Of a stretch of DNA of 64,000 bases, positions 1 to 64,000 are shown in pieces. Numbering within the stretch: position 1 is the first letter of the stretch; each line of letters starts with the position of its first letter. The translations under genes were made by a program, and so were the position numbers. Below the pieces are notes generated by a model. It saw only the letters and a list, made by a program, of their open reading frames with translations. It was not told the origin of the DNA and made no database searches. The DNA is taken from positions 1,245,501-1,309,500 of the forward strand of contig CM049319.1 of assembly GCA_026874595.1 (NCBI GenBank). Direction: 5' to 3'. The DNA is from Sipunculus nudus (lineage: Eukaryota > Annelida > Sipuncula > Golfingiida > Sipunculidae).

Positions 1-1206
1 CGAATATTCTTTGAATTAATATAATAAAGTTTAATGTATTAACGTTTAGAGGAATCAGTCGAATTATGAAAAATTACAGAGAAAATAATGCAATTTTGCT
101 CTAACTTATATCATTATATATTAACTTAACAGAATCTATATATATTTCCCGAAAAAGCTCCATTTAAGCCCCAAGACTATTAAGGTACAAAATAAAAGCA
201 AGTTTAATAGATGACAATGTGTCTGTTATGATATATCGATTCTGGGAATGCATGGACATTTATTTAAAGCCCTTTTGATAGGAAAGAGAAATAACTGTAC
301 TTTACAAAAAACGCATCGCATGGTAATGACATTATAATTGTAATGCTATCTGGTTAAACAATAAGGATAAAATGAATGGGTCAAACAATATTCTAGTCGA
401 CATCTTTATTATAATATCAAGGGCTGCGCAAAATGAAACGAATGCAGTCATCATGCTGTAAAAGGCTTACCTTTGAAGTAGTTTTCTACCAACGAGAAAA
501 CAATAAGCACAGTTTGCCAAGCTTTCAGGAATGATAACAATTTGTCAAAGTCAACGAACAATTTGCTTTATCAATGGAACTCCCGATCAATAAACGACAT
601 ACAGATATTTTTTGTCGTGACAGAAAGAGATCAAAGCAAATAGGTAACAATGAGTCAAAGCCAATGAACAATGTACAGTATCCATGGAACTAAAACACAA
701 TAAAAGATATAGAGAAATCACATTTAACATTTTCTCCCTCTGTAATCAGGATGACAGAAAGAGGATCACACGGCTGATAGGTCTATCAGAGGGCTTTTTG
801 AGAACTAGAAAAGTGCATGTACAAAGAGTAGCATTTACAGTCACAGTGTACCGGTTACAGCTAATTTTCCCCCTGTTTATGGAGACCAATAAGTTGATAG
901 AGCCAAGTACTTGTAGTCCAAATTTCTATAAAAGAACAATTTTAAAAGTTGTGATTTTAAAAACCCACCAAAATTGACACAAAAAAGCTGCACACTTATC
1001 AGGAGATCGCGGATGGTGGATGCGGTTCAAAATTCCGAGGCGTTAATGTACTATAAAAATATTAAAAGGTAATGTACGTCTTACCTCAATGTACGTCTTA
1101 CCTCATATTGGCGCTTTATCAGCAACGAAATATGAGTTATTTGTATTGAAATTGTTCAAGAATAATTTTTAAGACCTTAAAACTTCTGCAGCGGCTGGTG
1201 TACAAT
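1..1206. other. AT-rich upstream stretch, no gene recognised
   Basis: No gene, repeat family or RNA was recognised. A 97-codon open frame at 684-977 on the plus strand has no familiar motif and no codon bias that I can see. The last few hundred bases should hold the promoter of the kringle gene that starts at 1207, but I see no convincing TATA box or initiator. Confidence 0.5.
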
Positions 1207-2923
1207 ATGCGGAAACATTCAAAGACCGCATTATTTTCAATCTCCATTCTTCTATATATAACAAGAGGTCATCCACGATTTGGTAAGTCTCAGTTTTATA
1301 ATAGCCAGGAGCAAAGGGCTTTCAGACAGAAAAAAAATGCTAATGTTTAATAATGAAATCGCCTAAAAAACAACAAAGATCTTATCATTGTTGAAATTTG
1401 TCCTGCGATTCAATGTTATATACTGTTAAAAGTTGTTTGTACCTAATCTTTCAACAAAAAACAAAACAGATAATCTTTTTTTTTTCAAATTTTATATTCT
1501 TTTTTTTAAGTGGCCATAAAGTTTACAAAATTGCTATATCAAACCTCAGTTTTTATTAGTTTACAAAAAGGTCATTAATGTGCTTTAAAACGTGTTAATA
1601 CAAAATTTAAATTAACCAAAATCAAAGTATGCATTAAATTGTTATTCCTTTTCGGTTGTACTAGACGTATGCAAGGTTACCATGCAAGGCCAGGAATACA
1701 ATGGTAACATTAACAAAACCGTGTCTGGACTCACCTGTCAGCGCTGGGATTCTCAGATTCCCCATAGACACAGCAGGGATAACTTTATAACATTTCGTCG
1801 GGCAACAACATCACAAGATGAAAACTTCTGCAGAAACCCGGATCTGGAGCCGAAGGGGCCATGGTGTTATACAATGAACCCGAAAGTACGATGGGAATAC
1901 TGTCCAGTGCCTTTCTGCGGTGAGCCCATACATAAGCAGAGTACTTGAAATCTCTAATCTTAACAACCAATGCACATGCAACAAAACCAAAATATGTATT
2001 ACAACGATCAGAATTTCAGAACCAGCAAAAGAAACCATTTATTTCAAATAAGTGTTCTGCAAAGTGAGAGTTCATGTTTCAGAGCTAATTTAGCATCTTT
2101 ATTACTTTCATTTCATTCCAGACGAATATTTCCCTCCAACTAAAATTGATGCAATAGGTAGAGCTTTACGGACGAGGGACCCAAAGAATGACCGGACAAA
2201 TGCCTATGGATCTAAGAAGACTATCGGGCGTAAATCACCGATACCATACACTGACGCACACCAATCTGATGTTGTAACAGATGTAGGTACAAATTTTATG
2301 GCACCGCCATCTTCAAACTCTACGCACTCAGATATTAAGCTGCCTACTTTTCCGAAAGCAGACATTGCACCAGAGAGACAGGATGTAGGTATGATTGAAA
2401 CCAGTGACGTCAAAACCTCACGGGAAAATATAACGCACGTCATACTATCAGATCAGAAGTCATTTCAAGACGAAATAGGTATGTTCTTTGCAAAAATCTG
2501 TGAAAAGGTCAAATTGAAATTCTCTAAAATACGTAAAAATATTGATTCTTTACACAACACCTCCTTCATTAATTAGTATGAAAAGTAATTATTAATTTCT
2601 AAGCCTTTGCTTCCTGTTACATCCATATAGTAGTCAGAAATATGAAATCACCGTCTGTTTATCTTGTGACCATTATTTAATATGGAAACTTTATGCCATC
2701 TTTATAGATTTTAATATTCTTGACCCATTTAGACAACCTGTCGCTGGCCCTTAGCGAGGATGACGTAGAGGAGGCCCCGGGAGCTGTGTATATTGGTTCG
2801 TTTGGAGTGATCGTCATCGTGCTGTTCATCTCCTTTCTGGTCGCCCTGGATATGACGACATATTATAACAACCTTCGTTTTTTGTATGAAAATATACAGG
2901 ATCTGTGCCACACAGCCGCATGA
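1207..2923 (+). CDS. Kringle-domain single-pass type I membrane protein (four exons)
   Basis: Four exons (1207-1282, 1665-1919, 2122-2478, 2733-2923) join in frame to 293 codons, 292 residues plus TGA. Each has GT/AG borders and all three introns are phase 1. Exon 1 starts MRKHSK and encodes a hydrophobic signal peptide (about residues 1-22). Exon 2 is a complete kringle: six cysteines at 28, 50, 81, 93, 105 and 110, with the family signatures CQRWDSQ, FCRNPD, GPWCYT and RWEYC. Exon 3 is a Ser/Thr/Lys/Asp-rich extracellular linker (111-230). Exon 4 gives an acidic stretch, a transmembrane helix at about 247-268 and a 24-residue cytoplasmic tail ending HTAA. Signal, one kringle, linker, TM is the order of PIK3IP1, the PI3-kinase-interacting protein, but the tail is short and I see no p85-like segment, so orthology is only a guess. 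An undetected small exon in the first intron is possible. Confidence 0.85.
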
Positions 2924-4936
2924 ATACCCAAAGATGCACGCTCTGAATACAGGACTGGTTCAATCGCCTTCATTGCAAGAAAACAAAAGGACCAAATTTC
3001 TTCAAGATGCTTTTATGTCTGCGTATGACAGTACCGGGATCTACCGTTACTGGCTGATTTTTCACTCTGTTTATACGATAAAAACTGTTTAAAATTATTG
3101 TAGACAGTTGTGGTTTTGACAATTTTTCAGAGAATTTTTACAGTAGTGGTAACCACCGTAACCTGTACTGTTGTTTGCTGTTTTAGGTAAACCTATTTGA
3201 CAACCATAGAATGTGTTATTTTGACAACCCTGTGTTTTCGGTGGGGAAAATTACGAGCCCCAGGCTGTATATTTCTGACTAGTAAATCAATCTAAAATGC
3301 AAACTCAAGAGACTTTTGTAAAATATAACTATCAGGCCTGGAATTAACATCCCATCACACATTAATCTTTCACATTTTGACATGCCTTCAGTGTTTGCGA
3401 ATACATGACGAAATGCCTTCCTTATGTCTCTGACAACCAAATTAATCCTTGTTTCACGATCATTGACACTTTCCTCTCGATCCGATAAGCAAACACACTC
3501 GTTGTACCACTCGGTATGATCTTTTTGCTTTGACTGAAGTGTCTGGGTTATTGGGCATTGGATTCAAAGGTCCATGAGATTGTTTGCACCTGTTGCTCTT
3601 AAGTGTACATCTGTTAGAGAAACAAGTCCGTTAATGATAATTTTTAATCGATTAGCCTCTTAGCAGGTTTGGGTTTTATCCGGATTAAACGTTAAATCCA
3701 GAACAATGGATGAAAGTAGGATAAAACTAGGAATCACCTTGTAAACTTAACATTAATGATAATCTAGATAAATAAGTTCATACGGTTTATTAATATATTG
3801 ACAATATATAATCTTGATATCCAATTGGCAAGTTCCTGCAGGTGCAACTATGGTAAGCAGCCACTTTTGGCTATGCTTTATAAACACCAGAACGAGGAGC
3901 AGTCCCTTTGTCTTCTATTATACTCTTCTGGCTGGTGGGCGATTTCTTTATATGGCGTATCATATTTACAGCATCAAACTCAGCCATCAAATATTTACTC
4001 ATAATCATAGAGCAGGCTACAGGGTGACTTTTGCAGCCCAGTTGTCAACAAATTTCGGGGTAACTAGAGTGTTGTCTTGGAGGATGCCTGAATGATTTTG
4101 ATCCAAAGGAAGTTTCTCCTCTAAGGCTATCATGTAGCCACTGTCGGTGCTTCTGTAGACATGCCTAACCAGTGGCGCAAGGGACAACGAAGCACACTAC
4201 TACCCCACATTCAGAGAAACCAACTGGGGAAAGATAGCCTTTAAAGCATTTTATTGTACGCATCTCAATGAAAACCTCCAATATTACTGTAGATATGAGG
4301 TTTGAATAAGGTTTCCATAGGTATGTTTTTTGTGTATATCCAATTAATGATATAGTTGTATCGGCAAGTTGACAATGCAATTAATGATGTTCATGTCGGC
4401 ACGGCTGTGCTTCTGGCATCTGAGCGTCCAAAATGGTCCACTTTTTGCGCGGCTTCCTTTTGGACCTCTGTTTTCCCAAGGGTCGTATGAGAGACCCTAT
4501 TATAATTGGATGGCATATTACCACAACAGCCAATCAGAGGGAAACATGAGCTTCAGCCCGATATAATATTTATTTATGAGCGCCCAATAGTTGTTTTTTT
4601 TTACGGTAAATCAAAAGTTTACTCTTTTCTTTATTATTGTCAATGCGGTTGATTATGAACGGCGGACGGTTCAGTATAAACAGTAACATATGTTAAAACT
4701 AATTATAAATAATTCTTGAAAGTCCATAATATGTAGCAACCGCGGAAACGCGTTTCACATTTTTGGTCAGACGCGTGAGTGACGATAAACAAACAAATGA
4801 GCGATAAATGTAGCAGATAAGGTCTCATTCCAGCATTCGACACGCAACATTTTAAGGAGTATTAGATCCGTTTTCAACAGCCGTAGAAATAATAATACAC
4901 GTTTGAATAAAAGTTAATATTTGTTGAATATCTTGT

Positions 4937-4939
<3 letters not shown>
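2924..4939. other. Intergenic, no gene recognised
   Basis: 3' flank of the kringle gene and unassigned sequence. ATAAAA near 3078 is a possible weak polyadenylation signal. A well-formed CCAAT box (GCCAATCAGAG, about 4529) sits in a GC-richer patch at 4380-4560, but no exon was found beside it. Confidence 0.4.

Positions 4940-5001
<62 letters not shown>
4940..5001. repeat. (TA)n microsatellite
   Basis: An uninterrupted run of about 31 TA dinucleotides, self-complementary and likely length-polymorphic. Confidence 0.95.
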
Positions 5002-5007
<6 letters not shown>

Positions 5008-6350
5008 TAGCTGGTAAACCCGGTATACCATGCTTATTATCGGGTTTTGGGAGATATATTAACTGAGATTTGGAATGTTGGCTAATTTTGTATTCTAAAA
5101 GTTAACAGAAAATATAGGTTTTTTAGTGGGAAACTGTTTCAATGAGATATGTATATATATTTTTTCATTTATTTTGTGGGGCTGTCCTCGTGGCAAGAAA
5201 TTCATACCCCGGTAGGCCTATGTTTACCTTGAAGACCTGGTCAGTGATGTGTTTACACTTGCGAACCGGAATGAGACGCGGGGGCATTTAGGTTTTCGTT
5301 GATATATGACTGGATTCTATCGTTGAAAGTATAAAGATTCTAAAGGTTGATGTGAGGAACACATGAACACATGTACTTGCGAAGAAACCTTTCCTGAAGA
5401 AAGAACAGAAATATGCATACCTTATAAGTAGCAGGACGGGACTCCATACAGAGGGTCCGTAATCCATTTTCAGCCACCGCAAACTTTTTTTCATCGTATC
5501 AGATCAATTTAGAGGCCTGAAACCCCCGACACCATTCCACCAATTCCCACCCACCCCTACGTCTGTTCCTGAAATTGGGACCTTTCATTAGGTTTTGTTA
5601 TTAATCCACCTGGGTTGATCTCTCCATTTCATAAAGCGATAAACGTGTTTTTCTCTTTTACTGACATCGCACGTTGGTGAGAGCCTCGTTCAAATGTAAC
5701 GCCCGACAGGCTCAAATCCCTCACTGAAAGCAACCGTTATTCATATGAACAATAGTAGTGTTTGAGGTTGAGTGACCACAATGCACGCATTCCGGTCTTT
5801 GCCGTAGGCAGTTCGGCAGTGCTCGGTCTAACCTCCGTGCAAGTCAGTAAAAACGGAAAAATCACTCAAAATTATATGTTCACTAAAAATTATTTTTCTC
5901 ATATCGCCTATGTCACTGCGGGGATAATAACCTTTAAAGTGATGTATGGCACACTATTGTACACAACGCGGTTTTAGAGAACATTGCGAACAGGCGTGAA
6001 CCAAAAACTTTTATTTCATTGTTGGAGTGCATAAGCCAAAAAAAAAAGTGATACTGGTATTGCATTTATGCAATCAACTAAAGTTTAAAAGAAAATGAGA
6101 ATGAAATTATAATTTATATTTGATTATGTTCAAATATTTAAAGTTTAAATGTCATTCATTTTTTTTTTCAAAACTACTTTTTTGCCTAGTTTTATTTTAC
6201 TTTTGAAAATTAGCTGCCTGATTATGCAAATTATAATTATATGCATATTAAACCATGTATGCAAATTGAGAGAGGTGAGGATCAAGGACTAAATAGAAAA
6301 AGTAACTTACTTGCTGTATTAACAATGGCTTTATATGACAATTACACACA
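5002..6350. other. Intergenic, no gene recognised
   Basis: No coding or RNA gene was seen. At about 5505-5630 the sequence weakly resembles the body of the short inverted-end elements at 40.16 and 40.62 kb (shared 'ATTA-TCC-CCTGGGTTGA' spacing), so it may be an old copy. Confidence 0.35.
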
Positions 6351-6359
6351 CACACACGC

Positions 6360-6391
<32 letters not shown>

Positions 6392-6413
6392 TATATAAAT
6401 ATATATATATTAG
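6345..6413. repeat. (CA)n-(TA)n compound microsatellite
   Basis: A short CA run leads into several TA blocks broken by single-base slips. Confidence 0.9.
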
Positions 6414-6727
6414 TTCATAAATATGCAAACGTCTAACGTAAAATAATACCGGTTATGATCATTATTTCTGCATAATCATTTCTTTTATAATTTTCTCATA
6501 GTTTTTTTAGGTTATCTTTATAAGACACAGTAAGTGATTTTATTGCCTGTTTAATAGAGCTGGGTGATAGACTTCTACTAACTATTTCCCAAGGTAATCA
6601 CTCAGTTGCGGGAGATGGTGATTTGGCGATTTCAGACCTTATTGAAAGATATTGATTGCGGGTAAAAATGTTGTCATATCCCCCTTATACCTTTTGAAAG
6701 CGTGAAGCAACAAGCTTCTGTATATAG

Positions 6728-6900
6728 GGACAGAGCACATGACTCACAGAAGGGAGATGGTGAGATCAAATCTCGGCGGATGATCAGTTAGATTTTCATG
6801 GTCGGCCCCCACCAAGGAAGAGTGAGCCCTCTGAAGCCTTAATGGGAAGGTTGTGGCCCACAGCACTTTCACGAAGAAACGAGCGCGCCTTTAAGGGGAT
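6728..6900 (+). repeat. Degenerate tRNA-derived SINE, same family as 38.80-39.12 kb
   Basis: It shares the order of the better copy at 38.8 kb: 'agagcacatgactca', 'gggagatggtgag', a decayed B box (AGATCAAATCTC), 'ggtcggccc', 'gagtg/gagccct' and 'aaggttgtggccca'. The A box is damaged. It is truncated before the family's 3' part. Confidence 0.6.
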
Positions 6901-8125
6901 TCCATATTGGACCATGCTAGTAATAGAAAGTAGAATATATAAAAACAATAGCTGTCGTTAATAAGATTTGTTTTTACCTTGTTCAGTGTGTTTTTCTTTT
7001 TAACAATATGTTTAACAACATTGGCATGGTTACAGGTAAGCGGTTAAAGCTGCCCTTTCAGCTACATTTTGAAACAGAATTTATGTGATTTCTGGCTTCC
7101 TCTGTACATATATTAATGATCTAAGGGTAATTTTGTTTGTGAATGTGTGAATCTGTTTATAAACAAAGTTGACAAACGGGAAACATGTAACCCAAGGTGG
7201 TAGGTTGCATATATACTAAGGAAGAAAGGTCAATTGTTGCAAAACGCAATTTGTAAAGCTCAGGCTTATCTGACTTGCCACCAGATGCACTTGTTGACTT
7301 TGCTTTTATTTATTATCTATCATCTAATATATTATAAACACGTTGATATAAACAGCTTGTGAGTGGTAAAATCCACGTTTTCTATTCTATTTTTTATAAA
7401 AGCTCAAAGTTATTACCTTTAATAAGCCCCTTTAAATTCTAACTTGATTTTATTTGCCTTAACATGTACTTTGTCCTTGAACAAAACGTACGGAAAATGT
7501 ATTTGAAGTTCAATTAATTTTGTGACACTTAAGAGTGACCATACTTTTTGACCTGATTAAGAAGTATTTCCTCGTGTCGGTTGAGTAAAAAGAAGTACTT
7601 GTTCGGGTGAACGCCACAAACATTTTTGGGGCATGGAAATTTGTTATCGTTGCCTGACGCATGACTGATGTATGTCTGCAAGTTGCTCTGGTGCTTCTTT
7701 CTCATTGTGAACCCTACCTGGGTGGAATTCGAGGAGCAACCCACTGATAGAGCATAGCCTTCTCAGCCCCCTGAAATGCTTGAAAAAAACCCCCGAGCAT
7801 ATTGGTCTCAGCTCCAAACACTTCCCATAATTTGATTGATTAAATATAAGTACTATTATTCTCATGTATACAATAAATATTATCTCCTGTAGAGGTTTCT
7901 TGTAGTCTACTTTTGCAATTTTACCCGCAATTTTACTTTTTTGCAATTACCTTATATCCGTATTGCAGATCATTCTTTGGTTATACTCCAGATCATTCTT
8001 TGTGTTAAGTTTATAGAGCCTTCAATGCAAAATAGGGGAATTAGATTCCCATTTTTGTGTCATTTTTAAAATCTTATTGATGTGGAAAACATTTAACGAG
8101 GAACATGTATGTAAGTGATGTAGGA
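6901..8125. other. Intergenic, no gene recognised
   Basis: AT-rich sequence without a recognisable coding region, RNA or repeat boundary. Open frames of 70-100 codons here show no domain motif. Confidence 0.4.
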
Positions 8126-8380
8126 CTCGAATCCACTTTTCAAGGGGCTCGGATTTGGAATCGAATGTCCTGGACTTGGACTTGTACTGGATATTTACCA
8201 AACTATAGTTCGGGATCGATGGCTGATTGGAATATAACATTCAGGTAAAGACTCAGGTTTCAAATGACTCGAAGGAGATGGACTTTGGCTCGAACCTCAA
8301 GGACTCGGACTCTGACACGAATTCGAGTGTCTTTGACTCGGACTGGCACTTCGCCTCGTATGTTGCGAACTCGGCTGTAT
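8126..8380. repeat. Degenerate GGACTTGGACTCGG short tandem repeat
   Basis: About 250 bp dominated by variants of GACTYG (GGACTTGGACTTG, GACTCGGACT, GACTCGAAG). The same motif appears in the paralogous flanks at 16.93-17.06 kb and 27.89-27.98 kb, beside the LRR-Ig genes. It gives chance open frames rich in D/S or G/L, which I do not regard as genes. Confidence 0.6.
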
Positions 8381-8537
8381 CATTTATGTATCTACTGTGT
8401 GCATCTTGCATGTATCATTTTTATCCGGATCTTTGCTATCAGTATAAGAATCTCCTGCGGTTACAACATCTGTAAATAATTCTATTTCACTATGTAGTTG
8501 ACAATATGCAAAACATTCAGTTTCCATCGATAAACTA

Positions 8538-8562
8538 AGAATATATATATATATATATATAT
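8538..8562. repeat. (TA)n microsatellite
   Basis: About twelve TA units in an otherwise unassigned AT-rich stretch (8380-8880). Confidence 0.9.
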
Positions 8563-8879
8563 TAATGAGAATGATACCATATATCAAGAGAGGTCTAAAT
8601 GAGACGTTAATTTTTTTTAAAATTGGACAAAACATTGTCATTAATGACAAACCAGGAACACCCTTCGAAGTATTATTTTTCATAAACCCAAAACTCCGTC
8701 ATAATGAGCAAACCCAACAGCTTCATTGTGTAATAAAACAGCTTAGTTACATAAAATTCCAAGTAAGAAATAGCCCTACAAGTGCATGCGGATATGCCGT
8801 ACGGTTAACTGTCTGTACAGTCAGAAAGCTGAAAGACGCTGTCGGTATAATTCGACGGTTGAATTTATGCATTGGTACA

Positions 8880-11520
8880 TAACACCAACCGTTGCACCAG
8901 TAGGTCTAAAGTAACGGACCGTGAATCCTTTATCAGGCACCCAGCCGCCTTAATCGCATCACGCAGTACGGCTGCGATACCGCACGACAGAAATGCGTTT
9001 GGTGGCCGATTAAGCCGGAGAAACACAGGACCATGCTGCTTTCATCGGAGACTCGATGTCCTTTATGTACCACGCCAGAACAAGCACAGGATCGAGCCTT
9101 TCATGCGACGCCGGAGGAATTCTGACCGTAACCCCTGACCGTTTAGAGTCGTTTTTAATGCCATGAAGTGTTACGGACATGGAACCATCGTCATGGAATA
9201 GCACATTCTCTGTAGAGAGAGGAGTTTCTGTTCAGTTTTTGCAAGGGGATCGAACACCGTGCCCTTTATCTGACGGACGGACGAAGCATAATAACCAGTG
9301 CCAGCAGTGTCACGGCCTTCAATATCAGGCGTGGCATGTTCAAGTGTTCATAAGTGGCCCACCGCACGGACATATAATGAAAAGGTGCGATGGGTAAAAT
9401 AGGAGTTCTGTTGTGAGGAGCTGAAGTACGTTGCACTCTTTTCTAAGGACTGACAGAGTCTTGTGATGTCGGGATGCAATGCCATGTCCATGGTGCCAAT
9501 CGCTTGTTACATGCTCGACATACTGGCTAATGCCGATTCAAAAATGGATTTGGGTCTCTGCGAAGTATCGGACAGATAACACAAAAAGTCTGTTAGTACT
9601 GAGTGTCAGTCGGTGGGAATGTAGCACCATTTATTCGACAAAAATCCTGAAGCTCTCCAATCACCCGATCGTACTGGCACAAGGTTGATTCCGCCCAGGC
9701 GTAAGAGAACCGTTTGCGTGCACGAACCGACCAGTTTAAAGAGTCAAGCTTTTCTTCCAACGCACGCGCCAGGCTGAAAATTTCCAACGGCTGTTCTTTA
9801 GTGGTTCGGTACGACCTGACTGAACGGAATGACCGAATCTTTGTTTAGTGAAATGCGCAACGGCTGCTTGATCCCGAAGTCCTTCAGTCGCTGTTATCAC
9901 GCCTGTAGCGGTCAGTAGGATGCGATGACTGTACATGTTGCTCCTTGTTGTTCGATAACTTTCGGTATAAGTCGTATAGGACCATTCATGCAACTCTTGT
10001 GTCGAACCCCATCTACCTAGGCTAATGCGTCCACACCTTGTGACGCCGGATCGTAATGCTGACTGTTTTAAAACTCCCCCTTATGAGACAGTAGTGATGC
10101 GAATCCAAACACCGATCAATGAATGTAAATAGTTTTGGATGCAGTTTTCACTCGTGACTGGAAGACAGTCTTGACAGTCTGTCGGCATGGTAATTCTGAA
10201 GGCCTTGCAGGTGTCGGGATATGTACGATATTTCAAGTTCAAGACAACGGTTCCAGACAGACTGTGCGAGGTCTGACAGCGACTTGCTTTGTCCCCCGAA
10301 ATCTTTGATGTATGCTACTGTCGACACGTTGTCGGACGTTACCTGAACGTGTTTGCCCCGAAGTTCTTTCTTGAATGAATCTAGACTCATCATTACCGCC
10401 GGAAGCTCTTTATAAATTGCTGGCATGCGCCCACTGGCTTCTAATGACCCTGTCACTCCACCCAGTCCGGTGCTGAAGGGCATCTGAAACTAGCAGAGTG
10501 GCGATTAGTGATCGGAGCATTGACTTTCCGTTCCATGATTATAGTCCCTGTAACACCACTGGAAATCACGTATGGCAGGTGGCGAGAATTGAAGTATATC
10601 GGACCATGACTTACTGCTTGATAGAAGGCTATTTATATTACGCAACATCACATTTGTTGGAAAAATAGCCTTCGTAATAGAGACGTACGTGCCTGCAATC
10701 CTCTCTAGTGTGCGCGTTTGCACACGTGTGACAGAGCACCCGTTTTATTTATTTCTATAATTTTGCGATTTTTTGATTTTGGAATTTCAATCCAAGGTTC
10801 GTCATTTGTACCACGCGAATCAATCATGAATTCGGTGTACTCGATCCTAGCAGTGGGATACAGCTGGAATTTATTCCAGTTAATACAGAACCAAAGATCA
10901 TGTAAAGTATGCACCAGTAAGTCAATCTGATCAGTAATTTAATTTACTCTGAGCACATTAAAATACAATTATCCAAGTAAATTACGGTTTTCAAACCTTG
11001 TTCTCTAAGAAATGCAATTACCGGTCTTAAGGAAGTAAAGTCCACTGGTAATAGTTGTTATGCCATTAAAACCAAGATATTCCTTGTTATCATAGTGAAG
11101 CGGTACATGATGGAAACTCTGCTTTAAATCTGCATTAATACATTGACAATCAGCTTGACCATCGTGTCTATGCACTCGTAATCGAATGTGGGTGCATCAA
11201 TGTATTTGTTAATACTTCTCAGGTCAGTTATGAGCCTTTTTGTGTTGCTCTTTTTAGCTACTGAACCAATCGGAGGGATCGAACGAGGTTTATTGTTACA
11301 TCTGATGATGCTGCCCCTGGCCAGTAGGCTTTGTATTACACTGTCAATAAACGTGACCTATGTCCTAAATAGTTGTGTGTTCTGACTTTCAAAAGCTTCT
11401 GGTAATTCACGAAATGGAATTAACCAAATTATACAATGGCTTCCAAACGGTGAAGCTCCCACGCCTCTTTAGGTGGGTGCGGCTGCTCTTGTACCATGTC
11501 TCCAAGGAGACTCCTTCGAG
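8880..11520 (-). mobile_element. Decayed DIRS-like tyrosine-recombinase retrotransposon
   Basis: Read on the minus strand it has the DIRS order RT, RNase H, tyrosine recombinase. RT pieces at about 10.7-11.5 kb include PIGSVAKKSNTKRLITDLRS and, further on, FCINWNKFQLYP followed by IEYTEFMIDS. RNase H at 10148-10483 has TSDNVSTVAYIKDFGG and ends NYHADRLSRL. Recombinase pieces at about 9.6-9.8 kb (helical N-terminal part, AWAESTLCQYDRV) and 8.89-9.2 kb contain GIKNDSKRSG, LDPV and an FRPTGAT-type motif. In-frame stops and shifts separate every piece, so it is dead. I found no gag frame and no terminal repeats, so both ends are approximate. DIRS elements insert with a tyrosine recombinase rather than a DDE integrase. 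Confidence 0.85.
10148..10483 (-). pseudogene. RNase H domain fragment of the DIRS-like element
   Basis: A 111-codon open fragment, the best preserved part of the element. It carries KELRGKHVQVTSDN (acidic active-site region), VAYIKDFGGQS, WNRCLELEISYISRHL and NYHADRLSRL, the typical end of DIRS-type RNase H domains. It ends at a stop before the recombinase pieces. Confidence 0.8.
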
Positions 11521-11636
11521 ATCGTGTCGGACCAGTACGAAAGCATTCGTGGGTCCCTAAGCCATTTTAAGCTTGACCGGAAAAGAATAAGTGAGGTACG
11601 ACACCATAAGGTTTCGTACACGAACGGTAGGATTGC

Positions 11637-12030
11637 ACATATGACTACACGGCTGCCTTTCCATGAGCGCGACGCCTTAACCGCGCGGTCTGCTACACGG
11701 CATGTCGCGCGGGTAAACGCGCCGCCAGAACTATTCCATGAACGCGTTTTTTCTCCGGTTCGTCGCGGTGGAGCTCTGTTGCTGCAGCCATGTTTCCCTG
11801 CAAATTAACACCTGATAAAAGATTCGATTGGCGGAGCGTTTTACGCGTGTCGCAGAAAGCGCTACATGCGTGATTTTGGCCGCATCCCCTGCGGCAACCG
11901 GCGTCCATGGAAAGAATACATAGGTAAAACACTAGAGCGATTCTGCCGCTACAGCAACGCCAACGCAACGCCATGGCATCACAGAAAAATCGCGTTCATG
12001 GGAAGGCAGCCTTATAGGACATATAATATA
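11637..12030. mobile_element. CpG-rich foldback element with inverted ends (MITE-like)
   Basis: The left end (about 11637-11676, ATATGACTACACGGCTGCC then TTTCCATGAGCGCGA) is an imperfect inverted repeat of the right end (about 11988-12027; reverse complement ATATGTCCTATAAGGCTGCC then TTCCCATGAACGCGA). The roughly 390-bp interior is much richer in CG dinucleotides than its surroundings and repeats 'CGCGTTCATGG' internally. No transposase is present. It directly abuts the 5' side of the DIRS relic. Confidence 0.65.
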
Positions 12031-14528
12031 ATATTTAAAATTTATAGCAGTGTGCACTGTTAACATATTTCCTAAACGTAACCTCAAGTAGTGTGATGTA
12101 TATTAATACTAGTGTTTATCTCAAAATAATTATCACAGGAAAATATTATATGTGTTTTCTCTACGGGATTATATTGCATATAGGTATGTGATTCATATAC
12201 ATAGATGGATGTTAGTGCTGGGGTGAAATATTGATATATCCTTCAATACAAGAGGACATATACGATGAACGCTGTCTTTGAAAAAATATTTTCAATACGA
12301 TTATCGAATGGTCTAAGTAAAATTCATGTGGTATAAATACACGTCACAAACTGGTATACTAAAATGCAAAATTACTCATATCTTTTAGGATATATTACAT
12401 GGAAAAGAATCTAAAATGAAAGTCAACCAATATATTTTAAGACAATAATACAGACCTATTTTAGCCATGCAGTATATCAGGCAGCGTCTGATAACTCGGC
12501 AGATTTGGAAATGAATTTATTGTCAGTTGAAATTTTTTATACTTTAATGTTTAATTCAACAAAAAAGTTAATATGTATTGTATAACGAAAAGAAACATTA
12601 TAAATATCATTTGATTTTACTGTTATTGACAAACATTCTATAATTACCATGAACCGGGGATTATCGGTTGTCTTGTGAATTTGCATTAAACTTCCACTGT
12701 TAATTAATCTGCAACCATACAGACATAGATAAACACGCTGTAACATAGGCCCTTGAATAATCTACATTGACCTTCATTTAAACAACCCCTGATAACACTT
12801 AAATTGCTCCGTAAGTAGATATGGTTGTACTATTAAATATGATTCCGGGGCATCAGGGTCAGAAATGTTGAAAAGTACGCTTGTGACTGTTGAACAAATT
12901 GAACCCACTTCATAGTTATCCCTAATCATCACTGCATAACAATTAGAGTAAACATGCTAATTAGCGTCAAACTGAGGGTTATAAACCCTTCGTATCCGCA
13001 TACCAACGGTTATAAGCGCTTCATGGTCATATTTGTTTGAGATGGTGTTTGTAACCACCTGTCTTGGAATAGAGGCAGTTTGAACTCCTGTGTCATCACT
13101 CATGCATAAATATGTCATAAATTGTGAAAAAAAGTATATATATATATATATATATGTATATAAGAACAACAGTGCCTCATATAATTACGACACCGAAATT
13201 CGTATGAAGTATAAGTTAATGTTATTATTCATTACTGGTAACCATGTATTATATTGTCTATAATTATCAAGCTCCATTGTGTAGGAAACAATGCACATTG
13301 TTAAAATAGTGTTAATTCTATTTTATATATTATTGCTATCATGCATTTGAGGTTATTTACAAGATCATTGTCGAAGAACGAATCATAGTGTTTCAACACA
13401 TACAAGCAAAATATAATATGAAAGTGGCTGTGTCTCCACCAGAGACCTTCCGGTTATGTCTTATGTTATATTAAACGATGTTGTAACCACTTATAATATC
13501 CACGGAATATTCTTTTGAGTGATCATAATGAATAAAAAAAATATGCCCTTTTTAAGCCAGAAGGATATTTTTCATGTGTCATAGAAAATTAAATGCTAAA
13601 TGACAAAATATTATTCATTTATTATTTCTTATCTGTTTTTCCCTAGACCGAATTTCAAGCTATATGACGTATTCCCTCTTGCTGCTCTGTCGCTAGTAAT
13701 TGGGAACACCAATGGGAACGCTCGACGAATGCAGTCATCCAATAGTCATATTTATCAGAAAAAAATTATATATAACCACGTGTCTTTGAATACAGAACAT
13801 TCTAACCCAAGAGACATAATATATTTTGAATATGCAACATATTTATAAATCTATGTAGTGCATAAAACAAAATATGGAAACAAGTTCTATTTGGAGATAT
13901 AGAAAAAACATACCTTTATTCGTCTAAATTTTTATCTAAATATCTGATAAATTATAAGCAGGTTATAAACAAACAAAAGAACAGTGTAGGTCTGATGATT
14001 GTGTTTGCTCCAAGGTCTCTCTGCTGGTAAAATCTTTGCACTCTGCCATCATTCCTGAATTACGCTTTTACCAATTTCTGATTTGCACGGAATAGAGAGC
14101 ACGAAAATATTGGCATGACATATCAGGAAGGGATTTATTTCATTTTCAGTTATGTATACTAGTGAGATAATATCCCATTTTGATCCCTTCATTTACCGAA
14201 TTACGTTGAATATCTTCTTAATCTTACCAGTAAGGAAATATTAGAAAAAAAGATAATGATTTCAAAACGATTTATCTTCAGTTTCTCTATATTGGTATTT
14301 TTATACTGTAATAGTAAGCTGTATTTTAACCGTTACATATATCATATACTAAAACATTATGTTACATCGCATAACATTAAAATATTTCATATTTTATTAA
14401 AAAGACAACCTTTCTGGGCATATGTCATGAGGATGATAAAAAAGGCCCTGGTGTTCTTATACATGTGATAATCAATTGATAAGGCAACATAAGAATAGCA
14501 AATTCAAATTTTCGTTTACGGTTCAATC
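12031..14528. other. AT-rich intergenic, no gene recognised
   Basis: No coding region, RNA or clear repeat was seen apart from a short (TA)n at 13134-13155. The rightmost few hundred bases should contain the 3' untranslated region of the minus-strand LRR-Ig gene; TTTATT at 13916 would be AATAAA on that strand. Confidence 0.4.
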
Positions 14529-14529
14529 A

Positions 14530-15951
14530 TCACATGTAAACGGATGATTGTTCTTGATTCTCTTCGTTGACAGAAACATCTTCATACAAACCGATAGTGC
14601 CAGTGTTATTCCGCTCCACCCGAGGCTGAATACTTCTACGCTCAGTGGGCCCTTGTTGTCTGTTCCATCTGGCCAAAGTGTAAACTGAAATAATGCCGTG
14701 TTGAATTTCTGTCTTAAAGAATTGATAGGAGAAGAAAAATGAAAGTCCAATGAAAAATACACACAGGATAAATGGAACTATGTATGTTTTCCACACATAT
14801 GAGTGTGTTTGGTTCACGTCATGGACAGCAATTGACCGTTCAACTGATCCGACGACATTAGAAGCCTTGCAAGTATAGTTTCCTGATGAAGAAGGCTGAA
14901 CGGCCAATGCTCCTGAAGGACTGGAATCAGTTGCAAATATTCGGTTATTAGGCCCGATGATAGCTATTGATGGTCTTGGAAAACCTGTTACTCTACATTC
15001 CAGTAATAGGTTTTTAACATGTTGCAAGAAGGTCACAGCCGGACTCTGACAACTTGTTATATTGTCATATTCCTCCACAAACTGAGGGTCACGACCTGAA
15101 CATGACACAGGTGTCTCAGTGCCCAGGGACATTTTGAATGTATAATTGCACCTGAATCCAGGCTGTCGCGTTATTAATGAATGGTTATCCACATTGCAAT
15201 TCCATTCTATACTTTTTCCTTTCTTTAGAACTATTATAAATGAATCGACCTTGCATCCGCAGAAAATACGATTTCCAGCCATTGACATTATCGAGGGTAT
15301 ATATGAGTAAGCAGGAACCTCCATTGGCAATATAATATTGTTGTACCGTAGGTCTAACCAGCTTAATTCATCAAGCTTTGTCTCGTTACCGAAAATAACT
15401 CGCCTTATGTTGTTATTGCTCACAACAAAGAATCTTAGCCTAGAAAGACCTTTAATACAGTCCAGATTCAGAACCGTTATATTATTATATGCCAGGTTAA
15501 GGGTAACCAAATTAGTAAGGTTCATGAAAGAGTCAATCTTGATTGTGTTTATACCATTGGTTGATAGTATCAAGGTTTCCAGCAACTTCATTGGTGGAAA
15601 CATCAGTGGGCTTTCGTTTCAAATGTCGTTGTTTGATACATCCAGAGAGACAAGTTTCCCATGTCCAACATTTGATGGACTTTGTATCTTATTGTTGGAG
15701 CAGTTTATGAATGAAGCTTCCGAGAAGGCCTGCAAGACCTCTTCCAGTGATTTCAGTTTATTTTGCGATACATTTACAATTGTAAATTTTGTCACATTCT
15801 GGTCAAGGTTTAAATGTGAAATGTTTTTCTTTGAACAATCAATAGATAATTGATTTATACATCTACACCATGATGACCCACATCCCGTATTGTGATTCAT
15901 ATTCAGGCTTACCGAAAATTCAGATATCAAAATCAACAGCAAGAAATTCAT
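14530..15951 (-). pseudogene. LRR-Ig transmembrane receptor, copy A, one in-frame stop
   Basis: An intronless coding region of 473 codons, read from 15951 down to the stop at 14530. The order is signal peptide (1-16), LRR N-cap (cysteines 24, 29, 31, 39), leucine-rich repeats (LNLAYNNITVLNLD, LSWLDLRYNNI), LRR C-cap, one I-set Ig domain (LLECRVTGFP to GNYTCKASNVVGS), a TM helix (VPFILCVFFIGLSFFF) and a cytoplasmic tail with GLYEDVSVNEE and a terminal SSVYM. Codon 111 is TGA (15619-15621), where copy B has GGA (Gly), so a single base change cuts the protein to 110 residues. Everything downstream is still open, which suggests a very young lesion, an allele or an assembly error. The product would be a cell-surface recognition or adhesion receptor; the ligand is unknown. 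Confidence 0.88.
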
Positions 15952-16281
15952 CTTTGTGCCTCAATGAGTTATCAGAACTTTGGTATGGCTGTTCCCATAC
16001 ACATTGTTATCATGGGTATGAGTGAAAATTTAGTGTGATTATATGAGGCGTGTATGCTACAGAGCAAGTTATTCTCTCCACTGTTGTATACGTAATAATG
16101 ATATACAATGGTTATTAAACAATACGAGGAAGTATGTCTGTCCTATTTTTTGCGTGTTAAATAGATTTTTAAACAAACTCTCATGCTGTTATTAGGATGA
16201 CAAGCAAATAACTTTTTTTTTTGGCATTGGCTTTTGTTAAAAAAAGGCCGGGTTTTATGTTTTATGGTTGTTATGTGGTTC
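15952..16281. other. 5' flank of copy A, paralogous to 26818-27150
   Basis: Nearly the same sequence lies upstream of copy B ('ttatcagaa..ttggtatggctgttcccatacac', 'gaggcgtgtatgctacagagcaag'), so the presumed minus-strand promoter was duplicated with the gene. Similarity ends near 16270, where copy A has an LTR. Confidence 0.7.
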
Positions 16282-16880
16282 TGTAGAGACGTTGATGACG
16301 TCAGGGGTCCTACAAGTTACCGGTTGTGAGGACACAAGAGAACACAGGGGAACAATCGAAAGGAGAGCGTTGAATCATAACACCACAGAAGACAACAGAC
16401 AAACATGGGACTCTTTATATTAACTGGAACTTGTTCCTTTTGTAAACGGTACGACGTCACGTCGTGTACAGCTATAAAAGCATCACATGCCCGATCCCAT
16501 ATGGGCTGCAATTATTATTTGAACTGTCGTGGTGCTCGCCAGGCCTGATTTTGGACATTTGAACTTTTTTTGTTTGATGATGGACTTTTTATCGTGATTT
16601 GCTCCTACGCAGCCTCAGGGGCCGTACCTGCACTTGTACTCGCACTCCTACTATGTGATTTATTGATTGGAGGCACGCCTACTCCACTTCATTTTGAGCT
16701 AAGTATTCTATAATATGGGTGTCTCACTTGGACTGACTTTTATGTGAACTAACCATATTGTATTCTTGTATATATTGTATATAATGATTTGTCTATTATA
16801 AATATTACCATTTAAAGAGTCTTTCTTCAGTTGAGTTGGTTGCGTGTGGAACCAGGTCGAAAGATTAGTTACACGTGACA
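16282..16880 (+). mobile_element. Solo LTR of an LTR retrotransposon
   Basis: A 599-bp segment that starts TG (TGTAGAGACGTTGATGACG) and ends CA (ACACGTGACA), flanked by the 6-bp direct repeat TGGTTC (16276-16281 and 16881-16886). It holds a TATA box (GCTATAAAAGC, about 16471), a CRE octamer TGACGTCA (16296-16303) and AT-rich sequence toward its 3' side. There is no internal coding region and no second LTR, as expected after LTR-LTR recombination. The paralogous flank of copy B lacks it, so it inserted into copy A's flank after or independently of the duplication. Orientation is inferred from the TATA position. Confidence 0.7.
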
Positions 16881-16886
16881 TGGTTC

Positions 16887-17640
16887 AGAGCACTGTAAAA
16901 GGCGGCGCCCTCGTGTTTGAAGTTCATCTGGTCTGTGAAAGCCCAGACTTGAATTCTATTTCAAGTAGTATTGGGTTCGAAGTAAGTGGACTTGGACTTG
17001 AACCTCAAGGACCCGGACTGAGCATCAGCTGGCTTGGACTCGGACATGCACTCGGCCTCGGAAAGTGTCTACTCGACTACTGATATAGAATTTTCCATTC
17101 TTATAAAACATTTTGGTTTATGCGATGATTTTACCGCAGATTACAGACAGACGTAAAAATCCCACCCTCACCCTTGTAGAGACTTCATGGCAAAAAATAC
17201 CACGGAATAACGCGATTATTCTATCAGCTTATTATTGAAAACCAACCCTGCTGTGATAAACAAGGTTTATTCTACTAGATATCTGATGCTGAGATTAATG
17301 TAGCAGGTGAATTTGTTCATATTCTTTGGCACGTTATTCCTTCTTGAAATTTATTACTGTCAAAACTTGATAATGCAAATATTTACAGACATGGATCACA
17401 AAAAAATAATCGCATCAGATGCAGAATCCTTAGATAAAGGTTATGGATAAATACATTTACACCCTACATAGGAAAAATAAGAAGTGCCAAGCTTAAGCCC
17501 ATTGAACTGTTAATTTCATAGTTCCTAAACTCGTTTCCAAGGATGTAATAGGATATCTAATAAAACCATACCAATATTCCCGCCAACATTTTCATATTAT
17601 ATCAGAATTGTATAAATTATTATTGAAAAAGAAAAACCAC
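16887..17640. repeat. Segmental duplicate of 27842-28500
   Basis: 'agagcactgtaaaa', 'cttgaattctatttcaagtagtattgggttcgaagta' and the segment around 'ttctttggcacgttattcc' recur in the same order upstream of copy B. It includes GGACTTGGACTCGG repeats at about 16.99-17.06 kb. It carries no supportable gene; the 79-codon frame at 16844 is a by-product of that repeat. Confidence 0.75.
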
Positions 17641-17721
17641 TTTGGTTAACAGGTGTTATTTCATAAAATGCGAAGCACACATGGTATCATTGGGATGAAA
17701 AAGAAATTAAAATATTTTATT

Positions 17722-18500
17722 GTTAGCTTATCTGACTTTCAGTCATGCTGAGCTATACCATCACTCATTGTCCGTCGCCCATCCGTTTGTCTGTCTGTCC
17801 GTCTGTCCGTTAACCAGGCAAAAATCGTAATCGCTTTACCTGGAATCTTCTAACTTGATATCCAAGATGGTCCATGAAAAATCTCCTTCGAAACCTAAAA
17901 TAAGATCTCTGTTACCTATATCCTCTGAGCTATTGGGCTCAGAATTACCTACAAGAATAATTAAAAATTTGATACAAAACTACAGTATATGAACAACTTA
18001 TGCATTGATCACCATGATTCTGTGCATGTATATTCATCATTGAGTGTTTCATCAGTTTCCGCAGACTGATGGCGCTACCTGGATTTTTTTTTCGAATTTT
18101 ATCGCAATTCTTTCTCCTATTTTGAGACCTTCAAAGATGTGGTCATATGTAAACAGGGTATAAATTGTAATCATTGGAACTTGAAAACTTTTAACTTGAC
18201 AATCCTGAAAGGTCTATTAAAAATCTCCTCGGAAACCAGAAATTAAGTCTCTGTTACCCGTATCCGTTAGCTATAGGGATTGTAAGTACCCATCAGTGTA
18301 ATAAAAATTTATACAAAACCTCCAGATTCTGAATAACTAATGCATTTATCACCATGATTCGTTGGATGCACAACCATCCTGAAGTGTGTTATCAGTTCTT
18401 GCAGACTGGTGGCATCACCTGTTTTTTTTCATATTTTTACGCATTTTCTTTATTTTTTAGACCTTCAAAAATGCGTTCGTCCGTTAATAGGACACTTATT
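17722..18500 (+). repeat. Hairpin-headed dispersed repeat, copy 1
   Basis: It begins with a foldback (TAGCTTATCTGAC, loop, GTCATGCTGAGCTA) and continues with a TCCGTCTGTCCG run. A conserved body follows: 'gcacaaatcgtaa', 'aacctaaaataagatctctgttacc', 'tgagctat', 'gcattgatcaccatgattct' and 'ctgatggcgctacctgg'. A second shortened body follows from about 18.15 kb. It is duplicated with the LRR-Ig gene (partner at 28.6 kb). Confidence 0.75.
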
Positions 18501-18554
18501 CTAATATTGTTGGAGGTAACTGCCTTTCTTTAAATGTCATCTTATTTTAAAAAT

Positions 18555-18875
18555 ATGCTCATCTACAAAATTTCATTCCGGTTTCGGACTACTTGACAGG
18601 GAAGTATGACTAGCTTCCCCTCATTTTATATCCTGGTGTTGACCAGGCCCAATGACTACCGCACCTGCCGCCCTTGGTATGTAATCATCGGCATTGATGG
18701 GTACTACCACCGACAAAAGCCCGAAAGCGCACTCGTTTGTGAGCACGGTCGTTAGGCATTTTCTGGGGGCAGGGCCGACCGTGAAAAATCTTGGCTGCGA
18801 TTTGAAATCACGATCTCCCGGCTTTTAGTTCTGTGCACCATCTCTGACCCAAAGAAGCCGGTGATTACCTTCCTA
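18555..18875 (-). repeat. tRNA-derived SINE, minus orientation
   Basis: The reverse complement matches the copy at 38.80-39.12 kb from the tRNA-like head (around 18790-18870, 'aaagccgggagatcgtga' plus a damaged B box) through 'cggtcggccctg' to the 3' part 'agtccgaaaccgg'. It sits in the LRR-Ig duplication; the partner region at 29.8 kb has only the 3' part. Confidence 0.7.
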
Positions 18876-19269
18876 TCTCGACATATATATGACTCTGTTT
18901 TTCGTTTGGTGCCTTTCAAAGTCAAATGTTTTGATGTATTGTGCCCTACACAAGGTATAATATAACCTGCGCCTCACTTGGCAAATGTTTCACAATTCTG
19001 CATATAAGGGCACCGAAAATTTTACAGTTCATTAGTTCACATATCGGACTTTGCTTCTGCCCGGGTTTTTCAGTGGGTCATCCGCTTTATCCCGTCGTCG
19101 TCGCCACTCTTATATTCGGGGCCCTTGGCCACAATCAACAACCGCTATTTTCAAAAGACGGAACTTCTTTTTTCTCGTATCTCCAATACATTAGAAGGGC
19201 TTCCTGCCGTTATACATATATAGTTTCACATGAACATGCCAGATAGCCCCAATGCATCATGATACAAAT

Positions 19270-20340
19270 ATATTTTGTTATAGACTTACAGTTGTAATTT
19301 TGATTTTGGTCGTATCATTGTCCAGTTAAAATTTAAAATGTTTTTTTGAACAGTCAACGAATGATCGATTAATACATACCAAAATGACCCACATCCCGTA
19401 ACCTGGTAGAGGCTGACAAAAAAAAATTGTTTTAAACATAATTATTATACACTGGTTATGAAACAATAAAGAGGAAGTATGTTTATCTGGAGTTTTGGGC
19501 CTGTTCAGTAGATTTTTATACAAACTCACATGTTGTTGTTAGGATGATGGGCAAATAATCCTTTGTTGTTTTCTAATTGTTGTAGCTGTTTTGATCAGAA
19601 TGGGCCGTGTACTACATTTTGTATGGTCGTGTATTATGTTATATCTTATTATTGATTTTTTACATGCCTTGAGATTAGAAAAGAAGCATTATATATATAT
19701 CAGTTTCCACTCTTCGCTTTAAACCGCAATTCACCTGTAAATGATCCTTTGAAGTAACTTAGAAATGATATGAACTCATATTCAAGCTTATAGCATTACT
19801 TCATCGGTGGTTATAACTTCTAAATCGCACTTTTGTGCTATTTTCGACAGTCCAGACATACAAATGGCTATTAAACTAGAGTAGTAAGTCTTAATGTTAT
19901 TCAATGTTACATGATTTTCACAATTGTCTTTTTTTCAACAATCAAATTAATTTTTGAATGTTCTATTGAGTTATATAGTACTTGAGGATTGTCTCGGGCT
20001 CTCTCCGGTTACATACAATTGACTGGCCTCCCTAATATATGCACTTGCCGGTTTTAATAGGTATGTTTAGTATGTTGTGTGATAAATATATGTATATAAA
20101 AATGTTGCGACGGCTAAAAAAGGGGGTTCCGATCCCCTGGGACCCCCTCCCCGGCTCCTGTGTATTTAGCGCCACATGTATTGAAAACAATCTAGGTAAC
20201 ACTCATGGGGTTTATAATAGACAGTAGTTATATTGGGAAAGATGTTTATCTTCACTCATCCTTACAGTTAGTGATATGTTCTCATTAACATTATTTATTA
20301 AAAATTAACATGATAGATACAAGGGATTTTAGTATTGCAG
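19270..20340 (-). pseudogene. LRR-Ig relic: 5' end plus upstream flank
   Basis: Between about 19283 and 19420 the minus strand matches the LRR N-cap region of copies A and B ('gaacagtcaacgaatgatcgattaatacat', 'gatgacccacatcccgta'-like). Beyond it, the 5' flank continues to about 20340 with good similarity to 33.66-34.65 kb and to 38.51-38.75 kb. The LRR, Ig and TM parts are gone. It shows that another gene copy once stood between A and B. Confidence 0.7.
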
Positions 20341-20370
20341 TTTAGAAGTTTCCAGTGTCGCTCGCTTTTT

Positions 20371-21190
20371 TTAGCTCAGCTGATTAAAAGTCATCTGAGC
20401 TATAGCGATCACTCTTTGTCCGTCTATAAGTCTGTCCGTCTGTCTATCCGTCTGTCCGTTAACAGGGCACAAATCGTAACCACTGGGACTTGAATTTTGT
20501 AACTTGACATCCAGGGGGCCCATAAAAAGTTTTCTTAGAAACCTAAAATTAGGTCTATGTTGTCCATATTGTTTGAGCGGGCTTGTAAGTACCCTGAAGA
20601 ATAATTAAAAATTTGATACAAAGGCTCAAGTATCTCAACAATTAATGCATAAATCTCCATGATTCTCTGTATGCATAGTGATAATAAAGTTTTTAATCAG
20701 TTGCTGCACACTGGTTGCATCACCTGGATTTTTTCGAATTTTTATTCATTTTTTTTTTTTGTCTGTATTTTTGAGTCTTTCAAAGATGCGGTCGTCCGTT
20801 GGCTGGGCAAAAATCATAACAACTAGACCTAAAAACTTCTGAATTGACATTATGAGAGTTCCTCAAAAATTATCTTCATAAACCTGAAATTAGGTCTCTG
20901 TGACTAATATCCTCCGAGCTAACGGGCACGTAATAACCCCCCCCCCCCGGAGAATACTTAAAAATTTCATACAAAAGCTCCAGCTTCTGAACAAATGATG
21001 CATTGGTCACAATGATTCTTTGCATGCATATTGATCATGGAATGTTTCATCGTTTCCTGAGGACTGATGGCGCCACCTGGATTTTTTTATTTGTCTAGCA
21101 TTGAATTTCTCTTTTTTGATACCTTTAAAGATGCAGTCAGTTAACAGGGCACAAATCGTACAGGGCGCTCAACCTAAAATCTTCTAACTT
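20371..21190 (+). repeat. Hairpin-headed dispersed repeat, copy 2
   Basis: Head TAGCTCAGCTGATTAAAAGTC folding with ATCTGAGCTA, then the TCCGTCTG run and two consecutive bodies of the type described at 17.72 kb. One body contains a C14 tract near 20939. It ends near 'cttctaacttgacatcctatgagg'. Confidence 0.75.
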
Positions 21191-23670
21191 GACATCCTAT
21201 GAGGTTCATAAAAAATCCTATATTGTCCTATATTTGATAGTCGCACTTGAAGTTGGTAGTGGTACTTGAAGTTAGTTGTGGCACTTGAATTTTGTAGTGA
21301 CAAGGTTATCGCGACTCTAGACGTCGGACTATCATCAGTTACGTCCCTCACGACACTAGACAAGTGACCGTTCACATGGTTAGTGTAAGAAACCACTGTA
21401 GACAAATATTATATCGTACTTGCTTGTGATGTATCTATACATATTTGTATAAGCTATAAAAATTTTCTGGTTAATCGAAAGACCTAATATACGTCTTTCA
21501 AATAATATTTACTCTTATATAATGAGCATATCGTAAAGTAACGTATCCTGAACGCTTATCACAACATATCCAATTTAGCCCCACCTATAAGATATCGACA
21601 TCAGCATTCATTATCTTATTTGGTTTTAGCTTATACCCTGTTTAATACAAACTTAATTCATTTTGGAGTTATTCTATACAAAATGTTCAAAACAGTTAGG
21701 AGATATCTAAACCACTTGTTTCAATCATTTAAGAGTAATCTATACCATATGGTTGCTGTACTTCATTTATTATACTTACGATTTACTTCAAACTGGTACA
21801 TACCTTCTGACCAGGTTATAACAGTGCGTCATGAGAGCCAGCCATGACTAGGTGTCAACAACGTGTACTGTGTTGCTCTGAATACGATCTTAGCAACATC
21901 CTATTTATATTTTGCGTAGTTTGTTACCTTGCAACGGAGTCATGTGTTCATGTGCATTTTGAACTTTTGCGGTTCTACAGGTGTTTCGAACAACAATGGT
22001 TTTCTTGGATAATCACTCACTACTGCTGGTGTACATTATTCGTTAATTCTCTTAGACCCGGGCCTATAACCCGTTTATTTATAACAGCAGGCCCTATTAC
22101 CTGTTAATTCATTACGGTTTGGGTTAATAAGTTGAAATGCATCGTGACAAGGTTTGAATTTGAAACATCAAGAGACTTCATTTTCTCATGTTTGTTTTTG
22201 CTGGACTTAGTATGTTATTGCTAACTTGAAATGTTTTGTCACAACATGCATAAATTGTCTCATCATAGGTTAACTGATCATATAACGTTTAATAAAAGTA
22301 CTGGCAATTATATCTTTATTTCACTTTTGAACACTTCAAGAGAAACACTAATACTTGATACGTATACTGAACGGTTGGTAGAGCGGTCAATGGGAGTCAT
22401 TCCGCCTGGCATATTATACGTTTATATTTAAAAGGGGTCTTTAAGATAAAACAACCACTACATAGTTTGGGTGAAAGTGTGTTATTACTCACGTCACATA
22501 AAAGATTATGCAGGTCATATAACATTAAATACTGTAACAAATAGTTAATCAAAAGACACAGAAATTTAGGGAATACTCAATATATTCACGATAGTGTAAG
22601 CATTTTTATTTTAAGGAGACAGTTGTAAGAGTATCAAAGATCATGAAAAGGCCATTTCAGTTTGTTTCTGGCTGTTAAAATATCATGGAATTTGTGAAAT
22701 CCGAGAGCTGAAGTGGAAATAATGAATACATTACAAGGAAAGAGCAAAATAACTCATCATAATATTTTTCACACAATGTGTACGACAAACGCCCCACTAC
22801 CAGGGGCATTGGTCCCCTGGCAGCGGTTTTCACTGGTGAGTGCCCCCTGGGGATTCATGTAAACATAGACGGCCCTAAAATGTACACCTTTGCATGACTG
22901 GTGAGATTATCGATGGCATTATGACATTGCAAGACCGCTGATCTAATAAAGAATAAAACAGATCTGCATTTCTCCTTTCGTAGTTTGCTTCTATAGAGAT
23001 CATTCTCAAATCATTTAGTTGCATGGTTCCACTGCCCAGTTTATAATTTGTTTAACATTTGTATTTTTTTTTTTTTATAGTTTTTTTATAAACTCCTCAT
23101 TCCGCTTCAGTGTCCTAATTCCACGATATACCGCCTCCTTAAATGTTCTCCCCGCCCTTAGGTACGCCACTGTGTGTGTTTTTACACATTTCATATTATA
23201 ATTAATAAGTAAAAAGACTTTTTTCACGAGACCGATCTTTGTCTTTGTTCACCCATTAGCTTTTTGAACGGCTAATCCCATACTCGTTTTCATCAGATGG
23301 AAGTCAGATATTCAGGAAGTCATCAGATATTTAAAATAACTAGTGGTATACCAATAATTACGACATGCGACTTGTGACTTCCGGATTTCATTGTTTCTAC
23401 CGAAATGAACGGCTCGAGACACTGACAGAAATAAACCTGTCCTGGTTCGATAAGATGAGTAGATGTGACACAAAAGCACTCTGAGGACATCGTCTAGCCG
23501 TGAATCTATCTGCATGTAGAATTTCGTGGCAAGGTGACGTGTATCTGCAAAATTTAAAGAAGAATGGACGAAGCCTAAATTCTCAAATTATAGTAGGAGT
23601 ATATGAATTATTATTTGATGTATGGAAATTATACGGAGCTCCTAAAGGGACATGTGTGCTATATTTCTTT
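21191..23670. other. Intergenic, no gene recognised
   Basis: Contains a short 20-bp-scale tandem repeat at about 21237-21300 ('gcacttgaagttggtagtg' variants). Otherwise no supportable gene was found; the open frames lack domains. Confidence 0.4.
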
Positions 23671-23674
23671 TGGG

Positions 23675-23765
23675 TAAATATCGCGTTCCCTCGCAATCTT
23701 TTCGTGTTCCCTAGCGATCATATCGCGTTCCCTCGCGATCTTTTAGCATTCCCTCGCAAAATGAT
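23675..23765 (+). repeat. 21-bp tandem repeat (TTCCCTCGCGATC)
   Basis: Four units of 21 bp, 'atcgcgttccctcgcaatct' and variants. Because the period is a multiple of three, it creates a chance heptapeptide repeat (IAFPRNL, FVFPSDH, IAFPRDL, LAFPRKM) in the 142-codon frame 23500-23928. I see no other sign that this frame is a gene. Confidence 0.75.
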
Positions 23766-23769
23766 CACT

Positions 23770-24189
23770 AGGTCTGTCCCTGCTCCCCTGTTTCTCGCAT
23801 ACAGGCAAATAAAGGGATGCGGGAACCAGTACAACAGTTTACTGTGTCCCGTTCTGTGTTTTGAACACCACTACTCTCCACCTCTTAGAAATACGCTCGG
23901 CGTAAGGGAAACAGCGATATCTGAATAAGGCAGATCAGTTTAACGTGTCTCGTTCGGTTTAGGAAAACTAAAAGAAAAGAAAACGAAATTCGAGTTCATA
24001 TTGTGCATATTGATGTCGGCATGTCTAAGGCACACATACTAACGTGCAATAACCTCTCATTAACTGCAATCTCATCATGATGATTTGATTTCCAAAATAC
24101 TCCACTCAACAGTCAAGGGCACGAAAAGGATTCTTTTTTTTTGTATGTATATTGAAATAATATTTATATGTAAATATATAAATATATAA

Positions 24190-24233
<44 letters not shown>

Positions 24234-25460
24234 CTAATAAATGCTTTACAGAGATAAATATTTACACAGACCGCTAATTTGGATATTTATTTTCAAAGTT
24301 TATTTTCAAACATGACTTTTCAAACAAGAAAAATACACAAGTACATATTGTAGTAACATTAATATACATCAATAACATAATCAACAATATACATCGGTAA
24401 CCATATAATGCTTTTAAGATATCACTATAAATTTAACATTTTCTGTGTAATGGATAAAATGTTTTTATTCAAGTTTTAAATTGCTATATATTTACATAAT
24501 TGTATCATGTGGAAATTATTTAATTTACTAAAGAACCTCTTTTTTTAAAAGACGAGGATGGGTACATCAAACACTCAACCTGTGTCATGCACGTATGGGT
24601 ATCATTGTTGAGGCATGAGTGTCATTTCTTCAGCAAATATTATTGCATTGTTATATCCACATGCGAATTTGTTTTAAAAGCTGAGATAAATAAGAAAATA
24701 CGGGTGTGTCCATATCGGGAACGGGCTTGTATTAAAATTTGGTGCACTTGTGAGCTAAAGAATGCTGCTAATACGATTTTTAAATTCTTCTTAACTGTAA
24801 AACAAACTATTGTTAAAATCATATTCTGACCCTCAATGTGTAAATAGTCTGACTCTAAATGATTAAATACTTGATAAATAGCGTCTATTGACTTTTTTCT
24901 CACATTAATTTCACTCACGTTTAACATTTAATATTATATTTTATTATAATATACCATATTGTATTATGTGATGCTATTTTGTACATTATATTATGTTATT
25001 CTATTCATGTAACAGATACACTGCAGGTACAACGGTTTTCCATTTCTCCTTCACACGTCAAAACCCGTCCTGTTTCATCGCATTTTACCATTTCTGTATC
25101 TCATACTCATTTATGGGGGCACTTCAGTGCAACATTCATATAGACAGTTCCAAGTATGTCACCCTCTGTCCTGTGTTGTTATATTTTGCAACAGACATTG
25201 GACAAAGGACGCAACCGCTTGACAGAGGTACTGGAGGAAGCATCTATGTAACAGATGAATTACTGGAAAAAATTGTTCAATAATTATGCCAAGTATCGAC
25301 CTCAGTGGAGACTTGCGTTTACACGTTATAACATTCACAGTCACGTAACCCTTGCGTACATCAGCAGATGACGCTCAGCGTATAATGATACAAGTAGAAA
25401 TAGCGGCTTTAACGCCTCGTTTACACACATACAAGTGTTCTTCTGTGCCAACAGTAATAT
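23770..25460. other. Intergenic with (TA)n at 24168-24232, no gene recognised
   Basis: AT-rich. The TA microsatellite includes interrupted TAAATA units. The right end (25340-25460) should hold the ancestral cytoplasmic-tail sequence of copy B in a shifted frame. Confidence 0.5.
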
Positions 25461-25464
25461 ATAT

Positions 25465-26817
25465 TTAAGTTCCACCGGGGACAGACTGCGCAGTCTGCCA
25501 GATCTGGTCACTGGACCTTCTTCTCTGCTCAACCAGAACTATTATGTAACTAAAGCTTCGTTTGTGTTGTATTTCTGTCTGGAAAAGGATGTTACAGAAG
25601 AAAATTGAGAGTCCAAAGACAAATATACAAAGACTAGATGGTATAATGTGCATTGTCCACATATACCAAGGAGTTGTTTCAATATCTTGAACAGTCATAG
25701 TCTGTTTGGCATATCCGACGACATTAGTTCCTTGGCAGGTGTACTTTCCCACTGAAGACGGTTGTAAGGATAACGATCCTAAAGACTTGGACTCAATGGC
25801 AACTATTTGGTCATCAGGCCCATTAATACAAATCGTTGGTGCTGGAAAACCTGTTACTCTGCATTCCAGTAATTTATTTTCAACATTTTGCGAGAAGGTC
25901 ACAGCCGGACTCTGACAACTTGTTATATTGTCATATTCCTCCACAAACTGAGGGTCACGACCTGAACATGACACAGGTGTCTCTGTGCCCAGGGATATTT
26001 TAAATGTATAATTGCACCTGAATCCAGGCTGTCGCGTTATTAATGAATGGTTATCCACATTGCAATTCCATTCTATACTTTTTCCTTTCTTTATAACTAT
26101 TATAAATGAGTCGACCTTGCATCCGCAGAAAATACGATTTCCAACCATTGTTATTATCGAGGGTATATATGAGTTAGCAGGAACCTCCATTGGCAATATA
26201 ATATTTTTGTACCGTAGGTCTAACCAGCTTAATTCATCAATTTTTGTCTCGTTACTGAAAATAACTCGCCTTATTTTGTTATTGCTCACAACAAAGAATC
26301 TTAGCCTAGAAAGACCTTTAATACAGTCCAGATTCAGAACCGTAAGATTATTATTCGCCAGGTTAAGGGTAACCAAATTAGTAAGGTTCATGAAAGAGTC
26401 AATCTTGATTGTGTGTATACCATTGGTTGATAGTATCAAGGTTTCCAGCAACTCCATTGGTGGAAACATCAGTGGGCTTTCGTTTCCAATGTCGTTGTTT
26501 GATACATCCAGAGAGACAAGTTTCCCATGTCCAACATTTGATGGACTTTGTTTCTTATTGTTGGAACAGTTCATGAATGAAGCTTCCGAGAAGGCCTGCA
26601 AGACCTCTTCCAATGATTTCAGTTTATTTTGCGATACATTTACAATTGTAAATTTTGTCACATTCTGGTCAAGATTTAAATGTGAAATGTTTTTCTTTGA
26701 ACAATCAATGGATAATTGATTTATACATCTACACCAAGATGACCCACATCCCGTATTGTGATTCATTTTCAGGCTTACCGAAAATTCAGATATCCAAATC
26801 AGCAGCAAGAAATTCAT
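25465..26817 (-). CDS. LRR-Ig transmembrane receptor, copy B
   Basis: An intronless 450-residue open frame. Signal peptide 1-16; LRR N-cap with cysteines 24, 29, 31, 39; about six leucine-rich repeats (45-205, e.g. LNLANNNLTVLNLD); LRR C-cap (231-284, cysteines 231, 233, 252, 268, 284); one I-set Ig domain with C319 and C361 (GKYTCQGTNVVG); TM helix about 387-412; tail 413-450. It is nearly identical to copy A through the LRRs and diverges in the Ig domain. After TEIQH the tail differs from copy A. The family tail (EEGP to VNEA) instead appears in the next frame downstream, so the native tail may have been lost by a frameshift. Expected at the cell surface as a recognition or adhesion receptor of the metazoan LRRIG type; ligand and function unknown. 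Confidence 0.85.
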   Translation of the reverse strand: MNFLLLIWISEFSVSLKMNHNTGCGSSWCRCINQLSIDCSKKNISHLNLDQNVTKFTIVNVSQNKLKSLEEVLQAFSEASFMNCSNNKKQSPSNVGHGKLVSLDVSNNDIGNESPLMFPPMELLETLILSTNGIHTIKIDSFMNLTNLVTLNLANNNLTVLNLDCIKGLSRLRFFVVSNNKIRRVIFSNETKIDELSWLDLRYKNIILPMEVPANSYIPSIITMVGNRIFCGCKVDSFIIVIKKGKSIEWNCNVDNHSLITRQPGFRCNYTFKISLGTETPVSCSGRDPQFVEEYDNITSCQSPAVTFSQNVENKLLECRVTGFPAPTICINGPDDQIVAIESKSLGSLSLQPSSVGKYTCQGTNVVGYAKQTMTVQDIETTPWYMWTMHIIPSSLCIFVFGLSIFFCNILFQTEIQHKRSFSYIIVLVEQRRRSSDQIWQTAQSVPGGT

Positions 26818-27840
26818 CTTTGTGCCTCAAGGAGTTATCAGAATTTTGGTATGGCTGTTCCCATACACATTGTTATCATGGGTATGAGTGAAAAATTAGT
26901 TTGATTATATGAGGCGTGTATGCTACAGAGCAAGTTATTCTCTCTACTGTTGTATACGTAATAATGATATACAATGGTTATTCAACAATACGAGGAAGTA
27001 TGTCTGCCCTCCTTATTTGCGTGTTAAATAGATTTTTAAACAAACTCTCAACAAACTCTCATGCTGTTATTAGGATGACAAGCAAATAACTTTTTTTCTA
27101 TATGTCTTTGGCTTTCGGTCAAAAAAAGGCCGGGTTTTATGTTTTATGGTCATGTCATTATCTTGAAATTATATTTTGAAAAAAAGTTATAACTTTGATC
27201 AGGAGCAATATATCTACAGCCAGACACGTAGGCACAATCACCTGTGAAACGTTAGTTTAAAGTGTCGTAGAAATGGGATAACTCGTGTGCAACTTTGTCT
27301 TCCATGGTTCTGCACTATGTATATAACGGTCCATTTATATCATGACGGATACACATTTAAAGTACAACAGGTAGTCCCAAATTTAATTACACCTATCAGA
27401 TTGTTAAAAACTTCTATAATTTTTAGTTGTCAGGGTTCATAATCATCTAATTAGGTGCGTGTTTAAGCTTAAATTAGCTAGGAAAGATACTATTATTTTA
27501 TGGCTTTATAGGTCATTCAGTTTCCTATGATAAACAAACTGCAATATGCACATACATACATTTATATTTTAGTATACTGAATTACTATTGTTCTAGGTAT
27601 ATTTATTTATAACAGGACATATGTTTTGTTATTCAACTAGATGGCAGTGTATCTTTGTAGGATTCCATTTATAGATATTTCAGATGATATTACTTTTGGG
27701 TACAGTGTTAGAGTACATTCACACACTCAAGTTTATGTCTCATATGCCAGCCATGATATGTTTTCATATACAACAAATAACAGTGGTCCCAACAAGTCAG
27801 AATGTGTCCGTAAGGACTTGTTAATTGTTTTTGTAATTTC
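26818..27840. other. 5' flank of copy B and unassigned sequence
   Basis: 26818-27150 is paralogous to the flank of copy A and presumably carries the minus-strand promoter. From 27150 to 27840 copy B has about 690 bp absent from the copy A flank, without a recognisable element. Confidence 0.55.
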
Positions 27841-27841
27841 A

Positions 27842-28500
27842 GAGCACTGTAAAAAGGCGCCCTCGTTTTGATGTGCATCTGGTCTGTGAAAACCAAGACT
27901 TGAATTCTATTTCAAGTAGTATTGGGTTCGAAGTAGGTGGACTTGGACTCGGACAAGCACTCGGCCTCGGGAAGTGTCTACAGGTGAAGCAGGTGAATTT
28001 GTTCATATTCTTTGGCACGTTATTCCTTCTTGAAATTTATTACTGTCAAAACTTGATAATCCAAATATTTACAGACGTTTAAGATCACAAAATATTAATC
28101 GCATCAGATGCAGAATCCTTAGATAAAGGTTATGGATAAATACATTTACACCCTACATATGAAAAATAACAAGTGTTAAGCTTTGGCCCATTGAACTCTT
28201 AATTTTATAGTTCCTAAACTCGTTTCCAAGGATGTAATAGGATATCTAATAAAACTGTACTCATAATCCCGACATGCCGCATGTGCCATCTGGGTGTATG
28301 CCAGTTGGCAGTCTAATGAGAGGTTCGAGAAACTCTCAGAAATAAACCTGTCGACAAAAGCACACCGAGGCCAGCTTCCACGTGTGAAACGATATGCGGA
28401 GAGGGCCTGGTGCTACGTTTATTGGCAAAGATTAAAGCGGACTAACGCTACTTCGGGGGACGCTAACATTTTCATATTTTATCAGAATTGTATAAATTAT
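27842..28500. repeat. Segmental duplicate of 16887-17640
   Basis: Same landmarks in the same order as the copy A flank. The GGACTTGGACTCGG tract is shorter here, and about 190 bp at 28270-28460 replace the copy A sequence before 'attttcatattttatcagaattgtataaatta'. Confidence 0.7.
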
Positions 28501-28594
28501 TATTAATAAAGAACAACAACTTTCATTAACAGGTGTTATTTCATAAAATGCTCACATGGTATCATAGTACGAAAAAGAAATGAAAATATTTTAT

Positions 28595-29430
28595 TGTTAG
28601 CTCAGCTGACTTTCACTCATGCTGAGCTATAGCGATCACCCATTGTCCGTCGCCCATCCGTCTGTCTGTCTATCCGTTTGTCCGTTAACCAGGCACAAAT
28701 CGTAATCGCTTTACCTGGAATCTTCTAACTTGATAACCAGGATGGTCCATGGAAAATCTCCTTCGAAACCTGAAATAAGATCTCTGTTACTCATATCCTC
28801 TGAGCTATTGAGCTCAGAATTACCTCCATGAATAATTAAAAATTTGACACAAAACTACAGTATATGAACAACTTAAGCATTGATCACCATGATTCTGTGC
28901 ATGTATATTCATCATGTAGTGTTTCTTCAGTTTTCATAGACTGACTGCGCTACCTGGATTTTTTTTTGAAATTTTAACGCAATTTTTTCTCCATTTTTTA
29001 GACCTTAAAAAGATGTAGTCATCTGTAACTTTTAACTTGACCATACCGGAAGGTCTATTAAATATCTCCTCGGAAATCAGAAATTAGGTCTCTGTTTCCC
29101 GTATCCTTGAGCTATAGGGATTGTAAGTACCCATCAGTATAAGAAAAATTTTATACAAAATCTCCAGTTTCTGAATAACTAATGCATTTATCACCATGAT
29201 TCGGTGGATGCACAACCATCCTGAAGTGTGTTATCAGTTCTTGCAGACTGGTGGCATCACCTGTTTTTTCATATTTTTACGCATTTTCATTATTTTTTTT
29301 AGACCTTCAAAAATGCATTCCTCCGTTAACATGACACAATTCTTACCGGGGAGGTCCATAAACAACTCCTTTGAAACCTGAAATTAGGTCTCTGTTACCC
29401 ATATGCTCTCAGCTATGTTTCAGTTGAATT
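28595..29430 (+). repeat. Hairpin-headed dispersed repeat, copy 3
   Basis: Head TAGCTCAGCTGAC, five-base loop, then TCATGCTGAGCTA, followed by TCCGTCTG repeats and two bodies. It is the duplicate of the element at 17.72 kb, with matching private variants such as 'ttggtgg/cgttggatgcacaaccatcctgaagtgtgtt'. Confidence 0.75.
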
Positions 29431-29796
29431 GTGATACAACCTTCAAAACTTAGCATTCAGGTGATAAAATTCCTTCTTTTAATGTCTTCCTAGTCCGCTG
29501 AGCTTCATCACTTCTGGGTCACTTGTTTTGGTAATTATCGAGGTTATATGATTTTTCTTTGATCGTCGTATTTGATTTGCATGTTCATGCTGATGTTTAA
29601 AATAAAGTTTACTAGTGTTCTCTGTGAATGTTTTTTCTGGGATCTATTACGGAACCTAGATAAAATAACTTGAAATATGTTGTTATATACAACATACGTG
29701 ATAATAATTTTCTGGCGATTACATTCATATATCTTATTCTAATATTTTTTTCTTTGGAGGTAACTGCCTTTCTTTAAATGTCATCTTATTTTAAAA

Positions 29797-29862
29797 ATAT
29801 GCACATCTGCAGAATTTCATTTTGGTTTCGGACTACTTGACAGGGAAATATCACTAGTATTA
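29797..29862 (-). repeat. SINE 3' fragment
   Basis: 'catctgcagaatttcattttggtttcggactacttgaca' is the reverse complement of the 3' part of the SINE at 38.8-39.12 kb. The tRNA-like head is missing. Confidence 0.6.
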
Positions 29863-30121
29863 TCCCTGCCGTCATATACGTCTGTTAACAACCACCGTTA
29901 CCCCTAGAAGGAATAAGCTATGTACTTCAATTCATGATTAGATAGAATAAGAGGGATAGCATACCATTATCATTTCAGTGTTCAGAGGTGATTCTGTAGC
30001 TGATTTACGTTACATAACATCAACATTTAATGATGTATTTCAGCTTTGATTGTGGTCTTTTGAGCAATAATGTCAATGAGACCGCACTCAATATATAATG
30101 TTGCAGGTAAGGATAGAGGAT

Positions 30122-30430
30122 TCAACTCCGATAATTCAACTGTAATTTCATTACAGTCACTTCATTATTTACAAAAACATTTTCATGCAAGCGTGGTGTT
30201 TTGTTCCTCCTACTTCTCCCCTTAAAGGGCCCTTTTTGGCTGATGTGACAAATGTTATGTAAATGAAGCATCTGGTGTGTTGTATTTCTGTCACAGAAAG
30301 GTAGTGGAAGAAGAAAACTATATGTCCAAAGGCCAATAAACCAGGGCCAGACGGTACAGTGTGCACTGTCCATATATAACCACAAGCAATTTTAGTATTT
30401 CCGCAGTTACTATATGCCTTGGAGACCTAT
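30122..30430 (-). pseudogene. LRR-Ig relic: TM segment and cytoplasmic tail
   Basis: The minus strand reads VTEIQHTRCF and KGPLRGEVGG in one frame and LHENVFVNNEVT in another. These are the counterparts of TEIQH, QGPTERR and LYEDVSVNEE in copy A. The TM part is frame-damaged and no Ig or LRR sequence remains. Its downstream flank (29.87-30.12 kb) is paralogous to 32.27-32.66 kb. Confidence 0.7.
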
Positions 30431-30509
30431 GTTTCAAGTAGCTCACTGCTAGTGTATATCCCAGAATTAACAAATTGCTCTCCGACAACACTCGCTCTCT
30501 GACTGATAA

Positions 30510-30960
30510 CAGGTTCAGTTTCACCTGATTTCCTCAAGTGGTCCGCATGCACAAAACGTTGTCCATCGCCAACGTCCTTTATCTCTTTGTAACCGTGCCT
30601 GGAATATATTTCACCTCCTGGTTGTCACGACAGTTTTTTGCTCTGACTATTTCATTTACTTTAAATTCACAAAACTGAGTACGTGTGTCATAGCTTTTAA
30701 TGTTATCTGTCAACGGGGGGTCACTTACAGCCAGTCACTGAAGGGTATGGTCTGCCTGACCTCATTAAGATGGACGGCAGTCTCAGCTGGACACCCCTGT
30801 GATACCAGGAATGGCTGCCTCTGTCACTTTTTAATATGAGGCTTGCAGAATGGTCATAACAACATGTGGGCCAGTGAATGAGTAAACTGTTTCAGAACAT
30901 GTTTTCAAATTCCATGGCACAGTGCTGCAGCAACTGTACTTAATATCTTTATTTAAGACA
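30510..30960 (-). mobile_element. Possible LTR-retrotransposon integrase C-terminal relic
   Basis: The minus strand reads FKVNEIVRAKNCRDNQE, then VKYIPGTVTKR, a stop, and sequence ending VKLNLLS. This resembles the end of Ty3/gypsy-type integrases, where a basic strand (V.VR....KW.PG.V..R) follows the catalytic core. It has several stops and no core or LTR, so it is only a fragment. Confidence 0.45.
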
Positions 30961-31196
30961 GGACCCTTGGTCAATCATAACAAGAATTTACCAGTTAATT
31001 ACTATGATATATTTTTTTTGTGGTTAATCTTTTATTAATCACAGTGTATGTCTTTAAATGAATGGTAAGAAGTATGCTGTATTTGTGGATGTGCAAAAAT
31101 TATCATCAGTGTTAATATATTATGAATAAACCACTTTAAACCTCTCATGCTTTCAGTAAATCAAATGAGAAAAATATCAAAATCCCCCAAAATTTA

Positions 31197-31265
<69 letters not shown>

Positions 31266-31560
31266 AAGCACAACTGTTTTTAACATCATCGTGAGACTGC
31301 ATGAATAAACCATGTCCACAACTGACTTATATAATCAATCAACAAAAAGAGACGTCATGCAAATACATCTATAAATAACCGTTGAATTAAAAAAAAGATA
31401 TAAACACATATTGCACAGTAAAAATCTATATATTAAATTACTGAGGTAAAAAAAAGAAAAAAGATTATTAATTTTATTGAAATAATTATATGGACCCAAA
31501 ATACCCATATATTAAATATATGGTATTCTTTTATGTATGTACTTTCTGAACCTAAATCTG
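30961..31560. other. Intergenic with (CA)n-(TA)n at 31201-31262
   Basis: Nothing but an AC/AT compound microsatellite and AT-rich sequence. Confidence 0.6.
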
Positions 31561-31574
31561 AATTATTTATACAT

Positions 31575-31765
31575 CTCCCGATCCTTCAAAGAACCCAATA
31601 TTTGCAGTACAAAGAACCCTTATGGTGTCAAAGAACGTTTTAGAACCCTTAAGAACCAATACAGGTTCTGTAGGGTTCTTTTGTAACAAAAGGTTCCGTA
31701 AAGAACCCGTATCAGCTCAAAGAACCCCCAGAGAACCATTTGAGCTAAGAGTGTACAATAAACAT
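31575..31765. mobile_element. AAGAACC-repeat foldback element (MITE-like)
   Basis: About 190 bp with at least eight AAGAACC or GGTTCTTT words on both strands, so it can fold on itself; it ends 'TAAGAGTGTA'. I recall very similar AAGAACC-rich non-autonomous DNA transposons in fish genomes; that parallel is from memory. The 68-codon frame over it is fortuitous. Confidence 0.5.
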
Positions 31766-31865
31766 GATAATTATTTTATGACGATTACATTCATATCTAT
31801 TTTTATATATATATATATATTGTTGTAAACAGACGCCTCCAATTTCTTGAAATTTCATCTTTATT

Positions 31866-32080
31866 AAAATGTGTTCATCTGGAGAATTCAATTCCGGTTT
31901 CGGACTACTTGATAGGCTAGTATCACTAGCTTACTTTCCTTTTATATCCTGGTTTTAACCAGGCCCGCTGACTATTGCACCTGTGGCATTTGAATGTAAT
32001 CATTGGCATGGCTTGGTACTACTACCGACAAAAGCCCGAAACCATACTCGTTTGTGAGCATGGTTGTTTCCTTGTATGTC
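31866..32080 (-). repeat. SINE copy lacking the tRNA-like head
   Basis: The reverse complement matches the middle and 3' part of the 38.8-kb SINE, from 'gagcatggtt' and 'cgggcttttgtcggtagtagtacc' to 'agtccgaaaccgg'. Its neighbour to the right (32.27-32.66 kb) is the shared flank of two LRR-Ig relics. Confidence 0.65.
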
Positions 32081-32667
32081 TTACTCATGGCCGAATGAGC
32101 GTTAATTTAGCATTTGATAAGAAATTATCCTATTAAACACAGAACTGAAATTTTTTCCATAACATGGTGATTTTCTGCACACTCACAGTTCTTTCTCCAT
32201 AAGTCTGTTACTTGTATCTGTTCCGCCATAGTCAACATCACCCACAAATATCACAGTCATCCATAGCAAGGTAGTATCCCTGCCGTCATATACGTCTGTT
32301 AACAGCCACCGTATCCCCTAATGGGTCATCGATAAGCACGTCATCAAACACAAGCTATGTACTTGTATTCTTCACCAGATATAATATAACAGAGATAGCA
32401 TATCATTATCATTTCCGTGTGTTCAGACATAATATTGTCGCTGCTTGACATTACATTACATCAACATTTAAGATAATATTTCAGCTTTGATTGTTCTTTC
32501 CAAATATTCTACATTTTCTATAAAGATGTAGATACGCATCGTGTGACTTAAATATGTTCGATGAATCATCTCGTAATTTACTCTGTAGCTAACCTCAGTG
32601 GCCATTTGAGCAATGATGTTAATGTGGCCACTCTCAATTTATAATGATGCAGGTAAGGATAGAGGAT

Positions 32668-33842
32668 TCATCTCTGGTAATTCAACTGTAATTCCAGTAG
32701 AGTCACTTCATTATATACAAGAAATATTATGTAAATAAAGCAGCTGTTGTGTGTATTTCTGTCAGGGAAAGGTAATGAGAGAAGAAAACTGAAAGTCCAA
32801 AGGCCAATATACAAATACCAGACGGTACAGTGTGCATTGTCCGTATATAGCAATGAGATTTTAGTATCATGAACAATAAAAATTTTCGGCCGACCCGACG
32901 ATGTTAGTTGTCTGGCAGGTATAGTTTAACGAACAACGATTCTTAAGGTTTGAAATGCTTTGCAAATATTTGATCATTAGGGCCAAGCATAGTGATTGTT
33001 GGACGTGGAAGTCCTGAAACTTTATACTCCAGAATACGACTTGTTGTATTGTCCAGGAATAACACACCCGGACTCTGATGACTTGGAATTTTGTTTTATT
33101 CCTCCATAAAATGAGGGTCAAAGCATATACCTGACACAGATGTTGCTGCACCAAGGGATAATCCAAATCTATGAATGCATCTGGGACCAGGTTGTCGCTT
33201 GATTGCAGATCACTTAGCCAATCAATTTTGTACTCTATCCTTTCTTAATAACGAATGCGTCGACCTTGCATCCACAGATAATATTTTTTCCGACAGTGAG
33301 TGACATAATCGAGGGTAAATTATTAGACAATCACATTTGCAATATCAAGTTCTTGTACCGTAGGTCTAACATCAAGCATTATCTGACAACTCATAATATT
33401 TCACAGTATGTTGTTTTTGCTTAGCAAGACCCTTAGGACAGTGTAAATCCAGCACCATGTGATTTTGGATCGTCAGATAAAAGACTATAAATGTAGTAAC
33501 GTTCGTATATATCATCGGCTGATAGTATCAAGGTTCTATGCAGCCTATATCCAGTGAAACAAGTTTTCGATGCGGAACTTTAGGTGCACTATGTAAATTA
33601 TTGTTGGAGCTGTTCATGACTGAATCTTCCGAGATCGGCATTGCCACACCTAGGACACCAGTCTATTTTGTAATAGATTTACAGTTGTAATGTAAATTTC
33701 GGTCGTATCATTGTAAAGTTTAAATTTAAAATGAATTTCTTTGAACAATTAATGGATGATCGATTAACGCCATCCTGTAACCTGGTTGATATTCAGACTG
33801 ACCAAAAACACAGATATATAAATCAGCAGCACGCATTCATCT
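32668..33842 (-). pseudogene. LRR-Ig relic covering most of the gene
   Basis: The minus strand follows the whole copy A layout with many frame breaks. A start region ('gcattcatctttgtgcttctg') and N-cap precede LRR pieces ('ttgttggagctgttcatgactgaatcttccgag', 'taccgtaggtctaac'). The C-cap ('cgaccttgcatccacag') and an Ig piece reading LNYTCQTTNIVGSAE follow. A TM/tail piece ends YNEVTLLELQLNYQR, close to the 30.1-kb relic's NNEVTVMKLQLNYRS. It is too damaged to encode a receptor and is older than copies A and B. Confidence 0.8.
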
Positions 33843-34204
33843 TTGTGCTTCTGTAAGTTACCAGAACTTTTTGTATGACTGATCGTATACAAAACAAAAA
33901 AATACGTAACCATATGAAGGGTGATTTGCTGTTGAGTGAGTCCTCCTGTTTATTGTTTTAAACACAATAATTATGTACTTGTTATCAAACAATAAAGGGA
34001 AAGTATGTTTATCGGGAGTTTTTGGCTGTTAAGTAGAGTTTTATAAAAGCTCAAGTGTTGTTATTAGGATGAAGAGCATATACCCTTTGTAATTGTTGCA
34101 GTTGTTTTGTTAAGAATGGGCGGTGTACTATATTTTGTATGGTCGTGTTTTTATGTGATATCTTATTATTAATTTTATTACATACCTTAGGATTAGGTTA
34201 GGAG

Positions 34205-34269
<65 letters not shown>

Positions 34270-34660
34270 TAACCTGTAAAATGTTCCTTTGAAATATCTT
34301 AGAAATGATATGAACTCATGTTCAAGCTTATAACATAACTTCGTCGGTGGTAAAACTTCTAAATTTTGGACGATCCAGATATAAAAATGGCTATTAAACT
34401 AGAGTTGTTGGTCTTATGTTATTCAATGTTACTTGATTTTTACAATTTATGTTTGTTGTTTCAACTATCAAATTAATTAGTAAATGTTCTATGAATTTAA
34501 AAAAAAACTTAAGAATTATCTCGGGGTCTCTCTGTTAACATAACATTGACTGGCTTCTTTAATATTATGTACACTTGCCGGTTTTAATCTTTATAAGAAT
34601 ATTTAGTACTTAGTGTGATAAATAGATATATTTCAAAACGTCATCCACGAGAGTTGTTGC
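33843..34660. other. LRR-Ig 5' flank with (TA)n at 34207-34264
   Basis: Paralogous to 19.42-20.1 kb ('gggcggtgtactatattttgtatggtcgtgt' and 'ttcaagcttataacataacttcgtcggtgg'). Similarity resumes at 38.51 kb, past later insertions. Confidence 0.65.
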
Positions 34661-34910
34661 CAAATTAAAGTATCAGGGGCGGATCTAGGATCGGCCCAAT
34701 ATTTTCCCCCAAGCAATTGTTTCCGTAACAAATGGGGGCTCTTCCAAATTGACAGCAAAATTTGTGGCCTGGGGAATGGTGGTTTGAAGTACATGTAATT
34801 GAGTAATTACCGCCACATTGTTCACCAAAAGTGTGACTCCTGGGATTGTTAATCTTGTTCTGGTAGCAGAACCATCTCAAGAAGGGATGTGTTACGGGGT
34901 GCATATTAAA

Positions 34911-37900
34911 ATGGAGATTTATATGTAATTTTAATGGGTGATCTGAATGCAAGGATTGGTAAAATGTATGATTACATAGAAAATGATCATTTAGGATTCA
35001 TCGGTTTGAATGAAGTGTACCCTTCAGATGAATTTAAAGTGTGTAGAAATTCAAAGGATGGTAAAACTAACAAATTTGGATTTTCATTACAACAGTTGTG
35101 TTGTGCTTTTAATATTCATGTTTTGAATGGTAGAATTCCTCCAGATATTGAAGGTGAATACACATGTGTAACACATGCTGGACAGAGTGTTATTGACTAC
35201 ATTATTGTTAGTGCTGAATTTTTTATTAAAATGGAATCGTTTACAGTTTTAAGGTTAGATTTGTCTGATCACTTTCCAGTGAAATGTACTTTAAAAGTTG
35301 AATCTGTACAAACAGTTCCAGAAAATATTGAGCACACAACTGCATGGACAAGGTACAAACTTAAGTCACAGGCTGTAGTTGAACTTTTAAATGATAATGA
35401 AAATTTATATAATGATCACATATGTAATTTTAATTATTATGTTCAGCAAGATGTTGAAAAGGCTATTGAATATTTGAATAAAGTGTTACATGTTTTTACT
35501 GAACCTAAATATTACCAAAGTAAAAAGAGTTGGTCTCAACCAAACTGGTGGGATGATGAATGTGCTAAAGCAAAATTGATTAAATATACAGCACTAGATA
35601 GATATAGGATATCTGGAAATATTTATGATTTGAATAAATACAAAGAGAAGAGACGACAATTTAGAAACCTTTGTGATAATAAAAAGAAATCTAAACAAGA
35701 GTGCACTATGAAATACTTAACAAAAACTAAAAATATAAATGATTTATGGGCCTGTATTAAAAAGTGTCTCAAGAAAGAGAAGGGTGTTAGTCACATTCCA
35801 GCAAACGATTGGTTTAATTACTTCAGAGATTTACTTAATGAAAATAAAAATGAAGTTAAAGAAGATTTTCACATTTTAGCTGACACATACTTCAAAAATA
35901 ATTTTAATAGTAATTGTGAGTGTGGATCACTCAACAATGAGATAACAGTATTTGAAATAAGACAGGCAATAAATCAAATGCACAGTGGTAAATCCCCTGG
36001 ACCAGATGGACTCCAAGTGGATATTATTAAATCACTTTTAGAAATTATTTTGCCTTTATTACATACTTTGTTTAATAAGATTTTCAACAAGGGGTCATTT
36101 CCTGAAGAATGGAGTAAAGCAATAATATTTCCGTTACACAAGAAGGGTTCTCAGAATGAACCTGGTAATTATAGAGGGATATCCTTACTAAATGTTACTG
36201 GTAAAATATTTACTAAAGTTTTGAACAATAGACTTTCGCAGTTTGTTGAGGAAATGAGTATTTTATCTGAATCACAAGCTGGTTACAGGAAAGGATATTC
36301 TACAATTGACCAGGCATTTATTTTGTATGCTTTAGTTAAAAAATACTTGGTTAAAAGAAAAGGTAGATTTTACTGTTTATATATTGACTTTGCAAAAGCG
36401 TTTGATTGTGTACAACATAATTTATTGTGGCATGTTTTATTAAAACAAGGCATAAATGGTAAAATATTACGTGTTATAAAATCAATGTATTCAAAAATGC
36501 AGTCTTGTATATTAACTGAGAGTGGACTTACAGATTATTTTGCATGTTCGGTAGGTACCCGGCAAGGTTGTATGATAAGTCCTTTATTATTTTCTTTATT
36601 TATTAATGAGTATTGTAATATGTTAGATGGAAGCGATTGTCAGGGGATATATGTAAATGGAAATCTCTCAAATTTAATGACATTGTTATTTGCAGATGAT
36701 ATGGTTAATTGTGGAGATACTGTAGGTAGACTTCAGCAACAGATTGATCTCTTACAAAAGTTTTGTGAAAATTATGGTTTCAAAATTAATACAGATAAAA
36801 CTAAGATTATGGTTTTTAGGAAAGGTGGTCCCTTACGTAAAGTAGAAAAATGGTATTTAAAAGGTAAACAGTTAGAAGTGGTTCCATACTACAAATATCT
36901 TGGTATTATTTTCTCCACAAAATTGTCTTGGTTAAAAACACAACAACAGCAGGTTTTACAAGCAAACAAAGCTGTATGCATGATTAAAACATTCAGCAAA
37001 AAGTGTAAATATGTAAGTACAAAACATCTCTTTTATTTGTTTGATCAAATGGTAGTGCCAATATTAACATATGGATGTGAGTTGTGGGGTTTTAAAAAAT
37101 CAGAAACTATAGAGAGAGTACAGTACAAATTCTGCAAACAAATTTTAAATGTAGGTCAGAATACTCCAAATGCAGCAGCATTAGGAGAATGTGGCAGATT
37201 TCCTTTGTTTGTAACTTGCTTATTGCGTTGTATTAAGTATTGGATTAAACTTTTGCATATGCCAGAACATAGATATCAGAAACAGGTGTACAATATGTTG
37301 ATGAATTTAGATAGCAGTGGTAAATCAAATTGGGTATCTGAAGTAAGAACATTGCTGTTCCAGTCTGGTTTTGGATATGTTTGGATGGCGCAGTACATTG
37401 GAGATGTGAATTATTTTATGAAAGAAGTTGAAATGAGAATAAAAGATATGGCCATTCAAAATTGGCATGGTGATATTGAATTGTGCAGTAAACTCTACTA
37501 TTATGGTACTTTTAAATCTATGCTCACTCTAGAAAAATATGTCAATTGTATCCCAAATAAACAACACCGTACAGCACTTGCTAAACTTCGATGTTCAAAT
37601 CATGAATTAGCTATAGAAATGGGCCGCCATAAAAACATTTCTCGTGAAGAAAGGATCTGTAAATATTGTTTATGCTATGGATTCAATATTGTTGAGGATG
37701 AAGCTCACTTTATGCAAGAGTGTAAATTATATCACGATTTGAGGTTAAAATATATTAGACAAGACTTGCATTATCCAAGTGAACAAAATTTTATAAAATT
37801 ATTTAATTTAGATAATCCATTTGAAATATCAAAAGTTGCTGCATATGTGTTTAATTCGTTTTTGAGGAGACGGAAAATGATAGATGGTTGAATTATGTAT

Positions 37901-38280
37901 TTTAAACAGTACTCACTTTGACAGCACAATAGATTCATTGTGTACTAAGGTGTGCAATAATGTTACATGTGTTTATGGCACGATTGATTAGTCATTTTAA
38001 GACTGTTACTTAACATTATATGGTTGTAATTTTTTAATTGACTGTTTAGTGAAATGTAATTATGTTTATCCTCACAGATGATGGCAAAACAGATTTATAT
38101 GTATGTAGGTATGCAGTTCTTTTACTTGTGTTAATGGCAGTGTTTACTAGAAAATATAAGACTGCTACCTTCCATTGGATTTATGTACTTTTTAAATTGA
38201 ATATTTATTGAAATGTTTGGAACTTTGGGCCTGAGGCCTTTTTCCTGAATAAAGTTCTGTTCTGTTCTGTTCTGTTCTGT
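34911..38280 (+). mobile_element. 5'-truncated LINE with intact ORF2 segment and perfect target-site duplication
   Basis: A 3370-bp non-LTR retrotransposon flanked by the perfect 10-bp direct repeat GCATATTAAA (34901-34910 and 38281-38290). The 5' end is cut inside the endonuclease domain, as usual for target-primed insertion. The 3' end is AATAAAG followed by TTCTG repeats (38254-38280) instead of poly(A). The open frame 34913-37891 is unbroken, so insertion appears recent. It landed inside SINE debris in the flank of an LRR-Ig relic. Confidence 0.92.
34934..37891 (+). CDS. Endonuclease-reverse transcriptase (ORF2 fragment) of the LINE
   Basis: 985 residues from the first ATG; the frame is open from 34913, so this ATG is only the first inside the truncated element. 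Residues 1-115 are the C-terminal half of an AP-like endonuclease (MGDLNARIG, DYIIVS, LSDHFPV). The reverse transcriptase follows: GKSPGPDG, GNYRGISLLN, SQAGYRKG, YIDFAKAFD (484-492 region), GTRQGCMISPLLF, the catalytic FADDM (586-590) and YKYLGI. The C-terminal part has LAKLRCSNHELAIEMGRHKN and a Cys-His cluster (CKYC, HFMQEC). The enzyme would nick target DNA and copy its RNA there. The missing N-terminal endonuclease half makes this copy non-autonomous. I cannot place its clade by eye. Confidence 0.92.
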   Translation: MGDLNARIGKMYDYIENDHLGFIGLNEVYPSDEFKVCRNSKDGKTNKFGFSLQQLCCAFNIHVLNGRIPPDIEGEYTCVTHAGQSVIDYIIVSAEFFIKMESFTVLRLDLSDHFPVKCTLKVESVQTVPENIEHTTAWTRYKLKSQAVVELLNDNENLYNDHICNFNYYVQQDVEKAIEYLNKVLHVFTEPKYYQSKKSWSQPNWWDDECAKAKLIKYTALDRYRISGNIYDLNKYKEKRRQFRNLCDNKKKSKQECTMKYLTKTKNINDLWACIKKCLKKEKGVSHIPANDWFNYFRDLLNENKNEVKEDFHILADTYFKNNFNSNCECGSLNNEITVFEIRQAINQMHSGKSPGPDGLQVDIIKSLLEIILPLLHTLFNKIFNKGSFPEEWSKAIIFPLHKKGSQNEPGNYRGISLLNVTGKIFTKVLNNRLSQFVEEMSILSESQAGYRKGYSTIDQAFILYALVKKYLVKRKGRFYCLYIDFAKAFDCVQHNLLWHVLLKQGINGKILRVIKSMYSKMQSCILTESGLTDYFACSVGTRQGCMISPLLFSLFINEYCNMLDGSDCQGIYVNGNLSNLMTLLFADDMVNCGDTVGRLQQQIDLLQKFCENYGFKINTDKTKIMVFRKGGPLRKVEKWYLKGKQLEVVPYYKYLGIIFSTKLSWLKTQQQQVLQANKAVCMIKTFSKKCKYVSTKHLFYLFDQMVVPILTYGCELWGFKKSETIERVQYKFCKQILNVGQNTPNAAALGECGRFPLFVTCLLRCIKYWIKLLHMPEHRYQKQVYNMLMNLDSSGKSNWVSEVRTLLFQSGFGYVWMAQYIGDVNYFMKEVEMRIKDMAIQNWHGDIELCSKLYYYGTFKSMLTLEKYVNCIPNKQHRTALAKLRCSNHELAIEMGRHKNISREERICKYCLCYGFNIVEDEAHFMQECKLYHDLRLKYIRQDLHYPSEQNFIKLFNLDNPFEISKVAAYVFNSFLRRRKMIDG

Positions 38281-38327
38281 GCATATTAAAGCGGACAGAA
38301 CTGTCTCACTAGCGAAGCTTGCCTTTC

Positions 38328-38440
38328 TAGCGAAGTGGTGGAACGTTGGACATGTGCGCTACCGACATGGTTTCGAATCCCAGATCGGCCCAATATTTTC
38401 CTCTAAGCAATTTGTATTAGTAACAAATGGTGGCAGAGGT
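38328..38440 (+). repeat. Second tRNA-derived SINE family (head)
   Basis: A perfect A box, TAGCGAAGTGG (38328-38338), and a B-box-like GGTTTCGAATCC (38369-38380) at tRNA spacing are followed by 'gatcggcccaatattttcc'. That same body sequence recurs at 34693-34740, left of the LINE, so two pieces of this family flank the insertion. It is not a functional tRNA: the stems do not close. Confidence 0.55.
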
Positions 38441-38800
38441 TGGATATATTTCAAAGATACTTTAATGGCAGTTAATATACATAAAACTGAGTTAATATCT
38501 CAGTTAAAATTTTAGGCGCCACAAGTATTTATAACAGTCTAAGTTATACATAGGGAAGGGGTTTTAAGTACATGATATTTATTCGTTATTGCAAATGTAT
38601 ATAGGAGAGTTGCTAATTTATATTTACTCCGAATAGTCAACGAAAGGGTTTTTCTTTCATACAGTAATGTTTCTAATTTAATAAAGCTAACATGACAGAT
38701 ACAAAAGTCTTTTTATATCGCAGTTTATAAGGTTCCAGTGTTAGTAGCTTTTTATGAAACGTTTAGGTTTATGTAATAACTTTATGACAAGTAACCGGTT

Positions 38801-39115
38801 TCTGTGGCTTGGGGGTAGAGCACAGGACTCAAAGCCGGGAGATCGTGAGTTCGAATCTCAGTCGAGGCGGTGAGACTTCACGGTCGGCCCTCACCCAAAG
38901 TGAGTGCTCTGCAGGATTAACGGAAAGGTCGTGCCCCACGGCCATGTTTCACGCACAAACTATGATTATACATCCAGCAATGGGGATAACCAGGGCCCGC
39001 AGGTGCAGTAGTCACCGGGCCAGGATATAAAATTTAGAGGAAACGTGTGATACTGCCCTGTAAGGTAGTCCGAAACCGGAATGGAATTCTGCAGATGCAC
39101 ATAAACGTTGTTAAG
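38801..39115 (+). repeat. tRNA-derived SINE, best copy
   Basis: RNA polymerase III type 2 promoter: an A-box-like TGGCTTGGGGGTAGAG (38805-38820) and B-box GAGTTCGAATCTC (38847-38859). The body contains 'cggtcggccctcacc', 'ggtcgtgccccac' and 'gcagtagtcaccgggcc', and the 3' part is 'agtccgaaaccggaatgg'. Other copies lie at 6.73, 18.56, 29.80 and 31.87 kb. Confidence 0.75.
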
Positions 39116-39880
39116 TTAGCATTAAAAAATGGAGGCGGTAACCTCAAGCAAAAAGATATGTTAAAAAATCTACGACGACAAATAGCTAATTTTTTTACCA
39201 AATTAATGTCCATACCATTTTTGTTTTATTTTCTTCTTACCTATGAAAACTGCCATTGAACCTCTTGTTCTCCTTATACTAAATGTGGAAGATTAGCGAA
39301 TCTAGAATAAGGGAAAGTAATTATAGCATGTCATTTATCTATATATTGCTTTACTTTCACGGAATTTACGTAATGTTTTGATTTTTATATCAAAATTATA
39401 AATATATATAAAACTAAATATATAAATGCGAATGCTGCATTTGGCAGAAAACGTTAGACACAAACCGCTACCACAAACCGCTAGAGGTATCTAAAACAGC
39501 ACATAACCACAAAAGAACGGTAACAGATGAAGCATTATCAATGATATATATATGTGTATCATAAACATTCTGTTACCGGTGTTTACTTTAGCAGATATCT
39601 TCTTTAATGAGTATATGTCATTCACATGGTAAATTGTCTCCTAGCCCTCACGTAGTTCCCCGGATCACGCTGAGTGTATGACAGTGCAGGATAGAGGATT
39701 CAATTCCTAGTTAACGGTACTCTCAGAGGATTCCCTTAATTTTCCAAATATTAAGTAAATAATAAAGAGATAAAACATGTAGTGTTAAAACGTTAGAAAA
39801 ATGTCAGATAAGTAATAGTAAAAAAATGACCCAGAAAAGTTGAACCGAAATTTACACAAATAGCAATCCAAGCCCCTGTG
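39116..39880. other. Intergenic, no gene recognised
   Basis: AT-rich, with no supportable coding region. It may include decayed LRR-Ig 3' flank near 39.66-39.88 kb. Confidence 0.4.
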
Positions 39881-40156
39881 ATGGTACACACATATAGTTT
39901 AACGCATATAGTTTATCTGATCTGACGACATTATATTATTATATGATGCCTGGTATCATGCCCACTGAATAAAGTTGAACGGACTATGGTCCTAAAAGAC
40001 TGGAATCAGTTGTAAATATTTGATCATTAGGTGGACTGACAGTATTCCGCGATCCTGGAAACCCTGTTTGTATATACCATTGGTTGATAGTATCAGGGTT
40101 CTCAGCTGTGTCATTGGTGGAAGCAACAGCGAGCTTTCATTTCCAATGTCGTTATT

Positions 40157-40350
40157 CAGAAGGGGATCGGGGGGGGGGGGGGTCCGGACCCCCCCCCCCT
40201 TTCACCAGAATCAACGTTTTCCTAAGGGCTTCAGACAAAATATTAAGGCCTGGACCCCCCACTTTTCCAGACCTGGGGACTCTTTTTAGGGTTTTCATTA
40301 GTCCTCCTGGGTTGGACACCCCCTTCTCCTAAATCCTGGATCCGCCCCTG
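40157..40350 (-). mobile_element. GGGGCGGATCC short inverted-end element, copy 1
   Basis: 194 bp flanked by TTATT (40152-40156 and 40351-40355). The reverse complement starts CAGGGGCGGATCC; the other end is CAGAAGGGGATC, an imperfect inverted terminus. Removing it restores 'gtcgttatttgata', the counterpart of 'gtcgttgtttgata' in copy B. It carries the G/C palindrome at 40169-40199. No transposase; hAT-like ends are a guess. Confidence 0.7.
40169..40199. repeat. G14-TCCGGA-C11 palindrome
   Basis: Fourteen G, TCCGGA, eleven C: a perfect palindrome over 40172-40199, able to form a cruciform or, on separate strands, a G-quadruplex and an i-motif. Exact counts are vulnerable to sequencing error. 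Confidence 0.9.
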
Positions 40351-40619
40351 TTATTTGATAAAATGGGGACAAATGTTTCCGATGTGGGGGTTTAGGTGGG
40401 CTTTATATGTAATTATTTGAGCATTTTATGAATGATGCTTCCTCGATTGATTCCAAACTGTTTTGTGATATATGTCTTCGGAAATTTTCTTCAAATATAC
40501 GATGATATTAAAATGTGAAATGTTTCTCTCTGAATAACCAATGGACGATCGATTGGTACATTTACACAGATATAATCTGTACCCTGCAGTGGTAGTGGTA
40601 TTAAGGTTTACCGACAATA

Positions 40620-40807
40620 GGGGCGGATCCATGATTAAAGAAAATGGGGGGTCCAACCCAGAAGGACTAATGACAAAGCCTAAACATGGTCCGCAGGTCA
40701 GAAAAACAGGGGGGTTCCAGGGCCTCAAATATTTGAAGCCCTTATAAAAAAAAGGTTGCAGCGCCTGAAAAGCACCCCCCCCCCCCCCCCCAAAGATCCT
40801 CATCTGC
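40620..40807 (+). mobile_element. GGGGCGGATCC short inverted-end element, copy 2
   Basis: The same family as copy 1 in the opposite orientation, with shared blocks GGGGCGGATCCATGATT, GGGGGGTCCAACCCAGAAGG and 'ggggttccagggcctcaaata' and a C18 tract near the other end. Flanked by ACAATA at 40614-40619 and 40808-40813. A terminal fragment of the family also sits at 34675-34692 (CAGGGGCGGATCTAGGATC). Confidence 0.7.
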
Positions 40808-40813
40808 ACAATA

Positions 40814-41785
40814 CAGGTATCAACATCATCTACAAGAAAACCATCGTATTTCTGTTATTTATCACTGTAATATGCGTGTTCACATACTGAGAGTGAGGTA
40901 GCATTAATGTGCGTGCTTTGAAAAGGAGAAAGCATGCTTGTTTATTGTTGTACTTATTTTTACCCCTATAAAGAATCAGCCTTTATGTAATCATATAAAT
41001 GATGATTTATTTATAGAGCAATTAATTAATTTATTTTTGTACATATTATAACAATTATACAGTGGTTATAAAAATTGAGAGGAAGCATATTTCTTCAATT
41101 CATCTGTCTGAAAACTTCATTTATTAGTTTTTAATATAAGCCATCATAATAGTAAATTAGATGATAAACTGTCCCAGTTCTCCTGGTTATTTGAGTTCAC
41201 TATGCAGGGGTCAGGTCATGTGTTACATTATTCATGTTCATGTTTCCTTTATTACATTATCCCTAAAATGTACCCTAAGGTATCACCAAACATCACTCGC
41301 AATAACTTCTCAGTTTCATTGTTGTCCAAGGATTTACGTAAAATATAAAGGTCCATTTTATGAAGTTGCATGTTCCATGTACTTAATGGCTTGGGTTTTT
41401 ATATATAAGATGTTAAGAATTTCGAACTCACGAGGTTTCAGAAAATGCCCTTTTTTGTGAAATTCAGAGGGCAACCATTAAGACCAGGCATTTCGTGCAT
41501 CCCGCTATCGAACACCACGGGTTTAGTTAATATATATGCAGATACGAAAACAAAAGGACAGATATCAAGAATTTATTTCTCAAGATAGGTCCGTAATCTG
41601 TTTAAAGGAGTAACTTGGGTTTTAATCGAGATCTCCCCATGTTGCCCTTTGAGGATCTTCCAGCTTCCGGGGTCTAACAGGAGCAGCTTCAGCCCCGAAG
41701 CCCATTACCTTGACGACCAGGGCGCGTCATAGAAATTATCAAAACAACTTTCTCTTATAAGCAAAGCATGTGTGATAAGCACGTT
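40814..41785. other. Intergenic, no gene recognised
   Basis: The part up to about 41.1 kb resembles the LRR-Ig 5' flank ('tataacaattatacagtggttataaaaattgagaggaagcatat'). The rest is unassigned. Confidence 0.45.
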
Positions 41786-41789
41786 ACAC

Positions 41790-42290
41790 TTCCTTATTCT
41801 GACCATTATGTTGTCCTGGCTCCCTTTATCCACCAAATTTATGCTGTAATTCTTCGTCACCAAATAAACCTCAGCTTATCATGCACTTTAATATAGTCCA
41901 TGTTCAACACCGTGCAATTTTTGTTCTATAGTTTAAAACTCGGTTACCAGGTCAGAGGAGAGGAAGTAAAGTTTTCCAATACCCTTTGTTTTTGGAATAA
42001 ATTGGGGCTCACATTTTCAAACATTCATGGACTGAAATTTCTGGAGTAGAAATCAGAACACTTTATCTTATTGTTGAAGTAGCTTATGAATCAAGCACCC
42101 GGGAAGACTTGTAACACCTAGAAAAAACATTCCAGCAAATATCCAGCCTATATATTTATGATCAGATTTTTTTAAAATATTATTTTTAGTTATAATGTAA
42201 AACTTTGCACATCAAAAGTTGATCGATAAGGCATTCGCAGTAATATATTTAACGTCCAGTTATTGTGATTGATTAAAACAAAATTTATAA
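41790..42290 (-). pseudogene. LRR-Ig relic, LRR and N-cap part
   Basis: The most decayed recognisable copy. 'cttattgttgaagtagcttatgaatcaagcacccgggaagacttgtaac' aligns with 'cttattgttggagcagtttatgaatgaagcttccgagaaggcctgcaag' of copy A. 'actttaatatagtccatgttcaacaccgt' aligns with the LRR segment before it. The N-cap end is only faintly visible near 42.22-42.28 kb. Confidence 0.6.
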
Positions 42291-43130
42291 GGGCACTTTA
42301 AATATCGAGCACACCTGAAAGGCATCAAGACGTTTATGTTTCTATCAGCTATTTACAGTCTCACACATATGAGACTATTCTGTACCTGTATCGGGCATCA
42401 TTCGCTTTACACTTATAGTTTACTGTACATTATTTCCTTAAACTATCCAACACTGGTCCATACCTACATTTTTCATGAAGGAACGGGTGACTGCTAGTGC
42501 TGACACCTAGCAGAGACATTTGGTACTAATTCGAGAAACTTGCACTGGACAAAGTGGCCTAATAAAATGAATTATAAATCAAATTAATCAATTTAACGGA
42601 CGTTATTCATCAGAACACACTACCAAGGATAACCGCCACCTGCGACTTGACCTATTGATCCAAAACTGAAATTGGACCCAAAGAAATCTTCCATCTGTGA
42701 TGTATCACCCACTGTGATGTCTGAATCCTAACAATCACTGCAATGCCGCCATAACATATATCTACAGATTGCAAAGGTGAAAATATTGAAACCAAGCATG
42801 CTTGATGAGACTTAGGCTAAAATCGACAAATCTTGGTGATTTTTGATAAATATATTAATTAACTAATTTGATTCAACATTTGCAGGGAAATATAATGTTA
42901 AATCATTAATAATGTTATATGTTCAATGTAAATGGCAAAATATATTTGTTTGGCTAACAGGAACGAAACGCTATACATTCACAGATAATGTGCGAGATTT
43001 GACTATTAAAATCAAAAAGGACCCAAGGTTACAAACTTCCTTCAAATTTAGTTGAAGCAATTTATGTAACAATGCTACAGAGTACCCGAATAATAAACCA
43101 TCCGATATAAATTGATTGAAAGAGACATGG
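42291..43130. other. Intergenic, no gene recognised
   Basis: No coding, RNA or repeat feature could be supported. Confidence 0.4.
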
Positions 43131-43139
43131 CTTATCGAA

Positions 43140-44705
43140 GTGGTGACTTAAACAAATTTTAAAAAGCTGAATATGAAGTTAGACGTGCCATCAAATTCGC
43201 TAAAATCAAATATACCCAAAAGCTGGAATCAGATATACGGACAACGGATGATTTCAGGCACATATAGCAGTGCATAAAGGCAATTGTACCGTACAAAAGT
43301 AAACTGACTACTAACACTATCTCAGACGATCCGAATCTTCCTGATGAAGTAAACAAATTTTATGCTCTCTTTGATCGGCCTGAAACCCTCTCTGAGGAAA
43401 CATCTTGTGACGGTCCGCCTCTATTTGTTATAGAAACTTCAGATACCAAGATAAGTCTTGCCTGCTTAAACATACGCAAGGCGGCTGGTCCTAACAGTAT
43501 CACGCCGCGACTGTTAAGAACTTGTGCCGATGAAATATCTGGTGTTCTCACTTCTTTTAACTGGTCCTTGCCATCGTGTACAGTGCTAGAGTTCTTTAAA
43601 CGATCAAAGTTTATTCCTGTCCCGAAAATATCTCATGCATCATCTTTGAATGACTATCGTCCTGTTGCATTAACTACGTAATTGCCAAGAGTTTTGAGCG
43701 ACTGGTGTCAAATTATTTCAAATGCTGTATTTCAGAAACTTTTGATCCTTTTCAGTTCGCCTATCGTAGTAACCGCTCAACAGATGACGCTGTATCATTT
43801 ACTCTTAACCGTATTTTAAACAATCTCGACTTACGAGAATCTACCTATGTTTAGGTTATATTCATTGATTTCAGCTCAGCCTTTAACACTATACTTCCCC
43901 ATAAATTAATCGGAAAACTATCAGAACTGGGTCTTAATATTAACATGTGTAACTTGATCTTAGACTTTTTAACAAATCGTCCATTTAGACGGTAGAAAAC
44001 TGAAATATAACCCACAGTAATTGACGGCTTCCAGGTTGAAACATTGTTTTATATTTGTAGGAATTTTTATTTCTTCTGTTTTGAAGTGGGCCGAAAATGT
44101 TAATTACTACGTAAAGAAGGCACCACAACGTTCATTCTTTCTAAGGAACTTACTGGATTTCGGGCTCAGTCAACCGATTCTCTTAAAGTTTTATCGGGCG
44201 GTAATTCAGGGTGTCCTGACGTCGTCAGTCACTGTATGGAGAGGAAGTGTCACTGTCGAGTAAGGGAACCGTCTTTCGAGGGTAGTTGGAACAGCTGAGA
44301 GGATCACTGCATGTGGTTCCTTTACCCACAGTTGACTCTATATTTCAAGCACGATTGTTGAAGAAAACAAACGATATTATAGAAGACAATAGTCATCCGG
44401 CTCACTTATTGTTTAAAAAAATTAAATCGGGGGTTCGCTATAGGTCGCTATCAGGCAAATTCCAAAATAACTCAAACTAGCAAATACGCGTCAGCCGTTC
44501 GGCAATTAAATATATATCACTTGCGGCACAATAACCCAGTCAAACATTTTTAGTCATACGTCATTTTTTGTAGACAATTTTATTTTATTATTTCCTGTTT
44601 AATGTGTTTGTTTAAGCAAGCCAATCAAGCCAATCAAGTCAAATACTGTTGATTATATATGATTTTATTACATATATATAGCAATTAACTATATCTTATC
44701 TTATC
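43140..44705 (+). mobile_element. Decayed CR1/L2/Rex1-type LINE
   Basis: Plus-strand RT pieces in changing frames: VRRAIKFAKIKYTQKLESDI, KAAGPNSITPRLL, FKRSKFIPVPK, SLNDYRPVALT, then [32 protein letters not shown] and ILDFLTNRP. The sequence then jumps to a C-terminal part (FFLRNLLDFGLSQPILLKFY, SHPAHLLFK, SGVRYRSL), so the FADD-containing middle is deleted. Stops and shifts show it is dead. The 3' end has repeated ATCTT near 44690. It is a different lineage from the LINE at 34.9 kb. Confidence 0.8.
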
Positions 44706-45340
44706 TTGACATGTTTGATGGGAATATAAAATACTAAAAATGTTATATGGGATTCACAATAATACAGTAGTTTGGCTGATTTGACATTTTAGATCAGTCG
44801 TAGGTCACCAGAACTACATGAAGAGACCGGCTGACACAATTTGTTTATTTTTATCAGATTTCTAGTGATTACTTGAACAGAACATCAAATAAAAACGATG
44901 GTACATTTCGAGATTTAGCAGAGAAGGCAATGAGTCACTCAGTCCATCTACACTTAAAAAGGCATTATTTCTAGGAAAGTGAAAAAAAAAACTGAAAAAC
45001 ACTTTGTATGAATACAAAGAAAAAATATGTGTAATAGTTATCGCTATCTGACACCTGTATAAGGTTAGTTTAACTGATGTAACCTTAAAAATGACGAGAT
45101 ATACAGATGATGATTTGTATATAGAATAATCGTTGAAGGCGTTTTCTCTCATACTATAAACAAGGGCGGAGGTTTATTTATTAGACGTCTATTTATGGCT
45201 CTTACAATTTTCATATTTTGTTTTCAGACACACTGAAACAGTACACTCTGATTATTAACTTGCCACACGTTGTCATATTCTGTCTCTCCCGGGTTGTGAT
45301 CAATAAAGGGCAAATAAGGGAAATTTAGTCCTGTGTGTCC
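44706..45340. other. Intergenic, no gene recognised
   Basis: Unassigned AT-rich sequence. Confidence 0.4.
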
Positions 45341-45461
45341 TGTCTGCTAAAAGCATGGGCAATCCTGGCCATCTCAGTCTAGTTATAACAATGGGGATGC
45401 GGACGATAAAGTATTGGAATATCACGCTATCAAAAAGCAAAATCACACCGAACGCTGCGCT

Positions 45462-45515
45462 GCGCTTTGCAGCGCCGTGCGGCGCGGTGAAGCGCTGCAC
45501 GGCGCTGCAAAGCGC
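45462..45515. repeat. GC-rich perfect hairpin
   Basis: GCGCTTTGCAGCGCCGTGC (45462-45480) is the exact reverse complement of 45497-45515, with a 16-base loop (45481-45496). The pairing extends by two bases beyond a T:T mismatch. The block is CpG-rich inside AT-rich DNA and may be the core of a short foldback transposon. Confidence 0.85.
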
Positions 45516-46355
45516 TGCAAATACAATACTTACGGCTAGGCATTTTTGCGGCGCTGTGCATAGCGGAGAAAGTTTAACTTTTTCAGCTTTGTATTGCAGT
45601 GCTACACAGTTGTTGTTTACCCAGCATTTTAAGATGTCGTTCTAATTTGGACCTTTACAACACCTTTACGCGCCCCACACCGGATCTACTATTATACAGC
45701 AGATCTACTCTTCAGAATTATCTAATCCTGAGATTGTTTCCAATTTCTTATATGCTGTGGTCTTCAAGTTAAGTACTTAGTTTTCTATGATCAAGGTCTC
45801 ACTTCTGTGCATTACTTTAGAGATTATTCTTTAAAAATTGTAGTTCGGTAACTTCGGTTCCATAAATTTGTGAAGGTCCTGCAGAAGAATGATCAATTTT
45901 CTTCTTTAAATATAAATAAATAAATCTGTCATCACAAAACACCGAGTTCGAAATCTGGTTTGTAGATATGTAACAGCTGCATGAAGGAGATCCCTGGCTT
46001 GTAACATGTGAATGACTGCTGGTTGTCGTGTCTTTGTACGATGGATAACAACTGTGGATGCAAAAGACAAAGAATAAATGTGTTTTTAAACATTTTTTTC
46101 AGGAACTAAATACAGGCAGCTTTCATGTCATTAATTAGTATTATTTATCCCATATTTCCAATACCCAAAAGTCGGCCAATACTCAGTCCCTTTTTTCCGA
46201 CGTTTGATTGCCGATATCAGAGAGGGCTTATTATGCTTGAATAAAGGGTTCAATTTTCCATTTTATAAAAGTAAATTTAAGATTTTCTGACACCAATATT
46301 GCTTTTTTATATTCACTTTTTTGGTTGCATACAATTGATGCAAAACAGTTACACA

Positions 46356-46441
46356 GCTGCCATCTTGTGGCTATTTATGTAACTAAATGAGCACTGACAT
46401 GACGGAAAAGTTATTTATTTTTCAGTCGCTAGATGGCAGGG
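46356..46441. promoter_or_regulatory. Two CTCF-like motifs in opposite orientation
   Basis: The minus strand reads GCCACAAGATGGCAGC (46356-46371), 13 of 14 positions of the CCASYAGRKGGCRS core. The plus strand reads TCGCTAGATGGCAGGG (46426-46441), 12 of 14. They point away from each other, about 200 bp upstream of the CpG-rich candidate promoter. Motif matches alone do not show binding. Confidence 0.35.
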
Positions 46442-46639
46442 CACACAATCCAACGTGTTGGGCCCGGTTCATGTATACTGGATAACATATTAAAATACCA
46501 GGCAACAACAAATATCTATTATCTAAGTTTTACTCATTCAAATAACACTGAAATGTGATTATAATTTATGAGGGTAATAAGTATTATTAAAGATTTCCCC
46601 TTATTTAAATATTGTATACATTCAAGTTCGAAAATGCGT

Positions 46640-46935
46640 GTTCAGGGCCATGACGTCAGGGTAACAAGGAAGAGATGCATGGCGGTCCTGTGAGGATTTT
46701 TGGGTAAAGCAGCATTTTGGGTAAGTTTTCCCAGTGTTCCCTGTCACTGGCGCGGGCTTTCACTGACAGATAGACAGGAACAGGGCTGTCGTCAGCCAAA
46801 ACAATGGCTCAGAGCAGCCCAAAAATGCCGCTAATGTCGGAATGACAGTTGTATACCACTGTTACGCATTGCGCAGGGACGCCAGCGACGTTTGGCTGAC
46901 TGTGTGGCCATTTATTCAACATGTCGGATCGGCTT
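46640..46935 (+). promoter_or_regulatory. Candidate promoter and untranslated first exon of the ZNF143-like gene
   Basis: A CpG-richer patch in AT-rich DNA contains a CRE (TGACGTCA, 46651-46658), a YY1-like ATGGCGG (46679-46685) and, 36 bp on, a consensus splice donor (TTTTGG then GTAAGT, 46721). A partial Staf-like TTCCCAGTGTTCC follows (about 46728-46740). This would fit an untranslated exon 1 ending at 46720 and spliced to the acceptor at 55549, where the coding exon starts nine bases before its ATG. No transcript evidence is available here. Confidence 0.4.
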
Positions 46936-47118
46936 GGCGACTGCTCTCACTGACAAAGGCCCCATGATTTTTTTCAAACTTAATCAAAGCCAGATTCTTG
47001 GATATTTTAATGAATTTTTAAAGTGAATGAAAGGTAGTTATTAATCGACCGAGATCAATGGGAGTATGTTTATCGTGGGGCCAGAATTTTATTTCATCCT
47101 ACGCTGGCAGTATTTTCC

Positions 47119-47143
47119 GGGGGGGGGGGGGGGGGGGGGGGGG
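47119..47143. repeat. Poly(G) tract, about 25 G
   Basis: An uninterrupted G run preceded by TATTTTCC and followed by ACACGC. It can form a G-quadruplex on the plus strand. It lies in the proposed first intron of the ZNF143-like gene; its length is uncertain. Confidence 0.9.
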
Positions 47144-48798
47144 ACACGCACTGAAATCAGTGAATGTGACTGATTCTCCTTTAAATTAAGTTAATAATTA
47201 ACTGGTGAAATTGAAAACATGAAATTAAATATTTTTCAAATTTTGCACATGGTCTTGTTTACATTTTTTTTCCCAAAAAGACCATTTTTTTATTTAAACT
47301 TCATAACTATAAGTAATTTGAATTTTATTTTTCAGACCAATTAATAACTGTTCAAAGGCAGAATTGTGTGGTCCTGTCATAAAAATCACCAATATTGGTG
47401 TAATAGAGGAAGAGGGCTGAATCTGATTATCAGAAAGCTAAATATTTTGCCCGTCTTGCATGGACATCTGTTAAACTAATTTCAATAAAAAATTAAAATA
47501 GATTTCAAGCTGTTGATCTGTTAATGTTAAATACCTAGCAGCTGAAAATATTCAAGTTATATTTCTGGGATCCTTTGTACAAGAAAGTTATTTTTATTAT
47601 TATTTATGATATCCATAGATTTATTTGAGTATTTGCCTTTTTTTTAACAACTTGCTGCATTATATTTACACATAAAATCTGCGAAGTGCAGCACCCAGCA
47701 TATATTCTTGGAATTTCTACAAGTCTGTAGAGGCAGTGACCTGCAATCATGTTTACCACACGATAAATGTGCACCTTGCGTCTCTGCTTCATGTTTTCTT
47801 TCCATGAACACTGTATATGTATTGCTACCATCATTGCTGTTGCATATATATAAAAAAAACAGAATACCAGGCCCATATCAAATGCCAATAGGGTGAACAT
47901 ATCAGAATAATATGTTCGTTTTCATAATTATTCTTTGCATTTTTTAACGACAAGTTTGCTTGTATATAATGCTAGTCCAGTGTATTGAAATGCCTAGAAA
48001 CTTGCAGGAAAATTCTGACATTGGTGCTTATCTTGCCTGATTTTAAATGACTGATGAAAATTAACCTTGATGCTGAACATAAGGGAAACTGCCTACTGGT
48101 ATTTTTAAAAAAAACCCTTTTGCATCTTTAAAATTAGACATTGTTTTGACACCAAATATTATGCTGATTGGTGTCAAATCTTACATAATTACTGTACCTG
48201 TATGTAGCTGTTTAAACAGCAGTTATGTCAACTGGCAGATCTAGAGGTGCGGGTCAAGACCCCCCTTTTTGAGCTGCAACAACCATTTTTTAAGGGGGTT
48301 CAATTTCAAACCAATTTTTGCTACCTGGACCCCCTTGTTACAGGTGTTCTTTTTATTATGTGACACGGGTGTAACTCCTGTTGTGGCACTCGTGTCTGGC
48401 CGCGTATTACATTCTATGTTTAATCGGTACTGGTTGAACTCTCGTCATGTTTAGCCTTGGGTTTTCACGCCGGGCCAAGTCAAGTGATGAGCCTGGTATA
48501 TAGAGATGCACACACGCTGTATTGCGCTGATTGTATTGACTTGTTGTTATACCGCTGTTTTACTGAATAATTGTATTGATTTAGTGTATTGTATTGTTAG
48601 GGTTGTTTTGAGAATAAATTATAGTTATTTGTTAACAAAAAACCACTGACTTCTTTATTCATTCCCCTAGACATTTCGCGCTGCCTAGTGTTCCAGAATC
48701 TGATTTTTTTATCTCCATTACAAAATTTGTGTTCATCACACATATGTGATCTGTTTATATTAGGTTCCGTAACACCCCTCCTTTTGAGACCAGAAGAC
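47144..48798. other. Intronic or intergenic; possible LTR-like piece at 48359-48774
   Basis: 48359-48774 begins TGTGACACGGGTGTAAC, ends GGTTCCGTAACA and has a TATATA and an AATAAA inside, so it looks like an LTR. However, I find no target-site duplication and no internal region. The remainder is unassigned. Confidence 0.4.
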
Positions 48799-48800
48799 AA

Positions 48801-50300
48801 TTTTTAGCTCAGCTGACTTTCAGTTAATGTACTGTGCAATAGTGATGGGTCTTTATCTGTCGTCTGTCCGGCCGGAAGGGCTGGAACTGGAAGGGCTAGG
48901 AGCATGAACCCTATGAAGTCTTAGAGATTCTAAAAAGATCTTGCAAACCTGAAATTAGGTCACTGTGTCTTATATTCTCTGAGTTACGGTGTGTGTTTGC
49001 ACAGAATTAATTCTTTCAGCCAAAATTTTCATCCAAAATCTATCTTTCCCATACATCCCACCAACAGAGGAAGAATGGTAATTATTTTGAGGTCACAAAG
49101 TCAAGGTCACAGGACCCACTTCTTTGAAAAGCTTGTGGATGCATTTTAAGCCAAACCTTTCATCCCAAACCTTTGATCTTTCACATATGGCTCACCTACC
49201 AAGTGGAAGAAGAATCCTGTACATTTTGAGGTCAAAGTTCAAGGTGACAGGTTATGCTTCTTTTAAAAGGTTTTAGACACTTTTCAAGTTAGACTTTTCA
49301 TTCCAAACCTTCTAGCATTGAAATATAAATTGACCTTTCCATGAACTCTATGTGACCTTAATCCCATATTCATTCAATGAATAATCATAAGCATTAAACT
49401 AATGAGCAACCAGTCAGGTGACCTTAAACATTGTAAAGCTTCAATCATCTGACAAAAACAAAATTTTGCATAATTTGACTGAGCTCTGTCAAAGAAAATG
49501 TGTAGTCTGTAAATACTACCAGTACCCATGTCGGCATGTTTTCAGGGATATTTTTTTATTCAAAGGAGACGGTATAAAAAGTTCTTGGCTATATGTTGCA
49601 GAAGCCATTCCTCTGACTACTGAGCGAATAATAATGTCTTGCCTGGCATGTAATTTGTATGAGATAAATAATCCAAAATATTGCAAGTCGGTTATAATGA
49701 CCGCAATATAATAAACAATGGTCAGGGGATACCAGTTGATGACGTCACTCAATACAACGTCATGTGTCATCGCCCTTTGTGAGGTCATTATTATGTTGTA
49801 AGCAGCTCTTGCTGCCATGATCATAGAAGACCTGTGTAGGAGCGTTTTGGGGGCTCCTTATAATAATAGGTTTAAAGGGCAGAGCATCTTGGCTGTGTCG
49901 GATAGGTCAGTTGCTTCTCTGCATACAGGAGAAAAGACCTGTTGATTTTGAGGTCAAGTTCAAAGCACCCACTTCTTGCGTGGAGTCATTTTAAGACAAC
50001 CTATACCTTCCATCTGTCATATAGGGCTTATCTACAAAAAGGGAAAGGACTCTATTGATGTTGAGATCAGAGGTCAAGGTCACAAATCTTAATTGCTCCA
50101 AATGCTTGTAAACATTTTTCAAGCTAAACGTTTCATCCAAAACCTTCAGTTTTCACAGGTCTGTGCCTCATCTATCATAAAGTATGAATCGCACAATTTG
50201 ATTCAAACATCATATTTATAGGTCTTTTTTTGTTTGAAGAAATAATTTATTGATTTTGGGGTCAGCTGGTCAGGAGGTTAAAGATTGCAGGTCAAAGTTA
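48801..50300 (+). repeat. Hairpin-headed repeat followed by AGGTCA-rich repeats
   Basis: Begins TTTTTAGCTCAGCTGAC with the TCTGTCCGGCC run, then repeats a unit of about 140 bp: 'ttttgaggtca...aaggtcac', 'cacttctttgaaaag', 'gcattttaagccaaac', 'catcccaaacctt', 'cacatatggctcacctacc'. A stretch of apparently single-copy sequence at 49.4-49.87 kb interrupts it. Confidence 0.7.
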
Positions 50301-50454
50301 TTGTATCCACCAAAACAGTTTTGCAGATACTATGTTTTGGACCGGGTTCCGCCGCTGCCGCCGCGTTGTTTGTGGAATAGAACTCTGAGACCACAGGACA
50401 GATTTTTCCGAAACTTTACACGATTATTGGGTCACATGTGAACTGGTGCCAAAA

Positions 50455-51640
50455 TATTTTGCGTTGACCTCTGACCTTTCCTGTCTCCAGTGTGTCCATC
50501 TGTTCGTCTGTTTTGACACATTGACCCATATATCTTTGGACTTGTTTGACCAATCAGGAAAAAAAGATTGCACAAATGTAGCCCTTGGATAGCTTGATTA
50601 CATACATAAAAAATGGTGGCGCCACCTGCAACCATTTTTGCACAGTGTTCATCTGTTCATCTGCCTTTGGATAAAATCACTCCTATCTCTGAAGTGAATG
50701 GACTTATCCATCTGAAATTTTGCATGTGTATTCATCCTGGATAGCTTTCTCGATTTTATGGCAGGTGGCGCCACCTACTTTCCTGTTCAGGCTGCAGACA
50801 TCCAAGCTTATATCTCAGGACTGGTTCAACATATCCTCCTGAAATTTTGCATGTGTATAGATCTCATATAGGTCTTTATCATAAGCAAAATTAGTGGCGC
50901 CATCTGCAACCATTTCTGCACAGAGTCTGTCTGTTTGTCTTCCGTGGGATAAAAACACTCATATCTCGGCAGTGGTTTGACTTATCTGCCCAAAATTTTG
51001 CATGTATATACAACTTGGATAGCTTTCTCGATTTTGTGGCAGGTGGCGCCACCTACTTCCCAGTTCAGGCTGCAGACATCCAAGCTTATATCTCAGGACT
51101 GGTTTGCCATATCCTCCTTAAATTTTGCATGTGTATAGATCTCACATAGCTCTTTATCATACGCAAAACTGATGGCTCCACCTGCAACCATTTCTGCATA
51201 GCGTCTGCCTGTTTGTCTGCTGTGGGATAAAATCATTTGTATCTCGGTAGTGGTTTGACTTCTATGCCTAAAATTTTGCATGTATTTACATCTTGGATAG
51301 CTTTCTTGATTTTGTGGCAGGTGGCACCACCTACTTTCATGTTCAGCCTGCAGACATCCAGGCTTATACCTCAGGACTGGTTTGACATATCCTCCTGAAA
51401 TTTTGCATGCATATAGATCTCACATAGCTCTTTATCATACGCAAAACGGGTTGCACCACCTGTAACCATTTTTGCACAGCCTCAATCTGTTTGTCTGCTA
51501 TGGGATAAAATCACTCATATCTCAGCAGTGGTTTGACTTATCTACCTAAATTCTTGCAACTGTATACAACTTGGATAATTTTCTGGATTTAGTGGCAGGT
51601 GGCACCACCTACATACGCATTTCGGCTGCAGACATGCATG
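50455..51640 (+). repeat. 278-bp tandem repeat carrying GGTGGCGCCACC palindromes
   Basis: Each unit has two halves. Each half holds an 'aaattttgcatgt' word and a GGTGGCGCCACCT-type palindrome. Equivalent palindromes at 50764, 51042, 51320 and 51597 give periods of 278, 278 and 277 bp, so the array is almost in register. Later copies drift to GGTGGCACCACC. No coding content. Confidence 0.85.
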
Positions 51641-52228
51641 CTTATATGCAATGCACATCTCTCTGTTTCCCCTTGCCACACAATCCATGACTCACTTCAC
51701 CCGTCCCACTCTGGTTTCGGCGGATACACTTTGTCGCTTGTCTACTACCTGTATTCTAGTTCAAACGGTGGTTGCCAAGTAATTACTGCAGTTTTAAGTG
51801 AAGTGGTTACCAAACTTTCTATAAGGATCCAATTGATATGTGGGCAAAAGACCAAGGTTATAGGTCAGGGAAGTTCACAATAAAAACTTACTTTGTTGGC
51901 CATCTCTGTTTTTCTTGTATATATAACCATTGCACTCCAACTGGTACATTTTAGTGTGTGGCCATAATTGTGAGCGGCACAGTGTGATATATGACTCCCT
52001 TTTGTATCAGCCTATTGATTGATAAGAATATGCTAAGTGCATAACAAAAACACTCAGTTCAAGTCTGTTGCCACTTGCCAGCTTGAGGTATTAAGGTTTA
52101 GCTTCTGATTAATAAGATGGTGGGAATTTTTTGCAGTTTATTTTATGGTATCATAGCAATAAACTTAGTTTCTTAGATAATTTTTATATAAATCATCAGA
52201 TATACCAGCAAGTGTTTGTTCTGGATTT
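51641..52228. other. Between repeat arrays, no gene recognised
   Basis: Includes a segment ('gccaagtaattactgca' to 'gcaataaacttagtttc') repeated at 53519-53950, so it belongs to a larger duplicated block. Confidence 0.5.
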
Positions 52229-53490
52229 ATTAGCTCAGCTGACTTTCAGTCATGCTGGGCTATAGCGATGGGTCTTTGTCCGTCGTTCTTCTGTCTGTCC
52301 GTCCGGCCGGCCGGCCGTTAGCAGGGCACAAATCGTAACCGTAGGGGCTAGGGCCATGAACCCTATGCAGTCTTAGAGGTTCTAAAAAGATCTCCTTGCA
52401 AACCTGAAATTAGGTCACTGTGACCTATATTCTCAAAATTATGGGGTGTGTTTGCACCCCCCCCCCCCCCCCAGAAATTATTATTTTAGCCAAAATTTTC
52501 ATCCCAAACCTTCCATCTTTCACATACAGCTCACCTACGAACAGGGGAAGAACAATAATTATTTTGAGGTCACAAGGTCAAAGGTCAAGGTCACAGAACC
52601 AACTTCTTTGAAAAGCCTGTGGATGCATTTTAAGCCAAAGCTTTCATCCCAATTCTTTGATCTTTTGCATATAGCTCACCTACTAAGTGGGAGAAGAATC
52701 CTATAGATGTTGAGGTCACAAGGTCAAAGGTCAGGGTCACAGGATCCACTTCTTTGAAAAGGTTGTGGCCACATTTCAAGCTAGACCTTTCATTCCAAAC
52801 CTTTCAGCACTGATATCGCTTCTCTGCCAACAGAGGAAAAGACCTGTTGATTTTGAGGTCAAAGGTCAAGTTCACAGCACCCTCTTCTTGCGTGGAGTCA
52901 TTTTCAGGCAAACTTTTCAACCTATACTTTCCATCTGTCATAAATGGCTTACCTACCAATAGGGGAAGAAGCCTATTGATGTTGAGTTCAAAAGGTCAAA
53001 GGTCAAGGTCACAATATTGTTCTAAATGCTTGTGAACATATTTTTTTAAAAGGTTGTGGACACATTTCAAGCTAGACTTTTTATTCCAAACCTTCCAGCA
53101 CTGATATTGATTCTCTGCCAACAGGGGAAAAGACCTGTTGATTTTGAGGTCAAAGGTCAAGTTCACCCAACCCTCTTCTTGCGTGGAGTCATTTTCAGGC
53201 AAACTTTTCAACCTATACTTTCCATCTGACATATATGGCTTACCTACCAATAGGGGAAGAAGCCTATTGATGTCGAGTTCAAAAGGTCAAAGGTCATGGC
53301 CACAATACTTAATTGTTCTAAATGCTTGTGAACATATTTCTGGTGAAACTGTTTAACCCAAACCTTCAGTCTTTCACATATGCCACATCTATGCATCACT
53401 CAATTTGATCCAAACTTCATATTTATGGGTCTTTTTGCTTGAAGAAATAACTGATTGATTTTGGGGTCAGCTGGTCAGGAGGTTAAAGGT
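52229..53490 (+). repeat. Hairpin-headed repeat plus tandem AGGTCA units
   Basis: The head at 52231 (TAGCTCAGCTGAC, loop, GTCATGCTGGGCTA) and TCCGTC/GGCC run are followed by a C16 tract (about 52457) and a tandem series of units of about 135-150 bp. Six perfect direct repeats AGGTCA-A-AGGTCA occur: 52575, 52721, 52856, 52993, 53147 and 53284. Two (52575, 52993) are directly followed by a third AGGTCA. Short open frames across the array are artefacts. Confidence 0.8.
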
Positions 53491-55549
53491 TGCAGGTCAA
53501 AGTTATTCACTCATTGGTTGCCAAGTAATTACACCAGATTTAAGTGGTTAGTAGTTACCCATCATTTAGAAAGAATCCAGTTGATATGTGGGCAAAAGGC
53601 CAAGGTCATTGGTCAGGGATGTTCGCAATAACTTATTTTGTAGACCATCTCTATTTTTCTTTTATATATAACCATTGCAATCCAGCTGGTACATCTCACT
53701 GTGTTGCTGTAATTGTGAGTGACACTGGTGACATTTGACTCCCTTTTGTATCAGCCTGTTAAGTGATAAGGCTGAGTGATAAGTACCTCGTTACTGCATA
53801 ACAAAAACACAGTTGTCGGAATGCTTCAGCCAGGCATTAAGACTATGAGAGGATAGTATTAAGGTTAAGCTACTGATTTATAAGATGATGGGGAAATTTT
53901 GCAGTTTATTTTATGGAATCATAGCAATAAACTTAGTTTCCTAGATAACCGAATATTTATATATAAATCACCACATATAAAAGCAAGTGTTTGTTCTCAT
54001 AATTTGTGGATATGTACCTGGATTAAGGATGGCTTTTTTTTCATTACAAGACTCTTAGTCATGCTTGGTATGTATTGATTAAAAATTCATACAAAAGCAC
54101 TTGTTTCTCAATAATTCTTGCATGGATTAATGAAATAAAACAGTTGACCAACTTATTTATTTATATACTGAAAATTATGTGCCCATGCCCATTACAATCA
54201 TTAAAAAACTTTAAAGCCACTTATTCACAGATCATATATGTAGAATTTGTGATCTCTGGTTTAGTCTGGGTTAAAATGAAAGATCTGTTGGTAATTTCTG
54301 TTGGGGAAAAAATTTGATAAACTCTGTGACTGATGTTAAACTTCTTGTATCCCCTGATAAAGTTTGGAGATACAATGTACTATGGTTTTAGCATGGTCCT
54401 GCCTCTGCTGCCACAGAAAAATCTTGTAAGCGATGTAACTCAAAATATTTCAAGGATCTTTATCAAACTTTATGTATAGATATGGGTGAGGTGACAAAGC
54501 CTATTTAAGATGGGGTCAATACTTTTATTTTCTAGGAGAGTGACCTTGAAAAGATCCATTTTTGTTGAAAATCACAAATTCATAAATATATCACAAGGAA
54601 GCTTGCATGGATTTTCCAAACTTTTCATCCAAGACCTTCCATCTTGCACATATACATCACCTGCCAATAGAGGAAGATCCCTTTCAATTTTGGGGTCACA
54701 AGGTCAAAGATAATGGTCACAGGAGCCATCTGTCCAAAATGTTGGGTCCGGATGATAATTTCCACTTTGATTGATATATGGGTTTCAAACTTGACTTCTA
54801 TATGGCCCATCAATAATGCAAGAACCCTGTTGATTTTTGGTCAAGGTCACAGGAACCACATCTTAAAAAAGATTGAGGATGCATTTTATGCAAAACTTTC
54901 ATCCCAGACCTTCCATCTTGCAAATATTGCTCGCCTGCCAATGGGCAAGGTAAAGTTCAAACATTTTTGCCCTTTGCCCTGGCTGCCTTTGCCTTGTCAA
55001 GTGTCAATATATGATTCAGAAGAAGGGTGCCTATTTTAGAAAGGGGTATGCTTTATTTGTCTGGGGATATCCGATGCCAGAAATTTCAAGTTTATCTACA
55101 TTGTACAAGCTGTAAGTAAAGATGGTACATGCACCTTTTTTGATAAACAGAAAACCCTGTAAAATAAAAAAGTGTAATGAAAGTGGTTGGTTGCATATGT
55201 GTGGAAGCTGAAATGTCAATTGCTGCAAAACACCCTGTGCCAAACACTTGTCCATTTGCGTGCTGCCTGATTTGTTTGTTGATTGTGTTTGGATTACTTT
55301 TGCGGGCTATAAACGTAGATATATAAACAAAGCAAACAGCCTGTGTATATTGGGATCAGTGTTTCTTAGCCTATATTTTCAAAAATATTCAAGAGATTAT
55401 CATAAGTTAATATGCATGAGCTATCAGTATAAGCACCTTTATTGTTTCATAAACAAAACACGAGTATATTTTGGACTGACAATGACATGAGCTCACTTGA
55501 TACTGCCTTGATAAACAATGTGTTAGGGGATGTTTTTTTTTTTTTTCAG
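53491..55549. other. Presumed intron of the ZNF143-like gene, repeat debris
   Basis: 53519-53950 duplicates 51770-52160, and further AGGTCA-unit remnants run to about 54.9 kb. The sequence at 55170-55350 resembles 7.18-7.36 kb ('tgttgactttg', 'ataaacagcctgtg'). A poly(T) tract and CAG at 55530-55549 form a strong splice acceptor. Confidence 0.6.
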
Positions 55550-55558
55550 AATAAGGTT

Positions 55559-58500
55559 ATGGAGATTGAATCTACCAAAAACAGCGTTGTGGAGGTGGAC
55601 ATCGCACCGTTAGAAGTGGTCGGAGTCAAGGCTGAGATGGATGACATATCTTCAGTAGACGACACAGCTGTGAAGGACCATCTGACCCATGTGGGAGGCC
55701 AGGATGGGGGAGACCTGACGGCTGGCTCCCAGGCTGTGATTGGTCTTCTGATGCAGGCCCAGCAGGTAATACACAGCCTTGAACCTAAAGGCTTGCTGTA
55801 ATGTCCAGCTGTCTGTATCATGCCTTGACAAGGCCAGACCAGGAGACAGTTCTGAAAAATATTGGTATTAAATGTCCAAACACAAGCCTGAACACAGGTG
55901 TTATGTGACCAGCGCTTTGAGCCATGTGGTGTTGTACTTAAAATAAAAATTCAAAATAAAGATATATTTTTTATGTAAATATGCCAAAAATAAATTAAAA
56001 TCTTAATCTGTTCTAACCGGATGTAAAAATGAAGTGGTTGGCATCACCCAACCATGTGTGTGTATAGGGTGGGGGTCAGTTGATAGATTTGAATCAAAAA
56101 GTCTAAATACGAGTTGGTTATGATATCATTCAGGACAAGTGAAATTTGAGTGAGTCTGTTCATAGATGAACAAAGAGTCAGAGTAAAACATTGCCAAGTT
56201 TGTGGCACCATGTTTATGTGTATGTAAGCAAAGCAAAATTGTAGCAGAGCAAAATTGAAACTCACTTTAACTTTTCAGTATTTATAACATAATAAATATG
56301 AATTAGGGTTTATATTTACTTAAATCTTTTTTTTAACTTTTTCATTTTAACTGTTCATGATCCATGACATTATAAAGATGAACTCAGTTTTATATTTAAT
56401 TAATTCTACATTTAACCTATGATGATACACTAGCAGGATCTAATCAAACTTTGACCCTGTATTTTGTTTGGATTCTGTCCTCTGTGCACAAAGAAAAGCA
56501 CATACTTCTTATAAATTGATTGTGTATTCATAAACCATCTCAGATATGTATTTTTACTCTGTTTATATACAGACGGCTGAGCAGGAAGGTCCTGATTTGG
56601 ATGGTGATGATTCAACGTCATTCGGTAACGCAGCCCTCCACTCGCTTCATGCAGTAACCCTGGCTGATGGCACGACCGCCTACATACAGCAGTTACCACA
56701 AGCTAAAGGTGGGACCATATTACAGAAATAATGAGCATCAAACTATACACCAATCCATAAACACAAACTCCTTGAATCTCCACATGCCCCAAGATTAGGT
56801 TGTCCTGTTGACTATTTCTGCATAACAATTTTTAGCTCAGCTGACTGTAAGTCAACTGAGGTATAGGAATGGCGCTTTGTCTGTCATCCGTCCAGCCGTC
56901 CGTTAGCAGGGCACAAATCGTAACTGCTGGACCTAGAAACTTCTTAGTGAATAACCATGGAGGTCAATAAAAAATCTCCTTTGAAACCTGAAATTAGGTC
57001 ACTGCGACCTATATCCTCCTAGCTATGGAGCTTAAAAGTACCCCCCAGAAGAATTAAAAATATAATACAAAACCTCCAATATCTTGATAATTAATGCATG
57101 GATTGTCATGAATCTTGCCTTGAATATTGACCATGACTAGTTTTGTCAGTTCCCGAAAAGTGGTGGCGCCACCTGTATTTTTTCTTCTTTTTACGAAATT
57201 TTTTTCATTTTTTTACTTTAAAATGACAACAATCATGTCAGTTTCTCAGCTGTAATTACATCTAGTGTCCCAAAACCTGGTGTGTTTATTGATCACAAGT
57301 GGATGCCATATAATTATCACCCTGTCTGTCTGTCCATCCATCCGTCCATCCACACAAATTTTTTTCCAGATGATAACTCCAGGTTGTATTGACACATGGA
57401 TTTCAAACTTGACTTACATACGGCCCACCACTAAAGCAAGAACCTATATGATTTTGGGGTCATGAGGCCAAAGGTCAAGGTCACAGGACTCACTTTTTTT
57501 AAAAGATTATGGCTGCATTTTAAGCCAAGCTTTTCATCCCAAACTTTCTATTTTGCACATTTAGCTGACTTGCCAGTGTGGGGAGAGCATAAATGAATTT
57601 GGGGTCACATAGTCAAAGGTAAAGGTCACAGGGGCCGTCTGTTCACAAATTAGTTTCCAGATGATAACTCCAGTTTAGTTTGACATATTGGTTTCAAACT
57701 TAACTTATATATGACTCACCACTAGAGTAAGAACCGTGTGGATTTTGGGGTCATGAGGTCAAAGGTCAAGGTCACAGTACCCACTTATTTAGAAAGATTG
57801 TGGATGCATTTAAGCCAAACTTTTCATCGAAAACCTTCCATCTTGCACATATAGCTGAGCTGCCAATAGGGGAAGAAACTGATTGATTTGGGGGTCACAA
57901 GGTCATCGTCACAGAGGCCCATCTGTCCACATATTTGTTTCTGGATGATAACTCAAGTTCGGATTGACATATTGGTTTCAATTTTGACTTATATATGACC
58001 CACCAATAATGTGAGAACCCTTTTGATTTTGGGGTCATAAGGCCAAAGGTCAAGGTCACAGGACCCACTTATTTAAAGAGATTGTTGATGTATTTTTAGC
58101 CAAACTTTCTAGCAGAGTGGCCATCATAGCTGGGTGGTCATCCTAGTTGGGTGGCCATCATAGCTGGGTTGTCATCATAGCTTTGTGGTCATCATAGCAG
58201 GGTGGTCTTTATAGCAGGGTGGTCATATTAGCAGAGTGGTCATCATAGCAGAGTGGTCATAGCTGGGTGGTTACCATAGCTGGGTGGTCATCATAGCTGG
58301 GTGGCCATCATAGCTGGGTAGACATCATAGCAGAGTGGTCATCATAGCAGAGTGGTCATAGCTGGGTTGTCATCATAGCTGGGTTGTCATCAAAGTTGGG
58401 TGGCTATCATAGCTGGGTGGTCATCATAGCTTTGTGGTCATCATAGCAGGGTGGTCATTATAGCAGGGTGGTCATCATAGCAGAGTGGTCATCATAGCAG

Positions 58501-61151
58501 AGTGGTCATAGCTGGGTGGTCATCATAGCTTTCTGGTCATCATAGCAGGGTGGTCATTACAGCAGGGTGGTCATCTTAGCTGGGTAGTCATCATAGCAGG
58601 GTGGTCATCAGACATTATTTCACTTACCATATTTTGTTTTTAAGTGTTTTGAGTCTTTTGGAGCAAAGTGCCACACGCATAGGTTTTTGTTGATAATAAA
58701 TTCTTTTCTAGTTCTTTGTGTATGCTTACCAGAAAGGTCTGTATTAAAATGCATAGGGCTGATACTTTTTATCCTATTTTAAACTGGTTTATTATGGGCA
58801 TTCCTTACCTCAGTCATCTGTAAGAGAGGTGCTTAGAAAGGGTTTTAAGTTTTAAGGTGTTATACATGGTAGTTAAGATTTTAACTGTATTAATGTTTAC
58901 TAATCTTGATCTTAACAGTGGAGGCACAAGATAAAGTGTCCCTAATAGAGAGGTGCTTTAATATTAAGAGGGATTTCCCTGGTATCACACGTGGAAGTTA
59001 AGATTTAAATTTTGTTAAAGATAATCTTCATGTTTACAGTGGAGGCACAAGATCAAGTTTCTGTAATAGGGAGGTGCTTATTAAGAGGGATCCCAGTTCC
59101 ATATATGTTGTAATTAAGATTTTAATTGTACTAATGTTCATTATTGTTAACAGTGGAGGCACAAGATCAAGTTTCTGTAAAAGGGAGGTGCTTATTAAGA
59201 GGGATCCCAGTTTCATATATGTTGTAATTAAGATTTTAATTGTACTAATGTTTATTATTGTTTACAGTGGAGGCGCAAGATCAAGTTTCTGTAATAGGGA
59301 GGTGCTTATTAAGAGGGATCCCAGTTTCATTTATGTTGTAATTAAGATTTTAATTGTACTAATGTTTATTATTGTTTACAGTGGAGGCACAAGATCAAGT
59401 TTCTGTAATAGGGAGGTGTTTATTAAGAGGGATCCCAGTTTCATATATGTTGTAATTAAGATTTTAATTGTACTAATGTTTATTATTGTTTACAGTGGAG
59501 GCACAAGATCCAGACTTCTCTCAGCAGCTGGCAGCAGTCGTACAGAACATCCCGGGCGTCTCCTCAGTCAAAGGTAGTTTGATGTGTATAAGGGAGTGAG
59601 TTCCTTATTACCTATATAGGGAGAGTGGATCACCTATGTAAAAAAATGATAAAACCTCATTATGTTATAGCTGAATTCTCTTTACGAAGCTACCTGTTTC
59701 ACGTGAAGGGTGTATCTGTATTAGGAGCATTTAACTGTGACTGTGTTGTGTGTCTATCTACAATTCCCCTACAGCCTCAGAAAGTTTAAACAGTATGTCA
59801 GGTACTCATCAACCCTCAGTCCTGAGTACTAGTATGTTGACATTAGCCTGACATAGGCTCATAGTTATCATATCAGAAGCTTTCTCCTGTATATGGTACA
59901 AGCTGCAAACCATGCAATGGGAGGACCATGTAGCCTGTAAGATATTCTACAGATGTGGATATTAAGTACAGATTGTAAGGAATTCATACCTTGCCCATAT
60001 TCTTCTCCTAATAACTCCACTGACTACCCATGTTAAGAGCTGACCTTGTCTGAATATAAGTCATCATAAAACATAAAAGTAATTTGCAAGTACAAGAAAT
60101 ATTCTTAGTTCAAGAGATCTTACCTAAACCAAGGCAGCATGTCACCATGTTCTGTAAAGGTCAGACCAGAGTGATCAGTGAAGATTCAGTGATTTGTTAA
60201 TTTGTTTCACAGCAGGAGATCTCGTTTTGGAAATTTTAGTTCTCCATACTATTTTTATGATAATGCTGGTCTCAAAGTACAAAATTTGCACAGTTATTAG
60301 ACCACTTGCATCTGTTGTGAGTGATATAAATTATTTGTTGTATTACCCCTAATATTTTATGTTTTCTTCATCCTGTCAGAGTCAACAGAATCTCATACAG
60401 AAGGACAGACTGTACAGCTAGAAGACGGTACAACAGCATACATACAGAACCCTGCCAAAGGTACCGGCACTGTCCATGTTGATAGATTTAATGCAGTTAC
60501 AGTATCAGTGTATAAAAGTATCAGTATATAGCAGTATCAATATATAACAATAACAGTATATAACAGGAGCAGTATATTACATGTGTAGTCAGGTGCCATG
60601 TCACCAAATAATGTATAGAATGTTCCTAAATGAAATCTTCCAAAATTTAGTAATTTTACTTTCATAAAGAAATAACACAGGTTTAGCCATAATTTGCCAT
60701 GTTATCAACTAATACTCATAATTTTATTAAATGAAGAAGTACCTTTCATGATAAAATGTTACATGTTTACAGCTGGGATTTATTGGTTCATAATGCTCTG
60801 TAGCAAACAAAGATTGATTGAGATGATACACATTCTAGACAAGGGTATTTGTACAGTGTTTTACTGTATGTTTACATAAATTTATGTGTGTGTGAAATGG
60901 ATAACATGAAAAAAATATTCCAACTCTGTCCAGGGCTCAGAATAATTTGGACATTTATAATATAATGTCATGTAGTATAATATTTATCTGGCTGTATATT
61001 TATGTTCTTATCTTTTACAGAGGGTTTACAGGCTGTACAGCTAGAGGATGGGACAACAGCGTTTATTGCCACATCGGCAGCAGAGTCATTGTTTGCTGAT
61101 GGTGGAAGCATGGACACTGGCGCCCTCAACCTGGAGAGTCTCACACCGCAG
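55559..61151 (+). CDS. ZNF143: ZNF143/Staf-type zinc-finger transcription factor, N-terminal part
   Basis: Five coding exons (55559-55765, 56573-56708, 59496-59573, 60380-60460, 61021-61151) join in frame to 211 codons. The gene runs off the right end. The ATG lies nine bases inside an exon whose acceptor is at 55549 and has G at +4. Intron phases are 0, 1, 1, 1 and 0. Three exons each encode one copy of the activation motif of the ZNF143/ZNF76 family: HAVTLADGTTAYIQ (exon 2), QTVQLEDGTTAYIQ (exon 4) and LQAVQLEDGTTAFI (exon 5). Exon 1 is acidic (MEIESTKN to LLMQAQQ) and exon 3 reads VEAQDPDFSQQLAAVVQNIP. In vertebrates these repeats precede seven C2H2 fingers that bind the Staf/SBS element in snRNA and many housekeeping promoters; none is in the window. 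Invertebrates usually have one gene for the ZNF143/ZNF76 pair, so the symbol covers both. Confidence 0.87.
56829..58090 (+). repeat. Hairpin-headed repeat plus AGGTCA units inside ZNF143 intron 2
   Basis: Head at 56831 (TAGCTCAGCTGACT, GTA, AGTCAACTGAGGTA), then the body with 'aaattaggtcactgcgacc' and 'gtggcgccacctg'. Units of about 290 bp follow with 'ttttggggtca', AGGTCA repeats and 'cagatgataactccag'. A perfect AGGTCA triple (57756-57774) and several near matches lie here. Confidence 0.8.
58105..58612 (+). repeat. 17-bp minisatellite in ZNF143 intron 2
   Basis: About thirty units of TCATCATAGCTGGGTGG with variants (AGCAGGGTGG, AGCAGAGTGG, AGCTTTGTGG) and 14-bp shortened units. Variants are partly arranged in blocks, which suggests higher-order duplication. 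Likely length-polymorphic. Confidence 0.9.
58805..59495 (+). repeat. 114-bp tandem array duplicating the 3' splice site of a ZNF143 exon
   Basis: Five copies of 'ttacagtggaggcacaagat' precede the true exon at 59496. The first base after the AG falls at 58919, 59040, 59154, 59268 and 59382, then 59496, giving periods of 121, 114, 114, 114 and 114. Each copy carries an acceptor and the first five exon codons (VEAQD), then a private segment ending in the next T-rich tract. In the gene frame a copy reads to a stop after about 24 codons. The 167-codon frame 59074-59577 across the array is in another frame and arises because 114 is a multiple of three. Confidence 0.92.
59574..61020. other. ZNF143 introns 3 and 4
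   Basis: Contains exon 4 (60380-60460); otherwise intronic sequence. A 'cagtatcagtatata' short repeat lies after exon 4 (about 60500-60570). Confidence 0.6.
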
Positions 61152-62988
61152 GTCAGTGGGTTTTACGCTCTGTATTCTGAAGTGTTTCAGTGATCGCACT
61201 TTCACTTCAGATCTGATGCACCTGGTCTTTTGACATGACTGAGATTGTTAATCATTTAGTCATTGCCAATCGCAGCATTATGTGAGAACAAATACTTCTT
61301 CCATTCTGTCCATTCAACCAAAACTTTAGTGTTCACAGTCAAACACTTCTCTTGTGACCTTGACCAGGATCTTCAAGGTTAAATTGGCCAAATTATAGTT
61401 ATTGTCTTGTGAACGTGATAACATTGAAGGGCTGCATATTTTCCTCTGAAATTTTAAACACGCATTGTTCTGACCAAAATCTCAGACAAATTTGAAACCT
61501 GTTGACCTTGAGTCCTTGACCTTGATCTTCAAGGTCAAATTAATGCAATTCCAGGATTGTTGTGACCCCCATAACTTCTGCAGTAATGAATATTTTCTTC
61601 AAATTTGACACTCCAGTTCTTTCTTCCAAAATCTCATTGGAGTTCAAAAAGTGGTGACCTCGACCTTCAAGTTAAAATCTGCTGAAATCTAGAATAATTG
61701 TTTTGAGATAGTGCATATTTTACCTCTCATGTTTTGGGATGGCCCATAGGGGGAGACATATGGCATGGGATGTGTATTCAGGAATGTTCTGATAGACTTC
61801 TCATAGACTAACTCAGTCTTGTAGGGAAGTGATTCTCCTCACAAATGATCACGTATAGATCTGGAGAATTCTACTTTGTTCTTGTCCACATCAGTGTCAT
61901 TATGTTCATTACATTCATATTAGATCGTCTCCAAGACATTCCTTTGTACAATTTTCATTGTGACAGTCATGGTCTCTGTTTATAGTATGAGAATATTATA
62001 AGTTTGTATGATGATGATATTATAATTATGCCAGACCAGTCTGTATTCCTCTCTTTCCCATGAACATAAGGCCAAGAAAAATTAATTCCTTGCTTCCGGT
62101 TACACAACCAACCCTGAAAAAAAAACCAGTGACTCCAACAATTTTATTGAAAAATTCACGTGCTAAAACTGGCAAGAGCAGACAAGCATTGTCATTTGAC
62201 TGATCGTTCCACAATCTCATATTTGTACATTATATATTTATTCCCAAGCATTTATCATTGAATGTGAACAAATACTTTCACTTATACCTGATATATGTGA
62301 AATAGTTTATAATTGTTTAACCAAAGAAAGATCATTTTTTTGCCTGCAGTTAGCTGTTCACATGTGCCTGATGTGAGGTCCGTCATTTTCTTAAGTAGGA
62401 ATATTGGCAGAGATGCAAAGAAAACACACACTTTTAGATAAGTTTTTTGACTGCAAATATGAAGAGATTTGGTAGGGATTATGAATATTTTGTAGTCTTA
62501 TTCGAACATAAAATCTTATACAATGCTCATATAGAAATTTTCATCAAATCTCTGCCTCTCTGATAATTCTCAAAGTTTTAGAACTTCTGTGTTCTCTCCA
62601 TCTACTGGAGTATTTGGAAATGATACCATATGGCCATCCAAAAATTGACAGTTTCTCCTGCAGAAATGCCATATACATATATATTATAGAAATTTAAGGC
62701 TTATGCATCCAATAATGCAAACTGATAACACCAGTAACAGATGTTGTCATATCCTTATTTAAATTTGTACTTTTCTGTTCACATATTAATATTTATTTTA
62801 TTTTTTTATTATTTAATATTAAAAATTTATTATTATCATTATTATTATTGTAAATAAACAATTAGAAAAAAATGTTTTGTTCCCTTATATAGTATAAATA
62901 TATTTACATTTCCCATGATAAAACCTAAAATACTCAATATTTTGTCAATAAAAATATCTTTAAAACAAAATTTGTTGCCCTTCCCTAA
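61152..62988. other. ZNF143 intron 5 (continues to window end)
   Basis: No zinc-finger exon was found. 61.3-61.7 kb holds units with TTGACCTTGA and TCAAGGTCA, including a perfect palindrome at 61516-61538. The rest is AT-rich, with a TTATTA-rich patch near 62.83 kb. Confidence 0.55.
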
Positions 62989-64000
62989 TTTTTAGCTCAG
63001 CTGACTATAAGTCATCTGAGCTATAGTCATGGTCCATTGTCCGTCGTCCTTCCGTCTGTCTGTCCGTCTGTCCGTCCGTCTGGATGTCCGTCCGTAAGAC
63101 TGGCACGTTTCGACACCGTTGGACCTACGAATCTGAATTTCGGCATACAGTTAGATGTCCCCATAATCTCCTACCATGCCAAAAATTGGGTCAATAGGAC
63201 TTTGTTCCTTTGAGATATTAAGGAAAAACCTCAATTTTTTATTAGAAATCTATTTTCACACTTCAGGACTGCCTAATATCAAAACCACTCATCTGGTTTT
63301 CTTCATATGTACCATAAATATTCCTCTATATAGTTCCTATGTACATGCCAGATATTAAGTCAGTATTATATAATTTAAAAAAGTTATTGGCCCAAACATA
63401 ATGCACTTTGTAAAAAAATCAGGAAGATATTTTGTCACTTAAGACCAAAAGTGTTAAAGGTAGGGACTATTTTCCAGTAATACAACTTTAATTAATCAAA
63501 ATTTAATTGTATACCAAAAATTAGATCAAAATTTGTTAAATTTTTTTAAATATTGGCAAAAATATAAAATTGATACCTTAAATTTTGCCCAACTTTGGCC
63601 ATGGCACGTTTTTTCCCTGTAAGTACTGTGGATTTAATTTTCACACCATGTATACATAAGGATTTAATCTGGTAAAATCTGAAATTTGAAAATAAAAGCT
63701 GCAAAATTAGGCTAGTTATTGAATTTTTTTGGAGGCTCTTGTTGTATTCCCTTACATTGTCATGCAGTCCACTTTGATGACTGTAGGTCATTCAGTGCAC
63801 ATCTCTATGCTCCCCAGGCTGTTGACATAATTTTAGATGTCCCCAAAATCTCCTACCATACCGAAAATTGGGTCATTAGGACTTTGTTCCTTCGAGATAT
63901 TAAGGAAAAAAACTCCTTTTTCCATAAAAAAAAGCCATTGTTACACTTCAAGGCTGCCTAATATCAAAACCCCTGATCTGTTTTTGATCGTATTTAGTAT
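62989..64000 (+). repeat. Hairpin-headed dispersed repeat, right-edge copy
   Basis: Head TAGCTCAGCTGACT, ATA, AGTCATCTGAGCTA, then the longest TCTGTCCGTCCG run in the window (about 63035-63100). A different body follows: 'tggacctacgaatctgaatttcggca', 'tgtccccataatctcctaccatgcc', 'attgggtcaataggactttgttcctttgagatattaagg'. The last part recurs at about 63836-63905, so the body is itself duplicated. Confidence 0.7.

Follow-up and report, generated by a model that had tools for sequence, protein, structure and literature searches.

The window, a 64,000-nucleotide stretch of the Sipunculus nudus genome (contig CM049319.1), carries a small outpost, for the most part decayed, of a large animal family of cell-surface receptors; its members have been duplicated, reduced to relics and, repeatedly, recombined into mosaics. 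Judging by sequence comparison, the ectodomain of these LRR-Ig genes and their transmembrane (TM) segment and tail have different histories, a point absent from the initial annotation. We lean towards birth-and-death combined with ectodomain/tail shuffling of type I receptors, with a contrast between long and short tails, as the best reading.

Two long copies, A near 14.5 kb and B near 25.5 kb, and five relics make up the cluster that the initial annotation had proposed. All lie on the minus strand, as was also claimed, judged by the frames of A and B and, for the relics, by tblastn with both as queries. Copy A (14530..15951, ATG at 15951) carries a frame of LRRNT, LRR, LRRCT, Ig, TM and tail, and B (25465..26817) is an open LRR-Ig-TM frame of 450 amino acids with a shorter tail. 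Both had been described as near intact; their long LRR-Ig frames agree with this, but A has an in-frame TGA in its LRR part (15619-15621) and the tail of B lacks A's tyrosine motif. Copy C (32730..33832; E 1e-43 with B) is a relic that retains the greater part of the gene, disrupted by several stops, copy D (30232..30378) is a TM/tail relic duplicating the 3' end of C (82-85% at the DNA level), and copy F (39960..40614) preserves parts of the LRR and Ig regions, split by an inverted repeat (40217-40352 / 40616-40750). The best chance match in tblastn was 28.5 bits in 30 Markov windows and 25.8 bits in the reversed window. Copy G (41866..42117), a faint LRR relic already called barely recognisable, is real, scoring 33.5 bits, a value that 200 shuffles of the same region never reached. 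Copy E (19271..20105), an LRRNT remnant (19284-19376) with a 5' flank like that of C, is marginal at the protein level (29.6 bits), and its DNA is 75-85% identical to the 33.7-kb copy.

Flanking DNA was duplicated with the genes, in the pairs previously suggested. The 5' flank of A (15952..18613) is duplicated with that of B (26818-29857) at 87-94% identity where aligned, 16.3-16.9 kb being among the parts that do not align; the pairing suggested for 15.95-18.5 kb and 26.8-29.4 kb is found as a match of 16884-18495 to 27838-29337. The suggested pair 19.3-20.3 kb and 33.7-34.65 kb corresponds to a match of 19271-20105 to 33664-34641, extended weakly to 38.5 kb (38511-38753) past a LINE ORF (34934-37891), and the pair at 29.9 and 32.3 kb to a match of 29857-30398 to 32271-32867. 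An Rfam scan of the window gave nothing above gathering scores.

LRR_8 is above cut-off in A (E 5e-13), B (2e-11) and all ten relatives scanned, identifying extracellular LRRs. An Ig domain after the LRRs is recognised by I-set above cut-off in A only (24.8 bits, cut-off 23.7); Ig models stay under cut-off in B and in the five of ten relatives that match them (E up to 0.01). All members of a 21-sequence alignment keep the cysteines C319 and C361 of B. The TM call comes from a simple hydropathy scan (21-residue window, any frame) and not from a TM predictor: in 29 of 33 copies the best window falls near the C-terminus (nt 1062-1188; mean at least 1.96), and in c04, c08, L029 and L043 it falls elsewhere. 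An AlphaFold model of B, built from a two-row alignment, was poor (mean pLDDT 40), with the LRR part below 50 and residues 301-440 at about 55-88.

The near identity claimed for A and B extends from the 5' flank into the beginning of the Ig domain, but not further downstream. The two are 94% identical in the near 5' flank, 97% in the LRRs and 95% up to the Ig start, and past the break the values are 69% for the Ig end, 63% for the TM and 52% for the tail. A likelihood changepoint (gain of 90 over a single rate) puts the junction of A inside the Ig domain at 14976..15031, with about 96% identity to B upstream and 65-68% downstream; its counterpart in B lies at 25842..25897, both on the minus strand. 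Across this point dS jumps from 0.067 to 0.85. The tail DNA relative of A is not B but the relic L042 (C14:1.167 Mb; 82% over 206 nt), and B past its junction resembles copies C (76% over 216 nt) and D (74% over 124 nt). In the quartet of A, B, C and L042 (R), site patterns for AB|CR, AC|BR and AR|BC stand at 56:2:2 ahead of the break and change to 8:5:29 in the TM and tail, favouring AR|BC; the 3' flank past the tail gives no clear signal (6:8:4). A is the long-tail form of the window and B the shorter-tail form. The juxtamembrane and cytoplasmic tail of A (14530..14718, minus strand, 62 amino acids) has YEDV at about 14575-14586 and ends in SVYM. We also considered copy F as closer to A than to B in its 3' half and dropped this, the site patterns being 3:4:2.

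The family is not confined to two copies genome-wide, the outcome that the initial annotation had named as refuting: dozens of relatives are present in the 1.43-Gb genome, mainly at C1:90.87-91.76 Mb. B as query gave 94 scored places out of 607 candidates, and a C1 relative gave 87 out of 573; these counts support the birth-and-death of LRR-Ig receptors that had been proposed, and a much larger repertoire across the genome. Of the 23 places in this C1 region with 290 or more aligned residues, 10 contain stops. In viral and prokaryote contigs, 5 and 35 pattern matches to B came up, and none was confirmed as a relative. The expectation of fast evolution finds no support in the form of positive selection as a general feature of the family: pairwise dN/dS over gene parts (22 pairs) is mostly below 1, at 0.22-0.74 for the LRR part, 0.17-0.80 for the LRRCT (exception L033/L034, 1.13) and 0.29-0.89 for the Ig part (exception L034/L037, 1.34).

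The A/B-type break recurs: of the 31 close pairs, those whose ectodomains reach an identity of 0.75, 13 show a drop of more than 0.30 in the tail. Both thresholds, like the tyrosine motif below, were picked after the data were seen. Near-identical ectodomains with different TM and tail occur in five of seven close-pair clades; two clades show no swap, and tail identity stays at 61-97% in the remaining 18 pairs. The five swapped clades all have their breakpoints near the TM start, between about 250 nt upstream of it and about 100 nt downstream. Site patterns show the grouping to flip inside the gene in three of the four quartets tested for this, which implies recombination. The identity of c01 and c02 is 98% in the ectodomain and 36% in the tail; the patterns of their quartet go from 26:0:3 to 2:144:0, the c01 tail grouping with c05. 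For L033/L047/L036/L034 they go from 80:0:0 (nt 0-600) to 1:1:236 for the reciprocal grouping (nt 1080-1750); there are therefore two ectodomain types, each with both tails. Ectodomain patterns in the fourth quartet, L038-L041, are 18:20:13. No flip is seen in L030/L044/L031/L032, where the 5' flank (14:4:0) and the ectodomain (11:5:0) both lean to the tail grouping. Two tandem short and long pairs stand at C1:91.274/91.278 and 91.365/91.370 Mb. The short 3' module of L036 has four further copies in the cluster of L036, and an ungapped alignment at 74% links the last 57 residues of L036 to L047 and L046 (with one stop in L046).

Long tails mostly have a YEDV-like motif, with a second tyrosine 16-22 residues further on. 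The motif is present in eight of nine long tails, against 1.1 expected by shuffling, and absent from eight of ten shorter ones; the exceptions are c09 (long, without it), L005 (at the second position only) and c02 and c06 (of the short set, with it). In vertebrates, a shared outer part with differing tails marks receptor pairs that read one signal two ways; the inhibitory partner typically carries an ITIM, the activating partner or its adaptor an ITAM, and the short, activating form a charged TM residue. By eye, the long tails here fail at the ITIM -2 residue and in ITAM spacing, and no ITAM model is among the Pfam matches of ten relatives. K, R, D and E are absent from the TMs of seven short forms (B, c02, c06, L031, L036, L038, L041); the TM of L039 has an R near its end. 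Disrupted copies include the short forms L031, L032, c06 and L038, and also A and L044, and some short forms may therefore just be decaying. The L036-type short tail is weakly constrained (dN/dS 0.66-0.68; 1.26 in one pair).

A history of plain tandem duplication, with faster decay at the 3' ends of A and B and no recombination, would accommodate window relics of several ages, the stop in A and the motif missing from the tail of B. We regard such a history as scarcely credible: the grouping flips already contradict it, as do the A/B jump in dS, the closer relatives that several tails have elsewhere and the tails of unswapped pairs, which can still be aligned. Heterozygous genomes are prone to unmerged-haplotype artefacts, and near-identical stretches might be alleles placed in tandem, given the equal scores at C1:91172838 and 91211300 and the equal-score pairs on C3, spaced by about 98.5 kb. 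This is very unlikely to account for the mosaics, which are near identical in part of the gene only and strongly divergent in TM, tail and 3' flank, where several of them match other loci.

Some short tails might instead splice to a downstream exon with another tail, the contrast then being one of single-exon and two-exon genes; a donor-like GGTAAG stands at the same place in the c02 and c06 tails, right after HPYKDV and HPYEYV. We think this unlikely. A second exon was considered for the short-tailed c02, c03 and c06, and a conserved block found 2.65-3.05 kb past the point where the c02 match begins holds no convincing sense-strand exon by eye; nor is such a donor seen by eye in the tails of B, L038 and L041, and the short C-terminal stretch of L036 is common to L047. 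Neutral concerted evolution is a more serious contender, if on balance a doubtful one: tandem copies would recombine where they are similar, homogenising the 5' part while tails drift, without any paired function. The many broken copies at C1 fit it, as do the inclusion of non-coding 5' flank in the homogenised tracts and a 5' to 3' rise in dS that is also seen in c10/c11, a pair just below the swap threshold. Against it stand the placement of breakpoints around the TM start in all five swapped clades, the recurrent neighbouring long/short pairs and a tyrosine-membrane distance that is similar although the tails otherwise barely align.

Under the shuffling reading that we prefer, the family consists of type I membrane receptors encoded in one reading frame, with an LRR ectodomain, one Ig, one TM and a cytoplasmic tail. 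New copies arise by tandem duplication, after which gene conversion or unequal crossing-over would repeatedly recombine or homogenise ectodomains across genes, with breakpoints between mid-Ig and just past the TM, and with TM, tail and 3' flank coming from other lineages. The outcome is receptors, often neighbours, with near-equal sensing parts and tails of two kinds, long and mostly bearing the tyrosine pair, or short and mostly without the motif. The long form might be tyrosine-phosphorylated and recruit SH2 proteins, and the short form could read the same ligand without a tyrosine signal, as a decoy, as a modulator or through a partner; recognition of microbes or other cells is the role we would propose. 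The comparisons show a repertoire and recombination within it; an immune function and opposed signalling are suggestions that go beyond them. More tentatively, a protostome may have arrived on its own at a paired-receptor system built on an LRR-Ig scaffold, in which recombination keeps tyrosine-tailed and short-tailed ectodomains matched, so that signalling and non-signalling (or differently signalling) partners read the same ligand.

Siglec-11 and Siglec-16 are described in PMC5701461 as vertebrate paired receptors kept alike via gene conversion. The likeness lies in very similar ectodomains with different signalling parts, in ectodomain exchange by conversion and in one partner often being a pseudogene allele; here, in contrast, LRR and Ig form the ectodomain in one reading frame and breakpoints fall within coding sequence. 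Our best reading is that the LRR-Ig family resembles vertebrate paired receptors in its genetics, while differing in having no canonical ITIM or ITAM and, in the short forms examined, uncharged TMs. Bivalves likewise have expanded recognition-domain genes, namely the immune families C1q, TLR and IgSF (passages of PMC5877582 and PMC9646362); those passages cover TLR, LRR-only, NACHT and Ig families, with no tail-shuffled LRR-Ig family among them. The LRR/Ig terms looked for are absent from a clam genome paper (PMC8905726). Literature searches listed no molluscan LRR-Ig receptors described as paired or tail-shuffled, which is weak evidence of absence with most subscription journals outside the scope. 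If correct, our reading would add a large invertebrate family that follows the genetics of paired receptors on another scaffold, would suggest convergent evolution of one ligand matched to alternative tails, and would offer a defined set of genes in which to ask whether such an animal combines tyrosine-based receptor signalling with decoy or antagonist forms.

'LRRIG' proteins occur in amphioxus, scallop and oyster. The best PDB sequence matches of the window family, through the LRRs, are IGFALS (8e-22) and LRIG1 (3e-15), and by these it has no clear tie to one named LRR_Ig/FN3 subfamily. An LRR-IG category appears among the abbreviations of an Aplysia paper (PMC9334734). The LRR_Ig/FN3 class of extracellular LRR proteins, including LRIG, LINGO and AMIGO, numbers 4 in worm, 8 in fly, 37 in mouse and 38 in human, according to the survey PMC2235866. 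The present family is like this class in having an LRR ectodomain followed by Ig and then TM, and unlike it in its shuffled tails and in the number of clustered paralogs, which runs to dozens (B gave 94 scored places).

Self-comparison and translated search bear out the cluster described in the initial annotation: the window carries two long LRR-Ig copies, A (14530-15951) and B (25465-26817), and five relics, C to G, all on the minus strand, and the self-comparison also recovers the duplicated flanks around them. Against a chance level of 28.5 bits, the best score among 30 Markov windows, relic E (19.3 kb) is the weakest by protein at 29.6 bits and is backed by DNA homology, while relic G (41866-42117) scores 33.5 bits, attained by 0 of 200 local shuffles. 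Inside the duplicated flank of copy C (32730-33832), an open non-LTR retrotransposon ORF of 985 aa (34934-37891, plus strand; RVT_1, 3e-36) splits in two a flank that is unbroken at 19.3-20.4 kb.

In both A and B a single frame encodes an LRR region, then one Ig and one TM, and finally a tail; LRRNT and LRRCT were assigned by eye from the cysteine pattern. B is open over 450 aa, and its tail lacks the tyrosine motif present in A; A is interrupted by an in-frame TGA (15619-15621). Their description as near-intact thus holds only in part. Near identity applies to the 5' part, where it is 94-97% from the near 5' flank through the first part of the Ig, and fails further 3', where it falls to 69% (Ig end), 63% (TM) and 52% (tail). 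A changepoint at 14976-15031 improves the log-likelihood by 90 relative to a single rate, with dS of 0.067 upstream of the break and 0.85 downstream. In the TM, B shares more with C (79%) than with A (63%), and over 206 nt the 3' end of A matches relic L042, ~92 kb distant on the same contig (C14), at 82% identity. With L042 written as R, the quartet A/B/C/R gives site-pattern counts for the groupings AB|CR, AC|BR and AR|BC of 56:2:2 from -300 to 975, 2:2:1 up to 1110 and 8:5:29 over 1110-1425; the flank past 1425 (6:8:4) carries no clear signal. The 5' and 3' halves of these genes have separate histories.

The family extends far beyond the window. In the single genome searched (1.4265 Gb, 153 contigs), where the window spans C14:1245501-1309500, B finds at least 94 scored places among 607 candidates and a relative from contig C1 at least 87 among 573; the distant matches (mostly 24-33% identity; C9, C3, C10, C17 and others) are known from the match alone. 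The principal cluster lies at C1:90.87-91.76 Mb, where the match is free of internal stops in 13 of the 23 places with at least 290 aligned residues. We read 200 kb of this cluster and, for other members, stretches about the length of a gene.

The pairwise comparison covered 32 copies (496 pairs), with c04, L043, L045-L047 and window relics C-G excluded. Ectodomain identity is at least 0.75 in 31 pairs, and in 13 of these the tail drops by more than 0.30, a swap threshold chosen post hoc. The swapped pairs are spread over five of seven clades: A/B; c01 against c02, c03 and c06; L030 and L044 against L031 and L032; L036 against L033, L034 and L037; and L039 against L038 and L041. At that threshold no swap is seen in clades c10-c12 and L003/L005/L007/L035, c10/c11 and c10/c12 falling just under it (0.28-0.29). 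Ordinary 3' decay is ruled out as the cause of the drop because the 18 unswapped pairs hold 61-97% tail identity. Breakpoints lie from ~250 nt before to ~100 nt after the TM start.

Two quartets from elsewhere in the genome also change grouping along their length. For c01/c02/c05/c06, counts of 26:0:3 favour c01+c02 over nt 0-1000 and 2:144:0 favour c01+c05 over nt 1110-1530. In L033/L047/L036/L034 the grouping is reciprocal (80:0:0 at nt 0-600, 1:1:236 at nt 1080-1750), and there are therefore two ectodomain types, each found with both tails. L038-L041 show no clear grouping in the ectodomain (18:20:13) and give 0:0:17 in the tail. L030/L044/L031/L032, two tandem short+long pairs ~4-5 kb apart, group by type in tails and 3' flanks (274:1:0); their site patterns do not flip, because the 5' flank (14:4:0) and the ectodomain (11:5:0) tend towards that grouping too. 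Their ectodomains are nonetheless shared across types, being 93-98% alike both within and between them. The short 3' module of L036 has four further copies at C1:91.70-91.75 Mb, amid the long-tailed L037, L034 and L033. L047 and L046 (the latter with one stop) both match its final 57 residues at 74% in a gap-free alignment; dN/dS of this stretch is 0.66-0.68 against L036 and 1.26 for L046 against L047.

The motif Y[EDQNSK][DENY][VILMS], defined post hoc from the tails themselves, occurs in 8 of 9 long tails (1.1 expected by shuffling) and 2 of 10 shorter ones (c02 and c06; 0.2 expected). Among long tails c09 lacks it and L005 has it at the second position only. In 8 of 9, the first tyrosine lies 39-46 residues from an anchor that we set close to the end of the TM, and a further tyrosine lies at 60-67. 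Both c02 and c06 contain a donor-like GGTAAG and may be spliced.

Tandem duplication, decay and recombination uncoupling the ectodomain from TM and tail are demonstrated in these genes. Matched ectodomains would bind one common ligand; long tails would signal via phosphotyrosine and short tails would not. LRRIG proteins have been reported in scallop, oyster and amphioxus, and the novelty of tail-shuffled LRR-Ig receptors is judged against the open-access literature. The closest working parallel, alike in genetic logic, is vertebrate paired receptors of the Siglec-11/16 type, for which PMC5701461 describes ectodomains kept alike by gene conversion. Unlike in such receptors, the tails match neither the ITIM nor the ITAM consensus, and K, R, D and E are absent from all seven short-form TM segments checked. 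Because tail and TM charge both differ, and the family is known here from genes, we do not class it with vertebrate-type paired receptors: the likeness is a genetic one.

General positive selection, for which a dN/dS check on LRR and Ig had been proposed, is unsupported: over 22 NG86 pairs, which share ancestry, are non-independent and include several broken members, values are mostly below 1 (LRR 0.22-0.74, LRRCT 0.17-1.13, Ig 0.29-1.34), exceeding it only in L033/L034 LRRCT and L034/L037 Ig. The Ig is under less constraint than the LRRs in most pairs.

Relatives with equal scores and constant spacing occur at C3:40703233/40801774 and 40750541/40849115 (~98.5 kb) and at C1:91172838/91211300 (38.5 kb), reflecting either recent segmental duplication or assembly duplication. 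A long tandem repeat at L010:5661-8246 (C1:90885661-90888246) has repetitive frames of ~15-residue period, open on both strands. The genome holds at least 141 C1q-domain matches; with the LRR-Ig receptors and LINE frames these mark it as animal. PMC6835236 describes a large C1q expansion in bivalves, and C1q content of this kind would suggest a bivalve source. Within the window we noted by eye a Kringle-like exon (1616-1948, plus strand), fragments akin to retroelement RNase H and LINE reverse transcriptase (10148-10489, minus; 43268-43681, plus) and, at ~38250-38450, TTCTG repeats that lead into a tRNA-like (B-box-like) stretch, which looks SINE-like and has a similar piece at 34.68 kb. Units of 278, 17 and 114 bp form tandem arrays at 50609-51647, 58117-58610 and 58869-59510, respectively.
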